Shown piece after piece: positions 1-64,000 of a stretch of DNA of 64,000 nt. The notes below the pieces were generated by a model. It worked only from the letters and a program-made list of their open reading frames with translations, was not told where the DNA came from and ran no database searches. Positions within the stretch are counted from its first letter, which is position 1. Each line of letters starts with the position of its first letter. The position numbers and the translations under genes are program-made. Where the stretch lies: positions 29,991,374-30,055,373 of the forward strand of contig NC_133121.1 of assembly GCF_033568475.1 (NCBI RefSeq), given 5' to 3'. Source of the DNA: Henckelia pumila. Taxonomy: Eukaryota; Streptophyta; Magnoliopsida; Lamiales; Gesneriaceae.

Positions 1-1421
1 GTGACTTGGATGTAAAAGACGATTTATAGTTCAGTTTGCTATTATAAGATAATTTTCAAGGTTAGATTTAATTGTTTGATAGTTTTACAATTTAGATATT
101 TGAGATTTTGTTGCGAATATGTATTCGACTCAATTCAAGAATTAAATATGATTTTAAATTAAAATTGAAATATATTCACTTTATTTGTAAGGTTTGGATA
201 TTAAATGGGTCTATTTATATCTTTAGTACTTTGAAAAATAAAAATCATAGATACATTTTATTTGTTAGGATTATAGTCTAACTCAATTAACTTTGGTATA
301 AATTTTGGAATTCCGAGAGTTTTGTCCAAGTTGTGTTGTATGATCAAATAAGCTAATGATTTCAAGTGCGTACACTCCTTGTTCCGGCATTATTTTGCAA
401 AAGCTCCATGATAATGAATGTAGATGCAAACGTGATATATGCTTTATTGATCAGTGTTTGCTGAAAATTTGTCTTTTGCTATGCTATGCTATGTTCTGTT
501 TTATTTTGTTTTGATGTATCATGCTGTGATATGTTATGTTATGTTTGTTCTGTTCTATCTGTCATGTGAGCCACTTTTTGACTTGGGGTGTTCAACGTGC
601 TGCGTGCAAAGTGCATGTAAGCCAGCCTTTGTTTCCTTATGCTCAATGTTGTGTGATGGAATTATGTAATGTGATGTCTGTTTTACTCTGCTCTGTTTTT
701 TTGTCATGTGAGCCACCCCTTAGTTCTTATAGGTCTACATGCGAGGTGGCTTACATGTGCGGTGTGTGTGCCTTGCACATAGCACGTTCACCCATAGGAA
801 GCAAGATGTTACTAACATCACAAACATAACATATCATAATAGACACACACATAAGAGAAGAACAAAACAAAGCGTAGTAGAACACATTACATAATTTTAA
901 CTCATAAAGTGCTTGATTATCATTGAATGAATATATCAGAACATACTAGAGCAACATATATCAATAATGCGTATATCAATAAAGCATATAACAATCACAT
1001 ATGAATCCAAATGTATGTATTTTCATAGAGCTTTTACTGAATAAAGCCGGAATAAGGAGTTTGCGCACCTGAAGTTTGATTGAAACATAAACAAAAGTTT
1101 CAAAATTTATAACAAAGTTATTTGAGCTAGAAAATAATCCTGAAAAACTATTCTTTTTAAAGTGTTTAAGACATAACTAGACCCATTGTTATAATATCCC
1201 AAGCTTATTAATAAAGTGAGAATTTTCAGTTTTAATTAAAAATCATAGTTAATTCTTAAATCGAGTCAACCCATATTTACAACAAAATCTCAAAGTTGCA
1301 AATTCTAAAACTATTTGACAATAAACCTGTTATATAAAACTGGCAAACTGAATTCAGATTATAAATATTTGATTAACAGACTAACTCCTATTGTAAAAGC
1401 ATCTTATATATCCAAGTCACA
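1..1421. repeat. Long inverted repeat with arms of about 620-680 bp (foldback)
   Basis: The first ~620 bases reappear as an imperfect reverse complement at about 742-1421. Matched blocks include 1-20 with 1402-1421, 100-230 with ~1195-1310, 375-420 with ~1015-1070, 476-560 with ~810-890, and 580-622 with ~740-795. The centre lies near 680. The arms differ by many substitutions and small indels, so the repeat is old. The left arm touches the window edge, so the true end and any target duplication cannot be seen. Cysteine-rich short frames around 450-830 fall in the palindrome and have no coding character. It could be a foldback transposon, a MULE with long terminal inverted repeats, or two head-to-head copies of one element. 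A transcript across it would fold into a long hairpin. Confidence 0.8.
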
Positions 1422-1851
1422 TCAATTTCGAACACCCTGTATAAAAGAATTCTTAAATCCTAAAGATCTATTGAATAATAATCAATAACAGTGACACTAT
1501 AATCGAGATATAAGCTAACATTAGTTTGTGTGATTAGAAGAGACTTGAGATTATGGTGACAGGTGTGGATGGTTGAAAGGACGGTGGATTTCCTTCCTTG
1601 CTATAGCGTAGGGGGTGTAAGGGTTGAGGGTTTTATTTTTTTCCTTTACTGTAGAAATGTGGCAAAAATGGTTTTTATCTCTTGGATTTGGATAGATATG
1701 AATCTACTTTAAAGATGTAAATAGGTATAAGTCCAATCCCAATCACAATCAAAATCTTATTGAGATTAATATTCTTAGCATTTAATTTAAATACTACCAT
1801 TATTAATTTGTTGTTGCAATTTATTGAATATGTTTCCTCTCAACACTGCAG
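1422..1851 (+). other. Non-coding sequence upstream of the first visible RING-CH exon
   Basis: AT-rich sequence ending in a pyrimidine-containing tract and a CAG acceptor at 1849-1851. It is probably the 3' part of an intron whose 5' end lies before the window. I see no exon, repeat or promoter in it. Confidence 0.5.
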
Positions 1852-4800
1852 GAGGGCTTTGCTTTTGCTCACTGTACAGAATGCAGGGCAAAGTTTATAT
1901 TGCGTGCTAACGTCCCTCCCGATCGGTGGTGGTTGAGGTTAAAGTTTCAGTTTCTTGTTGCAAGGGATCACTTGGTCATTTTTGTTATTGTTCAGCTGGT
2001 AAGGATTGCCCTTCAGCACAGCTGCTTCTCAATACATGCGCGCGCGTGTGTGTGCGTGTGTGCGTGTGTGTGTGTGTGTGATGGTTTGATCATAACTGAA
2101 CAATTGTAAAATTTACTCATTTGTGTCTCTATGAACGATGGTGTCGTAGAAGAGCAATTTAATCAAGAATCATATTATATTAAGGTTTACAAAAGACTCT
2201 TCTTGTAAGTTTGAAAGCTGAAATCAACCCATTACAAATTAAATAGACCTTGAACATTAGCATTCACAGAAACCACACATATGCAAGAACTTGAGAGAGC
2301 ACGAAAAACAATTGTTTTCGTACCTTTCAGCTAGCCCTTATTATGGGCCTGACCATAGTTTTGTTACTTTGGTTCGTTAGTGACGTTTGTATAAACACTT
2401 TCTGTAGATTGTTGCATTCTTAGGTGTACTGGTATACAAATTTTATGGAGAAGAACTCCGGGAGATGTTTGGTTATGAAGAACACCCATATGGATTTTAT
2501 ATTATGGCAGGTGAATGTTCTATGTCTTACAACACATGCTATTTCAACTTTTGAATGATTTATTACCTGAGATTGTCATCCGTTCATTTCGGTTGATGTG
2601 TAGCATTAGGAGAAATGTCTAGATCTTCATATTTTGACTTGGACGGATGTTGAAATTAGAGCAACCTTACTCTTTGAATTATTTGATGTTGTAGGCTCTT
2701 CTAAGTCCCTTTTGACTCCATTTGTGAAAACTTGATGATGGAGAGAGAACTGAATATGTAACATGAAAACGAAGAAGTTACGAGAATGTAATTAGAGATT
2801 GAGAAGAAATAGGACGAGAGAGAAATCGAGAAACATTTTGAAGTTATGCATAGGATAGTTACTTTTGTTGTTTTCTTTTCATTCACCATGGAAGGGAGGT
2901 GGCTATTTGATATCATAAATTTTGCGAATGTGAATAGGCATATGGACCAGACTTGATTTCCAGTGAAGATGATATGTCTAGCTTATAAATTATCGGTGCG
3001 CTTTTTTGGAGCTCTAACAGTTGATTTCTTGATCAAATGATTTTTGGTAGACTTGTGAGTTATGAGTACATCACCCACTTGAATTTTCTCTTTGCCATAG
3101 ACTATATCATCTGTGACATGCAATTTATATCTGATATTCGGCAGTGTTCTAAATGGCCGCCTAGGCACCGCCTAGGCGGTAGGCGGCCCTCGACCGCCCC
3201 GCCTTAGACTAAGGCGGTTTCTGTAGGCGGTCCGAGGCCATCCGGCGGTCGAGGCGGTCAAGTAGGCAGTCGAGGCGGCGGAGGCGGGCGGGAAGGCGGT
3301 TGAGGCGGCCGAGGCGGTCAATTATTTTAAAATCTCAGTCAACTATCAAAATCAAATAATTTTAAAAACAGTCAAAGTCAATTAATTTTAAAAACCTTAG
3401 ATATAATAAAAACACCTCTCACTCTCTTTTGTATTTACTTTTGGTTTCAAATGTCCTCCATCATCAACCACTACCTGTCTCAAACCGACTCCATCCGCCC
3501 TCCACTGCTGTCGCCAACAGCCACCATCTTAATTATCTTGTTAGTTTGCATTTATATATTTATTTGTACTTTGTCTAGATTGTATAATATTGAATGAAAC
3601 TTCTTTATCATAAACATTATTTAATTACATATATTACACAAAAAAGTAAGACTATTTGTAATTACATTGCATGATTATATATAATTATAATTACCTATAA
3701 AAATTGTTAAAAAAAGAATTCAACCCCCTAGGCACTGCCTGGGCACCGCCTAGGCGGTAGGCGGTCACTGACCGCCCCGCCACCGCCTCCCGCCATTTAC
3801 AACATTGATATTGGGTAAGTGAGATGTTACCTGTACAGGCACTGCCTCAATGCACATTTAAGGGTTGAGATTTATCAATACATATGAGTTCTACTATTTT
3901 TTCAGTGGACCCCACAAATATCGATAAATCCCCACCTTTAAATACATCATTGGGGTAGTGCCTGTAAAGGTAGGATGAAATTATTGCTTATATTGGGATA
4001 TCAGTTTAGTTGAGCTAGCTTACAACCTTGTCATGCCCACTTGACTTGGGCTTGAGCTCGAATTTAATTGTTTAAAACCTTATTAGCTAGCTCATGGGTC
4101 ATTATTTATTTATATATTTGTGTATAATCAAATGTGTGAAAGGGTGATTTTGGAACTTAAAAAAAGCTTTACCAAAAGGTAATTAAGTATTAGGTTCTCT
4201 TCCTTAATTAATACCACAAATATACACATGCATATGATATTTTTAAAAATGTTACAATTAAACATATTATGTTGCACTCATGACTATGAGCCTGAACTCA
4301 CAATCGTGCTTTGATGAAACAAACTTTGAGCTGACTTTGCCTCGTAACTTGAGCTTGTCAGCCTGCTCACAAACTCAAGCGCGTAGGGTTTGAGATTGCT
4401 TCTAAGAAGAGCTTTTGAGAATTTTGTGAAGAAAAGCTCAAAAGTGCTTCCTAGAAGCAATTCCAAACTTTACCTTTATATGAGATCAAGCTAGAGTTCA
4501 TTTTTTTTAAAATTCATATTCATGTTTATGAAATATACGAGCTTGACTCAAGTTGGACCTTTTTACTGTACTAAATTCTTGTACATCCATATGGTTTACA
4601 GGTTATGTGTTGGTAAGATGATCTTTTGTCTTCTATTTTAAGTTTTTCTCATCTTTCCATCTTAAAACCTTGCAGTTCTGGCGATTGTGCTCGTGGGATT
4701 GCTTTATGGCTTCTTCATCGCAATAATTTGTGGACAGAAGATCAATGAGCGCCACTACCATGTGCTTGCCAAACAGGAATTGACAAAGGTTTAGTGGATC

Positions 4801-5244
4801 TCCGAGTTGAGTTATGGTTTGATGGATCCTTTCAGTAATACTTGTGACAAACAGCAGAGAAGAAATAAATCAGATCAGATAAAATTAAAAAACTCAGAAA
4901 CCCTGCATTTGCGTCTTAGCTTAGGTGCGCGTGTCTTGTTTATTCGGGATAATTGATATGGTAAAGGTTCAGTCTTCCAAGGCTCAATTCTTAACCAAAG
5001 AGCTTGTTTAGTGCCATCATCTTATCTTGCGAGGGTTTAGCATTTTCAGAGTACCTTAAAGAAAACTCTTAACTTGTGTGTTTGAATGTCGACATTTCTT
5101 TTCTTTCTTCTTCACATAAGCAAAATGAACATTTCATATTCTTTTCCCCAGGAATATGTGGTAGAAGACCGAGAATCCAATAAAGACGTACCTGGACTCG
5201 ATCCTAGCCACGTGACCGAGCTAAGAATGTTGGGCCTCTATTAA
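1852..5244 (+). CDS. RING-CH (RINGv) zinc-finger membrane protein, last four exons (partial)
   Basis: Exons are 1852-1998, 2408-2510, 4676-4788 and 5152-5244 (TAA at 5242-5244). All introns are GT-AG and the phases (0, 1, 0) agree, giving 152 codons. The first exon encodes ...FAFAHCTECRAKF..., the last CxxC metal-ligand pair of a C4HC3 RING-variant finger. A charged LKFQFLVARD segment follows, then a hydrophobic helix ending this exon. The second exon has the YGEELREMFGYEEHPYG motif. The third has a second hydrophobic helix (AIVLVGLLYGFFIAIICGQ) and the INERHYHVLAKQELTKEY tail typical of this plant family. Members are membrane-anchored proteins of the MARCH-like RING type, generally expected to act as E3 ubiquitin ligases. 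The exons with the rest of the finger and the start codon lie before the window. The exact orthologue is not determined. Confidence 0.85.
2038..2080. repeat. (GC/GT)n microsatellite in an intron
   Basis: A run of alternating GC then GT/GC dinucleotides lies in intron 1999-2407 of the RING-CH gene. Alternating purine-pyrimidine tracts are prone to length change and Z-DNA. No coding role. Confidence 0.9.
3142..3807. mobile_element. hAT-type MITE, copy 1 (666 bp, GC-rich ends)
   Basis: It starts CAGTGTTCTAAATGG and ends with the inverse of CAATGTTGTAAATGG. It is flanked by 8-bp near-identical duplications, ATATTCGG (3134-3141) and ATATTGGG (3808-3815), which is hAT-like. Both ends are packed with GGCGG/CCGCC and CCTAGGCGG motifs over ~150 bp on the left and ~85 bp on the right, while the centre is AT-rich. 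There is no ORF. A second, separate copy lies at 37274-37862. Confidence 0.85.
3830..3970. mobile_element. Short foldback MITE (141 bp)
   Basis: The left half, beginning CCTGTACAGGCACTGCC, matches the reverse complement of the right half, ending GGTAGTGCCTGTAAAGG, through most of its length. The target duplication is unclear: TTA on the left, TAG on the right. It sits 22 bp after the hAT MITE in the same intron. Superfamily not assigned. Confidence 0.65.
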
Positions 5245-5576
5245 GCTGGAGGACTTGCGTCACCTCAGTATGGATTATAATTGAAGGAAGGGTGAGAATA
5301 AATGCCTTTAATTAATTTTTTTACTTCATATTTTAATTTAGTTATAATATTTTCCAATATTCTTTTGCCCTTTTCTTTTTCCATCTCTTTTGGCTATTTA
5401 TGTGGAACTGTAAAGTTGGTGTTGATGATAAGCAATTATGTAATCCCACTTGAATTTTTGTATTTAAAAATGCAATGTATAAGTTTTCCCACGGAGGAGC
5501 AAATACGATTTGTAGCTCTATTGTAATTTGATATTTATTTGGTATACCTCATAAATGCGGAAAATTCAATCCTGGC
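5245..5576 (+). other. 3' flank / probable 3'UTR of the RING-CH gene
   Basis: AT-rich sequence after the stop codon. It is likely untranslated transcript and downstream flank. A short Phe/Ile-rich open frame at 5302-5526 has no recognisable features and was not called as a gene. Confidence 0.45.
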
Positions 5577-6811
5577 CAGGGGCGGATCCAGGATTTTAGT
5601 TATGGTGGGGCCGCCTACCAGCAAGACACAAGATTAAAAGAGAAAAGATAAATTACAGTATTAGTTATATTCAACTAATTAAGCATCAATTGTGTTTTCG
5701 AACAAAATATTTATAAGTTAAAAAAATTCAACTTTCATTAAAATTTTCGAAGTTCTCGATGATAACATCAATACAAAGATTTTTAGTAATTTTTCTATAC
5801 GTATAATCAATGCATCAAAAAAAAATTAAAACATCTTTTATTTTGCTCCGAAGTTTAGTTTTTTTATTATTCATGGTTGATAATGACTTTTTTTTCTATA
5901 GTATTTATAGAAACTAAAAGAGTAAATACAGACACGATATCTAAAAACAATATTATATTCATATATCTCCCCATCTCTTTTTATTTATTTTAAATATTTT
6001 TTATTTACTTTTAAAATATATATTTCTATCTTTAAATATATATATATGTCATTTTATTTTATATTCAATTCGTGCAACATATTTATTTTTACTTCTTTTT
6101 TCACACATATTAATAATTTTTTTGAAAATGTCAATTTGTAAATAAATTTTCAAATTTACACTTATTTAATGAGTACTTATTTGTGCAAAACATTATTGAA
6201 ATAATCAATATATTTAATTACAAGCCTAATTAAATATGAAAATATTCGTAAAGAAAATATTACTTATTATCGTAACAATCTATAAATTTTGGACCAAAAA
6301 AATAAAATAAAAAGTGATTTATATATGAGACAGAGAAAGTATAAATTTAGAGAATAAATTTTAAAAATCTCAATAAATATATAAATATTTTAGATATTTG
6401 GAGTTGTATCTTCGATTAATATGTTATGTTCTTCCATTTTATTTGTTATTGTAACATCATTTAATTTTATATAATTTAAGAGAATAAATTTTAAAAATTT
6501 CTGTAAATAAATAATTTATCATTAATTAATTAAATTATAATAATAATTTAGGTATTTGGTGACTAAGAGAGAGAATTAGTGGGAAAATATGAAATAAAAC
6601 TTAAAAAAAAAGGGGAACGAGGAACGAACCCGGATCTCCATACATGTGAGCAAACCTTATTACAACAAGCCACACATTCTTCTAACATCTTATAGGGGCC
6701 ATTCATTTATATATTTACTTTTTTAAAAAAATTAATTATATACTACTAATTTTTTTTTTAATTTTTGTGGGGGCCGTGGCCCCCCCGGATCCTATACTGG
6801 ATCCGCCCCTG
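5577..6811. mobile_element. hAT-like non-autonomous element (1235 bp)
   Basis: Terminal inverted repeats are CAGGGGCGGATCCAG on the left and the inverse of CAGGGGCGGATCCAG on the right. Flanking 8-mers are ATCCTGGC (5569-5576) and ATCTCGGC (6812-6819), matching at 6 of 8 positions. Very GC-rich ends bracket an AT-rich interior with no coding capacity. The motif is common to plant hAT-like non-autonomous families; exact family unknown. Confidence 0.7.
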
Positions 6812-6819
6812 ATCTCGGC

Positions 6820-7408
6820 CATGTGAAGACTAGAATCCAAGGCTTGTACATGGCTACATGAGACGTTGGATTTAGCAGATGAGTTATCACATGTGGCATG
6901 AGTTCTCTTTGATGGCTTCAAAAGTGCTTGCAATAAATCTGACATTCCGTTCTTTTTTTTTAGAGGCGTTATTTTCTTGTTATTGATTGCATTTACCCTC
7001 GTTATATTAATATTAATTATAAAATAGATAAAGAAAAAAATATCATTTTATTAATCTTAAATTATATTATATTTGTGTATATAATTTATCCATAGAGATA
7101 TATGTGTAATCAATACATCTAACATTTTACTAAATAATATTATACTATTTATTATAATATGATTTTTAAATTCATAGAAATTTATTGTCTTTTAATTAAT
7201 AAAATAACTTTCGAAAAATATATATATATCTAGTTGAGTTTAATAATCATAACTGAAAATAAAAACAACTGAGATTATGTGTAAAATTGAATTTTCGATA
7301 CATCATTATATTATTATACTATACTATCTAATAATGCATGAATTTCTTAAAATAACCATCAAGTTAAATTAATGTATAGACAAAAATGTCCTTACTACTT
7401 ATAACTAT
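6820..7408. other. AT-rich spacer
   Basis: Intergenic sequence between the hAT-like element and the CACTA element. Its first ~120 bp (to about 6940) are less AT-rich and may continue the flank found before 5569. No gene or repeat recognised. The last three bases, TAT at 7406-7408, are the CACTA target duplication. Confidence 0.5.
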
Positions 7409-7508
7409 CACTACAAGAAAAATTGAGATTAACGACAGAATTTAAATATGTTGTCACTAATTTGCGACATAAATAAAAAGTTTGTCACAAGTATAAAATA
7501 ATGAATAC

Positions 7509-9121
7509 ATGTTTTTGACGGTTATAGCTCCCGGACCTAGTAATCCTAAGGACAAGTTAGATGTGTTCTTGCAACCTCTTATCGCTGAATTGAACGAACT
7601 TTGGTCAGTTGGGGCAAAGACATATGATGTTCACTCGAAAACTAATTTTAACATGTGTGCCTCTTTGTTAAGGACAGTTAGTGATTTTCCTGCATATTCA
7701 ATGTTATCTGGATGGAGTACTGCTGGAAAACTTGCTTGCCCTTAGCTTATGAAGCTAGAATTGTTGGCCCTGTTCAATATCGATGGATGTATCCTTTTGA
7801 GCGATTTCGACGAAGATTGAAAAACAATGTTCGTAACAAAGCAAGAGTGGAAGGATCAATTTGTAATGCATATTTAGTTGAAGAGGCATCATATTTTTGT
7901 AGTCACTACTTTAGATCAAGTGTGAAGACTCGTTTGAGGAAACAACCACGTAATGATGAAGGGGATAATTCACAAAGTGGAGAGGTTTCCAATATTTCTA
8001 TATTTAATTTCATCGGTCGACCAATGGGTGCTTCTAGGTTCAGAAGATTGGACGACATAGAGTACCATGCAACACGGACATACATACTGCTCAACTGTGA
8101 GGAGGTGAAACCATATGTCAGGTAAGAATTAATTTCATTGGTATTTTATTGTGTTTATGAGAATTATATATGTTGCTGAATATTTTCATTAATTGCAGCA
8201 TTTTCGAGACTGAGATACAATTGAATAATTCAGCCATTAACTCATTTGAGATGGATTTAAGGCTGCAAACGGAATTTTCCATATGGCTTGAACGATACGT
8301 AATTAATATATATCCTCCTCTAATGCAATTGTTAAATATTATGTATGCCATCTAAAAATATATTTGACTTCAAACTTTTACCTAAATAGGTACAACAACT
8401 GGGAGCAAATCTGTCGGACAAATGTCTGAAAAATATTGCGTTGGGTCCATTACGTAAAGTAAGATCATATAGTGGATATTTTGTCAATGGTTTTAGATTC
8501 CACACTCTACGCCACAGTGCAACAAGGTCTACTAGTAATTCTGAAGTTACAGTAAAAGGTTCAGTCAACAAAAACAATGAGATAAGTTATTATGGTAACA
8601 TAGAGGAGATAATCAAAGTGAAATATCCTGGGTTACCTATAAAGCATATTGTATTGTTCAAATGTGCATGGTTCGACCCAACACCGAAAACTGGAACAAG
8701 ACATCATCCAAAATACCAAATGTTTGATGTTAACAAGAACAAAAGACTGAATATCTATGAACCTTTCATATTTGTAGTCCAAGCTTCTCAAGTTGTTTAT
8801 GTTACTTACCCAAATGTCAAAAGGTCAACAGATGAATGGTTGGGAGTGTGCAAGATGCAACCAAGATCATATATTGAAGCACCTCTTCCCAATGTTGTGT
8901 CGGTTGTAGATAATGAATTTCAGAATGAGGAAATCGGACATCATATCATCGACGTTGAGGATATAACCACATCTTTTGCGCTAACAGATGTTGAAATCTT
9001 GTATGAGGAGATAGATGAATTAGAGGAGTTTGATGAAAATGAATTGGACATCGTTGTATCAACTGGAGATGAGGATGGTGAAGATGACGATGTGTACTCT
9101 GATGATGATGTTTTAATTTGA
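7509..9121 (+). pseudogene. TNP2-like CACTA transposase remnant
   Basis: Only the end of the catalytic domain and the C-terminal part remain. 7509-7745 encodes the conserved ...LSGWSTAGKLACP stretch that ends the Transposase_21 domain, then a stop. An internal deletion joins it to a DUF4218-like block starting near 7741 (VGPVQYRWMYPFERF, VRNKARVEGSI). Introns follow at about 8121-8199 and 8301-8390. The last exon (to TGA at 9119-9121) holds a DUF4216-like block and an acidic Asp/Glu-rich tail. The first and largest part of the transposase, with its metal-binding residues, is absent: the coding match begins only 100 bp from the left terminus. It cannot make an active transposase. Confidence 0.8.
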
Positions 9122-9277
9122 TAAGTTTTAAGTAGATATGATTATGAATGTTTGTCATATACTAAAAAATTAATGTGTGGATGTTAATATTTATATTTGG
9201 TTAGAATGTATTTTAATATTTTTATCGTGCATGATGATCGTTGTCATACATGTATTTGAGTTTGTTCATCAGCACAG

Positions 9278-10619
9278 ATGGCTTCAGAAGGTTCCCATGA
9301 TTCTAGGATCTTGATTGTTGCCTCGGGTAGAAAGTAAGTCACATTGTTTTGTTTATATTTACTTTTTAAGTTGTTTGAGCATTATTTTTTTTAATTATTA
9401 TATGATATATGTGATGTAGGTTTTTACCAGACAGCCATAAAGTTTCGGCATTTATCACTGACAAATTTGCTAAGAAACAATGCATGGGGGGTTACACGTG
9501 GCGATTTGTGGATACTGCGATGAAGGCTTACTACTGGGGCGAGTTTGTGGTAAGATTAGTGATTAAAAAATATATGTTATTAACTAGTTAAACATTTTAT
9601 GGGTATTCAAATATTTATTTAGTTGCTTTGAACTGCAGAAAACATATCGTTGGCGTCCTGATCATGACGCTCATATTAAGGATATGTGGAAAAGTCTTGT
9701 AGCCAATCAGTATAGAAAAACACTTTGCAATTGGCAAACAAAGCTGAACCCCCCACTTGGGGTGAATCTCCAGGTTTGGAACAATTGGAAGGAAATCTGG
9801 AGGTCATCTGAGTGGCAGAATAAGTCCGATAAAGCGAAAAAGAATAGAAACACAGAGCCTGAAGGGCCCGGGACAGGGGTGGTTAAACACATTGAAGGTT
9901 CTCATTGCTTTATCGAACATTCAATTAAAATGGTAAGTATAAATTTATGTTATGATATATCAATGAATTACACATGTATATACACACATATGTGTCAATA
10001 TTTCTAAGCATCGTTAGTTTTGAAGCGTGAGGAGTTGGGCCGCGATGCAAGTGCTTATGAGTTATTCAAAACGCTGCATCAAAAAAAAGATGGCACGTGG
10101 GTTGATGCTAGGTCTAAGGCTGTTGATGTGAGTTTGATAATTAATAAATATTGTTGAATTATGCATTTTATTTTTTTACAGATGCAGTTGTTGTAAATCA
10201 ATTTTTTTTAACCGTTATCCTAGGACGAGATGAATGCTCGGTTTCTTGAAGCATCACAACATGATGCTGATGGTGGGTCAACACAGAACCCAACTCCAGA
10301 TTTTCAAAATGAAGTCTATATATTGGCTGTTGGTGGGGCTAAAAAGAGGAAAGTGTATGGTATTGGCTCGCAGGCTGAGCTTTTGTATCCAGAAGCTATG
10401 TCGGGACGTGCCACACGCACACGTACTAATTTATCTATGGAGGTGGCTGCCGCTAAAGCTGAAGCTGCCGCTGCGACTTCTAAAGTTGAGGAACTTACAA
10501 AGGAATTGACTAGTTTGCAGAAGCAGGTTCGTTACTTGATGGAGCACGCACTTATTGATCCTCATTCCATCCATTCTTCGAGTTTTCGTGATTATGATGA
10601 TGATAGCACACATCCGTAG
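9278..10619 (+). CDS. TNPA/Transposase_24-like second protein of the CACTA element
   Basis: The ATG at 9278 opens a short exon (to 9333). GT-AG introns lead to exons 9420-9549, 9639-9932, about 10012-10131 and about 10225-10619 (TAG). The third exon carries W..W....SEWQNKSDKAKKNR and ends in GSHCFIEHSIKM. The fourth has ELGRDASAYELF and DGTWVDARS. Together these match the plant En/Spm Transposase_24 pattern. The last exon ends in an Ala/Glu/Lys coiled-coil-like segment (VAAAKAEAAAATSKVEELTKEL). In Spm-type elements such proteins bind subterminal repeats and assist transposition. The frame at the start of the fourth exon is not clean with a standard AG acceptor, so a small indel or different splice site is likely there. 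Confidence 0.7.
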
Positions 10620-10959
10620 TCTCCTTAGATATGTCTTGGTTACTAGACTGTTTTTTGTTAGTATTGAAGCTACTTTGTGCGTCGCAATACTCATCCCATA
10701 TTTTGATAACTGAATTGCATATATTTTGTGGATTGTGGCCACTATGCTTGCAAGTAAAATGCTGTGTTTATATTTTTGGATGATGGATTAATATATTTTG
10801 AATGTTAATAGGTGGTGTAATGTGTTAAACTTGATAGGATTTTATGTATATCGTGATTTGAGAAATGTTGAGGTTGTACTGCATTTCAATTAAAATTGTG
10901 TTGAGTAGGCTAGGGGAGGTAAAAAAGGGGTTGGGTGGGGGATTTCATTCTACATATAA

Positions 10960-11258
10960 CGACGGATATTATTAATCTGTCACTAAATTTAATGACGGAA
11001 ATTGTAATATCGTCACTAATTTTGGTGACCGACGGATATTTATATTTCTGTCGCGATTTTAGTGACAAATATAGGAATTATGTCGTTAATATTTAATGAC
11101 GGAAATATAATTGTGTCGCAGATTTTGAGACAGAATATTAGTTCTGTCGGTAATAATATACGACAGTAGTTAGGAAGTTGTCGCTAATATTTTACGACAA
11201 AAATAAAATTTCCGTTGCAATTAACGACAAAATGTCATTTTCTGTCGTTAAACAGGTC
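10960..11258. repeat. CACTA 3' subterminal repeat zone
   Basis: Clustered short direct and inverted copies of TGTCG / CGACA with variants such as CTGTCACTAA, GACGGA and TGTCGC. In this superfamily these motifs are the presumed binding sites of the TNPA-like protein encoded just upstream. Confidence 0.7.
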
Positions 11259-11487
11259 CGCGACGCTCAATTCTCTGACGATCAAAATTCTGTCGTTGTT
11301 TTGTCGCTAACGTCAATTAGTGACAGAATAGCGACAAAAAAAGTTGTCGTTATTGGCATTTTTTTTTGTAGTGCGCGACGCTCAATTCTCTGACGATCAA
11401 GATTCTGTCGTTGTTTTGTCGCTAACGTCAATTAGTGACAGAATAGCGACATAAAAAGTTGTCGTTATTGGAATTTTTTTTTTAGAG
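11259..11487. repeat. 115-bp tandem duplication that includes the CACTA terminus
   Basis: 11259-11373 and 11374-11487 are nearly identical. Both begin CGCGACGCTCAATTCTC and end in a T-run plus a terminal motif. The inner copy ends GTAGTG (canonical) and the outer copy ends TTAGAG (mutated), yet only the outer end is next to the TAT target duplication. Confidence 0.85.
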
Positions 11488-13913
11488 TATAATCTTTAAA
11501 CTTTATATTTTCAATTTAATAAGATAAAAAAATACTTATTATTTTTTAATGTAAAAATTGAGGGACTTTGACTGAGAAAATATGAAAACTAAAAAGACAT
11601 TGTAAGGCCTAAAAATATTAAGTTACTAATTTTGAAATTTGTGATTTAAATTCTGGATTTGGGAAAAATATTAATTGAAAATTTATGGAAATTAGAGATT
11701 TAATTTTCGAGCCGAAAATATTTAATTTGAGAATTTACGGATATTTGAGAATTAAATGTCGGGATTCTTAAATTAAAAGAATAAAATATTTGGGTTGTAT
11801 ATTTATGAGATTTAATATTTTTATTATGAGTTTGGATATAAAAAGGATCTATTTAGAAGCAAATAATTGAGGAAGAATTGATTTGCAAATAACCAAGCTC
11901 TCAGGGACCAAAATGCAATTAGGCATGTGAGTGGGATCACACGTGTGATACATATATGAATTGGTATAACCAATTCATTCCACTCAGCAAAATAAACGAA
12001 GGGAAGCAGAAACATTGAAGAAGAAGCTCCCATGGTCGATTCCTTCATTTCAAAAATTCATAGAACTCAGTCCGGCCGGTAGAATTTCAAATTGATTGTA
12101 TATTTGCGATCACGGTTTCGAGTGCTACACTTTGATGTAAGTTTGGCTAAATTTTAAGATGGTTTAATTTTAATGATATTTTTAGAATTAAGATTTGATT
12201 GTATAAACGTGTTCTAGTATATACGACGATAGTATATTTAAGTCGGTTCGCGAAAAGATCGTCGTTTGGACATGTTTTTCATTTATTGAAGATTTTCTGA
12301 GAATTCTGAATTTATGTGCTGCTGGAAACGTGTATGAATGCTGGAAATGAGTATGAAAATTAGATTATTTGATAGATAAGATGTTGTTTATGATTTTGGA
12401 ATTACCGAATTCGAGCCGTTACGCCGTCAGTTCTTGTTTGTCAAATTTCTGAAAAATGCAAGTGCTGAATTTGAATGTTTAGTGATGAAATGATATTGAT
12501 ATGAAGTAGATATCAATGTTTGAAGGATGTATAAGTTGTTTGAATTAATAGATAGGACTTCTCGGTGCCGGTTTGTAACCGATACGATATCGATTTGAAT
12601 GTCGGTTATATTGACAAGTTTTGAAGTGTTTAAGCAATTGTGAGATTAGATGAGATTGAATGCTAATAAGTGACTTATAAACACTTCAATTCAGATTTAA
12701 GTTGAAATGTATCGAAGTCGAGTCGACGAGTCCGAAAGTGACTTGAAATGAGCTTCAAGTTGGACACAACTAGATCTTGGAATAGCAAGAAGGTTTGAGC
12801 AGATTTTTGTGGAAGCTTGTGTGATCAGAAGTTACAAGAGTTTTGAGAAGTAAAGATCAAGATCAAGGTATGATTCGACATTAACCTCGACAGGTAGAAT
12901 AACTCGAGAACGTGGTGGTTTTCGAGTTTATTAAATCACATATATGCATGATTAGGTATTTTACTTACTCTTATATGATCTATATGAATTACTTGACTTA
13001 GTTGATTTGATTGGTTGATATATGAGTTGTTTAATTTAAACATGATTACTTGTTGAGATTGATGATTGATAATTTATTTGTGATTGATGAGTTTAGATTA
13101 TTTTGAGTTGTTGAGTTGTGGTAGATTGGTTATAGAGTTGAGAGTAAACTTCTTGAGCCACAATTCTTTCGAAACCTTGAAAACAGAATTGAAAAAAAAA
13201 TATTGGACGTGGTGAACGTGCATATGAGAGGCTAGAGATCTGACTTGATTTATTTTTGCCACGGTTCTCAATATAGTGTTCACAGTCCAGGGAATACGAG
13301 ATTGTTACCACCTCGAGCGGGAGCGTAGGTGGGAGGCTTGATTTTGGGCCTTATTATATTCCCGGGATCCCAACGAGATGATTTTTGAAAATATCGATTT
13401 TGTGAGACTTAAATCCTTTAACCCTCGACTTGTCTTTGGGTCTTTATGCTATTAAATGAATTTTCTTTGAAAGATATTCGACAGGTAAGGGTATAAGGAA
13501 ATGATGATTGTGATAGTAGATCACTTGTTTGAGTTATATCTACTTGATTTATATAAATGTCTTTCATACTGAGATTTATTCTCACCGGAGTTATCCGGCT
13601 GTTGTTTTGCTTGTATGTGTGCATTGCATCAGGTTGAAGAGTAAGCGAGTCAGACTTGACATGGAAGCTTGAGATTGAGAAATTTAGAGTGGAGACTCGG
13701 GTGATAGAAGAAGTTTATGTTCTTTTGTAATGTCAAGCATGTTAGATTTGGAATCCAATGTTGATATGTTGAATTCATTGTTTTAGTTTATCCTTTCATG
13801 TTTTGACGTTTGTAGTAAAGGCTTGAGACTAGACTTTAATCTAGATGTTTATGTTGTTGCTACCCTTGAAATTTAGTTGAGTCATTTTGGTAGAATCTAC
13901 ATGTAAACTTGAG

Positions 13914-14105
13914 TTGGTTTATATGAAGAAATGAAACTTATCTTGTTGTAGCATCATGCTCTTCTGATTATGAAGATGTTTGTACTATTTATATAATGAC
14001 CCTTACCGATTGGTTTATATGAAGAAATGAAACTTATCTTGTTGTAGCATCATGCTCTTCTGATTATGAAGATGTTTGTACTATTTATATAATGACCCTT
14101 ATCGA
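13914..14105. repeat. 96-bp tandem duplication across the chromovirus insertion junction
   Basis: 13914-14009 and 14010-14105 are nearly identical and each includes the ATTTA target site plus the first ~18 bp of the chromovirus LTR. The duplication therefore arose after that insertion. Only the second copy continues into the LTR. Confidence 0.85.
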
Positions 14106-15355
14106 GATCACCTACTAAATAGAACTTAGGCATGCAATTAACTTAATCAAACAGTAAACCAGAATTAAGCTGCGGAAACCATAAACAATATACAATCCCA
14201 AGGAAAAGAATCTGCAAATACCCAAATAGTTATACAACCAAATCGAACGTTGTATCAACTCAATACAAAAGAATAAACCTAGACGAAGCTCCAGCTGGCC
14301 AACCACTGCCTAGCCCCTCTTGGATCCACCCGCCTCGTCCAATCGCAAACCTGCCCCATGGAATAAGGTGTCCAAAAACACAGAGTACAAGACGTGAGCA
14401 TAAAACGCTCAGCACGAGAGTATGAGTATACATGCATGCAAGTGTACCGTCTACTGACTGGAGGTCAAGAATCAGATAACAAAGATAGACCGGGCCCTGG
14501 TATGTAGCACGTTGTGCCGTCGCTTTAGGAGGTGGCTCACATGCCGAAAATACCAGTGGATACGTGGGACCCAAATTGATGGAAGTCCGTCTACTAACAG
14601 AATAGGGTAAACCCTACTAACAGACATCTCAAACGAGATAGCTCAAGATGTAAATGTATGCAGCATAAAATCATGGCATATAAATCATGCAGTCACATAA
14701 TACATGCATACTCAGTCAGGATATCTCGAACAGTACTTTCGTACCTCAAATACTAGGTGCGCTCTACCAGCTCTAGGTCTACGCCTATAATCCGCACTAC
14801 ACTGCCAAATGATACTAATATCATTATAGTGCTCTAAAAGATACTCTTAAATATTTTTAGGAAGCAAAAGCTATATCTTCGTCCGTCGTTAGCCCTTTGC
14901 TGTCGATTGCCTCAAAACTAGGCCACAGCTCCGCTACGACGCCTGGATCGCTATGCCACTTCCGGATTCCCAATGGGACGCCTAGAATGCCCTAGATCTA
15001 AGCTAGAAGGCTGAAGAAACGAGAGAGAAGAGGTGATTGGTGCGTCTGAAAGTGAACCTTGGCACCCCTATTTATGGACCACGAACGGAATGTCCGTTCC
15101 TCATCGTTGCGTCCGTTCTGCCTGACAAACGTTGCTTCCGATGTCCCATCAAGTGCGTAAGCAATGACGCATTTCAGATGGCACAAACGTTGCATCCGAT
15201 CCCTGGATGTTGCGTCCGTTCCTTCTGACCCTCCGGACCATTTCTGATCATTTCGGGTCTAATCCCGGATTCCGTTAATCCATTAAGAGTTCCCTTAATC
15301 ATGTTAATTGGATTAATTAGCAATTACTCACTAAAACTGGGTTTGGGCTACTACA
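14088..15355 (-). repeat. 3' LTR of the chromovirus
   Basis: Reads TGTAGTAGCC... on the minus strand and matches 29259-30564 with substitutions and small indels; the other LTR has ~20 extra bases near 30010-30035. The outer end reads TATAATGACC where the partner reads TGTAGTGACC. A TATA-like box (CCATAAATAGG on minus) lies at 15068-15077, with GC-rich dyads just upstream of it from 15083. Confidence 0.92.
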
Positions 15356-15380
15356 TTCTCCCTCACTTAAGATATTTCGT
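15356..15380 (-). promoter_or_regulatory. Polypurine tract of the chromovirus
   Basis: On the minus strand the sequence before the 3' LTR is AAGTGAGGGAGAA, the purine-rich primer for plus-strand DNA synthesis. It directly abuts the LTR end at 15355. Confidence 0.8.
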
Positions 15381-15488
15381 CCTCGAAATTAGATCTTAAG
15401 TACTGAATGTAAAACAAGATGCAGAAACATTTTTTATTCAAATCAAACATTTACAGAGTTTACAACAGAATACAACTCGAAAAGAAAA

Positions 15489-18400
15489 TCAAAACAACTC
15501 AGGATGTTCTGTACGCATCCTGCTTTCGAGCTCCCAAGTGGCTTCTTCAGTATCTCGGCGCTGCCACTGAACTAAAACCAGAGGAATGACTTTATTCCGC
15601 AAGACCTTATCCTTATGATCCAGGATACGAATAGGTCTCTTAACATAGCTCAAACCCGAATCCACCTGAACTTCAGACGGCTGCAGAATATGAGACGGAT
15701 CTGACACATACCGTTGCAACAGAGATACATGGAACACGTCGTGAATACTGGACAGATACGGTGGCAAAGCCAGACGATAAGCCAAATCGCCAATGCTCTC
15801 TAAGATCTCAAACGGACCGATAAACCCGGGAGACAACTTGCCCTTGAGGACAAATATGAGAATTCTGCGAAAAGGTGACACTCTCAGAAATACTTTCTCC
15901 GCAACATCAAACTGCAGAGGCCTACGCTTAGCATTAGCGTAGCTGGCCTAACGATCCTGTGCAATCTTAATCCGTTTCTTGATCTGATCAACAACATCTG
16001 CTGTCTGCTGAACTAACTCCGGTCCTTCAGCCTGTCTCTCCCCCACTTCTTCCCAGAAGAGTGGAGTACGACAACGTCGCCCGTACAACGCCTCAAAAGG
16101 TGCCATTCCAATGCTAGTATGATAGTTGTTGTTGTTCGCGAACTCAATCAATGAAAAATGATCTTGCCAGGCTGAACCAAAGTCCATAGTGCACGCTCGA
16201 AGCATATCCTCCAAAGTACGGATAGTGCGCTCTGATTGACCATCTTTCTCCGGATGTTAGGCCGTTCTCAAACTAAGAGTAGTGCCCATCGCACGCTGAA
16301 CACTCCCCCAAAACCTAGAAGTAAACCTGGGGTCTCGATCGCTGACAATGCTCACAGGCACTCCGTGAAGTCGAACGATCTCCTGATTATACAACCGTGC
16401 CACACGATCTACAGATTACTCTCGCCTATAGGCAATGAAATGCGCTGACTTGGTAAGTCAGTCCACCACAACCCAGATAGCATCACAATTCCTTGAGGAT
16501 ACCGACAAATGGGTCACAAAATCCATCGTGATAAGCTCCCATTTCCACTCAGGAATAGGCAGACTGTGAAGCAAACCTCCAGGTCGTCGGTGTTCTGCCT
16601 TGATCTGCTGACAAACCAAGCATCTCGAAACATACTGATACACGCTGCGTTTCATTCCCTTCCACCAAAATCGAGTACGTATATCCTTGTACATCTTGTT
16701 ACTCCCCGGATGAATACTCAACTTAGTGCGATGTGCCTGAGACAAAATCTCCTCTCGCAACTCCTCATCCTCCGGAATCACAAGCCTACCAGACAAACAC
16801 AGAAAACCATCTGACTGATAGTGAAATCCAGACGTGCTACCCTCGTTGGCTAGACGAGCCAAATGTTGGGTCTTTGAATCAGACATCTGAGCATCCCGAA
16901 TCCGCAAATAAAAAGCTGGCTCAGATAATATCGCAAACATCTGGATACTCTGCATACCTTTCTTGTGCTTGAAGGTATACCCTGAAGAACAACACTCTCC
17001 GATCGCACTAGACATAGAACAATTCTGAAGTGCGGATAGTCGCACCTTGCGACTCAAGACATCAGCGGTGAGATTAGCAGCTCCCGGATGGTACTTAATC
17101 TCGCAATCATAGTCCTTAAGCAAGTCCATCCAACGTCTCTGCCTCATGTTCAACTCCACCCGAGTGAACAAATACTTGAGACTCTTGTGGTCGGTGAAGA
17201 TCTCAAATTTCTCGCCATACAGATAATGATGCCAGATCTTCAAAGCGAACACAATGGCTGCCAACTCCAAATCATGAACTGGATAATTGTTTACGTGCAA
17301 CTTCAACTGTCTAGAAGCGTATGCGATCACATGCCCATTCTGAGTCAGGACACAACCCAACCCCTGAAGAGAAGCATCTGTGTAAACCACATACCCTTCA
17401 TATTCTGACGGTAATGCCAACACCGGCGCAAAAGTCAACCGTCATCGAAGCTCACAAAAATTCTCCTCACACTCTGAGGACCACTCGAAATCAACACCCT
17501 TACGGGTAAGCTTCGTCAATGGTCGAGCTAGCTGAGAGAAGTTCAGAATGAAGCGACGATAATATCCTGCTAGACCCAGAAAACTACGGATCTCAGCAAC
17601 CGTCGTCGGACGCGACCAATTAAGCACAACCTCAATCTTGCTCGGATCAACAGAAATCCCCTCCCTGGATATGATATGGCCATGAAAAACCACTCGATCC
17701 ATCCAGAACTCGCACTTACTCAACTTAGCGTACAACTGCTCATCCCGAAGAGTCAGCAGTACCAATCGCAAGTGAGAAACATGCTCGTCCGCATTACGTG
17801 AATACACCAAGATGTCGTCAATGAAGACCACAACAAACTTGTCCAAAAACTCCCTGAAGACACGGTTCATCAGATCCATAAATATAGCCGGCGCGTTAGT
17901 CAATCCAAAAGGCATCACTAGAAACTCGTAATGCCCATAGCGAGTACGGAATGCAGTCTTGGCTATGTCCTGATCTCGGACTCTCATCTGATGATACCCA
18001 GATCTCAAGTCAATCTTAGAGTAAACCGAAGTACCCTGCAGCTGATCAAACAAGTCATCAATACGAGACAAAGGATACTTGTTCTTCACAGTAACTCGAT
18101 TAAAGCTATCGGTAGTCAATGCACAACCTCATAGACCCATATTTCTTCTTCAAAAAGAGAACAGGAGCTTCCCAAGGAGATACACTAGGACGAATGTATC
18201 CCTTGTCCAAAAGATCCTGTAACTGATTCTTCAACTCACGCATATCTGACGGAGCCAGATGATACGGTGCTCGAGAAATAGGCGAAGTACCCGGCATCAA
18301 CTCTATGCCAAACTCGACTTCCCTAGTAGGAGGAAAACCCGGAATCTCATCTGGAAATACATCTGGGAATTCATCCACAACAGGAATACTCTCTATCCCA

Positions 18401-18781
18401 ATGCTCTCAGCAGACAAATCAACTGCATAAATAAGGTAGCCTTCCCCGCCAGACTCTAGAGCTCGACAGGCTTTCAAAGCTGATACCAAAGGCATCGGGG
18501 GTCGCGCTCCCTCACCATAGAAAAACCAGCTATCACTCCCATCCGGATTAAAGCGTACTAATCTCTGATAGCAGTCCACTGAAGCTCGATAGGTAGTCAG
18601 CATGTCTATCCCCAAAATACAATCGAAGTCATCCATCGCAAGAACCATGAGATTCGCTATCAGAATGTTCCCTTCGAACTCTAAAGGACAACCCATCACT
18701 AGACGCTTAGCCAAAGCAGATTGACCCATCGGAGTAGAAATAGAAACTACTACGTCTAGTGCAATGCATGGTAACTTATGC
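15489..18781 (-). pseudogene. Chromovirus pol: protease end, RT, RNase H, integrase, chromodomain
   Basis: Minus-strand segments in order: protease C-terminus with DFDCILGIDML and the linker to RT (18729-18106); RT with the [10 protein letters not shown] active site (18119-17442); RNase H with YTDAS and [10 protein letters not shown], then the integrase zinc region and MDFVTHL (17438-16458); integrase core with VSDRDPRF and a GQSER-type glutamate block (about 16457-15948); and a C-terminal chromodomain-like block with FHVSLLQRYV and ATWELE (15881-15489). Breaks: a stop plus one extra base after CIDYR near 18110, a stop near 17440, in-frame stops around 16400 and 16240, and a stop near 15945. 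The element would have integrated by its chromodomain pathway when active; it is now dead. Confidence 0.9.
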
Positions 18782-18786
18782 CTCTT

Positions 18787-20640
18787 TGTTGGAAAACTGT
18801 GTTCAGATCAATTAGAATTGATACCCGGTGCAGCGGAAGTTTAAAAATTTATTTTATTAATATGGAACGATTCCATATCTGGGTATCAAAACTTTTACGA
18901 TTAAATTGTGTAAGTAAAATAAATAATCACAATTAAATATTTTACCTTAAAATCTCGAAGCGAGATTATGGACACCAACAGAATTTAATCTGCTCTTGTT
19001 GTATATCCCTGGAACTGATGAACGAACGTTTCTTCAATCAGGTCCACGAATAGAAAACAAAACCCTCTGATTGACTGCACTAGAAATCAATCAGAAGTTT
19101 GCGTAGAGAAATCAGATTGTAATTTTTTATAAAACTCACAAGCCGAATTTTCTCCGAAAGGGACAGAGGATTTCGAAAATCCCCTTCAAATATTTAGAGT
19201 GTAATTTCGAAAATTATAAGACACAATGTGTTTGATTTTCGAACCCAACACCTCTATTTATAAATAATTTCTAGTTATAATTTTATCAAGACTCTAACTC
19301 CTTAAAGCCCACAATCCATAACTTAAGCCCAACAAGCCAAGCCCGTTGTTATAGAAATTAATATAAAATTCATCGTGACTCAGATTGATAAACTGATTTC
19401 ACCAATGTGCACAGAAACCATTTCTGCATCTTTTAGAGTCAAGATAATTTTTCTGAATCCGAATTCAGTGATTTCCAAAAATGCCCATCCCTATGTCATT
19501 TTAGGAAATCCCACTCCCTTTAGTTAAGAAGTCCAACTTTTCTTTCATTAAATTTAAATCTTTAAATTTAACTATCTCTACGGGGTTTTAGTAATCCATT
19601 ACTTGTGTAACCCTCAATGGTTCAGAAATACAGCTAGCCGTGGGCTCACAACTCCTTGTGACTCGGAACAATAATTTCCGACTTACCCATCGAATCATGG
19701 TAAGAGCGCCTAGCAACATCGCCCCATGATTCCCTAGGTATTACTGATAGTGCCTGCAAGAACCAGTAGATTTTGGTTAGCGTACAGTACGGTCCCTTCA
19801 TCCATATATCCCGATCGAATCAACAACCATTGGTATATCGAGAGTCGTTCGAGATTCGATAACTATGCATTACATCTTGGAGATCAAATAGTGACATCGC
19901 ATGTGTTACTAGGATAACCAATTAACCTAAAACACATCATGTACTCTGGCCAGAGATTCGTCACACTAATATCTCCTCAGATCGCATAGGATATCCACAC
20001 TCGCAAGTATGTGGTGAATCCTTGACAACAAAGCATCGACTCCTATATGTGTCGTAACTGTACCCAATCCCAAAACCTGATGACCCCAATAGAGTCGGTA
20101 AACGAGTCAAAGTACAGTACTAGCATATAGAGTCTCAATGATGTTTCAAGTAATAAGGACTAATGGTGTACAACCAAAACCGCGGACTTTATCCACTCGA
20201 TAAGTGATAACCACTTGGAAAGTCCGAATAGGGTAGTTCGATCATTCATCATATGAATATCCATTTGCATGCTTTGAACATCTCTATGTTCCATACCAAT
20301 GAAACGTGGTACTCGGCATCGCAAATGCTAGTCTCAATCTCGAGCGATCCTTATCCTTTTTTGCGGACGGCTCAATTGACTAGGAACAGTTTAGAATATA
20401 CAGTGACTATAAGATGTGTTTCATGATAGCCATCCCCATGTGCTACCACATCGTACATACACTATAGTATATTCAAGGTCTTTATCAAAACAACAATATT
20501 ATATCATAATATAACAATATGAAAAAAGATAAAGTCAATACCATTATAAAAGTGTAAATTATATTAAACAAAAGATTGTTTTACATAGAGTCATAAAAGC
20601 CCTTAGCCACAAGTTGGCTAACCGGGCACCCACTCTTTCA
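18787..20640 (-). repeat. 3' LTR of the copia element
   Basis: 1854 bp; the plus strand starts TGTTGGAAAACTG and ends CCCACTCTTTCA, so on the element's strand it runs TGAAAGAGTGGG...CCAACA. It lacks a ~21-bp stretch present in the 5' LTR. No coding content. Confidence 0.95.
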
Positions 20641-20654
20641 ATCTCCCACTTGCC
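20641..20654 (-). promoter_or_regulatory. Polypurine tract of the copia element
   Basis: Reads GGGCAAGTGGGAGAT on the minus strand directly against the 3' LTR. It overlaps the end of the gag-pol frame by almost nothing. Confidence 0.75.
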
Positions 20655-23600
20655 CTAAAGCCAACTAGTCATACTACGTAATTCCATTGCTTCGCGATGT
20701 TTGTCAAACAATGGTTCTGGCAAGAGCTTAGTAAGCGGATCAGCGATATTGTATGTAGAGGCCACTCTCTCGACACTGATGTCTCCTCTTTCCACAATCT
20801 CCCGGATGATGTGGTATTTTCTCAGTACGTGTTTGGACTTCTGATGAGACCTTGGCTCCTTTGCCTGAGCAAAGGCACCCGTGTTGTCACAGTACACCGG
20901 GACTGGACCAACAGCTTCAGGAATTACACCCAACTCTTGGATGAATTTCCTTATCCAAACCGCCTCTTTAGCAGCAGCTGATGCTGCAATGTATTCTACC
21001 TTAGTGGTGGAATCCGCTGTGGTGTCTTGCTTGGAAATCTTCCAAGAGACAGCACCGCCATTGAGCACGAATACAAATCCAGAGGTTGATTTCGAGTCAT
21101 CCACGTCACATTGGAAGCTAGAGTCGGTGTAGCCTTCCAACTTCAATTCTCTTCCTCCATAAACCATGAACACATTCTTAGTCCTTCGCAAGTACTTAAG
21201 AATATCCTTCACGACTTTCCAATGCATTTGACCGGGATTGGCTTGATATCTGCTCGTGACGCTCAGAGCATAGGCCACATCCGGTCTGGTAGATATCATC
21301 CCATATATGATACTACCAATGGCTGACGCATATGGTATGTGTGTCATCTTTTCTATCTCTTCGTCAGTCTTGGGACACATAGACTTGGATAAAGAAACTC
21401 CATGACACATAGGTAGATGTCCTCTCTTGGACCCATCCATTGAAAACCTTTTCAATATGGTTTCGATGTAGGTTGATTGAGTAAGTCCTATCATTCTCTT
21501 AGATCTATCTCTATAGATCTGTATCCCAAGAATATAGGAGGCCTCACCCAAATCCTTCATCGAGAATCTACTTGATAACCATATCTTTGTTGACTGCAAC
21601 ATCCCTACGTCATTCCCCATGAGTAGAATGTCATCAACATAAAGTACTAAGAATGTTACCGCATCCTTAACTACTTTCTTGTACACGCATGGTTCCTCCG
21701 GGTTTTTGATGAAACCAAAATTCTTTATTGTTTCATCAAATTTCTGGTTCCAACTTCTTGATGCTTGTTTGAGACCATAGATTGATCTCTGAAGCTTGCA
21801 TACCTTATGCTCGCTTCCCATGGATGTGTATCCCTCAGGCTGCGTCATATAGATCTCTTCCTTAATGTTTCCATTAAGAAATGCAGTATTTACATCCATT
21901 TGCCATATCTCATAGTCATACCATGCTGCTATGGCAATAAGGATTCTTATGGACTTGAACATTGCGACTGGTGAAAAGGTTTCATCATAGTCAACTCCTT
22001 GTCTTTGAGTATAACCTTTTGCCACCAATCGTGCCTTGTAGGTCAATACCTTTCCATCAGGCCCAAGCTTTCTCTTGTAGATCCATTTGCACCCAATTGG
22101 AACAATTCCATCGGGAGGATCTACTAAAGACCAAACTTGGTTAGAATGCATCGAATCTATTTCCGATTGCATAGCTTCAAGCCATAAATTTGAATCCGCA
22201 TCAGAAATTGCTTCCTTGAAGTTTCTTGGATCACATCCAATGTCGGGTTCACTTTGATCCCCTTCAAGAAGAAGACCATATCTAATAGGAGGCCTAGAAG
22301 TCCTCTCGGATCTCCTAGTAGTAGGCGTGTCTTGTGATGATTCTTGAGGTGTAGGATCGCTATTTTGTATCTCGGGTTCTTCTCGAATTTCTTCGAGTTC
22401 CATCATCTTGCCTTTCTTATCCAATAAGAACTCCTTCTCCAAGAAGGTGACATTCCTTGAAACAAACACTTTTGTTTCATTAGGATGATAGAAATAATAT
22501 CCGATTGAATTCTTCGGATACCCCACAAAATAACATAAGGAGGATCGACTATCCAACTTATCTCCCACTGTCTGCTTCACGTAAGCAGGACATCCCCAAA
22601 TCCTCAAGTACGAATACTTAGGAGCTTTGCCATTCAATAACTCGTATAGTGTTTTATTTACTGCTTTAGTGTGGACGTTGTTTAACAACAATAGTGCCGT
22701 TTCAAGCGCGTAGCCCCAAAACGAAGGTGGGAGCTCAGTGAAGCTCATCATGGATCGAACCATGTCCAACAAAGTTCGATTGCGACGCTCCAAAACACCA
22801 TTAAGCTGAGGTGTCATAGGAGGAGTCCACTGAGAGAGAATCCCATTCTCTTTTAGATAGTCCAAAAACTCGGTACTTAAGTATTCTCCACCTCGATCCG
22901 ATCGAAGTGCCTTAATACTTTTACCTAGTTTGTTTTCTACTTCAGCCTTGAATTCTTTGAACCTTTCAAATGCTTCAGACTTATATTTCATTAAATATAA
23001 ATACTCATACCTAGAATGATCATCAGTAAAGGTAATGAAGTAGGTGTTGCCACATTTAGTACCAATCCTAAATGGACCACAAACATCTGTATGGATCAAA
23101 TCCAACAGATTTTGACTACGCTCAGGTTTCCCTTTGAAAGGAGATTTAGTCATTTTTCCCTTTAGGCAGGACTCACAAGTAGGTAGAGAGTTAATATCAG
23201 ACATATCAAACATGCCCTCTCCCACTAGCTTGTTCATTCTCCTTGAGGAAATATGACCTAGCCTAGCATGCCAAAGGTTTGCCGGGTTTTGACTATCGTC
23301 CTTCCTTTTAATTGTTGTTACCGGTTTATCAACATAATTAATTGGAACGTCTTTTAATTTTAAGCTATATAGATCGTTTTCAAGTTGTCCATTTCCAATC
23401 AAATATTCATTCTTGTAAATATTGCAAATCCCATTTACAAAATTGCAAGAAAAACCATCTCTATCAAGCATAGAAATAGATATAATGTTTTTGACCAAAT
23501 CCGGAACATATAAAACATCTCTAAAAAATAACTTAAAATTGTTCTGCAAAACTAAATAAATGTCTCCTATAGCTTTGGCTTCGACTCTAGAACTATTCCC

Positions 23601-24569
23601 GAGCCTTAGCTGGGTCTCACCCATCCTTAGCTTACGACTTCTTGTCATCACCTGCAAATCATTGCAAATGTGAGATCCACATCCGGTATCCAATACCCAA
23701 GAAGAAGTATTAAGCGAAACATTTATTTTAATGTAAAACATACCCTTTGCAGTTCGCAACTGTTCGAGGTATTCCTTGCAGTTACGTTTCCAATGACCGG
23801 ATTTCTTGCAGTAATGACAAACGTTTTCATCTTTTATTCCAATTGAAGCCTTAGCCTTTCCCTTCTTATTTGGTACAATCTTCTTGGGTGGGGCAGAACG
23901 TTTCTTACCCTTTCCACTTGGTCCTTTCTTAGAGTTAGAAGAGGAGCCAACCAAGAGTACCGGTTTATCCTTCTTTAGTGTGGCTTCATAAGTCACAAGC
24001 ATATTGACCATCTCTTCAAGGGTGGCCTCTATCTTGTTCATATTGAAGTTCATCACAAAGCCGTCAAACGACGAAGGAAGTGAAAGAAGCAACAAGTCCG
24101 CATTGAGTTCATGCTCTAATGTCAGTTCGAGTTTTACCAACTTTTCAATGAGCCCAATCATGTGTACCACATGCTCACGGGCCGAAGTCCCATCTCGCAT
24201 ACGGCATGTCATGAGCTCTTTGACAGTCGCAAATTTCTCGGCCCTTGACTGAGCTCCAAAAAGTTCCTTGAGTGCGCTGTGAATGTCAGCAGCATTCACC
24301 GCATCCTCAAATCGCCTCTGGAGTTCATCAGACATTGATGCTAGCATATAACTCTTTGCCTTGACATCATGGTCCCACCAATCGTCAAGCTTTTTCAACT
24401 CTTCCGGACTAGTGTTAGCCGGGGCTTCCTTCGGAGGACGCTTCTCTAACACGTAGAAAGCCTTCTCCGAATTTAGAATGATTTTTAACTTACGGAACCA
24501 TTCCGTATAGTTAGCGCCAGTCAACTTGTTTTGATCGAGAATTGAGAGTAGTGGATTACGCGAATTCAT
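20655..24569 (-). CDS. Copia gag-pol polyprotein, 1304 residues, intact frame
   Basis: A single open frame in copia order. Gag occupies ~1-245, with a CCHC knuckle at ~251-264 (CHYCKKSGHWKRNC). Protease has DTG at ~294. The integrase zinc region has HARLGH ~434 and CESC ~465; the core has D ~495 (HTDVCGP), D ~558 (RSDRGGEY) and E ~594 (VLERRN). RT has YVDD at ~977. RNase H has YTDS ~1148 and YCDN ~1226. It ends in the usual ADPLTK tail. Length and domain order are normal. One oddity is STTKVEY in RNase H, where STTEAEY is usual, but the glutamate expected to be catalytic remains. With PBS, polypurine tract and near-identical LTRs present, the element could be autonomous. It supplies protease, integrase and reverse transcriptase in cytoplasmic particles. 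Confidence 0.95.
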   Translation of the reverse strand: MNSRNPLLSILDQNKLTGANYTEWFRKLKIILNSEKAFYVLEKRPPKEAPANTSPEELKKLDDWWDHDVKAKSYMLASMSDELQRRFEDAVNAADIHSALKELFGAQSRAEKFATVKELMTCRMRDGTSAREHVVHMIGLIEKLVKLELTLEHELNADLLLLSLPSSFDGFVMNFNMNKIEATLEEMVNMLVTYEATLKKDKPVLLVGSSSNSKKGPSGKGKKRSAPPKKIVPNKKGKAKASIGIKDENVCHYCKKSGHWKRNCKEYLEQLRTAKGMFYIKINVSLNTSSWVLDTGCGSHICNDLQVMTRSRKLRMGETQLRLGNSSRVEAKAIGDIYLVLQNNFKLFFRDVLYVPDLVKNIISISMLDRDGFSCNFVNGICNIYKNEYLIGNGQLENDLYSLKLKDVPINYVDKPVTTIKRKDDSQNPANLWHARLGHISSRRMNKLVGEGMFDMSDINSLPTCESCLKGKMTKSPFKGKPERSQNLLDLIHTDVCGPFRIGTKCGNTYFITFTDDHSRYEYLYLMKYKSEAFERFKEFKAEVENKLGKSIKALRSDRGGEYLSTEFLDYLKENGILSQWTPPMTPQLNGVLERRNRTLLDMVRSMMSFTELPPSFWGYALETALLLLNNVHTKAVNKTLYELLNGKAPKYSYLRIWGCPAYVKQTVGDKLDSRSSLCYFVGYPKNSIGYYFYHPNETKVFVSRNVTFLEKEFLLDKKGKMMELEEIREEPEIQNSDPTPQESSQDTPTTRRSERTSRPPIRYGLLLEGDQSEPDIGCDPRNFKEAISDADSNLWLEAMQSEIDSMHSNQVWSLVDPPDGIVPIGCKWIYKRKLGPDGKVLTYKARLVAKGYTQRQGVDYDETFSPVAMFKSIRILIAIAAWYDYEIWQMDVNTAFLNGNIKEEIYMTQPEGYTSMGSEHKVCKLQRSIYGLKQASRSWNQKFDETIKNFGFIKNPEEPCVYKKVVKDAVTFLVLYVDDILLMGNDVGMLQSTKIWLSSRFSMKDLGEASYILGIQIYRDRSKRMIGLTQSTYIETILKRFSMDGSKRGHLPMCHGVSLSKSMCPKTDEEIEKMTHIPYASAIGSIIYGMISTRPDVAYALSVTSRYQANPGQMHWKVVKDILKYLRRTKNVFMVYGGRELKLEGYTDSSFQCDVDDSKSTSGFVFVLNGGAVSWKISKQDTTADSTTKVEYIAASAAAKEAVWIRKFIQELGVIPEAVGPVPVYCDNTGAFAQAKEPRSHQKSKHVLRKYHIIREIVERGDISVERVASTYNIADPLTKLLPEPLFDKHREAMELRSMTSWL

Positions 24570-26169
24570 AGTAATGAAATACTGAATAGGAAACAGACAA
24601 TAACCAGTGATTTGTTTAATTAATTTACTAAGACATAAAATATGGCGAATTTCATTTTATGAATTACACTCCCACTATTTTGACGATTTCACTACCCTCT
24701 AGTGAAAATGAGAAACATTTTCTTTAGTGGGAACATGGAGTCCAATTGACAAACTATGATCCCGAATAATATCAGCCAACCATAATTTTCAAAAGGTAGA
24801 GCCCAATTGCTTCCAAAGCAACCTCCATGTTTTTACCTCATTTCCAATAAGGGCCCAATAATATGACGCCGTTTATTGTGACATGTCAAGATGACCCATC
24901 AATATTAAGTTGTGATGGACGGTCTCCATGTGGATCCCCAATAATATGAGCCAATCCCATGGGAGTTCCACCCAACTTACAACATGTGTCGATCCAATGT
25001 ACAGCTTTCCGACGAACGGGCCTCCCCAATAATATGAGCCGGACCGTATCCGCGGGTAGCATCACATACATTGATCGTTGATGGAAGGTAGGAATATTTA
25101 AACAATATTTAAAATTCCCTTTTGTTTATCTTGATATCAATTTTAAATCATATTTAAAATGAGGGATTTTATTTTTGAAATTTGTCTCATCATGCAAATA
25201 TATGTATGCTTGCGGGATTCATACAATTTAGTCTAAACATGCATACATCAATAATATCATATATTATTAAAGGATGATCGATCCCATTAACTATTCGATC
25301 CGTGGTTGCCAATCACGAGTCTAAGTCCAATCCTAGATGTTATGCAAGTATGCAATGCAATCCTATTACATTGTGCTTTCAATTTACATTTCTTCGGTCT
25401 TCATTGTCTGCTGGGCCCACCATTTCTTCAAATCTTTGTCTCCCACTAAGTCTAATAAATTTACAATAAATTTCGATGACAAATATGGGATACATTTTTA
25501 GGGATGGGAATGGGCCATAAACCAGACCCACTTTTATTACATATGACAATCATATTGGGCTATAAATCATGCCCATTAATAAACACCAACAACAATAAGA
25601 CAAATATAAATCACCTAACATACACCTAAAACATTGGTCATGGCAATCGATCATCCTTTATCCATTAATTAATTTAATAATTAAATAATTGGATAAACAT
25701 GCAATGGCATCATAATTTAAAAGATAAAATCATATTTTATCTTATCCATCCATAAGATCATATCTTATCATCAATTGTACCAAAATAATTAATTTTATAA
25801 AATTTAATTTAACGGATAAAATTTATAAATTTTCCAAAAATTCAAATTTATCCAAAAATCAATTTTAAAAATTTTGAACTCGAACAATTCGATCCGATGC
25901 CTCGTGATCTAATCAAAAACAATTTTCGATCGGATCAAACACAAGAATTTCAAAAATTAAAATTTTTTAAAAAAATTAAAATTTTAATTTTCCAGGCTGC
26001 CTGGGACAATCCCGGGCAGCCCGTCGCTGCCCATTGGGCAGCGATCCGATCGCTGCCCGTGTTTTGCCCGTCAAAATTTTGATTTTTTTTAAAATTTGTT
26101 TTGTTTCAAAAACGAGGCTTAAAAATTTTGTACAATCGATTAATTTAATCGTTTGATCTGAGCAACCTG
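24570..26169 (-). other. Copia 5' leader (about 1.6 kb) between PBS and gag
   Basis: No coding frame. 24761-25040 holds four copies of a CCCAATAATATGAGCC-type motif, starting at 24761, 24854, 24937 and 25025, that is a decayed tandem repeat of ~83-93 bp. 25995-26057 holds GC-rich overlapping hairpins. The rest is AT-rich. Confidence 0.8.
25995..26057. repeat. GC-rich hairpins in the copia leader
   Basis: 25995-26021 folds with a 12-bp stem (one T-G pair) and a 3-nt loop. 26025-26043 is a perfect 8-bp stem (CGCTGCCC) with loop ATT. 26037-26057 is a perfect 9-bp stem (GGCAGCGAT) with loop CCG. The last two overlap and are mutually exclusive, an arrangement that could switch. They stand in an otherwise strongly AT-rich leader. 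Confidence 0.8.
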
Positions 26170-26182
26170 TTTCTGATACCAC
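26170..26182 (-). promoter_or_regulatory. Primer binding site, initiator tRNA-Met type
   Basis: On the minus strand, next to the 5' LTR, the sequence is G-TGGTATCAGAA, the standard complement of the plant initiator tRNA-Met 3' end except for the last base or two. Confidence 0.85.
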
Positions 26183-28057
26183 TGTTGGAAAACTGTGTTT
26201 AGATCAATTAGAATTGATATCCGGTGCAGCGGAAGTTTAAAAATTTATTTTATTAATATGGAACGATTCCATATCTGGGTATCAAAACTTTTACGATTAA
26301 ATTGTGTAAGTAAAATAAATAATCACAATTAAATATTTTACCTTAAAATCTCGAAGCGAGATTATGGACACCAACAAAATTTAATCTGCTCTTGTTGTAT
26401 ATCCCTGGAACTGATGAACGAACGTTTCTTCAATCAGGTCCACGAATAGAAAACAAAACCCTCTGATTGACTGCACTAGAAATCAATCAGAAGTTTGCGT
26501 AGAGAATAAATAGATATGATCTGTTAATTCAGATTGTAATTTTTCATAAAAATCACAAGCCGAATTTTCTCCGAAAGGGACAGAGGATTTCGAAAATCCC
26601 CTTGAAATATTTAGAGTGTAATTTTGAAAATTATAAGACACAATGTGTTTGATTTTCGAACCCAACACCTCTATTTATAGATAATTTCTAGTTATAATTG
26701 TATCAGGACTCTAACTCCTTAAAGCCCACAATCCATAACTTAAGCCCAACAAGCCAAGCCCGTTGTTATAGAAATTAATATAAAATTCATCGTGACTCCG
26801 ATTGATAAACTGATTTCACCAATGTGCACAGAAATCATTTCTGCATCTTTTAGAGTCAAGATAATTTTTCTGAATCCGAATTCAGTGATTTCCAAAAATG
26901 CCCATCCCTATGTCATTTTAGGAAATCCCACTCCCTTTAGTTAAGAAGTCCAACTTCTCTTTCATTAAATTTAACTCTTTAAATTTAACTATCTCTACGG
27001 GGTTTTAGTAATCCATTACTTGTGTAACCCTCAATGGTTCAGAAATACAGCTAGCCGTGGGCTCACAACTCCTTGTGACTCGGAACAACAATTTCCGACT
27101 TACCCATCGAATCATGGTAAGAGCGCCTAGCAACATCGCCCCATGATTCCCTAGGTATTACTGATAGTGCCTGCAAGAACCAGTAGATTTTGGTTAGCAT
27201 ACAGTACGGTCCCTTCATCCATATATTCCGATCGAATCAACAACCATTGGTATATCGAGAGTCGTTCGAGATTCGATAACTATGCATTACATCTTGGAGA
27301 TCAAATAGTGACATCGCATGTGTTACTAGGATAACCAATTAACCTAAAACACATCATGTACTCTGGCCAGAGATTCGTCACACTAATATATCCTCAGATC
27401 GCATAGGATATCCACACTCGCAAGTATGTGGTGAATCCTTGACAACAAAGCATCGACTCCTATATGTGTCATAACTGTACCCAATCCCAAAACCTGATGA
27501 CCCCAATAGAGTCGGTAAACGAGTCAAAGTACAATACTAGCATATAGAGTCTCAATGATGTTTCAAGTAATAAGGACTAATGGTGTACAACCAAAACCGC
27601 GGACTTTATCCACTCGATAAGTGATAACCACTTGGAAAGTCCGAATAGGGTAGTTCGATCATTCATCATATGAATATCCATTTGCATGCTTTGAACATCT
27701 CTATGTTCCATACCAATGAAACGTGGTACTCGGCATCGCAAATGCTAGTCTCAATCTCGAGCGATCCTTATCCCTTTTTGCGGACGGCTCAATTGACTAG
27801 GAACAGTTTAGAATATACAGTGACTATAAGATGTGTTTCATGATAGCCATCCCCATATGCTACCACATCGTACATACACTATAGTATATTCAAGGTCTTT
27901 ATCAAAACAACAATATTATATCATAATATAACAATATGAAAAAAGATAAAGTCAATACCATTATAAAAGTGTAAATTATATTAAACAAAAGATTGTTTTA
28001 CATAGAGTCATAAAAGCCCTTAGCCACAAGTTGGCTAACCGGGCACCCACTCTTTCA
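26183..28057 (-). repeat. 5' LTR of the copia element
   Basis: 1875 bp, nearly identical to 18787-20640, with ~21 extra bases around 26507-26527. It should contain the promoter for the copia RNA on the minus strand. Confidence 0.95.
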
Positions 28058-28062
28058 CTCTT

Positions 28063-29169
28063 AACATAACGTGCAGAAATGAAGGAATGAGATGCACCAG
28101 TGTCAATAAGTACAAGAGCAGGTATACCATATAACAGAAATGTACCTGCGATGACCTTCTCGTTCTCCTCCACTGCCTGATCATGACTCAAGGCAAACAC
28201 CTGGCCAAAAGCCCGTGGCTTCAAGTGAGAACTCTCAGCAGGCTGTCCCTGCGACCTCTACTGAACGGTGGCCTGAGAACCCGATCTCGACCCAAAACCA
28301 GAACCGCCTCCCCCAGATAGTGAACAATCCGTCCGGAGATGACCCACCTCTCCACAATGGAAACAAGCTCCAGAAGCTTTACGACATCTGTCGGTCGGAT
28401 GGTTCTTTCCGCAATGGTCGCACTTCTCCTTCTTCCCAAAATGAACAACACCAGTGGAACCAGAGGAAGAAGAAGTAGATCCGGACTTCTTGAAAGTCTG
28501 AGCACGGGGACCCAAAGAACTCACAGGCCTCGACTGAGAGAAAAACCTATTCCGCCGAATGCTATCCTTCGCCTGGTGACAATGGCTCACCAAACCCTCG
28601 TAGGTCATGTCATCATCAACCGCCACACGGTCATGAATCTCAGGGTTAAGGCCCTGAAGGTACATATTATACTTCATCTCAGAGCTGTCGGCAATCTCGG
28701 GGCAATAGGATAACAGATCGAAGAACTTTTACTGATACTCGTCAATAGACATGGCTCCCTGTCGCAGAATCAGTAGCTCACCCACCTTCATCTGACGGAG
28801 TGCAGGAGAAAAATACAGCTTCTGAAAAGCTGTGCGAAACTCGGCCCAGGTGGCCACTCCTCTCGCCGCAACAAAAGGTGCAGAAGTGAATCTCCACCAC
28901 TTCTGGGCTCGTCCATCCAGAAGATAACCAAGTGTCTCCATCTTATGCTCCTCAGTACAACGAAACATCTGAAAAGTCATCTCCATGCGGTCTAACCAGT
29001 TCTCCGCATCCTCCGGAGACTCGCCTCCAACCAAGGGCTTAGGACCCATCTGTAAGAATTGGCGCACACTGAAACGCTGATCATCATGGCGACGATGATG
29101 GCCTTCTCGACGACGCTCCCGATCGACATCGGCAACGTCCACCAATACTGCCATGGCTACTCTGATCAT
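28063..29169 (-). pseudogene. Chromovirus gag and N-terminal part of protease
   Basis: One minus-strand frame from 29169 with two nonsense codons, at 28729-28731 (after ...DEYQ) and at 28258-28260. The gag core carries WLDRMEMTFQ, RAQKWW and TWAEFRTAFQKLYF. Zinc knuckles follow at about 28440-28350 (CDHCGKNHPTDRC and CFHCGEVGHLRTDC). Past the second stop comes protease with the LIDTGASHSFIS active site, cut by the copia insertion after 28063. The protease resumes at 18781. Confidence 0.9.
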
Positions 29170-29240
29170 CGCGGTCTGCCATCTACAAAAATTACCTCAC
29201 GGTTATCTTATGCAGAATCTAAATCCCAAGAATACTATGC

Positions 29241-29258
29241 ATGCTCTGATACCATAAA
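29241..29258 (-). promoter_or_regulatory. Primer binding site of the chromovirus
   Basis: On the minus strand, TTTATGGTATCAGAGCAT follows the 5' LTR. TGGTATCAGAGC is the classic initiator tRNA-Met complement. Confidence 0.9.
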
Positions 29259-30564
29259 TGTAGTGACCCTTACCGAGATCACCTACTAAATAGAACTTAG
29301 ACATGCAATTAACTTAATCAAACAGTAAACCAGAATTAAGCTGCGGAAACCATAAACAATATACAATCCCAAGGAAAGGAATCTGCAAATACCCAAATAG
29401 TTATACAACCAAATCGAATGCTGTATCAACTCAATACAAAAGAATAAACCTAGACGAAGCTCCACCTGGCCAACCACTGCCTAGTCCCTCTTGGATCCAC
29501 CCGCCTCGTCCAATCGCAAACTTGTCCCATGGAATAGGGTGTCCAGAAACACAGAGTACGAGACGTGAGCATAAAACGCTCAGCACGAGAGTATGAGTAT
29601 ACATGCATGCAAGTGTATCGTCTACTGACTGGAGTTCAAGAATCAGATAACAAAGACAGACCAGACCCTAGTATGTAGCACGCGGTGCCGTCGCTTCAGG
29701 AGGTGACTCACATACCGAAAATACTAGTGGATACGCGGGACCCAAATCGATGGAATTCCGTCCACTAACAGGATAGGGTAAACCCTACTAACAGACATCT
29801 CAAAAGAGATAGCTCAAGATGCAAATGTATGCAGTATAAAATCATGGCATATAAATCATGCAGTCACATAATACATGCATACTCAGTCAGCATATCTCGA
29901 ACAGTACTTTCGTACCTCAAATACTAGACGCGTTCTACCAGCTCTAGGTCTACGCCTATAATCCGCACTACACTGCCAAATGATACTAATATCATTATAG
30001 TGCTCTAAAAAGCCTTAACTAGGCTATTGCATACTCCTAAATATTTTTAGGAAGCAAAAGCTATACCTTCGTCCGTCGTTAGCCCTTTGCTGTCGATTGC
30101 CTCAAAACTAGGCCACAGCTCCGCTACGACGTCTGGATCGCTATGCCACTTCCGGATTCCCAATGGGACGCCTAGAATGCCCTAGATCTAAGCTAGAAGG
30201 CTAAAGAAATGAGAGAGAAGAGGTGATTGGTGCGTCTGAAAGTGAACCTTGGCACCCTTATTTATAGACCACGAACGGAACGTCCGTTCCTCATCGTTGC
30301 GTCCGTTTTGCCTGACGAACGTTGCTTCCGTTCTCCTTCGTTGCTTTCGATGTCCCATCAAGTGCGTAAGCAATGACGCATTTCAGATGGCACGAACGTT
30401 GCGTCCGATCCCTGGATGTTGCGTCCGTTCTTTCTGACCCTCCGGACCATTTCTGATCATTTCGGGTCTAATCCCGGACTCCGTTAATACATTAATAGTT
30501 CCATTAATCATGTTAATTGGATTAATTATCAATTACTCACTAAAGCTGGGTTCGGGCTACTACA
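29259..30564 (-). repeat. 5' LTR of the chromovirus
   Basis: 1306 bp, homologous to 14088-15355, with canonical TGTAG...CTACA ends. A TATA-like block (CTATAAATAAG on minus) lies near 30259-30269, with GAACGGA / TCCGTTC dyads just beside it. Confidence 0.92.
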
Positions 30565-30898
30565 ATTTATGCCATTAGCTTTGATATTATCTCAGAAGAG
30601 TTGGCATGAGCATGTTTGTATTCTTTTGGATAGGATTATGTTAGCATGGACATAACTTGTTAGATGTTCTAAATGGTTTGGAAAGGCTTGGACAGCAACA
30701 ACCAAGTGCTGCCATTTTTTTTCTGGACGATTGGCCCGCGCTCGGGCGAGCATGCAGCTCGCGCGCGCGCAGGGCAACCTTTTAAAAAATTTTTTTTTTT
30801 TAGGCGCTTTGGATGCTTGCTTGATTGCTTGGTTTTAATTCATGAACTTGGATTAAATGTTTGATTTGAGAGATTAGCGCCCGAGTCCTCACAGACAT

Positions 30899-31171
30899 GC
30901 TCGTTGTATTTTTATTTTTTGGGGAATAGGAATATTATGTGGTTATTTGTATTGAAAAAGTGTATAAAAGAGTTAGGAAGTGTAATATTGATGGAAGAAA
31001 TTAAAAAAAAAAATTAATTGTCTATTTTTAATATTTTTAAATTTAAATTAAATAATCGGTGGAAAATTCGAGGCAAGGCTTTTTTCGAAAGAAAAATGTA
31101 AACCGAAACGAAACAACATAATAATTATTTGAAATTCCCTTGGACAGCAATTAGGGTTCCGTATCGTATCA
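30899..31171 (+). promoter_or_regulatory. Putative promoter and 5'UTR region of the small mitochondrial gene
   Basis: AT-rich sequence between the solo LTR end and the ATG at 31172. No convincing single TATA box or initiator was identified. The promoter of 31172-31435 must lie here or in the LTR, so the nested insertion ends under 300 bp from the start codon. Confidence 0.4.
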
Positions 31172-31435
31172 ATGGCGATGAGGAGTTTCTACAACGAGAT
31201 CAAGGGGCTGAAGGTGAAGGAGTTGCCTGCTCGTCTGAAACCCATTTTCACCGTCAGTTATGTGAGCAGCTCTGTGAAGCGTGGACTCGACAATTACCAC
31301 GCCAAGTACATTGAGACCAGTTCCATCGATCCGCTCTATCACGTCTGCTTCGGAGGAATGGCCTTGTCCTACCTTCTCGCCCTACCCGAGGAGCGCCGTC
31401 ACCTCGAGCACAAGCAGCAGCATGGTGGCCATTGA
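31172..31435 (+). CDS. Probable mitochondrial F1Fo ATP synthase f-like subunit (87 residues)
   Basis: An intact single-exon coding region with higher GC content than its surroundings. The motifs FYNEIKGLKVKE, SVKRGLDNYHAKYIETSS and DPLYHVCFGG, the short hydrophobic helix MALSYLLALP, then EERRHLEH and a His/Gly-rich end recall a conserved small plant protein. It is known as cotton 'fiber protein Fb15' and, I believe, as the ATP17-type Fo subunit seen in plant ATP synthase preparations. In that role it would be a one-helix inner-membrane subunit of the membrane sector. The start at 31172 (MAMRSFYNE) is chosen because the conserved region begins at once. The function is recalled from the family, not derived from the sequence alone. 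Confidence 0.75.
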   Translation: MAMRSFYNEIKGLKVKELPARLKPIFTVSYVSSSVKRGLDNYHAKYIETSSIDPLYHVCFGGMALSYLLALPEERRHLEHKQQHGGH

Positions 31436-31779
31436 TCTCACACAGGTCCCCTCCTTTATCCATCTATATATATTTTTGTTAATGTTTGTTTTGTTGAATT
31501 ATACATCTGCCTAGTTTCTGTTTAAGGGAATTCAAGTGGTCCTTAATTTTAGAACATAGCTCTGTTGAAATCTGAATTATCTTTTTTCATTCCCTAATTC
31601 TGATCGGTTAAGTTGATGCAAACCAAATTCAAATCGTTGAGAGAGTGTCTAACTAACTCCATGATATAAAGATTAGGAAAGATGAGAGAATCTACGCGCA
31701 CACATCCACAGAGAGAGAGAAAAGAGAATATAGAGATTCCAGATTTGTGAAAATTTTTTATGCCTTTAATATCTTATCA

Positions 31780-32165
31780 TTCTACTCATCCACAAAACCA
31801 CCTTGTCCTCAAGGTGGAGTGCAAACAGGGACTGTGTAATGTGTCAGTAAACCCCCAATTAGTGGGCTTACTCGGATGGACATCCCTGGCCAATGGACTC
31901 ATCCTTGTTTCACTTTGTCGCTACTTGTAAAACAATTGTCTACTGAATATTCCGATAGCTTTGGATATTGTTTGACCATTTGAATTAAGCTGTCACAGTT
32001 GCTTTGTGCTGCTTTCCATAATAAAATTATTTGTAGCACTATTGATTTTTCCTCTGTCACCACTTGACCCTTCGTGGATGCATCAGCAAGAAACTTGGTC
32101 CAGGTGTGGTAATCATTGTAACCTAGTGGTAGTGTGGTACATAAAGTCCCATCAACGGGAAGCAC
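31780..32165 (-). pseudogene. Degenerate chromovirus pol C-terminus
   Basis: On the minus strand a 88-codon frame (32165-31899) has a chromodomain-tail flavour (VLQIILLWKAAQSN...). Beyond its stop the reverse strand near 31800-31825 reads LHLEDKVVL, a signature at the end of many Reina-type chromovirus polyproteins. Heavily decayed; no LTR pair recognised. Confidence 0.4.
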
Positions 32166-32675
32166 AGTAAATCTTGTAATGGGAAAGAGCGATCCTGTGG
32201 GCTATTAGTTGGTTTGCCAGAGAACTCATGGCCAAGGTTTAAACACAAGCGGTGCCAATAAGTATGATGGCGCCGCAAAACTAAGTTTCTAATCTAGTGA
32301 GGAGTTAATACAATTTATACTCTACCCTTGCCAAAAAAAGAAATTGAAATGATTATCCCTGGACTATCGGATCGCCCCAAATGATTTTTGATTATCTTGA
32401 CCCGCTATCACTTTGAAATTGGACAATCCCACAACCATCATTACAAACTTTTCTTTCGATTTAGCATCATATTCCATTCTTTCTTACCTGTTCTTTCACT
32501 AAATCTATTTGGTATAAGATCTTAAAGGAATTCATTTTGTTATGGGCATGACTGGAAAAATGTAACATGGTTAGACTTATGGATAACCTATTATTTGCTT
32601 GGAAGGGTTAAAAGATCCAAAAAATTACACATAAGATTGTTTCATTGGATGTCTTGTCCTTCAGCTGTACTTTAA

Positions 32676-32918
32676 GACACCGTTTGGTTTGAGTGATAGG
32701 ATAAGTAATCCATAGATAAGTAATATAATGTAAATTAAAAATAAATTAGAAAAAATAGTTAATATATTATTTGATTTGATGGATAGATTATAATTTATTT
32801 GATTTAATTGATGTAAAATTATTAATTAATAAATAGATAAATAATATGACGAAAATAAGGCGAAATTAATTGGGATAAGTTATACATAGATTAATAATTC
32901 ATCAAACCAAACAATGCC
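32676..32918. mobile_element. Tourist-like (PIF/Harbinger) MITE, 243 bp
   Basis: Ends are GACACCGTTTGGTTTGA and the inverse of GGCATTGTTTGGTTTGA, flanked by TAA at 32673-32675 and 32919-32921. AT-rich, no coding capacity. Confidence 0.8.
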
Positions 32919-32921
32919 TAA

Positions 32922-33770
32922 GGCTCTGTTCGGTAGCTAGGGATAAGCATGGGATTTCTCTCAAATCTCCCTAAATCTGATGTTAGGCTGACAAATATCT
33001 AGTCCTTGATAAAAGGTGGAGCCCAAACCTGTAGACACAATTTTCATAAAATTCTTCGATAAATCATCCCACAATTGACCGTGAGAAAGTTTGTCATTCA
33101 TCTACATTGTGCATTGAGATATCTATTTTACCCTTTAAAATTTCTACAATAAAAATCTAAAATAACAAAAACTTCAATTCTCCAATCGACCACAGCTTTA
33201 ACAATCTCATTTTCTCCTACATTCACCATGAACAACAAACAGAAAATGTAATTTTTTTGGATAAAATCATGAAAAAGGAAAAGAGACACGAACAATCGTT
33301 GCTCGAGGTGGAACGGCCACAAATGTTGATGAAAGAGAAGGTGGGAGGTTAAGGTTTGCCCATGAAGGTGTGAGGACAAAAAACGTGGAGTTGCAAGTCA
33401 TTTTAGGGGTGGCAGTGGTGTTGGGCCGAGCTCTGTTTTTCTTTTCTTTATATTCTTTGTTGTTTTTTTTGTATGTTTTGGCTATGGAGGTTATTTTGTG
33501 GTCGGAGGTGAAAGCCAAACAAAAACTGAAAGAAAAAAAAATTGAATAGTAAGGAGAAATAAGAAAGTGAGGGCAGATTTTTTTTTTAATAATAATAATG
33601 TGACGGCGGTTTGGTCAATCCAAGAATATATATAAAATTAATTAATCATATTAAAATCCAATCAAACAACGTATATTTTGTCACATTTTATTTATTATCC
33701 CTATCTTTCAATTTCTTATCTCCCATTTTAACTCTCATTCGTTTATTTCATCACGCAGACCAACGATGCC
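32922..33770. mobile_element. Possible second Tourist-like MITE sharing a TAA with its neighbour
   Basis: It begins GGCTCTGTTCGGTAGCTAGGG directly after the TAA of the previous MITE. It ends ...ACCAACGATGCC before TAA at 33771-33773. The ends pair imperfectly (GGCTCTGTTCGGT versus GGCATCGTTGGT) and both inner flanks carry GGGATAA. Interior 33260-33520 is GC-richer but has no recognised gene. Confidence 0.5.
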
Positions 33771-34311
33771 TAAATTTGTTAATGAACTTTGTTTCTTGTG
33801 AAAAATATGAACCTATTACTGATCCTGCAAATCATTTTCAGTCCCTAATCCATACACTGTCATTGAAAGTTGTCAGAATGGTTTGGTGGGCAAAGTACTC
33901 AGGTCCTTACATTTTGCGCAAATTGCTGGTATCTTAGTTGCATCTTACTATGTAGGATTTCTTGTGTATTGCTTGGAATGCCGATAATGAAACTTGATGC
34001 ATTGAAATGCCTAAAATGATGCATTTTCAACATGTTCTTTGAATCTCCTCGTGATCATTATTGTCACGTGAGACTGTTGATAGACCAGATTATTGCTCTC
34101 AGAGACAATTATATTGTCCTTTTATGCATCTTTGATTATGCATAGATTCTGTCTCAAATGCTTTGTAAATGAGTAGATGCATATAACACTGTTTCGTAGG
34201 ACAGAACGGGGAAGGAATTGCTTGTGTGGTAGTGTGCACTGCTACTTATTTCAGACATTGCTCTATTATGCCCACTGGATTCCATAACATGTTTGTACAT
34301 TTCACTTGCAG

Positions 34312-34557
34312 CTTCAGCCAAAGGGCCTGGGCGATCATTGATGGCAATGTGGGAAGCATCAATAGTTTTTTTTTTGTTTTTTATGCATTGAACAGAATAA
34401 AGCGAGGTGATGCAAATACATTTGCAGATTGATGCTACTAAATCTTTGTAAAACTTATTGTTATATTTGTTATGTCGGTGATCTTTGGGATCTGGGATTT
34501 GTTTTGTTCTATTATTATTCTCTGTTGGAACTCTTCTTTATGTATTTTGATTTCAAG
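34312..34557 (+). other. Putative 3'UTR exon of the ATP synthase gene
   Basis: Follows a CAG acceptor. The sequence is less AT-rich at first (CTTCAGCCAAAGGGCCTGGG), then carries AATAAAG near 34397 and T-rich flank. It ends where the truncated retrotransposon begins. Transcript data are needed to confirm. Confidence 0.35.
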
Positions 34558-35449
34558 TAAACCCCTTGTCAAGTAATTCTTGTAATTGATCTTTCTATTC
34601 TTTCATTTCAGTTGGGGCAATGCGATAAGAGGCTTAGAAATTGGGTTCGTGCCCGGTACTACATCAATCACAAACTCTATTTCTCTATCTGGGTTAAACC
34701 TGCTATATCATTCGGAAATACTTATGGAAAGTCACGAACAATTTCAGTGTCTTCCAATTTTAACATAGGATGATCATCAATTGTGATAGTAGCTAAAAAT
34801 CCCTGACATCCTTTTTGAATCATCTTTCTAACTTTCATAACAAATATAACAGGAAGTGAGAGATTTATCTGCACTTTCCACTGTGAATGGTTCGGTTCCT
34901 ATTGGTGCAAAGCTGACCGTTTTCCTCCCACAATCTATAGTAGCTTGATATTTTGACAGCCAATCCATTCTCAATATTACATCAAAATCCGTCATTGTTA
35001 AAACCACAAAATCAGCATATAATTCCCTACTCTGCAGTTGTATAGGACATGCTCGTACTATTTGGTTCGTTTGGATTTCTTGGCCTGAAGGCAATGCAAT
35101 TTCATACTGCACTTCTGTTTTATCGGGTGTAATGCCCAGTTTCCTCACAAATGACTCCGATATAAAACAATGTGTAGCTCCAGAGTCTACAAGTGCAATA
35201 GCTGTGAGACCAGAAATCGTAAACATACCTGTAATCATGGATGAATCAGGATCAACTTCTTCTTTGGTCATTGGAAATACTCTCCCTTGAACCTTGTTAG
35301 TACTTGATCCAGAAACTCCTGGGCAATTCCATTCCATGTGCGCTATTCTCTTGCACCGGTAACATTTCTCAGTTCCCAGCATACATTCCCCAAAATGAGG
35401 TTTTCCACAATTAGAACAAATTGGTTTCTCTTGTGCTTTACTCGGAACC

Positions 35450-36880
35450 TGTAGTGATCCACCCCATGATCACCTACTAATAAGAAACTTAAGCATGCAA
35501 TTAAACAATAATCAATCATAATCAGAGTAACTGCGTAAATAACTAAAACCTAGTGGCTAATCTTGCAATCCTGCCTTAGTTGTCACCTACCCTCCAAATC
35601 CTTGGGAGAAATTAATCTGTAACTACTCCGTCGAATGGGGTTTCCAGACAAACAGAAAATAACTGAACGTGAGCGCTAATGCTCAACACGCTAGTACGGG
35701 TAAACATACGTATATGATGCATACATGTAATGACCAAGAAATAATATTTGGGTAGACAAATCAGAATCTGCTCAGACTGGCGCCTAGGACATGAGCTGTT
35801 GCCTCGGCGAGTTAAACCACTGGACCCAATCACTCACTCCTAACCGGACGTGGACCTAGAATGTCCCTCGAAAAACACTAGAGACGGAACGACCCGTCGG
35901 TCGAGTGACTCTCAGTGCCCCAAAACGTTCTAACAAGGGCTGAGCGCCCTATAACACAGGCTTATCTCGAAGGATATCTAAGCTCAATATGAAATGCAAA
36001 TGCAACATAATATCTCAAGACAGTAAAACATGGATCATGCATCCATAATAATCATGGCACATAAATGCAACACATAAGCATCCATACCCGCTGGACAATC
36101 TCAGTCAGTACTTACGTATCTTTCTATGGTAGATCCTAGAAGCAACTATCTAGATTCCAATCCTACCATGCATCAATACAATTCATAATAACCAATATCA
36201 CCATAATGCATAATACTCACGCATTATCCAAAATGCTCTAATAGCCTTAATTAAACTATAACATACTTTCTATCTACTATAAGGAGCTAGAGCTAACCTT
36301 TGTCCGTCGTCAGCCCTCTGATGTTGAATGCCCCAGAGCTTGGGCACAGCCTCGCTACGACCTCTGGACACCTCGCTAAAGCTCCGCTGCTTGGACACTA
36401 TTACGGACACTGTCTGTTATCTATAAAAATACTACTACCTACTCCAACCCTTTATAAAAGAGTCTCGAAGCCCTTAAAATAGAGTCATTACGGGAGAGGA
36501 GAGGAATTTGAACATCCAAAATGAGTAATTTCCGCCCCTATTTATAGACATTAGATCGGACGCTCCGTTCTCTGGATCGAACGGTCCGATCTGCATGATC
36601 CACCACGTGTCACGATCCTGTTAACACTTGTCCCACCAGCTCATCGGACGGTCCGATCTCCAGATCGGACGTTCCGATCCCTACCACGTGTCGAACTCAA
36701 TTTGACACCTCAAAATTGCATGGCCTAACTAGATCGGATGGTCCGATCCCGATTCGGACGCTCCGATCTCCTCCGAGTCCAATTTCCAATTTTCTTCAAT
36801 TAAATCCAATTTAATCCCTTGATCCATTCCTTAATCATATTCAGTCAATTAATCTTGTAAAATGAAATCGTACTACTACA
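35450..36880 (-). mobile_element. Solo LTR, Tekay-like family B (1431 bp)
   Basis: Ends are TGTAGTGATCC (35450) and TACTACTACA (36880) on the plus strand, the same end types as the chromovirus LTRs at 14088. Target flanks GAACC (35445-35449) and AAACC (36881-36885) match at 4 of 5. A TATA-like CTATAAATAGG lies on the minus strand at 36537-36547, and an array of GGATCGGAC/GTCCGATC dyads fills 36553-36775. Confidence 0.85.
36553..36775. repeat. Dyad array in solo LTR B, next to the TATA-like box
   Basis: 36553-36592 has a 9-bp outer stem (AGATCGGAC / GTCCGATCT). 36643-36657 is ATCGGAC-G-GTCCGAT. 36663-36679 is GATCGGA-CGT-TCCGATC. A further GATCGGA-TGG-TCCGATC dyad lies near 36730. The unit containing CCACGTGTC recurs at ~81 bp. 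On the minus strand the array ends 6-7 bp before the TATA-like box. Confidence 0.85.
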
Positions 36881-37273
36881 AAACCGGAGCTTTGGAGCGT
36901 GGTTCCACAATTCTTCCTCCCTTGAAGTCTCTCCTTTTACCTTGCCCTGAACTTTGCCCTCTAGACATGAACTGTTGTCGTCTTTGCTGTCTTGACCTGT
37001 CTATTTCTTGTTCATCTTGTTCTGCCAACAATGCCTTGTCCACTATTTCTTTGTAATCAGCAACCTTGGACATTCTCACATCTCTTTTAATTTCAGGGCG
37101 AAGTTCTCGTAGGAAATGCTCTCCTTTTTCACTGTCATTCTAAGCAATGTATGACACATACTGAGACCCTTCTTCAAACTTTTGTATGTACTCCACAACA
37201 ACCATATTTCCTTGTTTTAAATCTAAGAAATCTCTTGCTTTTCGTGCCTTCACATCCTTGCTAAAATATTTGT

Positions 37274-37862
37274 CAGTGTTCTAAATGGCGGTCGAGGCGG
37301 CCGCCTAGGCGGTAGGCGACCCTCGACTGCCATGCCTTGGCATAAGGCGGCCTTTTCAGGCGGCCCAAGCTGTCCGACGGGTGGCGAGGCAGGCGAGGCA
37401 GTGGTGGCGGGCGATCGGGCGGGTGAGGCGGCCAAGACGGTCAACACATTTTTAAATTCAGTCAAAGGTCAAGAGTCAACTAATTTTAAAATTCTAGTCA
37501 AAAGTAAATAAAATTTAAATATCTAGTCAAAGTCTACCCATTTTAAAATCCTAGTTATTGACTTATTTCAAAAACACTAGCCACTTTCTTTTTGTTTTTC
37601 ATATTTGCTGCTCCCCACCCTCCACTATACACCTTAAGCTGTTGCCGCCACCGCACGCTACTGCCGTCAGTCGCCACCAGCAAGCATTTTAGGTTAGTTT
37701 TTGCATATTTCACCTACTTTTACATACTATTTTTTATTACATTGCATGACTATATATGATTACCCATAAAATATGCTTTAAAAAAATTCAACCGCCTAGG
37801 CAGCCGAGGTGGTAGGCGGTCACGGACCGGCCCGCCACCGCCTCCCGCCATTTACAACACTG
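37274..37862. mobile_element. hAT-type MITE, copy 2 (589 bp)
   Basis: Starts CAGTGTTCTAAATGGCGG and ends with the inverse of CAGTGTTGTAAATGGCGG. It has a perfect 8-bp target duplication ATATTTGT (37266-37273, 37863-37870). The GC-rich GGCGG/CCTAGGCGG ends and AT-rich core are the same as in copy 1 at 3142-3807. It sits in the gag of the truncated gypsy element. Confidence 0.95.
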
Positions 37863-38479
37863 ATATTTGTCGAAGAAGAGAGATTTAAACTTACCCATGT
37901 AAGTTGTTCGATTGAAACTGACACCTTCATACCCTGCCACCATATCCTGGCATGTTTGGTTAAAAGAATAATGACACAAGCTATCTTATCTGCATCAGCC
38001 ATATGTAGATAAGCGAAAGATAGCTTCCAGAGCTTTGATCCATTCCTCTGCTACTGCTGGATCAGTGCTCCTAGTAAACTCTAGTGGATTCAGCCTACGA
38101 AATCTGTCATATGAACTTGTAGGGATAGGCTCAACTCTAATGGATATTGAAGATTGTGCTTGTACATGTTCTTGGGTACTTATTTGGATGTCCAAGAGTT
38201 GTTGTATTTGTTCTCCTTGTACCCTAGCATGTTGGTGAAGTAGCTGGGCAAATTCATCCAATGGTTGTGGTCCACTACTTTCACCTTCAGGTGTTTTCTG
38301 TTTTGATGTCTCACCTTCGATAACTTTGCGTTTCGGTGGCATATTAATCTACCTACAGTAGGGACACATATGAGACAACAATTTATTTAAAACTATAAGA
38401 TAAGATACATAGGTACTTACTTGCCAAGTTTCCAAATATGGATGAAGCTTCGTGTCTTTCCTGTCCAATAACCTGCTGG

Positions 38480-38497
38480 TCTCTGATACCATACAAA
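38480..38497 (-). promoter_or_regulatory. Primer binding site of the truncated gypsy element
   Basis: On the minus strand, TTTGTATGGTATCAGAGA follows the LTR; TGGTATCAGAG is the initiator tRNA-Met complement. Confidence 0.8.
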
Positions 38498-40604
38498 TGT
38501 CACGTCTGATCCTATTCGATATTTTAATCAATATTGGTACGTAATATAAAATAAACTAATATAGGGGGAAATTGTCATTAAAAGTTTATTTAATTCCATA
38601 AAAATTTCGACAGAGTTTTCCCGTATTTTGGACTCTCGAAAAATCACAAGCAGCAGTTAAAAGAGATTATAACCTATATATTTTCCCAAAATACATAATA
38701 ACACAATACTTGTAAAATTCATCACCATTTCATCACAATCACAATACCAATTTACTATAGCTTTAAACTCATAAACTTTCAACTAGTATTCCTTCGTTAT
38801 ATATTACATATAAATATGTTCAGCGGAAGCTATGTCGTTGCTATGCCCAGGTTCTTGTTGAGGCAAGACACGTGTCAAGCATCCATAGGTGAACCGACAT
38901 CCTAGTTATTCTCATTACTTGATCCTGCAATACATAAGCTATGTGAGTTTATAAACTCAGTAAGTTGGGCCTTGTAGATAACAATATGCATAGAAAGAAG
39001 CTACTATTCAATTCGTGATCAAATTATGAATTCTTTGAAACATAATACATTTATAGCGTGAAAACAATAATCAAGTTATATGATATTCATAAGTAACCGT
39101 GAGTGATCACACATTCATTTTCATGTTCATTATTGGCCAATAACATCATTTTGGTGGGGTTTTCATACTTTCAGGTATTAACCACCCATGTTCAGTCGTT
39201 GGTGGAGTTTCCATATTTTCAGGTATTAACCACCCATGTTGTGGACCATGTACCACCCTTGGAATGTGACACTTCTTATACAACCATATAGCTTGCATAA
39301 TTCATTTCATTTTCATTCATTTCCATATCATAGTATCTTGATAAAATGTATTTCTATTAATACATATCATTGATATCAATATTTGGTCTATGAATCATTA
39401 AAAAATGCAAACTATAGTTACATATATCATCAATGAACAATCATTTATTTTGAAACAATGGAAAACAATATACTATACTCATGTATTGCATCAAAGGTAA
39501 GCCCAACTTGCACTCAAAGCTTAAGAACAATGGTTGGCTCGGTTTTCCTTGATCTTAGACTGTCAAATACATAATAATCTCAATCAATACCACCAATCTA
39601 ACCTATATTTCTAAATTATACATATATATAGGTTTTCATATCAAGAACTCTTGAATTGAATGAAAACTTACCAACCTAAGTTGCGATTTATGCGTAGAAC
39701 TTGAATATATCTTCGATTCGAGGTAAGATGTTATAAGAAGGAATTTGAAGAACTCTAACCTTTTGACCTTGTGATGTTTTGATGTCTGAATCTTCATCAT
39801 TTTTTATTCTTTTAAGAGTGTAGAAAAAGTAGGTCAGTTTATTTATTTATTTTTTTCAAAATTTTGCATTGGCACGGACCCTGTGCACCCTCCGTGCCTC
39901 GGTCCGTGCAGCCTACTGCCCCATTTTTTTTGCTTTTGTTCTTGTCCGAATTAGCTAATGTGGTCAACATGAAAGTTGGAGCTCTATGTCTTGGCTTGGA
40001 TTTGGCGTTGACCTCACTCCATTTGGACTTTTCAATGAAACATTATGCTCATTCTACCAAACTATGTCAGTGTAGAAAATTACAATACACACGATACACT
40101 TCGGGGTGATTTTGTCCATTCTTTCAAAAGGATTTGGACAAATCTCAAAACATGGAAGTTGTAGCCATATGACTTAGATTTCTAAAGCTTTTGGTCTCAT
40201 TCCATTAGAATCAGTACACCAGTCTTACTTCTCGAAATTGTAACTGATGTCGCTAGTCCAGTTCAGTCCAACACATGTTACATTTCAAGTGTTAACCCAT
40301 AACTTCATTATAACATCAATCCTCATATATAAATCACTCAACCATGTTCCTAACATCCATCATCACAATCACCAACATCTATCAACCATTTCAATCATTT
40401 CCATGTCTATAAATATACAATAATCTTATATGTTTTCATACAAATGCATTTCAATGTCATAGAATTAACCTCAATTCATTTTCATAGTCTAAACAATCCT
40501 AAACATATTGACATAGACGGTCTAAAATTGTAATAAATTCGCAACGATAAACATAAGAAGGTAATTAATGATTAAGCCATTTGTAGGGATGACCCATCAT
40601 TACA
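38498..40604 (-). repeat. 5' LTR of the truncated gypsy element (about 2.1 kb)
   Basis: The inner boundary TGTCACGTCTGATCC abuts the PBS. The outer boundary is taken at ...CATCATTACA (40604) and is less certain because no partner LTR remains. It has a GC-rich stem GCACGGACC / GGTCCGTGC at 39872-39909, and two direct copies of a ~60-bp repeat containing TATTAACCACCCATGTT near 39155-39240. Confidence 0.75.
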
Positions 40605-40663
40605 TAATCCCTTTGAAAAGTACAAAAATATAAATAATTTAGTAATATATATTAAAAAAATAC

Positions 40664-40941
40664 CTTGTGGCACTTTAATTAAGTCCATTATTTCTTGATA
40701 AATCATCTGTCAATACGTGTGAATCATGTGCAGATCCCTCCCACCCACTCAGTACATATATGAATTCTAAATCGAAGTTACAAGCTGCTAAAATATTTTT
40801 AGAAATTATTCCATGAAGACTGTTAGCATCACGCCAAGACACTGTTGCGGGAATATGAGTACCATCAATAGCTCTAATGCAATCCTGCAATAAAATAATA
40901 ATATCAAATATATTAATACTTGTAACAACAACAACAACGAC

Positions 40942-41001
<60 letters not shown>

Positions 41002-41340
41002 TGAAAAATGTTGTTACTTTGAAGTAAGGGTAAAATCTAGTGCTGTCTCTTATTCGTTCTGGCACTGTAGATCCAGGATTTACCATCATATCAACGGCAA
41101 TGATGTTTAATGCTTTCAACACCTTATGGAAATTTTGGCTAGTATTGTATTGTGATCGACCAAATATTTTACGGATCATGCAATATAGAGTATTTTGACC
41201 AACAATAAGTAAAAACATGGCAAGCATTTCTTCAACACAGATATATCATGTGTCTTGTAAGTGTGTTTTCTCCCTAAGAATGTTGCACAACTTTAAAAAA
41301 ATATCGGGGTACATCCTATTTCTCTAAAGTTTGTTGGATC
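40664..41340 (-). pseudogene. HARBI1-like transposase, partial
   Basis: An upstream exon ends at 41018 (VEEMLAMFLLIVGQNT, FGRSQYNTSQNFHKVLKAL, TRFYPYFK) with a GT donor. An intron contains an (ATT)n microsatellite. The next exon is 40884-40664, with DCIRAIDGTHIPATV and LSGWEGSAHDS, giving the first two aspartates of the DDE nuclease. Four extra bases near 40680 break the frame after NNGL. The exon with the third acidic residue is missing. In active elements this protein cuts and pastes DNA together with the Myb-like protein encoded upstream on the same strand. Confidence 0.8.
40938..41001. repeat. (AAT)n microsatellite
   Basis: About twenty uninterrupted AAT/ATT triplets inside the transposase intron. 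Open frames of poly-Ile or poly-Tyr there are artefacts. Confidence 0.97.
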
Positions 41341-41800
41341 TTATTTTAATATTCTATGAATATAATCGTATCCACTTGTAGTTATTGACATTCTAGTTAA
41401 CGGGTGCTGGATACGTTCATGACACATGATAGTCATATAATCATTTAACACATAAAATAATTTGCATCAACAAATACTTAATGGATTCTTGTAGTTCTTC
41501 TGATTTGTCTTCTTCCATTTCTTCATTTGCGTCATGTGTATTGATATTTGACATTTAAATGAACTTCTTGACATAAAAAAATATTAAATAAAAAAGCTCT
41601 ATGAATTCATGGAAAAAAATCACATGTATAATCAAAATAAAATTTGTTAGTTAAACAATACAAAATATATAAATAAGTCAAAATCTAAAAATTATCTACT
41701 AGTTTAATAACTAAAAAAACAATCCGGAAAAATACGAGAAAAAATTCAAACTCGATTGTGTTTATTATTAACTTATGCCCCTCCCCCCAAAAGCACTCGA

Positions 41801-42816
41801 TCACTTCAATTTATAATTTATCCACTCCAAACGTTCTTCAATTGTCATTTTCAAGAAAGCCATCTTCTTTGATCTGTTATTAAGCAAGCCAAGTACTGTG
41901 AACCGAGTGCGATTATCCAAATCCGGGACTTCCTTAATTGCATCCCAACAATTATCATCTATAGCACCAATCGATTCAATCTTAGAAGAAGCCTTCGCAA
42001 GGTTGCAAGAGAGCTTCTACATAATCTCAGGGTCAATATTCTTTGATGTTCTTGATTTTAATTCAAAATCAGTCCTATCTCGTTTTTTTTCTTACTGGAG
42101 GAACCTCTGAGCTCATTGGTTGAGAAGACAATGGTGAAGTAATGTCCTCAAGAAATGTAAGCTGATATGAAGATTCTTGTCCATCGTTTTGAATGAATGC
42201 ACCACTATCGCTATCAAACACGAGATCATCTAATAAACTAGTGCCCATGTGTTGTTCTGTCTCAAATGTTCTCGCATCAGTATCATCTCTTACTGCACTT
42301 GAGAATTTTCCAATAGCAGTTCTATTTCCAACTGCAATTATCAAATCTTCATAATCCTCAAAAGTATTGGACCGATAATTCTCATGTCTAGGGTAAGACT
42401 AAATAAAAACAAAAAGTAACGAGTGTTAAAAACTAGTTTTAACTATAATGGCAAATGCAAATTTATTATTTTAATTAGAAAGACCCTCATATTAAAATAA
42501 TCATCTTATACTTCATCGTTAGCCGTGAATTATTTGTCACAGGATCCCATCCAAATCCAAAATTATGACGTGTAAGCTTAGAATAGTTATTGTATCGTTG
42601 TTTGAACCACTTCAAACGGCTTTGATATTTTGCGAAAGTTTTTTCACACCATATTTTTTCCTTAAGAGCGGGAAGTATATTTTTTTCCATTGTTATTTTG
42701 TTCAACATCTCATTCTTATCACACCACCGTCGTATGGCAGCATCAACCATGAGTTTAAGCAATTCATTGCTTTCTTCAGTCGTTCACAAATTATATTTTG
42801 CTTGTGAATCTTCCAT
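41801..42816 (-). pseudogene. Myb/SANT-like protein of the Harbinger element
   Basis: The ATG at 42816 gives MEDSQAKYNL, then TGA where the family has Trp (WTTEESNELL), a nonsense codon. The frame continues with ELLKLMVDAAIRRW, YQSRLKWFKQRYNNYSKL and FGWDPVTN (Myb_DNA-bind_3-like). An intron lies at about 42400-42490. The second exon has TFEDYEDL, an acidic middle, and ...DDNCWDAIKEVPDL. It ends at TGA 41801-41803 after ERLEWINYKLK. Such proteins bind the transposon ends and help transposase enter the nucleus. Confidence 0.75.
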
Positions 42817-42829
42817 TTTCTACAATAAA

Positions 42830-43900
42830 AAATATCTCGATCTAAAATATTACTAAACATGCATCATGTTTACTAATTCAAACATTTGAAGGAAATATTG
42901 TTTTGTTTATTTTTTTTATTTATATTGTTCGCTCACCTAGAGGAAAAACAAAATAAAAAAAAGTGTATAACAATTTTTGTGGTGTTTATAAAGTTTTTTA
43001 TTCCTATAAAATCAAAGTAATGAGTGCTTAACCAAACCATATAATATCTTTTTTCTCAGATAACCGTTCCTCATTCCCAGTTTTGTAAGGTTGAGGCAAT
43101 TCTCAAGTCTACTTATTTCTTTTGCTTCTTTGTAAAATCGATGCTATATGAAGCATAAACTAGTAAATTCTCTCCTAGTTGCATTCTATTCCCTCGTCTC
43201 CACTCTCCATTGTTCCCATTTCCTACCTTAAAACTCGATTTTTTTAAAGAAATCAAACAACAAATTTTTGTACCAAAACTACAGCAGAGATCATATCCAT
43301 TAGCTAATACCCTTAAAAAATGGAAAACATAAAAAACAAACAAAAATGTCTGCAAAAAGTGTTTCAATCATATATTTATGTGGTCACTCTTTTGTCTCAT
43401 GCATTGATGGAGAATTTTGTATTTTCCCAGATTTGGATAATCGCACTGAAAATTTGCATATTTGCACAATGAAATTATTGGAAATTTTCGCACTGGAAAT
43501 TCCTTATGATTTCTCGTCTCAATCCATATTTTCATATTTGCATAAGGGTTGTGGACCGTAATAAAAAAAAAAAGCAATCCATATTTGCTTCATGCTAACA
43601 TATACGTACGCAAAATCAAAACCCAAAATATTATTTGTGAAGAAAATGAGGATATGAAATACAATTGAACCATATTTTAAAAAAGTGTTAAAAAAGAAGA
43701 AGAAAGAATTTCATACCTGGAAGAAGACGAGAAGCAGTGGAGAGTCTTAGAAACCCCTAGAACCCTAGATGTTTGAGAAAAAAAATGTCTTATCAAAATC
43801 TTTGGTATGATGGAAAAAAAATTATGGACTTTTTTTAATGGTACCTAATGCTTCAATATTTGTACAAAAATGTTTTAATAAGAATCATTGAAAATCCATG
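42830..43900. other. Non-coding upstream part of the Harbinger element
   Basis: AT-rich. It presumably contains the promoter and 5'UTR of the Myb-like gene on the minus strand; a GAACCCTAGAT-type stretch near 43755 may be leader. Short open frames here have no recognisable features. Confidence 0.5.
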
Positions 43901-44099
43901 TAACTTTTCAATATCACTTAACTTTTATAGAGTTTAAAAAAGCCAAGATTGAATACAACTTGACTTTTTAAAACTCTACAAAAATATATTTTGAATACCA
44001 CTATACTTTTATGGAGTATATAAAAGTTTATATTGAATATCTCTAGACTTTTAAAGTCTATAAAAGTTTTTAAAAGTCTAGAATGAATACACCCAATAA

Positions 44100-44523
44100 T
44101 GACAACAACACAAATCTTGATTGTTATTGGATCAAGTTGGTTCGTCCAACCCCAATCCCATACAATCTAATTCACTCGAACAACTTTTTATAGTAATAAA
44201 ACTTTTATACCAGATAAATAGCAGTTTAAACTTAAAGGTTGAATTTGGTAACTCAAAAGCATAAACATTATGCATATTGCCCAGTTTTCTCGCATATAAA
44301 TATTCATTAATATAAATAGATACACATGATAAGGTGGAGGTCAATACATGAGATGTCACCAAGGAAGATAGTTGACGAGTCACCACTTTCAACTGACTAA
44401 CTGAAATGGAAAGAGTTAGGAAGGAGTGAGACGGTTACATATGACTTGTATAAATAGATATGGATACTCAATAAAATTTGATGGTCCGGATCCAACTCTA
44501 GCCCAAAGTTTTAAGTCTAGAGA
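44100..44523. other. Flank between the Harbinger element and a solo LTR
   Basis: No gene seen. It is continuous with 47185 onward once the solo LTR is removed, as the AGAGA duplication shows. It may be the outer part of the Tat-like LTR proposed at 47185-47798. Confidence 0.4.
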
Positions 44524-47179
44524 TGAAACGACCCTAAGTCTATAATTAATAAATAAATATGCGGAATTTTTTTTTTTTTTATACTTACTAAATAAAATAT
44601 GTACATATATGCCCATACATATATGCACAGAATAAAAAAATTTAAAAATAAATAAATAAATAAATAAATACTTAAATAAAAATGCATTCTTTAAATAAAA
44701 TAAATATCTGAGTCAAACATTTAATTAAAAATACTGCATAATTAAAATGATTAAAGTTTGCATGCACTGACAATATTCAATAAAATATTCAAAACTCACA
44801 ACCACTGAAAAATAATATAAAATGTGTAACGTGCTGACATAATCAAAAACATGCAATGTGACTCAGACATCTATCACGGTCACGGGGTCACTGCATGTCC
44901 GCTCATATGTCCTCGCCGCCGGTAGGAGCTACATCCTCCTCTACGAACTCACCTGCACCATACCAGTGTAGTGAGCCTAGAGGCCCAACATGCTAACATA
45001 ACAAGGGTTTAAAATAATTTAAAACAATTAAATATTAATACATAACATATACATGAATGAGCATGCTTAAAAATATCATGGCATAAACATAACTTAAATT
45101 AACTTAAATAACATAATACATACATATTGTTGAGCAGTTAAATTTCTAACATCGCATGGTTGTATCCGTAGTGTAACCTTAAATCATACATTAAATACTG
45201 ATCAGCGTGGAAACCAACGTACGTGGCGGTGACGAATCACCTCTTAAATTGGCAGTAAACTGCCCTTCAATAGTTCACATATGGGGACGAATCCCTCTTA
45301 AATTGTCACACTACTTCAACTTCCAACATAAAATATTTTATTATGGCTCAACCTTAAACACTTAATTATGCATAAAATTATTTCATGAATGCATGTACTT
45401 AAATAAAATGTGTGTCCTTCATATATATTTAATTTAATTTCTTACTAACATATAAATATTAAAATAACTTCAATGCATAAAAATAATTAAATATATAATC
45501 AGGACACATGCAAATTTCTCATGGATTGTACTGGACTGCTGGCCCTAACACTCAAGCCCAATTACTTAAATCTGGCCCAATAACATACTTAAGCCCAATA
45601 AAATTGTTCTAAGCCCAATTAAAATAATTTAAAGCCCATAAAACATTCTAGGCCCAATAACAACTTAAACTGGCCCAATGGGCCCAAAAGCCCAAAGACT
45701 GGACCAATAAATTTTATGGGCTCAAAAGCCCATAAAATTAATGGACTAACTTAATTAAAATTTTAAAACCTAAATAAAATTATTTGGGAGTCCAAATAAT
45801 TTTATTTCTAATTAATTGGCCCAAAAACCAATTAATTCATAAAATACTTTAAAAATAAAAAGACTCGAGCCCGGCCCACCGAACCCAGACCCGGACCAAC
45901 TTAACCCGACCCACTACCCTACTGACCTGACCCGGACCACAGACCCGACCCGGACCACACCTAAAACCCTAAACCCGATCCCCCCTACCCGACCTTCCCT
46001 CGGCCGTGAGCAGCAGGCCTTCATGGCCTGCTGCCGGCCAGCTCCGGCCACCCCTGGCCGGAGCGCCACCGCCCAGACGTAGCCCACGTCTGGGCGGTGC
46101 TAACCTGCCGTGGCTCAGCCCGAGCCACGGTCCCTACCTCCAACCCGAAGACTTCTTCCATGGAACCCTAAACTGCACCCCCTTGGACCATCATCGAGCC
46201 ATCGTGTCTCAGCCCCCTTTCCAGCCCAAACCAGCCAAGCCACCCCAACCTAGGGACCCTAAGGAACCCCCTTCAACCTCTGTCCAACAGCCATACAAGG
46301 CATGAAGCAAGAAAACGTGAACATGGAAGAATAACATGAACCAAGTGCATTCCAATCAAAACCAAACGATTGTTTTCTGAAATTTCCTTGAGAAATTCTC
46401 ATGCATACACACGCACACTATTAACTACTGATATGACACGAAAGTAGGGAAAGAATCATGCCTTGCACCGAAGAAATCGATTGAGCAACGTACGTAGAAC
46501 GTTTTCGGGACGACGGGACGACGACGACTTGCTTTGGACCTTCAAAAAAACGTGGCTATGGTGTTCTTGGAGGTGTCTCGGTCAAAGGAGATGATGAATA
46601 GTGGGGGTGGCGGCTGATGGAGGTGAGTGATCGGCTAAGGGTTTGGGTAGATTAGGTTTTGGGGTTTTATTTTAATTAATATAGGTTTTAGGATAATTAA
46701 AAGTTTTAAATATAAAACATAAAATTTTAAAACTCTAAATAAAAGTTAAAAATCTGATAATTTAAGTTAAACATATAAAAAATCCCGAAATTACAAATTT
46801 AGGGAATTTTAAAAATGCTAAAAAGTCAATATTTTGGCTTATTTTGAATAAAATGGACTCCTAAAATTATATAAAATTAAATACTAAAAATTTTGGGGTA
46901 ATAAAACTCAAAATAATATTTTAGGGCTCTAAAAAGGCTCATGAAATTAATTGGCTAGAAAGTTGTCATCTCGTCCGTCCACGGTCCCGTCTACGCGATA
47001 AAATAATTAAAATACTAAAAATCATAAAAATCACTAATTATGGGTTAAATGCTTAAAAAATAAATTAAATCATGCACAAATAATTCACATAATTATTTAA
47101 CCCATAAATCTAAAATTTAAATAATTAAATTTCCTAATTATGCATGTGGAATTACGTATTTAAAATACCGGGTGTTACA
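44524..47179 (-). mobile_element. Solo LTR, family C (2656 bp), minus strand
   Basis: On the minus strand it runs TGTAACACCCGGTATTTT...GGGTCGTTTCA. It has a perfect 5-bp target duplication AGAGA at 44519-44523 and 47180-47184. No coding region; the proline-rich frame at 46006-46305 is a by-product of a GC-rich hairpin cluster. Gypsy-type by its ends and size. An (AAAT)n run lies near 44641-44670. Confidence 0.92.
46010..46130. repeat. Four consecutive perfect GC hairpins in solo LTR C
   Basis: 46010-46034: 10-bp stem GCAGCAGGCC, loop TTCAT. 46041-46064: 10-bp stem GCTCCGGCCA, loop CCCC. 46067-46099: 14-bp stem CACCGCCCAGACGT, loop AGCCC. 46108-46130: 9-bp stem CCGTGGCTC, loop AGCCC. Every stem is perfectly paired, although the surrounding LTR is AT-rich. 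Confidence 0.95.
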
Positions 47180-47184
47180 AGAGA

Positions 47185-47798
47185 TGAACCTGAAATTAAG
47201 AAAATAATGTTAGAGGGGGCCGGGAGGATATCCCGGCGTAACCCCTCCGAAGCTCAAGTTAGAGACGTGAACGAATAAGAGAAAGATGAGATTTGGCATC
47301 CCTCAAAATGAAAGTGAATTAATTGAAAATGAAGAGAGAAAACCTGCATTTATAGGAGGAAAAGTAGGGGACCACAAATACTTTGTAGGGGACCACGAGT
47401 GTGTAGTTCATGCGCCTCTCCTTTAGAGCTCGCCCTCCAAAGACAACCCAAGACACAAAACTATTCTTACCACCCTAGGGCTCCACCCTAGGGGTCGCCC
47501 ACCTTAGGGGTTGCCCACCCTAGGCGAGCCTCTCCTCCACTTCCTTCTTCTACACTCTTCACATATAATTTCACATCTCCATTCTAAATTTTCATAAGCT
47601 TTTGACTCACCTTAGAGACCCCATGACTAGGGTTCAACTTGATGGGGCTCTCCCTCATCCTTGGGAGCTAACATACACTTTCTTCAACACTTATCTCATG
47701 GGCCAACCCTACCCCTTAGAATGAGACTCGAACCTTAGTCTTTGGTTATGAGCCTTTATTGGGCTCAAGCACATGATGGGTCCACTCATGGGGTATCA
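47185..47798 (-). repeat. Probable LTR segment of a Tat/Ogre-like element
   Basis: On the minus strand it starts TGATACCCCATGAGTGG (47798), directly after a purine tract. It contains a TATA-like CCTCCTATAAATGCAGG (47343-47359), then a GC-rich leader with CTAACTTGAGC, CGGAGGGG and CCGGGATATCC-type blocks (about 47214-47265) that I associate with Tat-group LTRs. GC-rich CCCTAGGG and GCTCGCC/GGCGAGC dyads lie just upstream of the TATA (47427-47530). The outer end is uncertain because the solo LTR interrupts it. Confidence 0.5.
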
Positions 47799-47822
47799 CC
47801 AGTTTCCCCTTCCCAAGTCGAG
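47799..47822 (-). promoter_or_regulatory. Candidate polypurine tract of the Tat-like element
   Basis: On the minus strand GGGAAGGGGAAACTGG immediately precedes TGATACCCC at 47798. Its position and composition fit a polypurine tract next to a 3' LTR. Confidence 0.55.
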
Positions 47823-48179
47823 TTGAATCGTAGGTTCAAAACTCTATTGTATGAATTTCATAGTCAGGACCATTATTTCTTGAATTCTCGTTAAGTTAGA
47901 TATTTGGGGCTGGCAATTCAAAAATTCCTCTAACCGACCTGAAAACTTCGCGGTGCGACCAAGTGACGACTTTCACGGGATTAGTTGATTGGGTTGAGGG
48001 ATTGGGCCAAAATTTTGAGATAATATAAAGGTGAATTGTAGTTTGGTAGAACCTTTCACGCATCCCTAGGCCCATCTCTCACCATCAATTTTTGAATTTT
48101 GGATGATTGGATCCCACCCATCCTTCTTCTATAAATACTCAACCTTCTCCTTCATTTTCATTTTCCTTCGTCTATTTTC
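47823..48179. other. Non-coding part of the Tat-like 3' region
   Basis: Mixed-composition sequence between the purine tract and the C-rich repeats. No gene recognised. A TATA-like GATAATATAAAGG at 48017-48029 could serve the plus-strand gene starting at 48818. Confidence 0.4.
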
Positions 48180-48610
48180 ACCCCAAGCTCGCCCCCTTAC
48201 CTTCTCCCCTTCAACATCCCTCGCCCCCTCACGCTCGCCCCACAGCCCCACCCCCTTCGCCCTTCAACTTCTATGCCTCTCGCCCCCTCTCCCCTTCACC
48301 ACTTGCCCCTTGCCCTTCAGCCCTTGCCCCTACCCTCGCCCTTCAGCCCTACAGCCCTCGCCCCTCACCTCCATTCTTGCCCCCGCCCCTTCACCACTTG
48401 CCCCTCGCCCTTCAGCCCTACAGCCCTCGCCCCTCACCTCCATTCTGGCCCCTCGCCCCATCGCCCCATCGGCCCTCGCCCCTCACCTCCATTCTCGCCC
48501 CTCGCCCCACACAACCCCTAGCCCCTCGCCCCTACACCACTCACCCTCGCCCCTCACCTACATCCTCGCCCCACACAGCCCCTAGACTCACCGCTTTGTA
48601 TCCCTCGCCC
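48180..48610. repeat. C-rich tandem repeat (minisatellite-like)
   Basis: Imperfect repeats of CCCTCGCCCCTCACCTCCAT and CTTCAGCCCTACAG-type blocks recur at variable spacing. The plus strand is almost purely pyrimidine with very few G. Proline/serine-rich frames open in all three plus frames here, which shows they reflect composition, not coding. Confidence 0.85.
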
Positions 48611-48817
48611 AATAGCCCTACACTTGTTCGACGAATTGCTCGGCTCAAACTGTTCGTGTTGGATAGTTCTCGCCTCAACTCACTCTATTTCTTCACTCGT
48701 TCCTTAACTTTCTATTTCCTTCAAATTTTCATTTCATTTTGTAAGTATTTCTCTTCCACTTTGAAATTTGATTTTACTTGTGTTCCCTATATTCCCCTTG
48801 AAAATCATCTTGAGCTG

Positions 48818-49371
48818 ATGTCTTCCTCCGAATCTTCCAATCCTTCACATGATTCCGATGAATCTAGTGATTCTGAGGAGAGTAGTGAGACCAAGGAAAG
48901 TAGTGAGTCATGTGAGCCCGAGAAAGTTGAGGAAATCGTAAGTCATAGTCGTCATGGGAAAGAAATTCATCATGTCCAACGAAAAATGAACATTGCCAAT
49001 GCCGACACCCTTTGGTTTGGGCACTTGACCTCCACCCTCAAGTGTAGTTCCAAACCCATCCATAGGGCCTTAGGACACATTCCTGCCTCCCACCAGATCA
49101 TAATCACATCCTCAGAAGATTGCCCTTACCTAGCTCCGCTCAGGTATTATACATTCTTCCAGCAGCAGCAAGAGGCGGGTCTTAGGTTTCCTGTGCCAGA
49201 TTTCTTCAAGGATCTCAGTAGTTACTATCAAGTGCACCTCGGCCAGTTGTCACCCAATGCATTCCGCACCATTTGTAGCTTTTCAGTGTTATTCCACTCT
49301 TTGGGTCTAACGATGAATTGCACCACTTTTTCCTACTTCTTGGTCTTGGGTCAATCGAAAGAGGGGTCCAT
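48818..49371 (+). pseudogene. Gypsy-type transposon-domain gene (plus strand), first part
   Basis: The ATG at 48818 opens an acidic Ser/Glu tract (MSSSESSNPSHDSDESSDSE...), then PASHQIIITSSED and the block RFPVPDFFKDL, YQVHLGQLSPNAFRTICSF, LFHSLGL. This resembles the Pfam 'putative gypsy type transposon' domain found in plant elements. The frame is cut at the TCCAT target site by the Athila element at 49372 and resumes at 63455. If the flanking Tat-like element is on the minus strand, this gene is antisense to it, a situation described for some Tat-lineage elements. Function unknown. Confidence 0.65.
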
Positions 49372-49568
49372 TGATAGGAGTCGTTTTTCTTTGTTTTATT
49401 GTTTGTTTTATTAGTGTTTTGCATTCGTTCTTAGTGGTCTTGTTAGTGTTTTTCTAATTTTGTTTGCTTTTAGTGTAATGTTGTGTGTTTTGTCTACTCC
49501 TATTGATTTATGGTTAAATTGGCAGGAAAAATAGAAGAAAAAAATAATTCCAGGCTTCATCAGGGGGT

Positions 49569-49750
49569 GCGCTCGGTCTGCTGAAAAGAGCAGACCGAGC
49601 GCTGGCATTATTTTTCCAGGCAAAATGTTGAAGAGTTAGGGGCGCTCGGTCGGTGAAATTGTGCAGACCGAGCGCTCGCTAAAAAAAATCGGGCAGAATG
49701 TTGAAGAGTTTAGGGCGCTCGGTCATTGAATTTTTGCAGACCGAGCGCCC
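49569..49750. repeat. Hairpin triplet in the Athila 5' LTR, 73-bp period
   Basis: 49569-49602: perfect 14-bp stem GCGCTCGGTCTGCT, 6-nt loop. 49642-49675: 10-bp stem GCGCTCGGTC, 14-nt loop. 49713-49750: 12-bp stem GGGCGCTCGGTC, 14-nt loop. GCGCTCGGTC begins at 49569, 49642 and 49715, exactly 73 bp apart. The stems are conserved while loops and spacers vary. Confidence 0.95.
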
Positions 49751-49805
49751 GCGCGTATTTTTGGAAAAACTTTGTTTTGGGTGTTTTAAAAGGAAATGAC
49801 TCTGA

Positions 49806-49825
49806 AAGCGATATATATAGCATCT
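49806..49825 (+). promoter_or_regulatory. TATA-like box of the Athila 5' LTR
   Basis: GCGATATATATAGCATC lies ~60 bp after the last hairpin. It is the best candidate core promoter of the element; the transcription start was not mapped. Confidence 0.55.
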
Positions 49826-50772
49826 TTTAAGACGTTTTGAGGGTTGGAAAAACACAGAAAAGAACGGCGGAGGCGGCTCGAAGATCGAAGTTTCTTCTTC
49901 TCGTTGGGAGTTCTTCTTCTTCTTCACGATTTCTGAATTTTATGTTGAAAACTTTATTAGTTTGAATTTTATTATGAGTTGTAGTAGCTAAACTTTATTT
50001 TGTTGGAATTTAGGGGATCCTAACCCCGTAACATGTTTTTGTGATTGAATTGTTGGACAAATTGACTGAGTTTTTATGCGAGTATTTGATTTTATCATGT
50101 TTTATTATTCTATGTTGAGGAGTAGCTAACTTCAATATAGATTCGTAAGTTGTGAATTGCTGTCGAAAGATAGATTCATGATTAGGACGAGTGATAAAAT
50201 CCATGGACTTAAAATATGCATAGAGATATGATATTTAGTACATGTTGATAACCATAGACCACCAGGTTGAAAGTTGTAGGAATTCAATGAACGCAAAGCA
50301 ATTAGTAATGATAAATAATCAAAGAGATTTAATTGTTTCATTAACTTGAATTAGATTGGCATAAACTCGAGAGAGAGTGTCGATATTTTAGGAATTTTTG
50401 TCAAATCTATGAGTGTGAAAGTAATTTCAATTGTCTAGATTCAATTAGGGGGAAGGTGAACCGAGATTCCAACAAAACTTCTTCATATTATTTTTTTTGT
50501 GCTAAACATTGCTGTGGGTTATTTTATTTTCATTCGAGTAATCTTAAATCAAATTCTTTTCTTTATAATTTTATAATAATCAAAAATCAAATTTTTGTTA
50601 CTTTGGAGTATAGAAATTAAATAATTTAATTATTGTGACGTAGTCCCTGAGAACGATACTCGTACTCAGTACACTTTTCTATAACTTGAGTCGTGCACTT
50701 GCGATAATTTTGAGCAGAAAAGAGATATTATTACATTGAATTTAAGTGTTGGTATTTGTTCGATCAAGTTTT

Positions 50773-50790
50773 TGGCGTCGTTACCGGGGA
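50773..50790 (+). promoter_or_regulatory. Athila primer binding site
   Basis: TGGCGTCGTTACCGGGGA lies 6 bases after the LTR. This is the TGGCGCCGTTGCCGGGGA-type PBS of Athila/Tat elements with two differences; the primer is usually given as tRNA-Asp or a related tRNA. Confidence 0.8.
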
Positions 50791-51582
50791 CTATTGATTA
50801 CTTTGATTTTTCTTATTTTATTTTCTCTACTTCAATTTTAATCACTATTTTCATCTGTGAACTGCAGGATTCTCTTGCAGTGCATGCAACATTCACCTGA
50901 AAGAGAACTCTTGCCTTTTGATCCAAAAATTGAAAGAACTTTTCGCAGAAGAAGAAGGCAACAAAGAGAAGCTATGGCAGAACAAAAACGACTACGTGGA
51001 GATGGAGAAGCAGAGAATATTGCACCACTTATCTATAGATCCATGATGGACAGTGCTTTGCCATCCATCGAAAATGCCAGACCAAGCATCATCAGGCCAA
51101 CCATAGCAGCAAATCAGTTTGAAATAAAGCCTGCCATCATTCAAATGATGCAAAACATAGTCCAGTTTGGTGGGATGACAATCGATGACCCATATGCTCA
51201 CCTGACGAATTTTATTGAAATCTGTGACACTTTTAAGATGCAGGAAGTTTCTGATGACGCTATTCGTTTGCATTTATTCCTTTTTTCTTTAAGAGATAAA
51301 TCTAAAGCATGGCTAACAAATCTACCTGCAGGTTCCATCACTACTTGGAATGATCTAGCAAAGTCCTTCCTGACTAAATACTTTCCAACGTCCAAATCAA
51401 TGAAACTCGGAGCTGACATCACAACATTTACTCAAGGTGAACAGAAAACACTCTATGAAGAAGGGGAGCGTTACAAAGATCTACTGTGGAGATGCCCACA
51501 TCACCAACTACCAGACGGTCTTGTGGTACAAACTTTTTATTATGGTCTTCCTCACTCAAATCATACCATGTTAGATGCAGCT

Positions 51583-54178
51583 TGTAAGGCCCGAAAATAT
51601 TAAATTATTAATTATGAGATTTGAGAATTAAATTTCATATTATGGGCTAATATTGATTTGAGAAGTTATGGACATGATAAATTTAATTTCTGAATCAAAA
51701 ATATTTAATTTGAGAATGTACGGATTTTGAGAATTAAATTTCGAGAATTCTTAAATTAAAAGAATAAATATTTGATTTGAATATTTATGGAATTTGAGAT
51801 TAAATTTCATATTTCGGAAATTAAAGAAGATGTATTTTGAAGATGAAACCCGACCAGGGGTTGATTTGAAAATATCAAAGATTTGAGGGCTAAAGTGCAA
51901 AAGGCCGGGATTATTGATTTAATCCGAATTTATTTAATTTTAATCTGAGTATATTTAATTTGAGAATATTTAGAGTTTCGATTTTAATTCTAATATTCTT
52001 AAATTATTTTGGATTGAAATTGAATTAAAACGAAGGCCGAGGACTGAATTGCAATTACTGAAGACTTGAGGGACTAAATTGCAATTTATGCAATACATAT
52101 CTGATTTTAATTATATGAATCAGCTTGCAACGTGTAATTTCAAATTTCATTCAGAAAGTGAAGAACAGAGGAAGCCGAACCCTCTTATTCCTTTTTCGGT
52201 TTGATTTTCAAATCGTCGTAACTTTTGATCCGCTCGTCCGATTTCGATTCCGAAAGATGTTCTGGAATCCTTGTGACGAAGCCTTCGATTTGATGTAAGT
52301 ATTTTGTTCTCTCGGCATGTTTTGAAGAAAGGAATTTGGCAGAGAACAGTACCTTGATATAGTTTCATGTTCTTGATCGTATATGTGTTTCGTTGTCGAG
52401 ACCGGAATGATGAGTTATTGTTATATGAACTTCTGAGTATTTCAACATGTTTTGACTTGTTAATATGTGATTATAGCTGATGATATGATGAATTGAACGA
52501 TGAATTCAGCTGATATAAGTGATACGAATGATTGAGTTGATTAGAAATGAATTCGATACTGAGTCGGTTCCCGATTTTTAATCGCTACGCCACCGGTTGA
52601 TGTTTTGACATCGTTTTGATAGCCTATAACTGAGTTGAGATAGTTTTTTAGATGTTATGAATGTTATGGCATTTGTATTTCTCGATTTCAGTTGAGTTTC
52701 GAAGGCTAACGATTCAAGACTCCGAGTTATATCGAATTAGAAGGAGTTGAAGTTTGAAATGATGTTGATTGAATCTATATTGATGATTTTGATTCAATTC
52801 TGAAATGATTGAATAGAATGAGGTTTGATGTAAATGTTTGATGATATGTTTCAGAGTTTAATAGGAGACTATTGACTCAAAAACCTCAACTTGAAACCGA
52901 AGAAGAAGTGATCAAGATGGAAGTGAATGTGAGTGAAGATGATTGATGTTTGAATGATCAGATTCTTGTAGGAGTTGTTGTACTTCCTATTCAGATGTGG
53001 AACATCGTCAACTCGAGAATGAAAGGTATAATGACGACATCACGAGTCAGGGACTGTGAAAATAAAGAACGACTATTCTTGAGTTATCCTGAACAAACCA
53101 CATACTTGTTTAAGTATTTGTTCTTGAGGTAGAACTTATGTTATTGTCGATTCATCACAGGTAGTGGATCTTTATTGCTTTTGATATGATTGTATATTGA
53201 ATTGATTCTATGCCAAGGTTGCAGTTAACCTTATTTTCTAGCCCGGAATGGCTACGATAGATGGATATCCATGTCAAGATCGGATACGAATCTTGATGGC
53301 AACGAAGTGATAAGAATCAATTCTTGAGATAAGCGCGCTATATAAATTGAGTTTTGATTTGAAGTTTGAGTCGATATATGCGTTATCTTTACTCTATTCT
53401 TGAGTTGATATGTTTAGAGTTGATATGAATTTATTTAACGCATTTATATGTCGATTATACTGAGAATGATTTCTCACCGGAGTTTATCCGGTTGTTGCTT
53501 TGTTTTGTATGTGTGCATTGCAACAGGTGGGGCAGGAGCTTGGTTGAGAGAACATTGATAGCTCGGGAGAGAGATGTAGCAAGTTTGGACTCGGGTTAAG
53601 TTGAAGAATGGTAGCAAATAGCATTGAACTTGACATTGAAATCTTGTTTAGAAGCTCACTATTGAGAGTTAGTGTAGCTTGTTGATTTATGTCTTTTATG
53701 CTATTCATTGGATGTATTAAATTGTATGAGTTGATAATAGGAACTTGGTATATGAATGTATGCATGTTTTCAGATATTATAACATCCTTAGAATTGATTT
53801 GGATGATAATATATACATTGTACTAAAGTTTTGACAGCAAAAGATCAGCAGCAGAATTCGAGCAAAAGTTGGCTAGCTCGATCGGGTGAATGTTACCGAT
53901 CGAGCGAGGCCTGTTTTTCATGGGCAGAGAATTCGATTTTATTGCTCGCTCGATCGGTAGCTTTTGCCCGATCGAGCGAGACCAAATTTTGTTCAGACCC
54001 GAGAATTTGATATTTTGCTCGCTCGATCGGCTGATTTTTCCCGATCGAGCGAGGCTCTGGAATTTTAAAAAAAAAAAATTTTCTTGCTCTTGATTTATTA
54101 TTCTTTTAATTGTTTGATTAATTGTTTAATTAATCATTAGTTGTCCTAAGACGAGATTAGCAACCCGAGGTCCCCACA
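51583..54178 (+). mobile_element. Solo long LTR (family A, copy 2), 2596 bp
   Basis: Runs TGTAAGGCCC...GTCCCCACA, with target duplication CAGCT at 51578-51582 and 54179-54183. It is the same family as 11601-30893. No coding content: short frames such as 52950-53132 have no features. Three hairpins lie near its 3' end (53876-54053). Confidence 0.95.
53876..54053. repeat. Hairpin triplet in solo LTR A, 72-73-bp period
   Basis: 53876-53905: 10-bp stem GCTCGATCGG, 10-nt loop. 53945-53980: 13-bp stem CTCGCTCGATCGG, 10-nt loop. 54018-54053: 13-bp stem, 10-nt loop. GCTCGATCGG begins at 53876, 53948 and 54021. The stem sequence differs from that of the Athila hairpins but the architecture and spacing are the same. 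Confidence 0.95.
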
Positions 54179-55044
54179 CAGCTGCAGGTGGAAATTTGTT
54201 ACGAAAATCACCAGAGGACGGATATGAGTTAATTGAGGAGATGGCATCCAGTAGCTATCATCGTCAATCAGAGAGGAATGCAGTCAGAAAACCCGCAGGA
54301 ATGCATCAAGTTGATGCATTCACTTCAGTAGCCGCTCAACTAGAGGTCATGAATAAGAGGATAGAAGAGCTAACTCTAGGGCAGTCTGCAATGCGTATTC
54401 AAGAGGTGTGGTGTGAGAAATGTGGTGCTGAACACTTCACGAAAGATTGTCAAACTGGCAATCCATTATATCAGCCAGATGGAGGAATGGTAAACCATGT
54501 AGAAAATCAGAATCACCCCAGGAATGATCCATTCTCAAACATTTATAATCCAGGGTGGAGACAACATCCAAATTTTTTGTGGGGAGGGCAGAATAATAGG
54601 CCATATGGGAATCAGAATTACGGAAAACAACCTCAAGAGGAGAAGTCAAGCATGGAACAGATGATGTAGAAGTTCATATCATCCACTGAGACCAGAATGC
54701 AGAATCAGGATGCATCGATTAAGAACTTGGAAAATCATATTGGGCAGTTAGCCAAAGCAATGTCCAGCAGAGAGCTAGGTACTTTACCAAGTGACACAAA
54801 AAAGAATCCAAAGGAGTAGGTCAAGGCTGTTGAATTAAGAAGTGGGAAGAAACTCGAAGGTGAGAGACAAAGAGAGAAAGAGTCAGAACCGTCTACACTA
54901 GGGACAACTGCAGGTAAGTCCTCTAATTCTACACAACCACCCACATCACAGTCAAATATTGTTATTCCTCCACCTTTTCCTGCAGCTCTCAAGAAGGCCA
55001 AACTAGATTCTCAGTTTGCCAAATTCCTAGAAGTATTCAAGAAG

Positions 55045-58000
55045 TTGAATATAAATATCACCTTCGCTGATGCACTGACGCAAATGCCTAGTTACGCTAA
55101 ATTTTTGAAGGAGATTCTCTCCAGCAAGAGAAAATTGGAGGAGCATGCAATGATTAGCCTAACAGAAAATTGTTCGGCGCTAGTTCAGAACAAGATTCCA
55201 CCAAAGCAAAAGGATCCAGGGAGTTTTTCTATTCCTTGTGTTATTAATGATGTGCAATTTCAAAAAGCTTTGTGTGACTTAGGTGCGAGTATAAACTTAA
55301 TGCCATATTCTGTTTTCAAGAAACTGAACTTGGGAGAGCCGAAATCCACCCGGATGTCGTTACAACTGGCGGACAGATCTATCAAATATTCCAGGGGAAT
55401 AATAGAGGATGTGCAGGTGAAAGTCGATAAGTTCATCTTTCCGGTGGATTTTGTGGTGCTTGATATGAAAGAGGACTTGGACATGCCACTTATATTGGGA
55501 AGACCTTTCCTGGCAACAGGGAAAGCATTAATCGATGTCCAAAAGGGAGAGCTACATCTGAGAGTGGGAGAGGAGAAAATTTCCTTTGATGTTTTTAATG
55601 CACTGAAATTTTCACAAAATGATGAAGAGTGTTTTCAGATTGATGTTGTGGACTCACTTCTATATGATTATGTGCAGGACACATTTCAGGAACCATTAGA
55701 AGCCGCACTAATATCCCCTCATCGTGATGACATAGTCAATGGGGATAAAGAAGAGATGACAGCTTACTTGAATGATAACCAGTCATGGAGGAAAGGTGGC
55801 AAGCTCAGACTCGAAGATCTTGGTGATCGGAAGGATTTAGTCCTCCAGAAACCAAGTCTTGAAGAACCACCAACTGTGGATTTGAAACCATTACCTACCC
55901 ATATCAAATATGTCTTTTTAGGTGAGAATGAAAATTTACCTGTCATAATTTCTTCTTCTTTGACAGGTGAGATGGAGACCAGCTTGCTAAACGTTCTCAA
56001 AAGTCATAAGAGTGTGTTTGCCTGGAAGGTTGCAGATATCAAAGCTATTAATCCATCTATCTACATGCACAAGATATTAATGGAAGAGAACATCAGCCCC
56101 ATGGTCCAACCACAGAGGAGATTGAATCCAAAGATGCAAGAAGTGGTAAAGGTTGAAACGATAAAACTTCTGGATGCAGGTATCATTTATCCCATTTCTG
56201 ATAGTGCATGGGTAAGTCCGGTGTAATGTGTACCCAAAAAAAGGGGAAATAATTGTCATTAAAAATGAACAGAATGAGTTGATACCTAGGATAGTTACAG
56301 GGTGGCGTGTATGTATAGACTATAGAAAATTGAATGACGCAACCCGTAAAGACCATTTTCCCCTCCCCTTCATTGACCAAATGTTAGAAAGGCTTGCTGG
56401 GTATGAGTTTTATTGCTTTTTAGATGGGTATTCAGGATACAATCAAATTCCGATTGCACCTGAAGATCAGGATAAAACAACTTTCACTTGCCCATATGGT
56501 ACATTTGCCTATAGGCGCATGCCTTTTGGTCTTTGCAATGCTCCTGCGACTTTTCAGAGATGCATGACTGCTATATTTCATGATATGGTCGAAAATTTTC
56601 TAGAAATATTCATGGATGATTTTTCCATTTTTGGCCAGTCTTTTGATGCATGTCTGAATAATCTTAACACTGTTTTGATGAGATATGAGGAAACAAACTT
56701 GGTACTCAACTGGGAAAAGTGTCACTTCATGGTGACCGAAGGTATTGTATTAGGACACCGCATATCGGAGCAGGGAATCGAGGTGGACAGGGCCAAGGTG
56801 CAAGTCATTCAGAATCTACCTCCACCGACGACGATCAAGGGAGTCAGAAGTTTTCTAGGCCATGCCGATTTTTATCGGCGGTTCATTAAATATTTTTCAA
56901 AAATTGCAAAACCTCTGTCTTTATTATTGATGAAAGATACGCCTTTTAATTTTGATTCCACTTGTTTGCAGGCGTTTGAATTTTTGAGAGAAAAATTGGT
57001 GACTGCACCAGTGCTGACTTCACCATATTGGATCTTCCATTTGAGGTAATGTGTGTGACGCCAGCGACACAGCTGTCGGAACTGTACTTGGCCAGAGGAT
57101 AGACATGGTATTTCGTACTATTTATTATGCTAGAAAAACCTTAAATGAGGCTCAATTGAATTATGCTACCACTGAAAAGGAGTTGCTAGCTGTAGTTTTT
57201 GCATTGTACAAGTTTCACTCATACCTTGTACTTTCGAAAATCACTATATACACTGATCATTCTGCAATTAAACACCTTTTGGCTAAGAAAGATGCAAAAC
57301 CTAGGTTGATTAGGTGGATTCTACTCTTACAAGAATTTGACTTAGAGATAAAAGATAAAAAAGGAGTAGAAAATGTTGTTGCTGATCACCTATCTAGACT
57401 AGAATGCATTCCTGATTGTGCAAAGAATGATACTGAAGAAATAGATGATTGGTTTCCTGATGAGAAGTTGTTTGCCATAGAACACTCACCGTGGTATGCT
57501 AATTTTGCAAATTACTTGGTCACGAGCACACTCCCACATAATTTGTCTTTTCATCAAAAGAAAAAGTTTTTATCAGATGTCAAGCATTATTTTTGGGAAG
57601 AACCTTTCTTGTTTAAAATCTGTGCTGACTCTATGATCCAGAGATGTGTGGCAGAAGGAGAAATGACAAGCATCCTCAGTCATTGTCATGATCATGAGGT
57701 AGGTGGCCATGTTGGGCCTATCAAGACGGCAGCTAAGGTACTTGAATGTGGGTTTTATTGGCCCAATCTTTTTAAAGATGCGCGTGCTTATGTTCTTGAG
57801 TATGATAGATGTCAGCGGATAGGTAATATATCAAACCATCATGAAATGCCATTGAATAATATTATTGAGTGTGAGATATTTGATGTGTGGGGAATCGACT
57901 TCATGGAACCATTTCCAAACTCTTTTACAAAAAAATACATTTTGATTGCCGTCGATTATGTTTCTAAATGGGTAGAAGCTGAAGCTTTTGCGACTAATGA

Positions 58001-58775
58001 TGCACAGGTGGTTCTAAAATTTTTGAAGAAAAATATTTTTAACCGCTTTGGTACACCCCGTGCAATTATTACTGATGGTGGCACCCACTTTTGCAATAAA
58101 CTTTTGGAAAAACTTTTGAAAAAATATGGTGTCAAGCATAAAGTTTCTACAACTTATCATCCCCAAACGAGTGGCCAAGTCGAAGTATCCAATCGAGAAA
58201 TTAAGCAAATTTTAGAAAAAAGTGTGAGTACTAATAGAAAAGATTGGGAACTTCGACTTGATGATGCATTATGGGCCTATAGGACTGCTTTCAAAACACC
58301 TATAGGCACTTCCCCTTATAGACTGTTGTTTGAAAAGACATGTCATTTGCCAGTTGAGTTAGAGCATAGAGCATATTGGGCTATCAAAACATTAAATTTT
58401 GAATTTGCTGCTGCAGGTGAGAAAAGATTGCTTGAGCTAAACCAATTGGAGGAATTTCGTGATCAAGCATATGATATGGCGGTGTCATAAAAAGAAAGGA
58501 CCAAGAGAATACATGATCGGCACATTCGTCATAGAGAATTCAAGGAAGGGGAAGCAGTTCTTCTGTTTAACTCTGGGTTGAGGTTCTTTCCTGGAAAATT
58601 GAAGTCTCGGTGGTCCGGCCTGTACAAAATCACTAAGGTGTATCCATCGGGGGCCATTGAAATCAAAGATGCAAGAAACGAGTCTTTCACGGTCAATGCT
58701 CAGAGACTGAAACACTATGTAGGGGGTGATGTCGACTCTACGCAAGTCATCACCACACTGACGGACCAAGACTAG
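55045..58775 (+). pseudogene. Athila pol: protease, RT, RNase H, integrase
   Basis: Protease has LCDLGASINLMPYSVF and LILGRPFLATG (55260-55520). RT has CIDYRKLNDATRKDHFPLPF, FCFLDGYSGYNQI and FMDDFSIFG (to about 57000). RNase H has CDASDTAVG and [11 protein letters not shown]. Integrase has a zinc region with GGHVG but EYDRCQ where CDRCQ is normal, a lost zinc-binding Cys. The core follows: [18 protein letters not shown] and GQVEVSNRE (D, D, E). Breaks: a CAA-to-TAA-type stop at 56224-56226 with an extra A in the following A-run; a one-base loss then two-base gain around 57040-57055; TAA at 58488-58490, after which the frame stays open to TAG 58773-58775. Confidence 0.93.
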
Positions 58776-58962
58776 TTTGGGGAGGAAAACAGTCGAGCTC
58801 TAGACTCTAAATTGAGAACTACTCCCTTACCTTAATTTTATTTTATTTTATTTTGCTTTGAAATTTTTTTTAAATTTTCCATTCTTTTGATTTCTAGTAG
58901 TTTTACTTTTCGTTTTTGTTTTTTTTGAAAAAAAAAACTCACTGTTTTACTCAAACGGGGGT

Positions 58963-59142
58963 GCGCTTGGTCTGCTAAAAAGAGCAGACCGAGCGCCCAA
59001 AACTCCCCCGTTCACTGTTTTCTTAAAACTGGGGTGCGCTCGGTCTGCTGAAATTAGCAGACCGAGCGCCCAAAAATCCCCAACTCTCTGTTTTATATAA
59101 TCGGGTATGCGCTCGGTCTGCTAAAAAGAGCAGACCAAGCGC
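58963..59142. repeat. Hairpin triplet between pol and the accessory ORF, 73-bp period
   Basis: 58963-58996, 59036-59069 and 59109-59142 each form a 14-bp stem of the type GCGCTCGGTCTGCT with 6-nt loops; the first and third have one mismatch or wobble each. Starts are exactly 73 bp apart. The stem is the same as that of the first hairpin in the LTRs, but the spacers differ. A TATA-like AATATATAAC follows at 59161-59170. Confidence 0.95.
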
Positions 59143-59157
59143 CTCGCGCAGAATATG

Positions 59158-59172
59158 AAAAATATATAACCC
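59158..59172 (+). promoter_or_regulatory. Possible internal promoter (TATA-like) for the accessory ORF
   Basis: AAAAATATATAACCCG lies 16-20 bp after the third hairpin and ~150 bp before the probable start of the accessory ORF. A CT-rich leader follows (59180-59260). Promoter activity is inferred from layout only. Confidence 0.4.
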
Positions 59173-59309
59173 GATCCCCTTTTCCTCTCTTATTTCTTTC
59201 TTTCCTTCTCTCCTTCAAAACCCTACGCCGCCTCCTCTCCTCCTTTTTCTCACTTTTGCTCATCAAATTCGCAGCTACTCTCTCTGATTTTTCTCTGATT
59301 TTGATTACG

Positions 59310-60447
59310 ATAGGTCCTAAAAGAGCAAAGATTGCCACCTCTCGTGCTACTCCTTCTTCTTCCAACATCATTGATGGCAAGTTCATATCCATGGAGGCCA
59401 AATCACGCTATGAAGCTGCGAGGATCAATCGAAATCCTATTCCAGAGCGAGGCATCAATCTATCCGAGGCTCTTACTCTCGCCCTCAGCATCCCGGAACG
59501 TGGATGGGTTGAGTTTTTCCGAACACCACAAGCGGCTGTTGTTCCGTTGGTAAGAGAATTCTATGCAAATGCCCCGGAACGAACAGATAGCACAACCTTT
59601 GTACGGGGTAAGATGGTCTCTTTCGATCCTCAAGTTATTAACAATTTATTGAAAACCCCGGAGGTAGACGATAGCCTATTCCAAAAATTTAAAGCTAATC
59701 CGGATTATAATCTCGTGTCTGCTGCACTGTGTTATGATGGGAATGTGTGGAAAGATTCGGCTAGGTTCATATCTTTTAAAGAAATTTTTTTGATAATGGA
59801 ATCGGCTTTGTGGTATGCGTTCCTCATGGACCGAATGATGCCGGTGTCCCATACACATGTCATGGTGATGAGCCGATATTTGTTGTTGTATGCTTTGCAC
59901 AAGAAATGGCAAATCAATGTAGGAAAGCTCATCAACAGAGAGTTTATACAATTCCATCCGCTCACCGAACATTGGAATCTTCTTCCCTTCTATCGTCACC
60001 GTCCTCGGTGTGAAAGCTGGAATCAAAATCCGAGATGATGAAGAATGGCAGCATCCGATGCAAGATGTGGACCAGTCACTTATGAGGACAAATAGAACTT
60101 TCAGATTACAAGAGTTCACATCGAAGGGACAAGCAAGTTCCGGGGCCGGTACCTCTTCGAGCCGCATACCAAAACCAATGACAAATCGTCGCCCTGCCAC
60201 TGAGACGACAAATGAGCTGTATGCTTGGGCTCAATACCAGAATGAGTACCAAAAAGTTGATAGTGCACACTCGGAATCACAGACTGCTATGCTCCGCACA
60301 TTAATCTCTAATGCCGGATTGGATCCTGCTGCCTACCCCACTCCGCCACCATATCCCCCTCCGTTCCATTTCCACTACACTGCTCTTCGAGCAAATTATC
60401 CCGATGATTCAGATGATGAAGCCGAAGGCGACGACGAGGACCAATAA
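59310..60447 (+). pseudogene. Athila accessory ORF ('putative plant transposon protein' type)
   Basis: The likely original start, ATA GGT CCT AAA AGA (GPKRAK...), is an ATG mutated to ATA at 59310-59312; the next in-frame ATG is at 59391. The body has IPERGINLSEAL, FVRGKMVSFDPQVINNLL, the ARFISFKEIFLIMESALWYAFLM region, LLYALHKKWQINVGKLI and EFIQF, resembling the plant transposon-protein family Transposase_32. A frameshift near 60000 moves the frame to 60010-60447. The end carries a Pro-rich stretch (PTPPPYPPPF) and an acidic tail (DDSDDEAEGDDED). It has no signal peptide or clear membrane helix, so an envelope role is not supported. Function unknown. Confidence 0.75.
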
Positions 60448-62066
60448 TCAGGGGAGTTTTTGTTTTCAATTTTTTTTATTGTTTTTTGTGTGTGTTTTGC
60501 TTGTTTTCTTTTTGTTGTTTTGTTTCGTTTGTCTAGCATTGGGGACACTGCTAGATTTTAGTTTGGGGAGGGTGTCTTTTATGTTTTCATGTATATTGTC
60601 TTTAATTTTTTTTGATTGTTTGCATTTCGTCGTTATCTTTTGTTTTGTGTCGTGTTATGCATTTGTGGATGAAATCATAAAAGCCAGTGATGAAATTTTT
60701 TTTATTATGTTTGTGTTTGATAGCTGAAATCCATGAACATCTTCTGACAAAATTTTTGTTTAACTGGTAGAACCAAGTAGATGAATAGATCTTTATATAC
60801 TCTGTGATGTATGCTCGAGTCTGAATTTGGAACGTACAAACTTGGATAGGATTGAGGCGTTGTTTGAATTTTTGGGCCTACTTTCTCTTGAAGTAACATC
60901 ATCCTTAAAAGCCCTGTTGAGCCTTCACAATGTTTATGAGTACATGAGGTACAAAAATCTGAAATCTGTTGACAATCATCATTTACTGCTGATGATTGCT
61001 TAATTCTGCACTTGTCAAAATTTGTATGATTTGATTGTGAATTGAGACTTGTCTATAACTAGTTCGAACACTCTTCGAGGTGCAATACGGGCATAACTGT
61101 GATTAGGAATAATTTAGGTAATCTTTCTGTGAATCGTTTGAGCCTTTCAAGCTACCTTTTGATACATGCTATCTCTAGTACCTTCTTTGAGATTTATTGA
61201 AATCGAATGGCATGCGTGAAAACGTGGGAATAAACCTCAATTCTTCATTTTTTCTAATCCTACACTCATTACCGAAGAATAGCTTAAACACTATTTCCCA
61301 CCCTAAAGGGAGTAAGTTGAATGTGAAATGGCATATGCTTCGGAATTGTAATTGCAAAGTGAAATAGTGTATTTGGAAATGCTGAAAAAATAAAAAGAAA
61401 AAAATTTATAAAGATTTGAGATGAAATTTTTTTTTTTCAAAAGAAGTGAAGTCAATAGATTGATGAAATGAATTAGAAGGAGAAAGAAGAAGGCAACGAA
61501 AATGAACAGTTGGGTATAACTTATTTCCTTAACTGAATCGATATCCTTCGTTTGTAGCCATAAACCAGACCTAACATTATAAGCTTATTAAGACTTATTG
61601 ACCGAGTCACAGTTGCCCAATATACTAGTGGAGAAGGGTTGTGAGAATTTAGCCTATGGATAGTTGATAGACACTTTTAATGAGTATGGATTTTTGATCA
61701 AAACACGCACACACTGTAATTCTTTGATTTAAACCAATGTGAAGTGTGTATCATTGAATGTCTCTCATCTTTGAGCTTATAGTACCTAAAAAGTCCTCAT
61801 GATCCTTGAATGTGTGAATTGAATTCGGAGGAAGGTATGTTGATACGTGAGTTGCGGGATTTAGGAGTTTACAAAGTTTTTTAGTTTTTTTTTTTAAAAA
61901 AAATGTTAGTAGATTGATATGATTGGATTTGTAATCTTTTGGAAGAAATTCTGAGGCTTGAAAAGTTTGAGTTCATCCACCTTTGTCGTTGTGTCGTGTT
62001 TTTGTTTGCATTCTAGTTTGTCACCTATTTTGCTTGAGGGCAAGCAAAAGGTTAGTTTGGGGAGGT
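60448..62066 (+). other. Athila 3' non-coding region
   Basis: T-rich sequence with no credible gene; a Phe/Leu-rich frame at 60311-60727 is compositional. A copy of TAGTTTGGGGAGG lies at 60559-60571, just after a short GCATTGGGGACACTGC dyad (60536-60551). The polypurine tract lies at the end. Confidence 0.7.
62053..62066 (+). promoter_or_regulatory. Athila polypurine tract
   Basis: TAGTTTGGGGAGGT abuts the 3' LTR start at 62067. The same 13-mer occurs at 58773-58785, where its first three bases are the pol stop codon, and at 60559-60571. Confidence 0.85.
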
Positions 62067-63449
62067 TGATAGGAGTCGTTTTTCCTTGTTTTATTGTTAG
62101 TGTTTTGCATTTGTTCTTAGTGGTCTTTTTAGTGTTTTTCTAATTTTGTTTGCTTTTAGTGTAATGTTGTGTGTTTTGTCTACTCCTATTTATTTATGGT
62201 TAAATTGGCATGAAAAATAGAAGAAAAAAATAATTCCAGGCTTCATCAGGGGGTGCGCTCGGTCTGCTGAAAAGAGCAGACCGAGCGCTGGCATTATTTT
62301 TCCAGGTAGAATGTTGAAGAGTTTGGGGCGCTCGGTCGGTGAAATTGTGCAGACCGAGCGGTCGCTGAAAAAAATTGGGCAGAATGTTGAATAGTTTAGG
62401 GCGCTCGATCGGTGAATTTTTGTAGACCGAGCGCCCACGCGTGTTTTTGGAAAAACTTTGTTTTGGGTGTTTTAAAAGGAAAGGACTCTGAAAGCGATAT
62501 ATAGCATCTTTTCAGACGTTTTGAGGGTTGGAAAAACACAGAAAAGAACGGCGGAGGCGGCTCGAAGATCGAAGTTTCTTCTTCTCGTTGGGAGTTCTTC
62601 TTCTTCACGATTTCTGAATTTTTTGTTGAAAACTTTATTAGTTTGAATTTTATTATGAGTTGTAGTAGCTAAACTTTATTTTGTTGGAATTTAGGGGATC
62701 CTAACCCCGTAACATGTTTTTGTGATTGAATCGTTGGACAAATTGACTGAGTTTTTATGCGAGTATTTGATTTTATCATTTTTTATTATTCTATGTTGAG
62801 GAGTAACTAACTTCAACATAGATTCGTAAGTTGTGAATTATTGTCGAGATATAGATTCATGATTAAGACGAGTGATAAAATCCATGGACTTAAAATATGC
62901 ATAGAGATATGATATTTAGTACATGTTGATAACCATAGACCACCAGGTTGAAAGTTGTAGGAATTCAATGAACGCAAAGCAATTAGTAATGATAAATAAT
63001 CAAAGAGATTTGATTGTTTCATTAACTTGAATTAGATTGGCATAAACTCGAGAGAGAGTGTCGATATTTCAGGAATTTTTGTCAAATCTATGAGTGTAAA
63101 AGTAATTTCAATTGTCCAGATTCAATTAGGGGGAAGGTGAACCGAGATTCCAACAAAACTTCTTCATATTATATTTTTTTTGTGCTAAACATTGCTGTGA
63201 GTTATTTTATTTTCATTCGAGTAATCTTAAATCGAATTCTTTTCATTATAATTTTAGAATGATCAAAAATCAAATTTTTGTTACTTTGGAGTATAAAAAT
63301 TAAATAATTTAATTATTGTGACGTAGTCCCTGAGGACGATACTCGTACTCAGTACACTTTTCTATAACTTGAGTCGTGCACTTGCGATAATTTTGAGCAG
63401 AAAAGAGATATTATTACATTGAATTTAAGTGTTGGTATTTGTTCGATCA
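62067..63449 (+). repeat. 3' LTR of the Athila element
   Basis: 1383 bp, homologous to 49372-50766 with scattered substitutions and small indels. Hairpins begin at 62255, 62328 and 62401 (GCGCTC core), again 73 bp apart. The third has a substitution (GCTCGATC) that weakens its stem. Confidence 0.95.
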
Positions 63450-64000
63450 TCCATTTATGTGGCTTCTCGTTCCAATCCCAAACTTTTGTCGGTGTTCCTA
63501 GTCACGTGAAAAGTTAGAAAAAAATGTTTCTTTTTCATCAAACCCCCTAAAGAGTGGCAGTGCACCAATGATTGGTATCCCACCTTCACTAAGCCCGACC
63601 CTCCCGAAAACCTCAAGAAAAACAAAAAATATCTTTGCATGCAAGAGAAAATGGGAGATAGGTGCTTTAGCATTCCTCACCTTTTATCCGAAGATCTCTT
63701 ATGCCACCCTAATCTTAGCCCCGCGGGTGTCGAGTTGGAGAGTGATGCCGGTAGCTACTTTACCTTCTAAACTTTATGATGAAAAATCTTCCACATCTTC
63801 TAATATTCTCATGCTTTTATATCTTCATATTTGCAGGGACTAGAGTCATGAATGCCATATTCCTTTGTGAGCTTGAGAAGAAGGAGAAAGCTGGTGGTTC
63901 ATCATCCGTTTCCAAGAAACAACTGGCTTCAACCACCTCTAAGCCCAAGAAAGACTCCCAACCTGAGCCACCCAAGAAAGACTCCTAAGCGGAGCCACCC
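63450..64000 (+). pseudogene. Gypsy-type transposon-domain gene, second part (to window end)
   Basis: Continues from 49371 after the Athila insertion. 63455-63780 encodes ...NPKLLSVF..., FIKPPKEWQCTNDWYPTFTKPDPPEN and a further block with SEDLLCHPNLSP. There is a stop or frame change near 63506-63515. A GT-AG intron probably spans ~63780-63836 (TTTGCAG acceptor). The next exon reads MNAIFLCELEKKEKAGG with Lys/Ser/Pro-rich repeats (KKDSQPEPPKKDS), then a TAA in the repeat at 63986-63988. It runs off the window. Confidence 0.6.

What the first reader, a model, noticed from the sequence alone, without database searches (positions are those of the whole stretch)
15060..62450. Unrelated LTR retrotransposons share a GC-rich hairpin array, often just upstream of a TATA box
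At least five families in one window carry clustered GC-rich perfect or near-perfect dyads in AT-rich LTRs or leaders: Athila (49569-49750, 62255-62440), solo LTR A (53876-54053), solo LTR B (36553-36775), the Tekay-type LTRs (15083-15225, 30270-30430), solo LTR C (46010-46130), the copia leader (25995-26057), and possibly the Tat-like LTR (47427-47530). Stem sequences differ between families, so descent does not explain the likeness. In Athila, the chromovirus LTRs, solo LTR B and the Tat-like LTR the array sits 5-60 bp upstream, on the element's own strand, of a TATA-like box. This suggests a convergent element: a host-factor binding array, a roadblock or insulator, or a silencing-evasion structure.
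Basis: partly seen in the sequence, partly recalled or inferred. Interest (0 to 1): 0.87.

Follow-up and report, generated by a model that had tools for sequence, protein, structure and literature searches.

The report
Shared palindrome arrays in retrotransposon promoters
Several families of plant jumping genes in this genome carry the same rigidly spaced DNA palindromes, mostly in front of a promoter-like site and once in front of an envelope-like gene, which looks like a docking array for a host protein of a kind described before in one other retrotransposon group.

Summary
The dyads are real, but the list mixes two things. (2) Tight GC hairpins in a transcribed leader: copia, possibly solo C. 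The Tat-like case is weak. "Unrelated families, different stems" is mostly wrong: solo B and Tekay LTRs are homologous, and solo-A-type LTRs elsewhere carry Athila's own palindrome. GCTCGGTC-N14-GACCGAGC occurs 891 times in the genome (reversed control 0); of 1040 such pairs with spacers of 4-34, 891 have exactly 14. Over 28 Athila LTRs, arm CpG sites vary at 4.3% against 21.3% in flanks, with no two-sided paired change. All 10 fetched pol-env junctions carry the array. Best reading: arrays of dimeric host-factor sites at the LTR promoter and at a second, pre-env promoter. Closest known: Sirevirus (Ty1/copia) RM boxes, with the same core, TATA position and pre-env copies. What looks new is the design in Ty3/gypsy elements. 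No binding protein or transcription start was measured; solo-A-type arrays are not before a clear TATA box, and the window's two Athila LTRs differ more inside the array than outside.

The parts
49569..49750 (+). Athila 5' LTR array: 3 palindromes GCTCGGTC-N14-GACCGAGC, steps 73 and 71 bp; TATA at 49812
62255..62436 (+). Athila 3' LTR array, same; TATA at 62498
58963..59142 (+).
59163..59169 (+). TATATAA after the pre-env array (candidate internal promoter, inferred)
59058..60038 (+). Envelope-like ORF frame (stop to stop), PF20167; first in-frame ATG 59391
49372..63449 (+). Athila-type Ty3/gypsy element, LTRs 49372-50766 and 62067-63449, TSD TCCAT
51583..54178 (+). Solo LTR A inside the Athila gag, TSD CAGCT; plus orientation inferred from a relative followed by TGGTATCAGAG
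53876..54053 (+). Solo A array: 3 units GCTCGATC-N14-GATCGAGC, near the LTR 3' end
36553..36775 (-). Solo B array, units GATCGGA-N3-TCCGATC; TATA at 36546
30266..30435 (-). Tekay LTR array, one clear dyad 30273-30289 plus degenerate repeats; TATA at 30266
15079..15225 (-). Tekay other LTR, one dyad 15083-15099; no strict TATAWA
25995..26058 (-). Copia leader hairpins (separate class, RNA type)
46010..46130 (-). Solo C, 4 tight GC hairpins (separate class, not CGG-CCG oriented)

Best explanation
The CGG-CCG arrays are promoter-proximal clusters of dimeric binding sites for a host DNA-binding protein. Each site is a pair of inverted half-sites at fixed spacing: GCTCGRTC-N14-GAYCGAGC in Athila and solo-A-type LTRs, GATCGGA-N3-TCCGATC in Tekay/solo B. 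Shown here: sequence, spacing, conservation, position and sharing between families. Inferred: that a protein binds them, that binding recruits transcription at the LTR TATA box, and that in Athila the second array serves an internal promoter for the envelope-like mRNA. Fold-back potential would be a by-product, perhaps a liability as a source of small RNAs. The copia-leader hairpins, and possibly solo C, are a separate class kept as RNA structure.
For: Rigid geometry: 891 of 1040 inverted GCTCGGTC pairs with spacers 4-34 have exactly 14; reversed controls 0 and 3. Conservation over 28 distinct Athila LTR rows: arms 0.039, spacers 0.112, linkers 0.201, flanks 0.093 mean minor fraction; CpG sites 0.043 in arms against 0.213 in flanks (26 and 20 sites, p 8e-7). 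No two-sided paired change among 64 arm substitutions. Array before env in 10 of 10 junction-spanning stretches out of 20 fetched; its linkers, spacer and downstream sequence do not match the LTR's, only the palindromes and PPT do. Same palindrome in solo-A-type LTRs. Symmetric alternatives: inner positions 1/14 are T-A in 28 and G-C in 7 of 46 listed sites, and GAACGGA...TCCGTTC in the window Tekay against GATCGGA...TCCGATC in a relative. TATA 60-odd bp after the LTR array in 25 of 28 rows.
Against: No protein, start site or expression was measured. Between the two LTRs of the window's own Athila the array has more substitutions (11 of 182) than the rest (30 of 1200). The arm-flank contrast over all sites is not significant by rank test (p 0.07), and rows share ancestry. 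Solo-A-type arrays lie 78-206 bp before the LTR end motif, with a TTT-AAAA box in only 4 of 12. Strict TATAWA after the pre-env array is in the window copy only; the looser A/T box found in 11 of 11 was defined after looking and in related copies. Arrays fold strongly as RNA (z -7.9 to -11.5 for Athila, pre-env and solo A).
Confidence: 0.6

Rival explanations
1. RNA or cruciform hairpins: the arrays act by folding, for example as dsRNA that feeds small-RNA silencing, or as structure in the 3' end of the RNA, where U3 is transcribed.
For: Folding z -7.9, -11.5 and -9.6 for Athila U3, pre-env and solo A arrays. Palindrome-rich maize Sirevirus LTR regions attract small RNAs (PMC10760457 and PMC5311732, passages).
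Against: All arms keep one sequence, with 0 two-sided changes among 64 arm substitutions in LTRs and 1 in 38 pre-env units, whereas the copia-leader hairpins differ in stem sequence yet stay paired. Tekay/solo B units have 7-bp arms with 3-nt loops and fold weakly (z -2.1 and -3.9). A pair that hardly varies is weak evidence either way.
Confidence: 0.17
2. Passive module: a 73-bp minisatellite-like unit that spread within and between LTR families by unequal exchange, template switching or nested insertion, without a function of its own.
For: Tandem units with variable number, 2-4 before env. One of two solo A linkers resembles Athila linkers (3 and 7 of 200 shuffles reach the score). Array divergence between the window's two Athila LTRs is not reduced.
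Against: Arms are kept while linkers differ; pre-env linkers do not match LTR linkers; fixed spacer. The second solo A linker does not match (125 and 67 of 200).
Confidence: 0.13
3. Architectural element: unit steps near 73 bp (about seven helical turns, or half a nucleosome) position nucleosomes or insulate.
For: Steps of 71-75 bp in Athila LTR, pre-env and solo A arrays, once 69; central A/T runs of at least four in 46 of 46 listed sites.
Against: Placement just before promoter-like boxes fits activation better; Tekay/solo B units follow another step, about 20 and 69 bp.
Confidence: 0.08

Closest known systems
Sirevirus repeated motifs (RM boxes), Bousios et al. 2010, PMC2829016 (abstract, sections 6, 9, 10, 19, 20 and passages read)
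   Same: Palindromic repeated motif with CGG-CCG core, in LTRs shortly upstream of TATA, CpG-rich, with extra copies upstream of the env gene; one listed motif, CGGACCGTCCG (HOPIE), occurs letter for letter in a solo B unit.
   Different: Carriers here are Ty3/gypsy (Athila, Tekay-type), not Ty1/copia; the Athila-type spacer is 14 bp; copy number is lower (3 per LTR plus 2-4 before env).
Maize Sirevirus LTR palindromes as small-RNA hotspots, Bousios et al. 2016 (not held; seen as described in PMC10760457 and PMC5311732)
   Same: Palindromes in the cis-region of an LTR.
   Different: Small RNAs could not be tested here; the 2023 maize survey reports that Ty3 elements generally lack an obvious peak of such structure.
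Tnt1 box I and other symmetric LTR activators (named in PMC2829016 section 19)
   Same: Symmetric cis-element in an LTR.
   Different: Sequence and copy number not compared here.
Grande accessory gene with its own promoter (title seen in a reference list)
   Same: Internal promoter in the 3' internal region of a plant Ty3/gypsy element.
   Different: No array compared; paper not read.

Membership tests
Sirevirus RM boxes | Palindrome with CGG-CCG core | tested here: met
Sirevirus RM boxes | Cluster upstream of a TATA box in the LTR | tested here: inconclusive
   Met in Athila (25 of 28 rows), Tekay 5' LTR and solo B; not met in solo-A-type LTRs
Sirevirus RM boxes | Extra copies upstream of env | tested here: met
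   Athila, window plus 10 of 10 junction-spanning stretches of 20 fetched
Sirevirus RM boxes | At least eight copies (LTR plus linker) | tested here: not met
   Athila: 3 per LTR plus 3 before env in the window, 2-4 in relatives
Sirevirus RM boxes | Forms a CpG island of about 400 bp | tested here: inconclusive
   CpG o/e 1.01-1.70 in arrays, but arrays are 147-223 bp
Sirevirus RM boxes | Carrier is a Ty1/copia Sirevirus | tested here: not met
   Athila has RVT_1, RT_RNaseH, Integrase_H2C2 and rve in Ty3 order; the solo-A-type relative L077 has a Ty3 capsid
Athila (env-class Ty3/gypsy) | LTR-gag-PR-RT-RH-INT, then an env-like ORF | tested here: met
   lineage name itself is recalled, no RT tree was built
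Athila (env-class Ty3/gypsy) | Extra polypurine tract in the 3' internal region | tested here: met
   TTTGGGGAGG at 58776, 60562, 62056; extra PPT of Athila4 and Calypso noted in PMC2829016
Small-RNA hairpin source | Small RNAs map to the palindromes | not testable with these tools
   no small-RNA data held

The most novel reading that the evidence does not exclude
One host DNA-binding protein, or a small family, that recognises inverted CGG half-sites has been recruited by both plant LTR superfamilies, Ty1/copia Sireviruses and Ty3/gypsy Athila and Tekay-type elements; in env-bearing lineages of both, the same array was installed a second time to drive a separate envelope-like mRNA from an internal promoter.
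Probability: 0.25. Interest if true: 0.85.

Novelty: new variant of a known kind. Interest (0 to 1): 0.62.

Why it matters
How plant env-like genes are expressed is open: splicing, stop suppression or an internal promoter (PMC2829016 section 20). An array followed by an A/T box at every junction examined gives a short, concrete site to test. A 34-bp probe with a fixed 14-bp spacer makes a direct search for the host factor possible, and sharing between lineages would explain how unrelated elements come under one control.

Tried and rejected
Long-hairpin scan for Tekay/solo B: not significant, replaced by the short N3 unit. Whole-LTR duplication as the source of the pre-env array: PPT-to-array spacer and post-array sequence are not alike (244 and 351 of 500 shuffles reach the score). 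Common descent of solo A and Athila arrays through linkers: suggestive for one linker, not for the other. Rfam and tRNA scans of the window: nothing. Relatives of the Athila RH-INT protein in viral and prokaryote contigs: none confirmed. Literature, 10 searches: 15 and 51 returned no paper; the listings of 26, 27, 32, 50, 54, 87, 125 and 126 named none on CGG-CCG palindromes in Ty3/gypsy LTRs, but 87, 26, 32, 125 listed papers that I did not open, the library is open-licence only, and Bousios 2016 is not held. Never answered: genome searches with the pre-env, Tekay and solo A DNA, and the count of GATCGGA-N{0,30}-TCCGATC.
Full report
SETTING. The window is plant DNA made of nested LTR elements: an Athila-type Ty3/gypsy element on the plus strand (49372-63449, TSD TCCAT), a Tekay-type chromovirus on the minus strand (LTRs 29250-30564 and 14079-15355; a Chromo match just under Pfam's cut-off) holding a copia element (18787-28061), and solo or partial LTRs. 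Lineage names are recalled; no tree was built. The window lies in an 885-Mb genome held as G000. The env-like ORF's best protein match is from Primulina eburnea at 49%, so a lamialean host is likely but unproven.

CHECK OF THE OBSERVATION. Perfect dyads (arm >=7, loop 0-20, GC >=0.5) against 200 dinucleotide shuffles, 12 regions: Athila LTRs 3 and 3, pre-env region 3, solo A 3, solo C 4 (0 of 200 reach each), copia leader 2 (5 of 200), Tat-like 2 (9 of 200), solo B 2 (13 of 200), Tekay 1 and 1 (60 and 72 of 200), copia LTR 0, the 11.6-kb LTR 0. An earlier scan with arms >=9 and one mismatch, 16 regions, agrees for Athila, pre-env, solo A, solo C and copia leader, but also finds 4 dyads in the left flank 1-11500 (0 of 40 shuffles), outside the finding.

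TWO CLASSES. Over the window there are 24 dyads with CGG in the left arm and 14 of the mirror kind (shuffle means 2.2 and 2.5, 20 shuffles). Inside the Athila, pre-env, solo A, Tekay and solo B arrays: 14 and 3, the 3 all in solo B; in solo C 0 and 2; elsewhere 10 and 9. Many of these are tandem copies and not independent. CpG o/e is 1.01-1.70 in the first set and 0.36-0.73 in solo C, copia leader and Tat-like. Class I is CGG-CCG palindromes; class II is short-loop GC hairpins. In the copia leader, relatives L042 and L039 carry larger hairpin arrays at the same place, whose units differ in stem sequence yet stay paired, as an RNA structure would. Solo C is put in class II only on loop size and lack of the CGG-CCG orientation.

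THE MISSED ARRAY. At 58963-59142, between the integrase and env-like ORFs, lie three copies of the Athila LTR palindrome in 73-bp steps, then TATATAA at 59163 and a pyrimidine-rich stretch. Its linkers do not match the LTR's, nor do the PPT-to-array spacer or the sequence after it. Of 20 stretches fetched upstream of Athila LTR hits, 10 span this junction and all 10 carry 2-4 units by a fuzzy rule; the other 10 do not span it. Steps are 73-75 bp, once 69. Strict TATAWA follows only in the window copy. A looser A/T box lies 16-20 bp after the last unit in 11 of 11, but that box list was made after seeing the sequences, without a background, and the copies are related.

CONSERVATION. The Athila LTR search scored 40 of 640 candidates. 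I aligned 28 distinct rows (the window's two LTRs and 26 others; 12 scored hits were not fetched). Mean minor-base fraction: arms 0.039, spacers 0.112, linkers 0.201, flanks 0.093. By rank test the arm-flank contrast is p 0.07 over all sites, 2e-5 for G/C sites, and 8e-7 for CpG sites (0.043 in 26 against 0.213 in 20); shared ancestry makes these optimistic, and the hits were chosen by similarity to a query that held the array. Of 64 arm substitutions (plus 2 gaps) 47 are C>T or G>A, and none is a two-sided paired change. In 38 pre-env units: arms 0.05, inner eight bases 0.296, 27 linkers 0.219, one two-sided change. Against this, between the window's own two Athila LTRs the array has 11 of 182 substitutions and the rest 30 of 1200; for Tekay 6 of 147 and 56 of 1130. 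That pair records neutral decay since insertion, in which CpG-rich DNA decays fast, so it speaks to this copy and not to the lineage; I still count it as unhelpful to the claim. TATAWA follows the LTR array in 25 of 28 rows; L003, L011 and L021 lack it.

GENOME-WIDE GEOMETRY. GCTCGGTC-N14-GACCGAGC occurs 891 times, read backwards 0. With N{4,34}: 1040, control 3; so 86% have spacer 14. Of the 50 plus-strand places listed (first of contig C1), 46 have 14, three 23 and one 20. In the 46, position 2 is G in 44, position 13 C in 43, and an A/T run of at least four is present in all 46. Positions 1 and 14 are T-A in 28, G-C in 7, G-A 4, T-G 4, C-A 3: C at 14 is seen only with G at 1. Fixed spacing, kept half-sites and symmetric alternatives fit a dimeric DNA-binding protein better than a hairpin.

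SHARING BETWEEN FAMILIES. Of 16 loci that I picked from the pattern hits, 8 match the solo A LTR by BLAST; as pattern hits they carry Athila's palindrome by selection, which shows sharing, not frequency. Of 18 sources (the 16, L045, the window's solo A), 12 show the array 78-206 bp before the LTR-end motif, with a TTT-AAAA box in 4 of 12. In 5 of 17 loci a TGGTATCAGA site follows the LTR, and L077 has a Ty3 capsid. Solo A and L045 have the GCTCGATC form. Solo B and Tekay LTRs are homologous. Among 10 solo B loci, one of them the window, 0-5 units were recognised (none in L060), and TATAWA lies at the expected place in 8. A pre-chosen 50-kb stretch held a Tekay relative with 3 and 6 units GATCGGA-N3-TCCGATC or close to it in its two LTRs; the window Tekay has GAACGGA-N3-TCCGTTC, both half-sites changed alike.

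COMPARISON. PMC2829016 (abstract, sections 6, 9, 10, 19, 20 and passages) describes palindromic motifs with CGG-CCG core in Sirevirus LTRs upstream of TATA, forming CpG islands, with more copies upstream of env, absent from the other Ty1/copia elements compared, and offers an internal env promoter as a hypothesis. The architecture here is the same; carriers, spacer and copy number differ. PMC10760457 (passages) reports that maize Ty3 elements generally lack a peak of such structure. None of my ten literature searches listed a report on Ty3/gypsy, within an open-licence library and with several listed papers unopened.

VERDICT. It works like Sirevirus RM boxes but is not filed as such, since carrier and copy number were tested and not met. 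Best reading: dimeric host-factor sites at the LTR promoter and, in Athila, at a second pre-env promoter (0.6). Protein, transcription start and effect are unmeasured, and solo-A-type arrays do not fit the upstream-of-TATA rule.

Noticed in passing
L066, L069, L075, L078, L079 (also solo B locus L057); window copia 18787-28061: The window's copia family sits near palindrome arrays in 5 of 16 hand-picked array loci, once 15 bp away; none in a 50-kb sample. A target preference is possible and untested.
   Followed up: partly
58776, 60562, 62056: Three identical 10-base polypurine-tract copies TTTGGGGAGG in the Athila 3' part, after pol, after the env-like region and before the 3' LTR; multiple PPTs are a Sirevirus trait too.
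   Followed up: partly
L042 2490-2770, L039 4330-4530; window 25995-26058: Copia leaders carry arrays of tight GC hairpins, variable in number, with stems that differ but stay paired; possible packaging, dimerisation or translation structure.
   Followed up: partly
3134-3812 and 37266-37867: Two copies of a repeat about 75-78% alike with GCCTAGGCGG palindromes, source of most dyads outside LTR arrays.
   Followed up: no
36604-36609 and 36685-36690: CACGTG (G-box-like) copies lie between the solo B palindrome units, and similar ones in the sampled Tekay relative.
   Followed up: no
48275-48576: GC-rich minisatellite of CCCTCGCC-type units in the Tat-like element.
   Followed up: no
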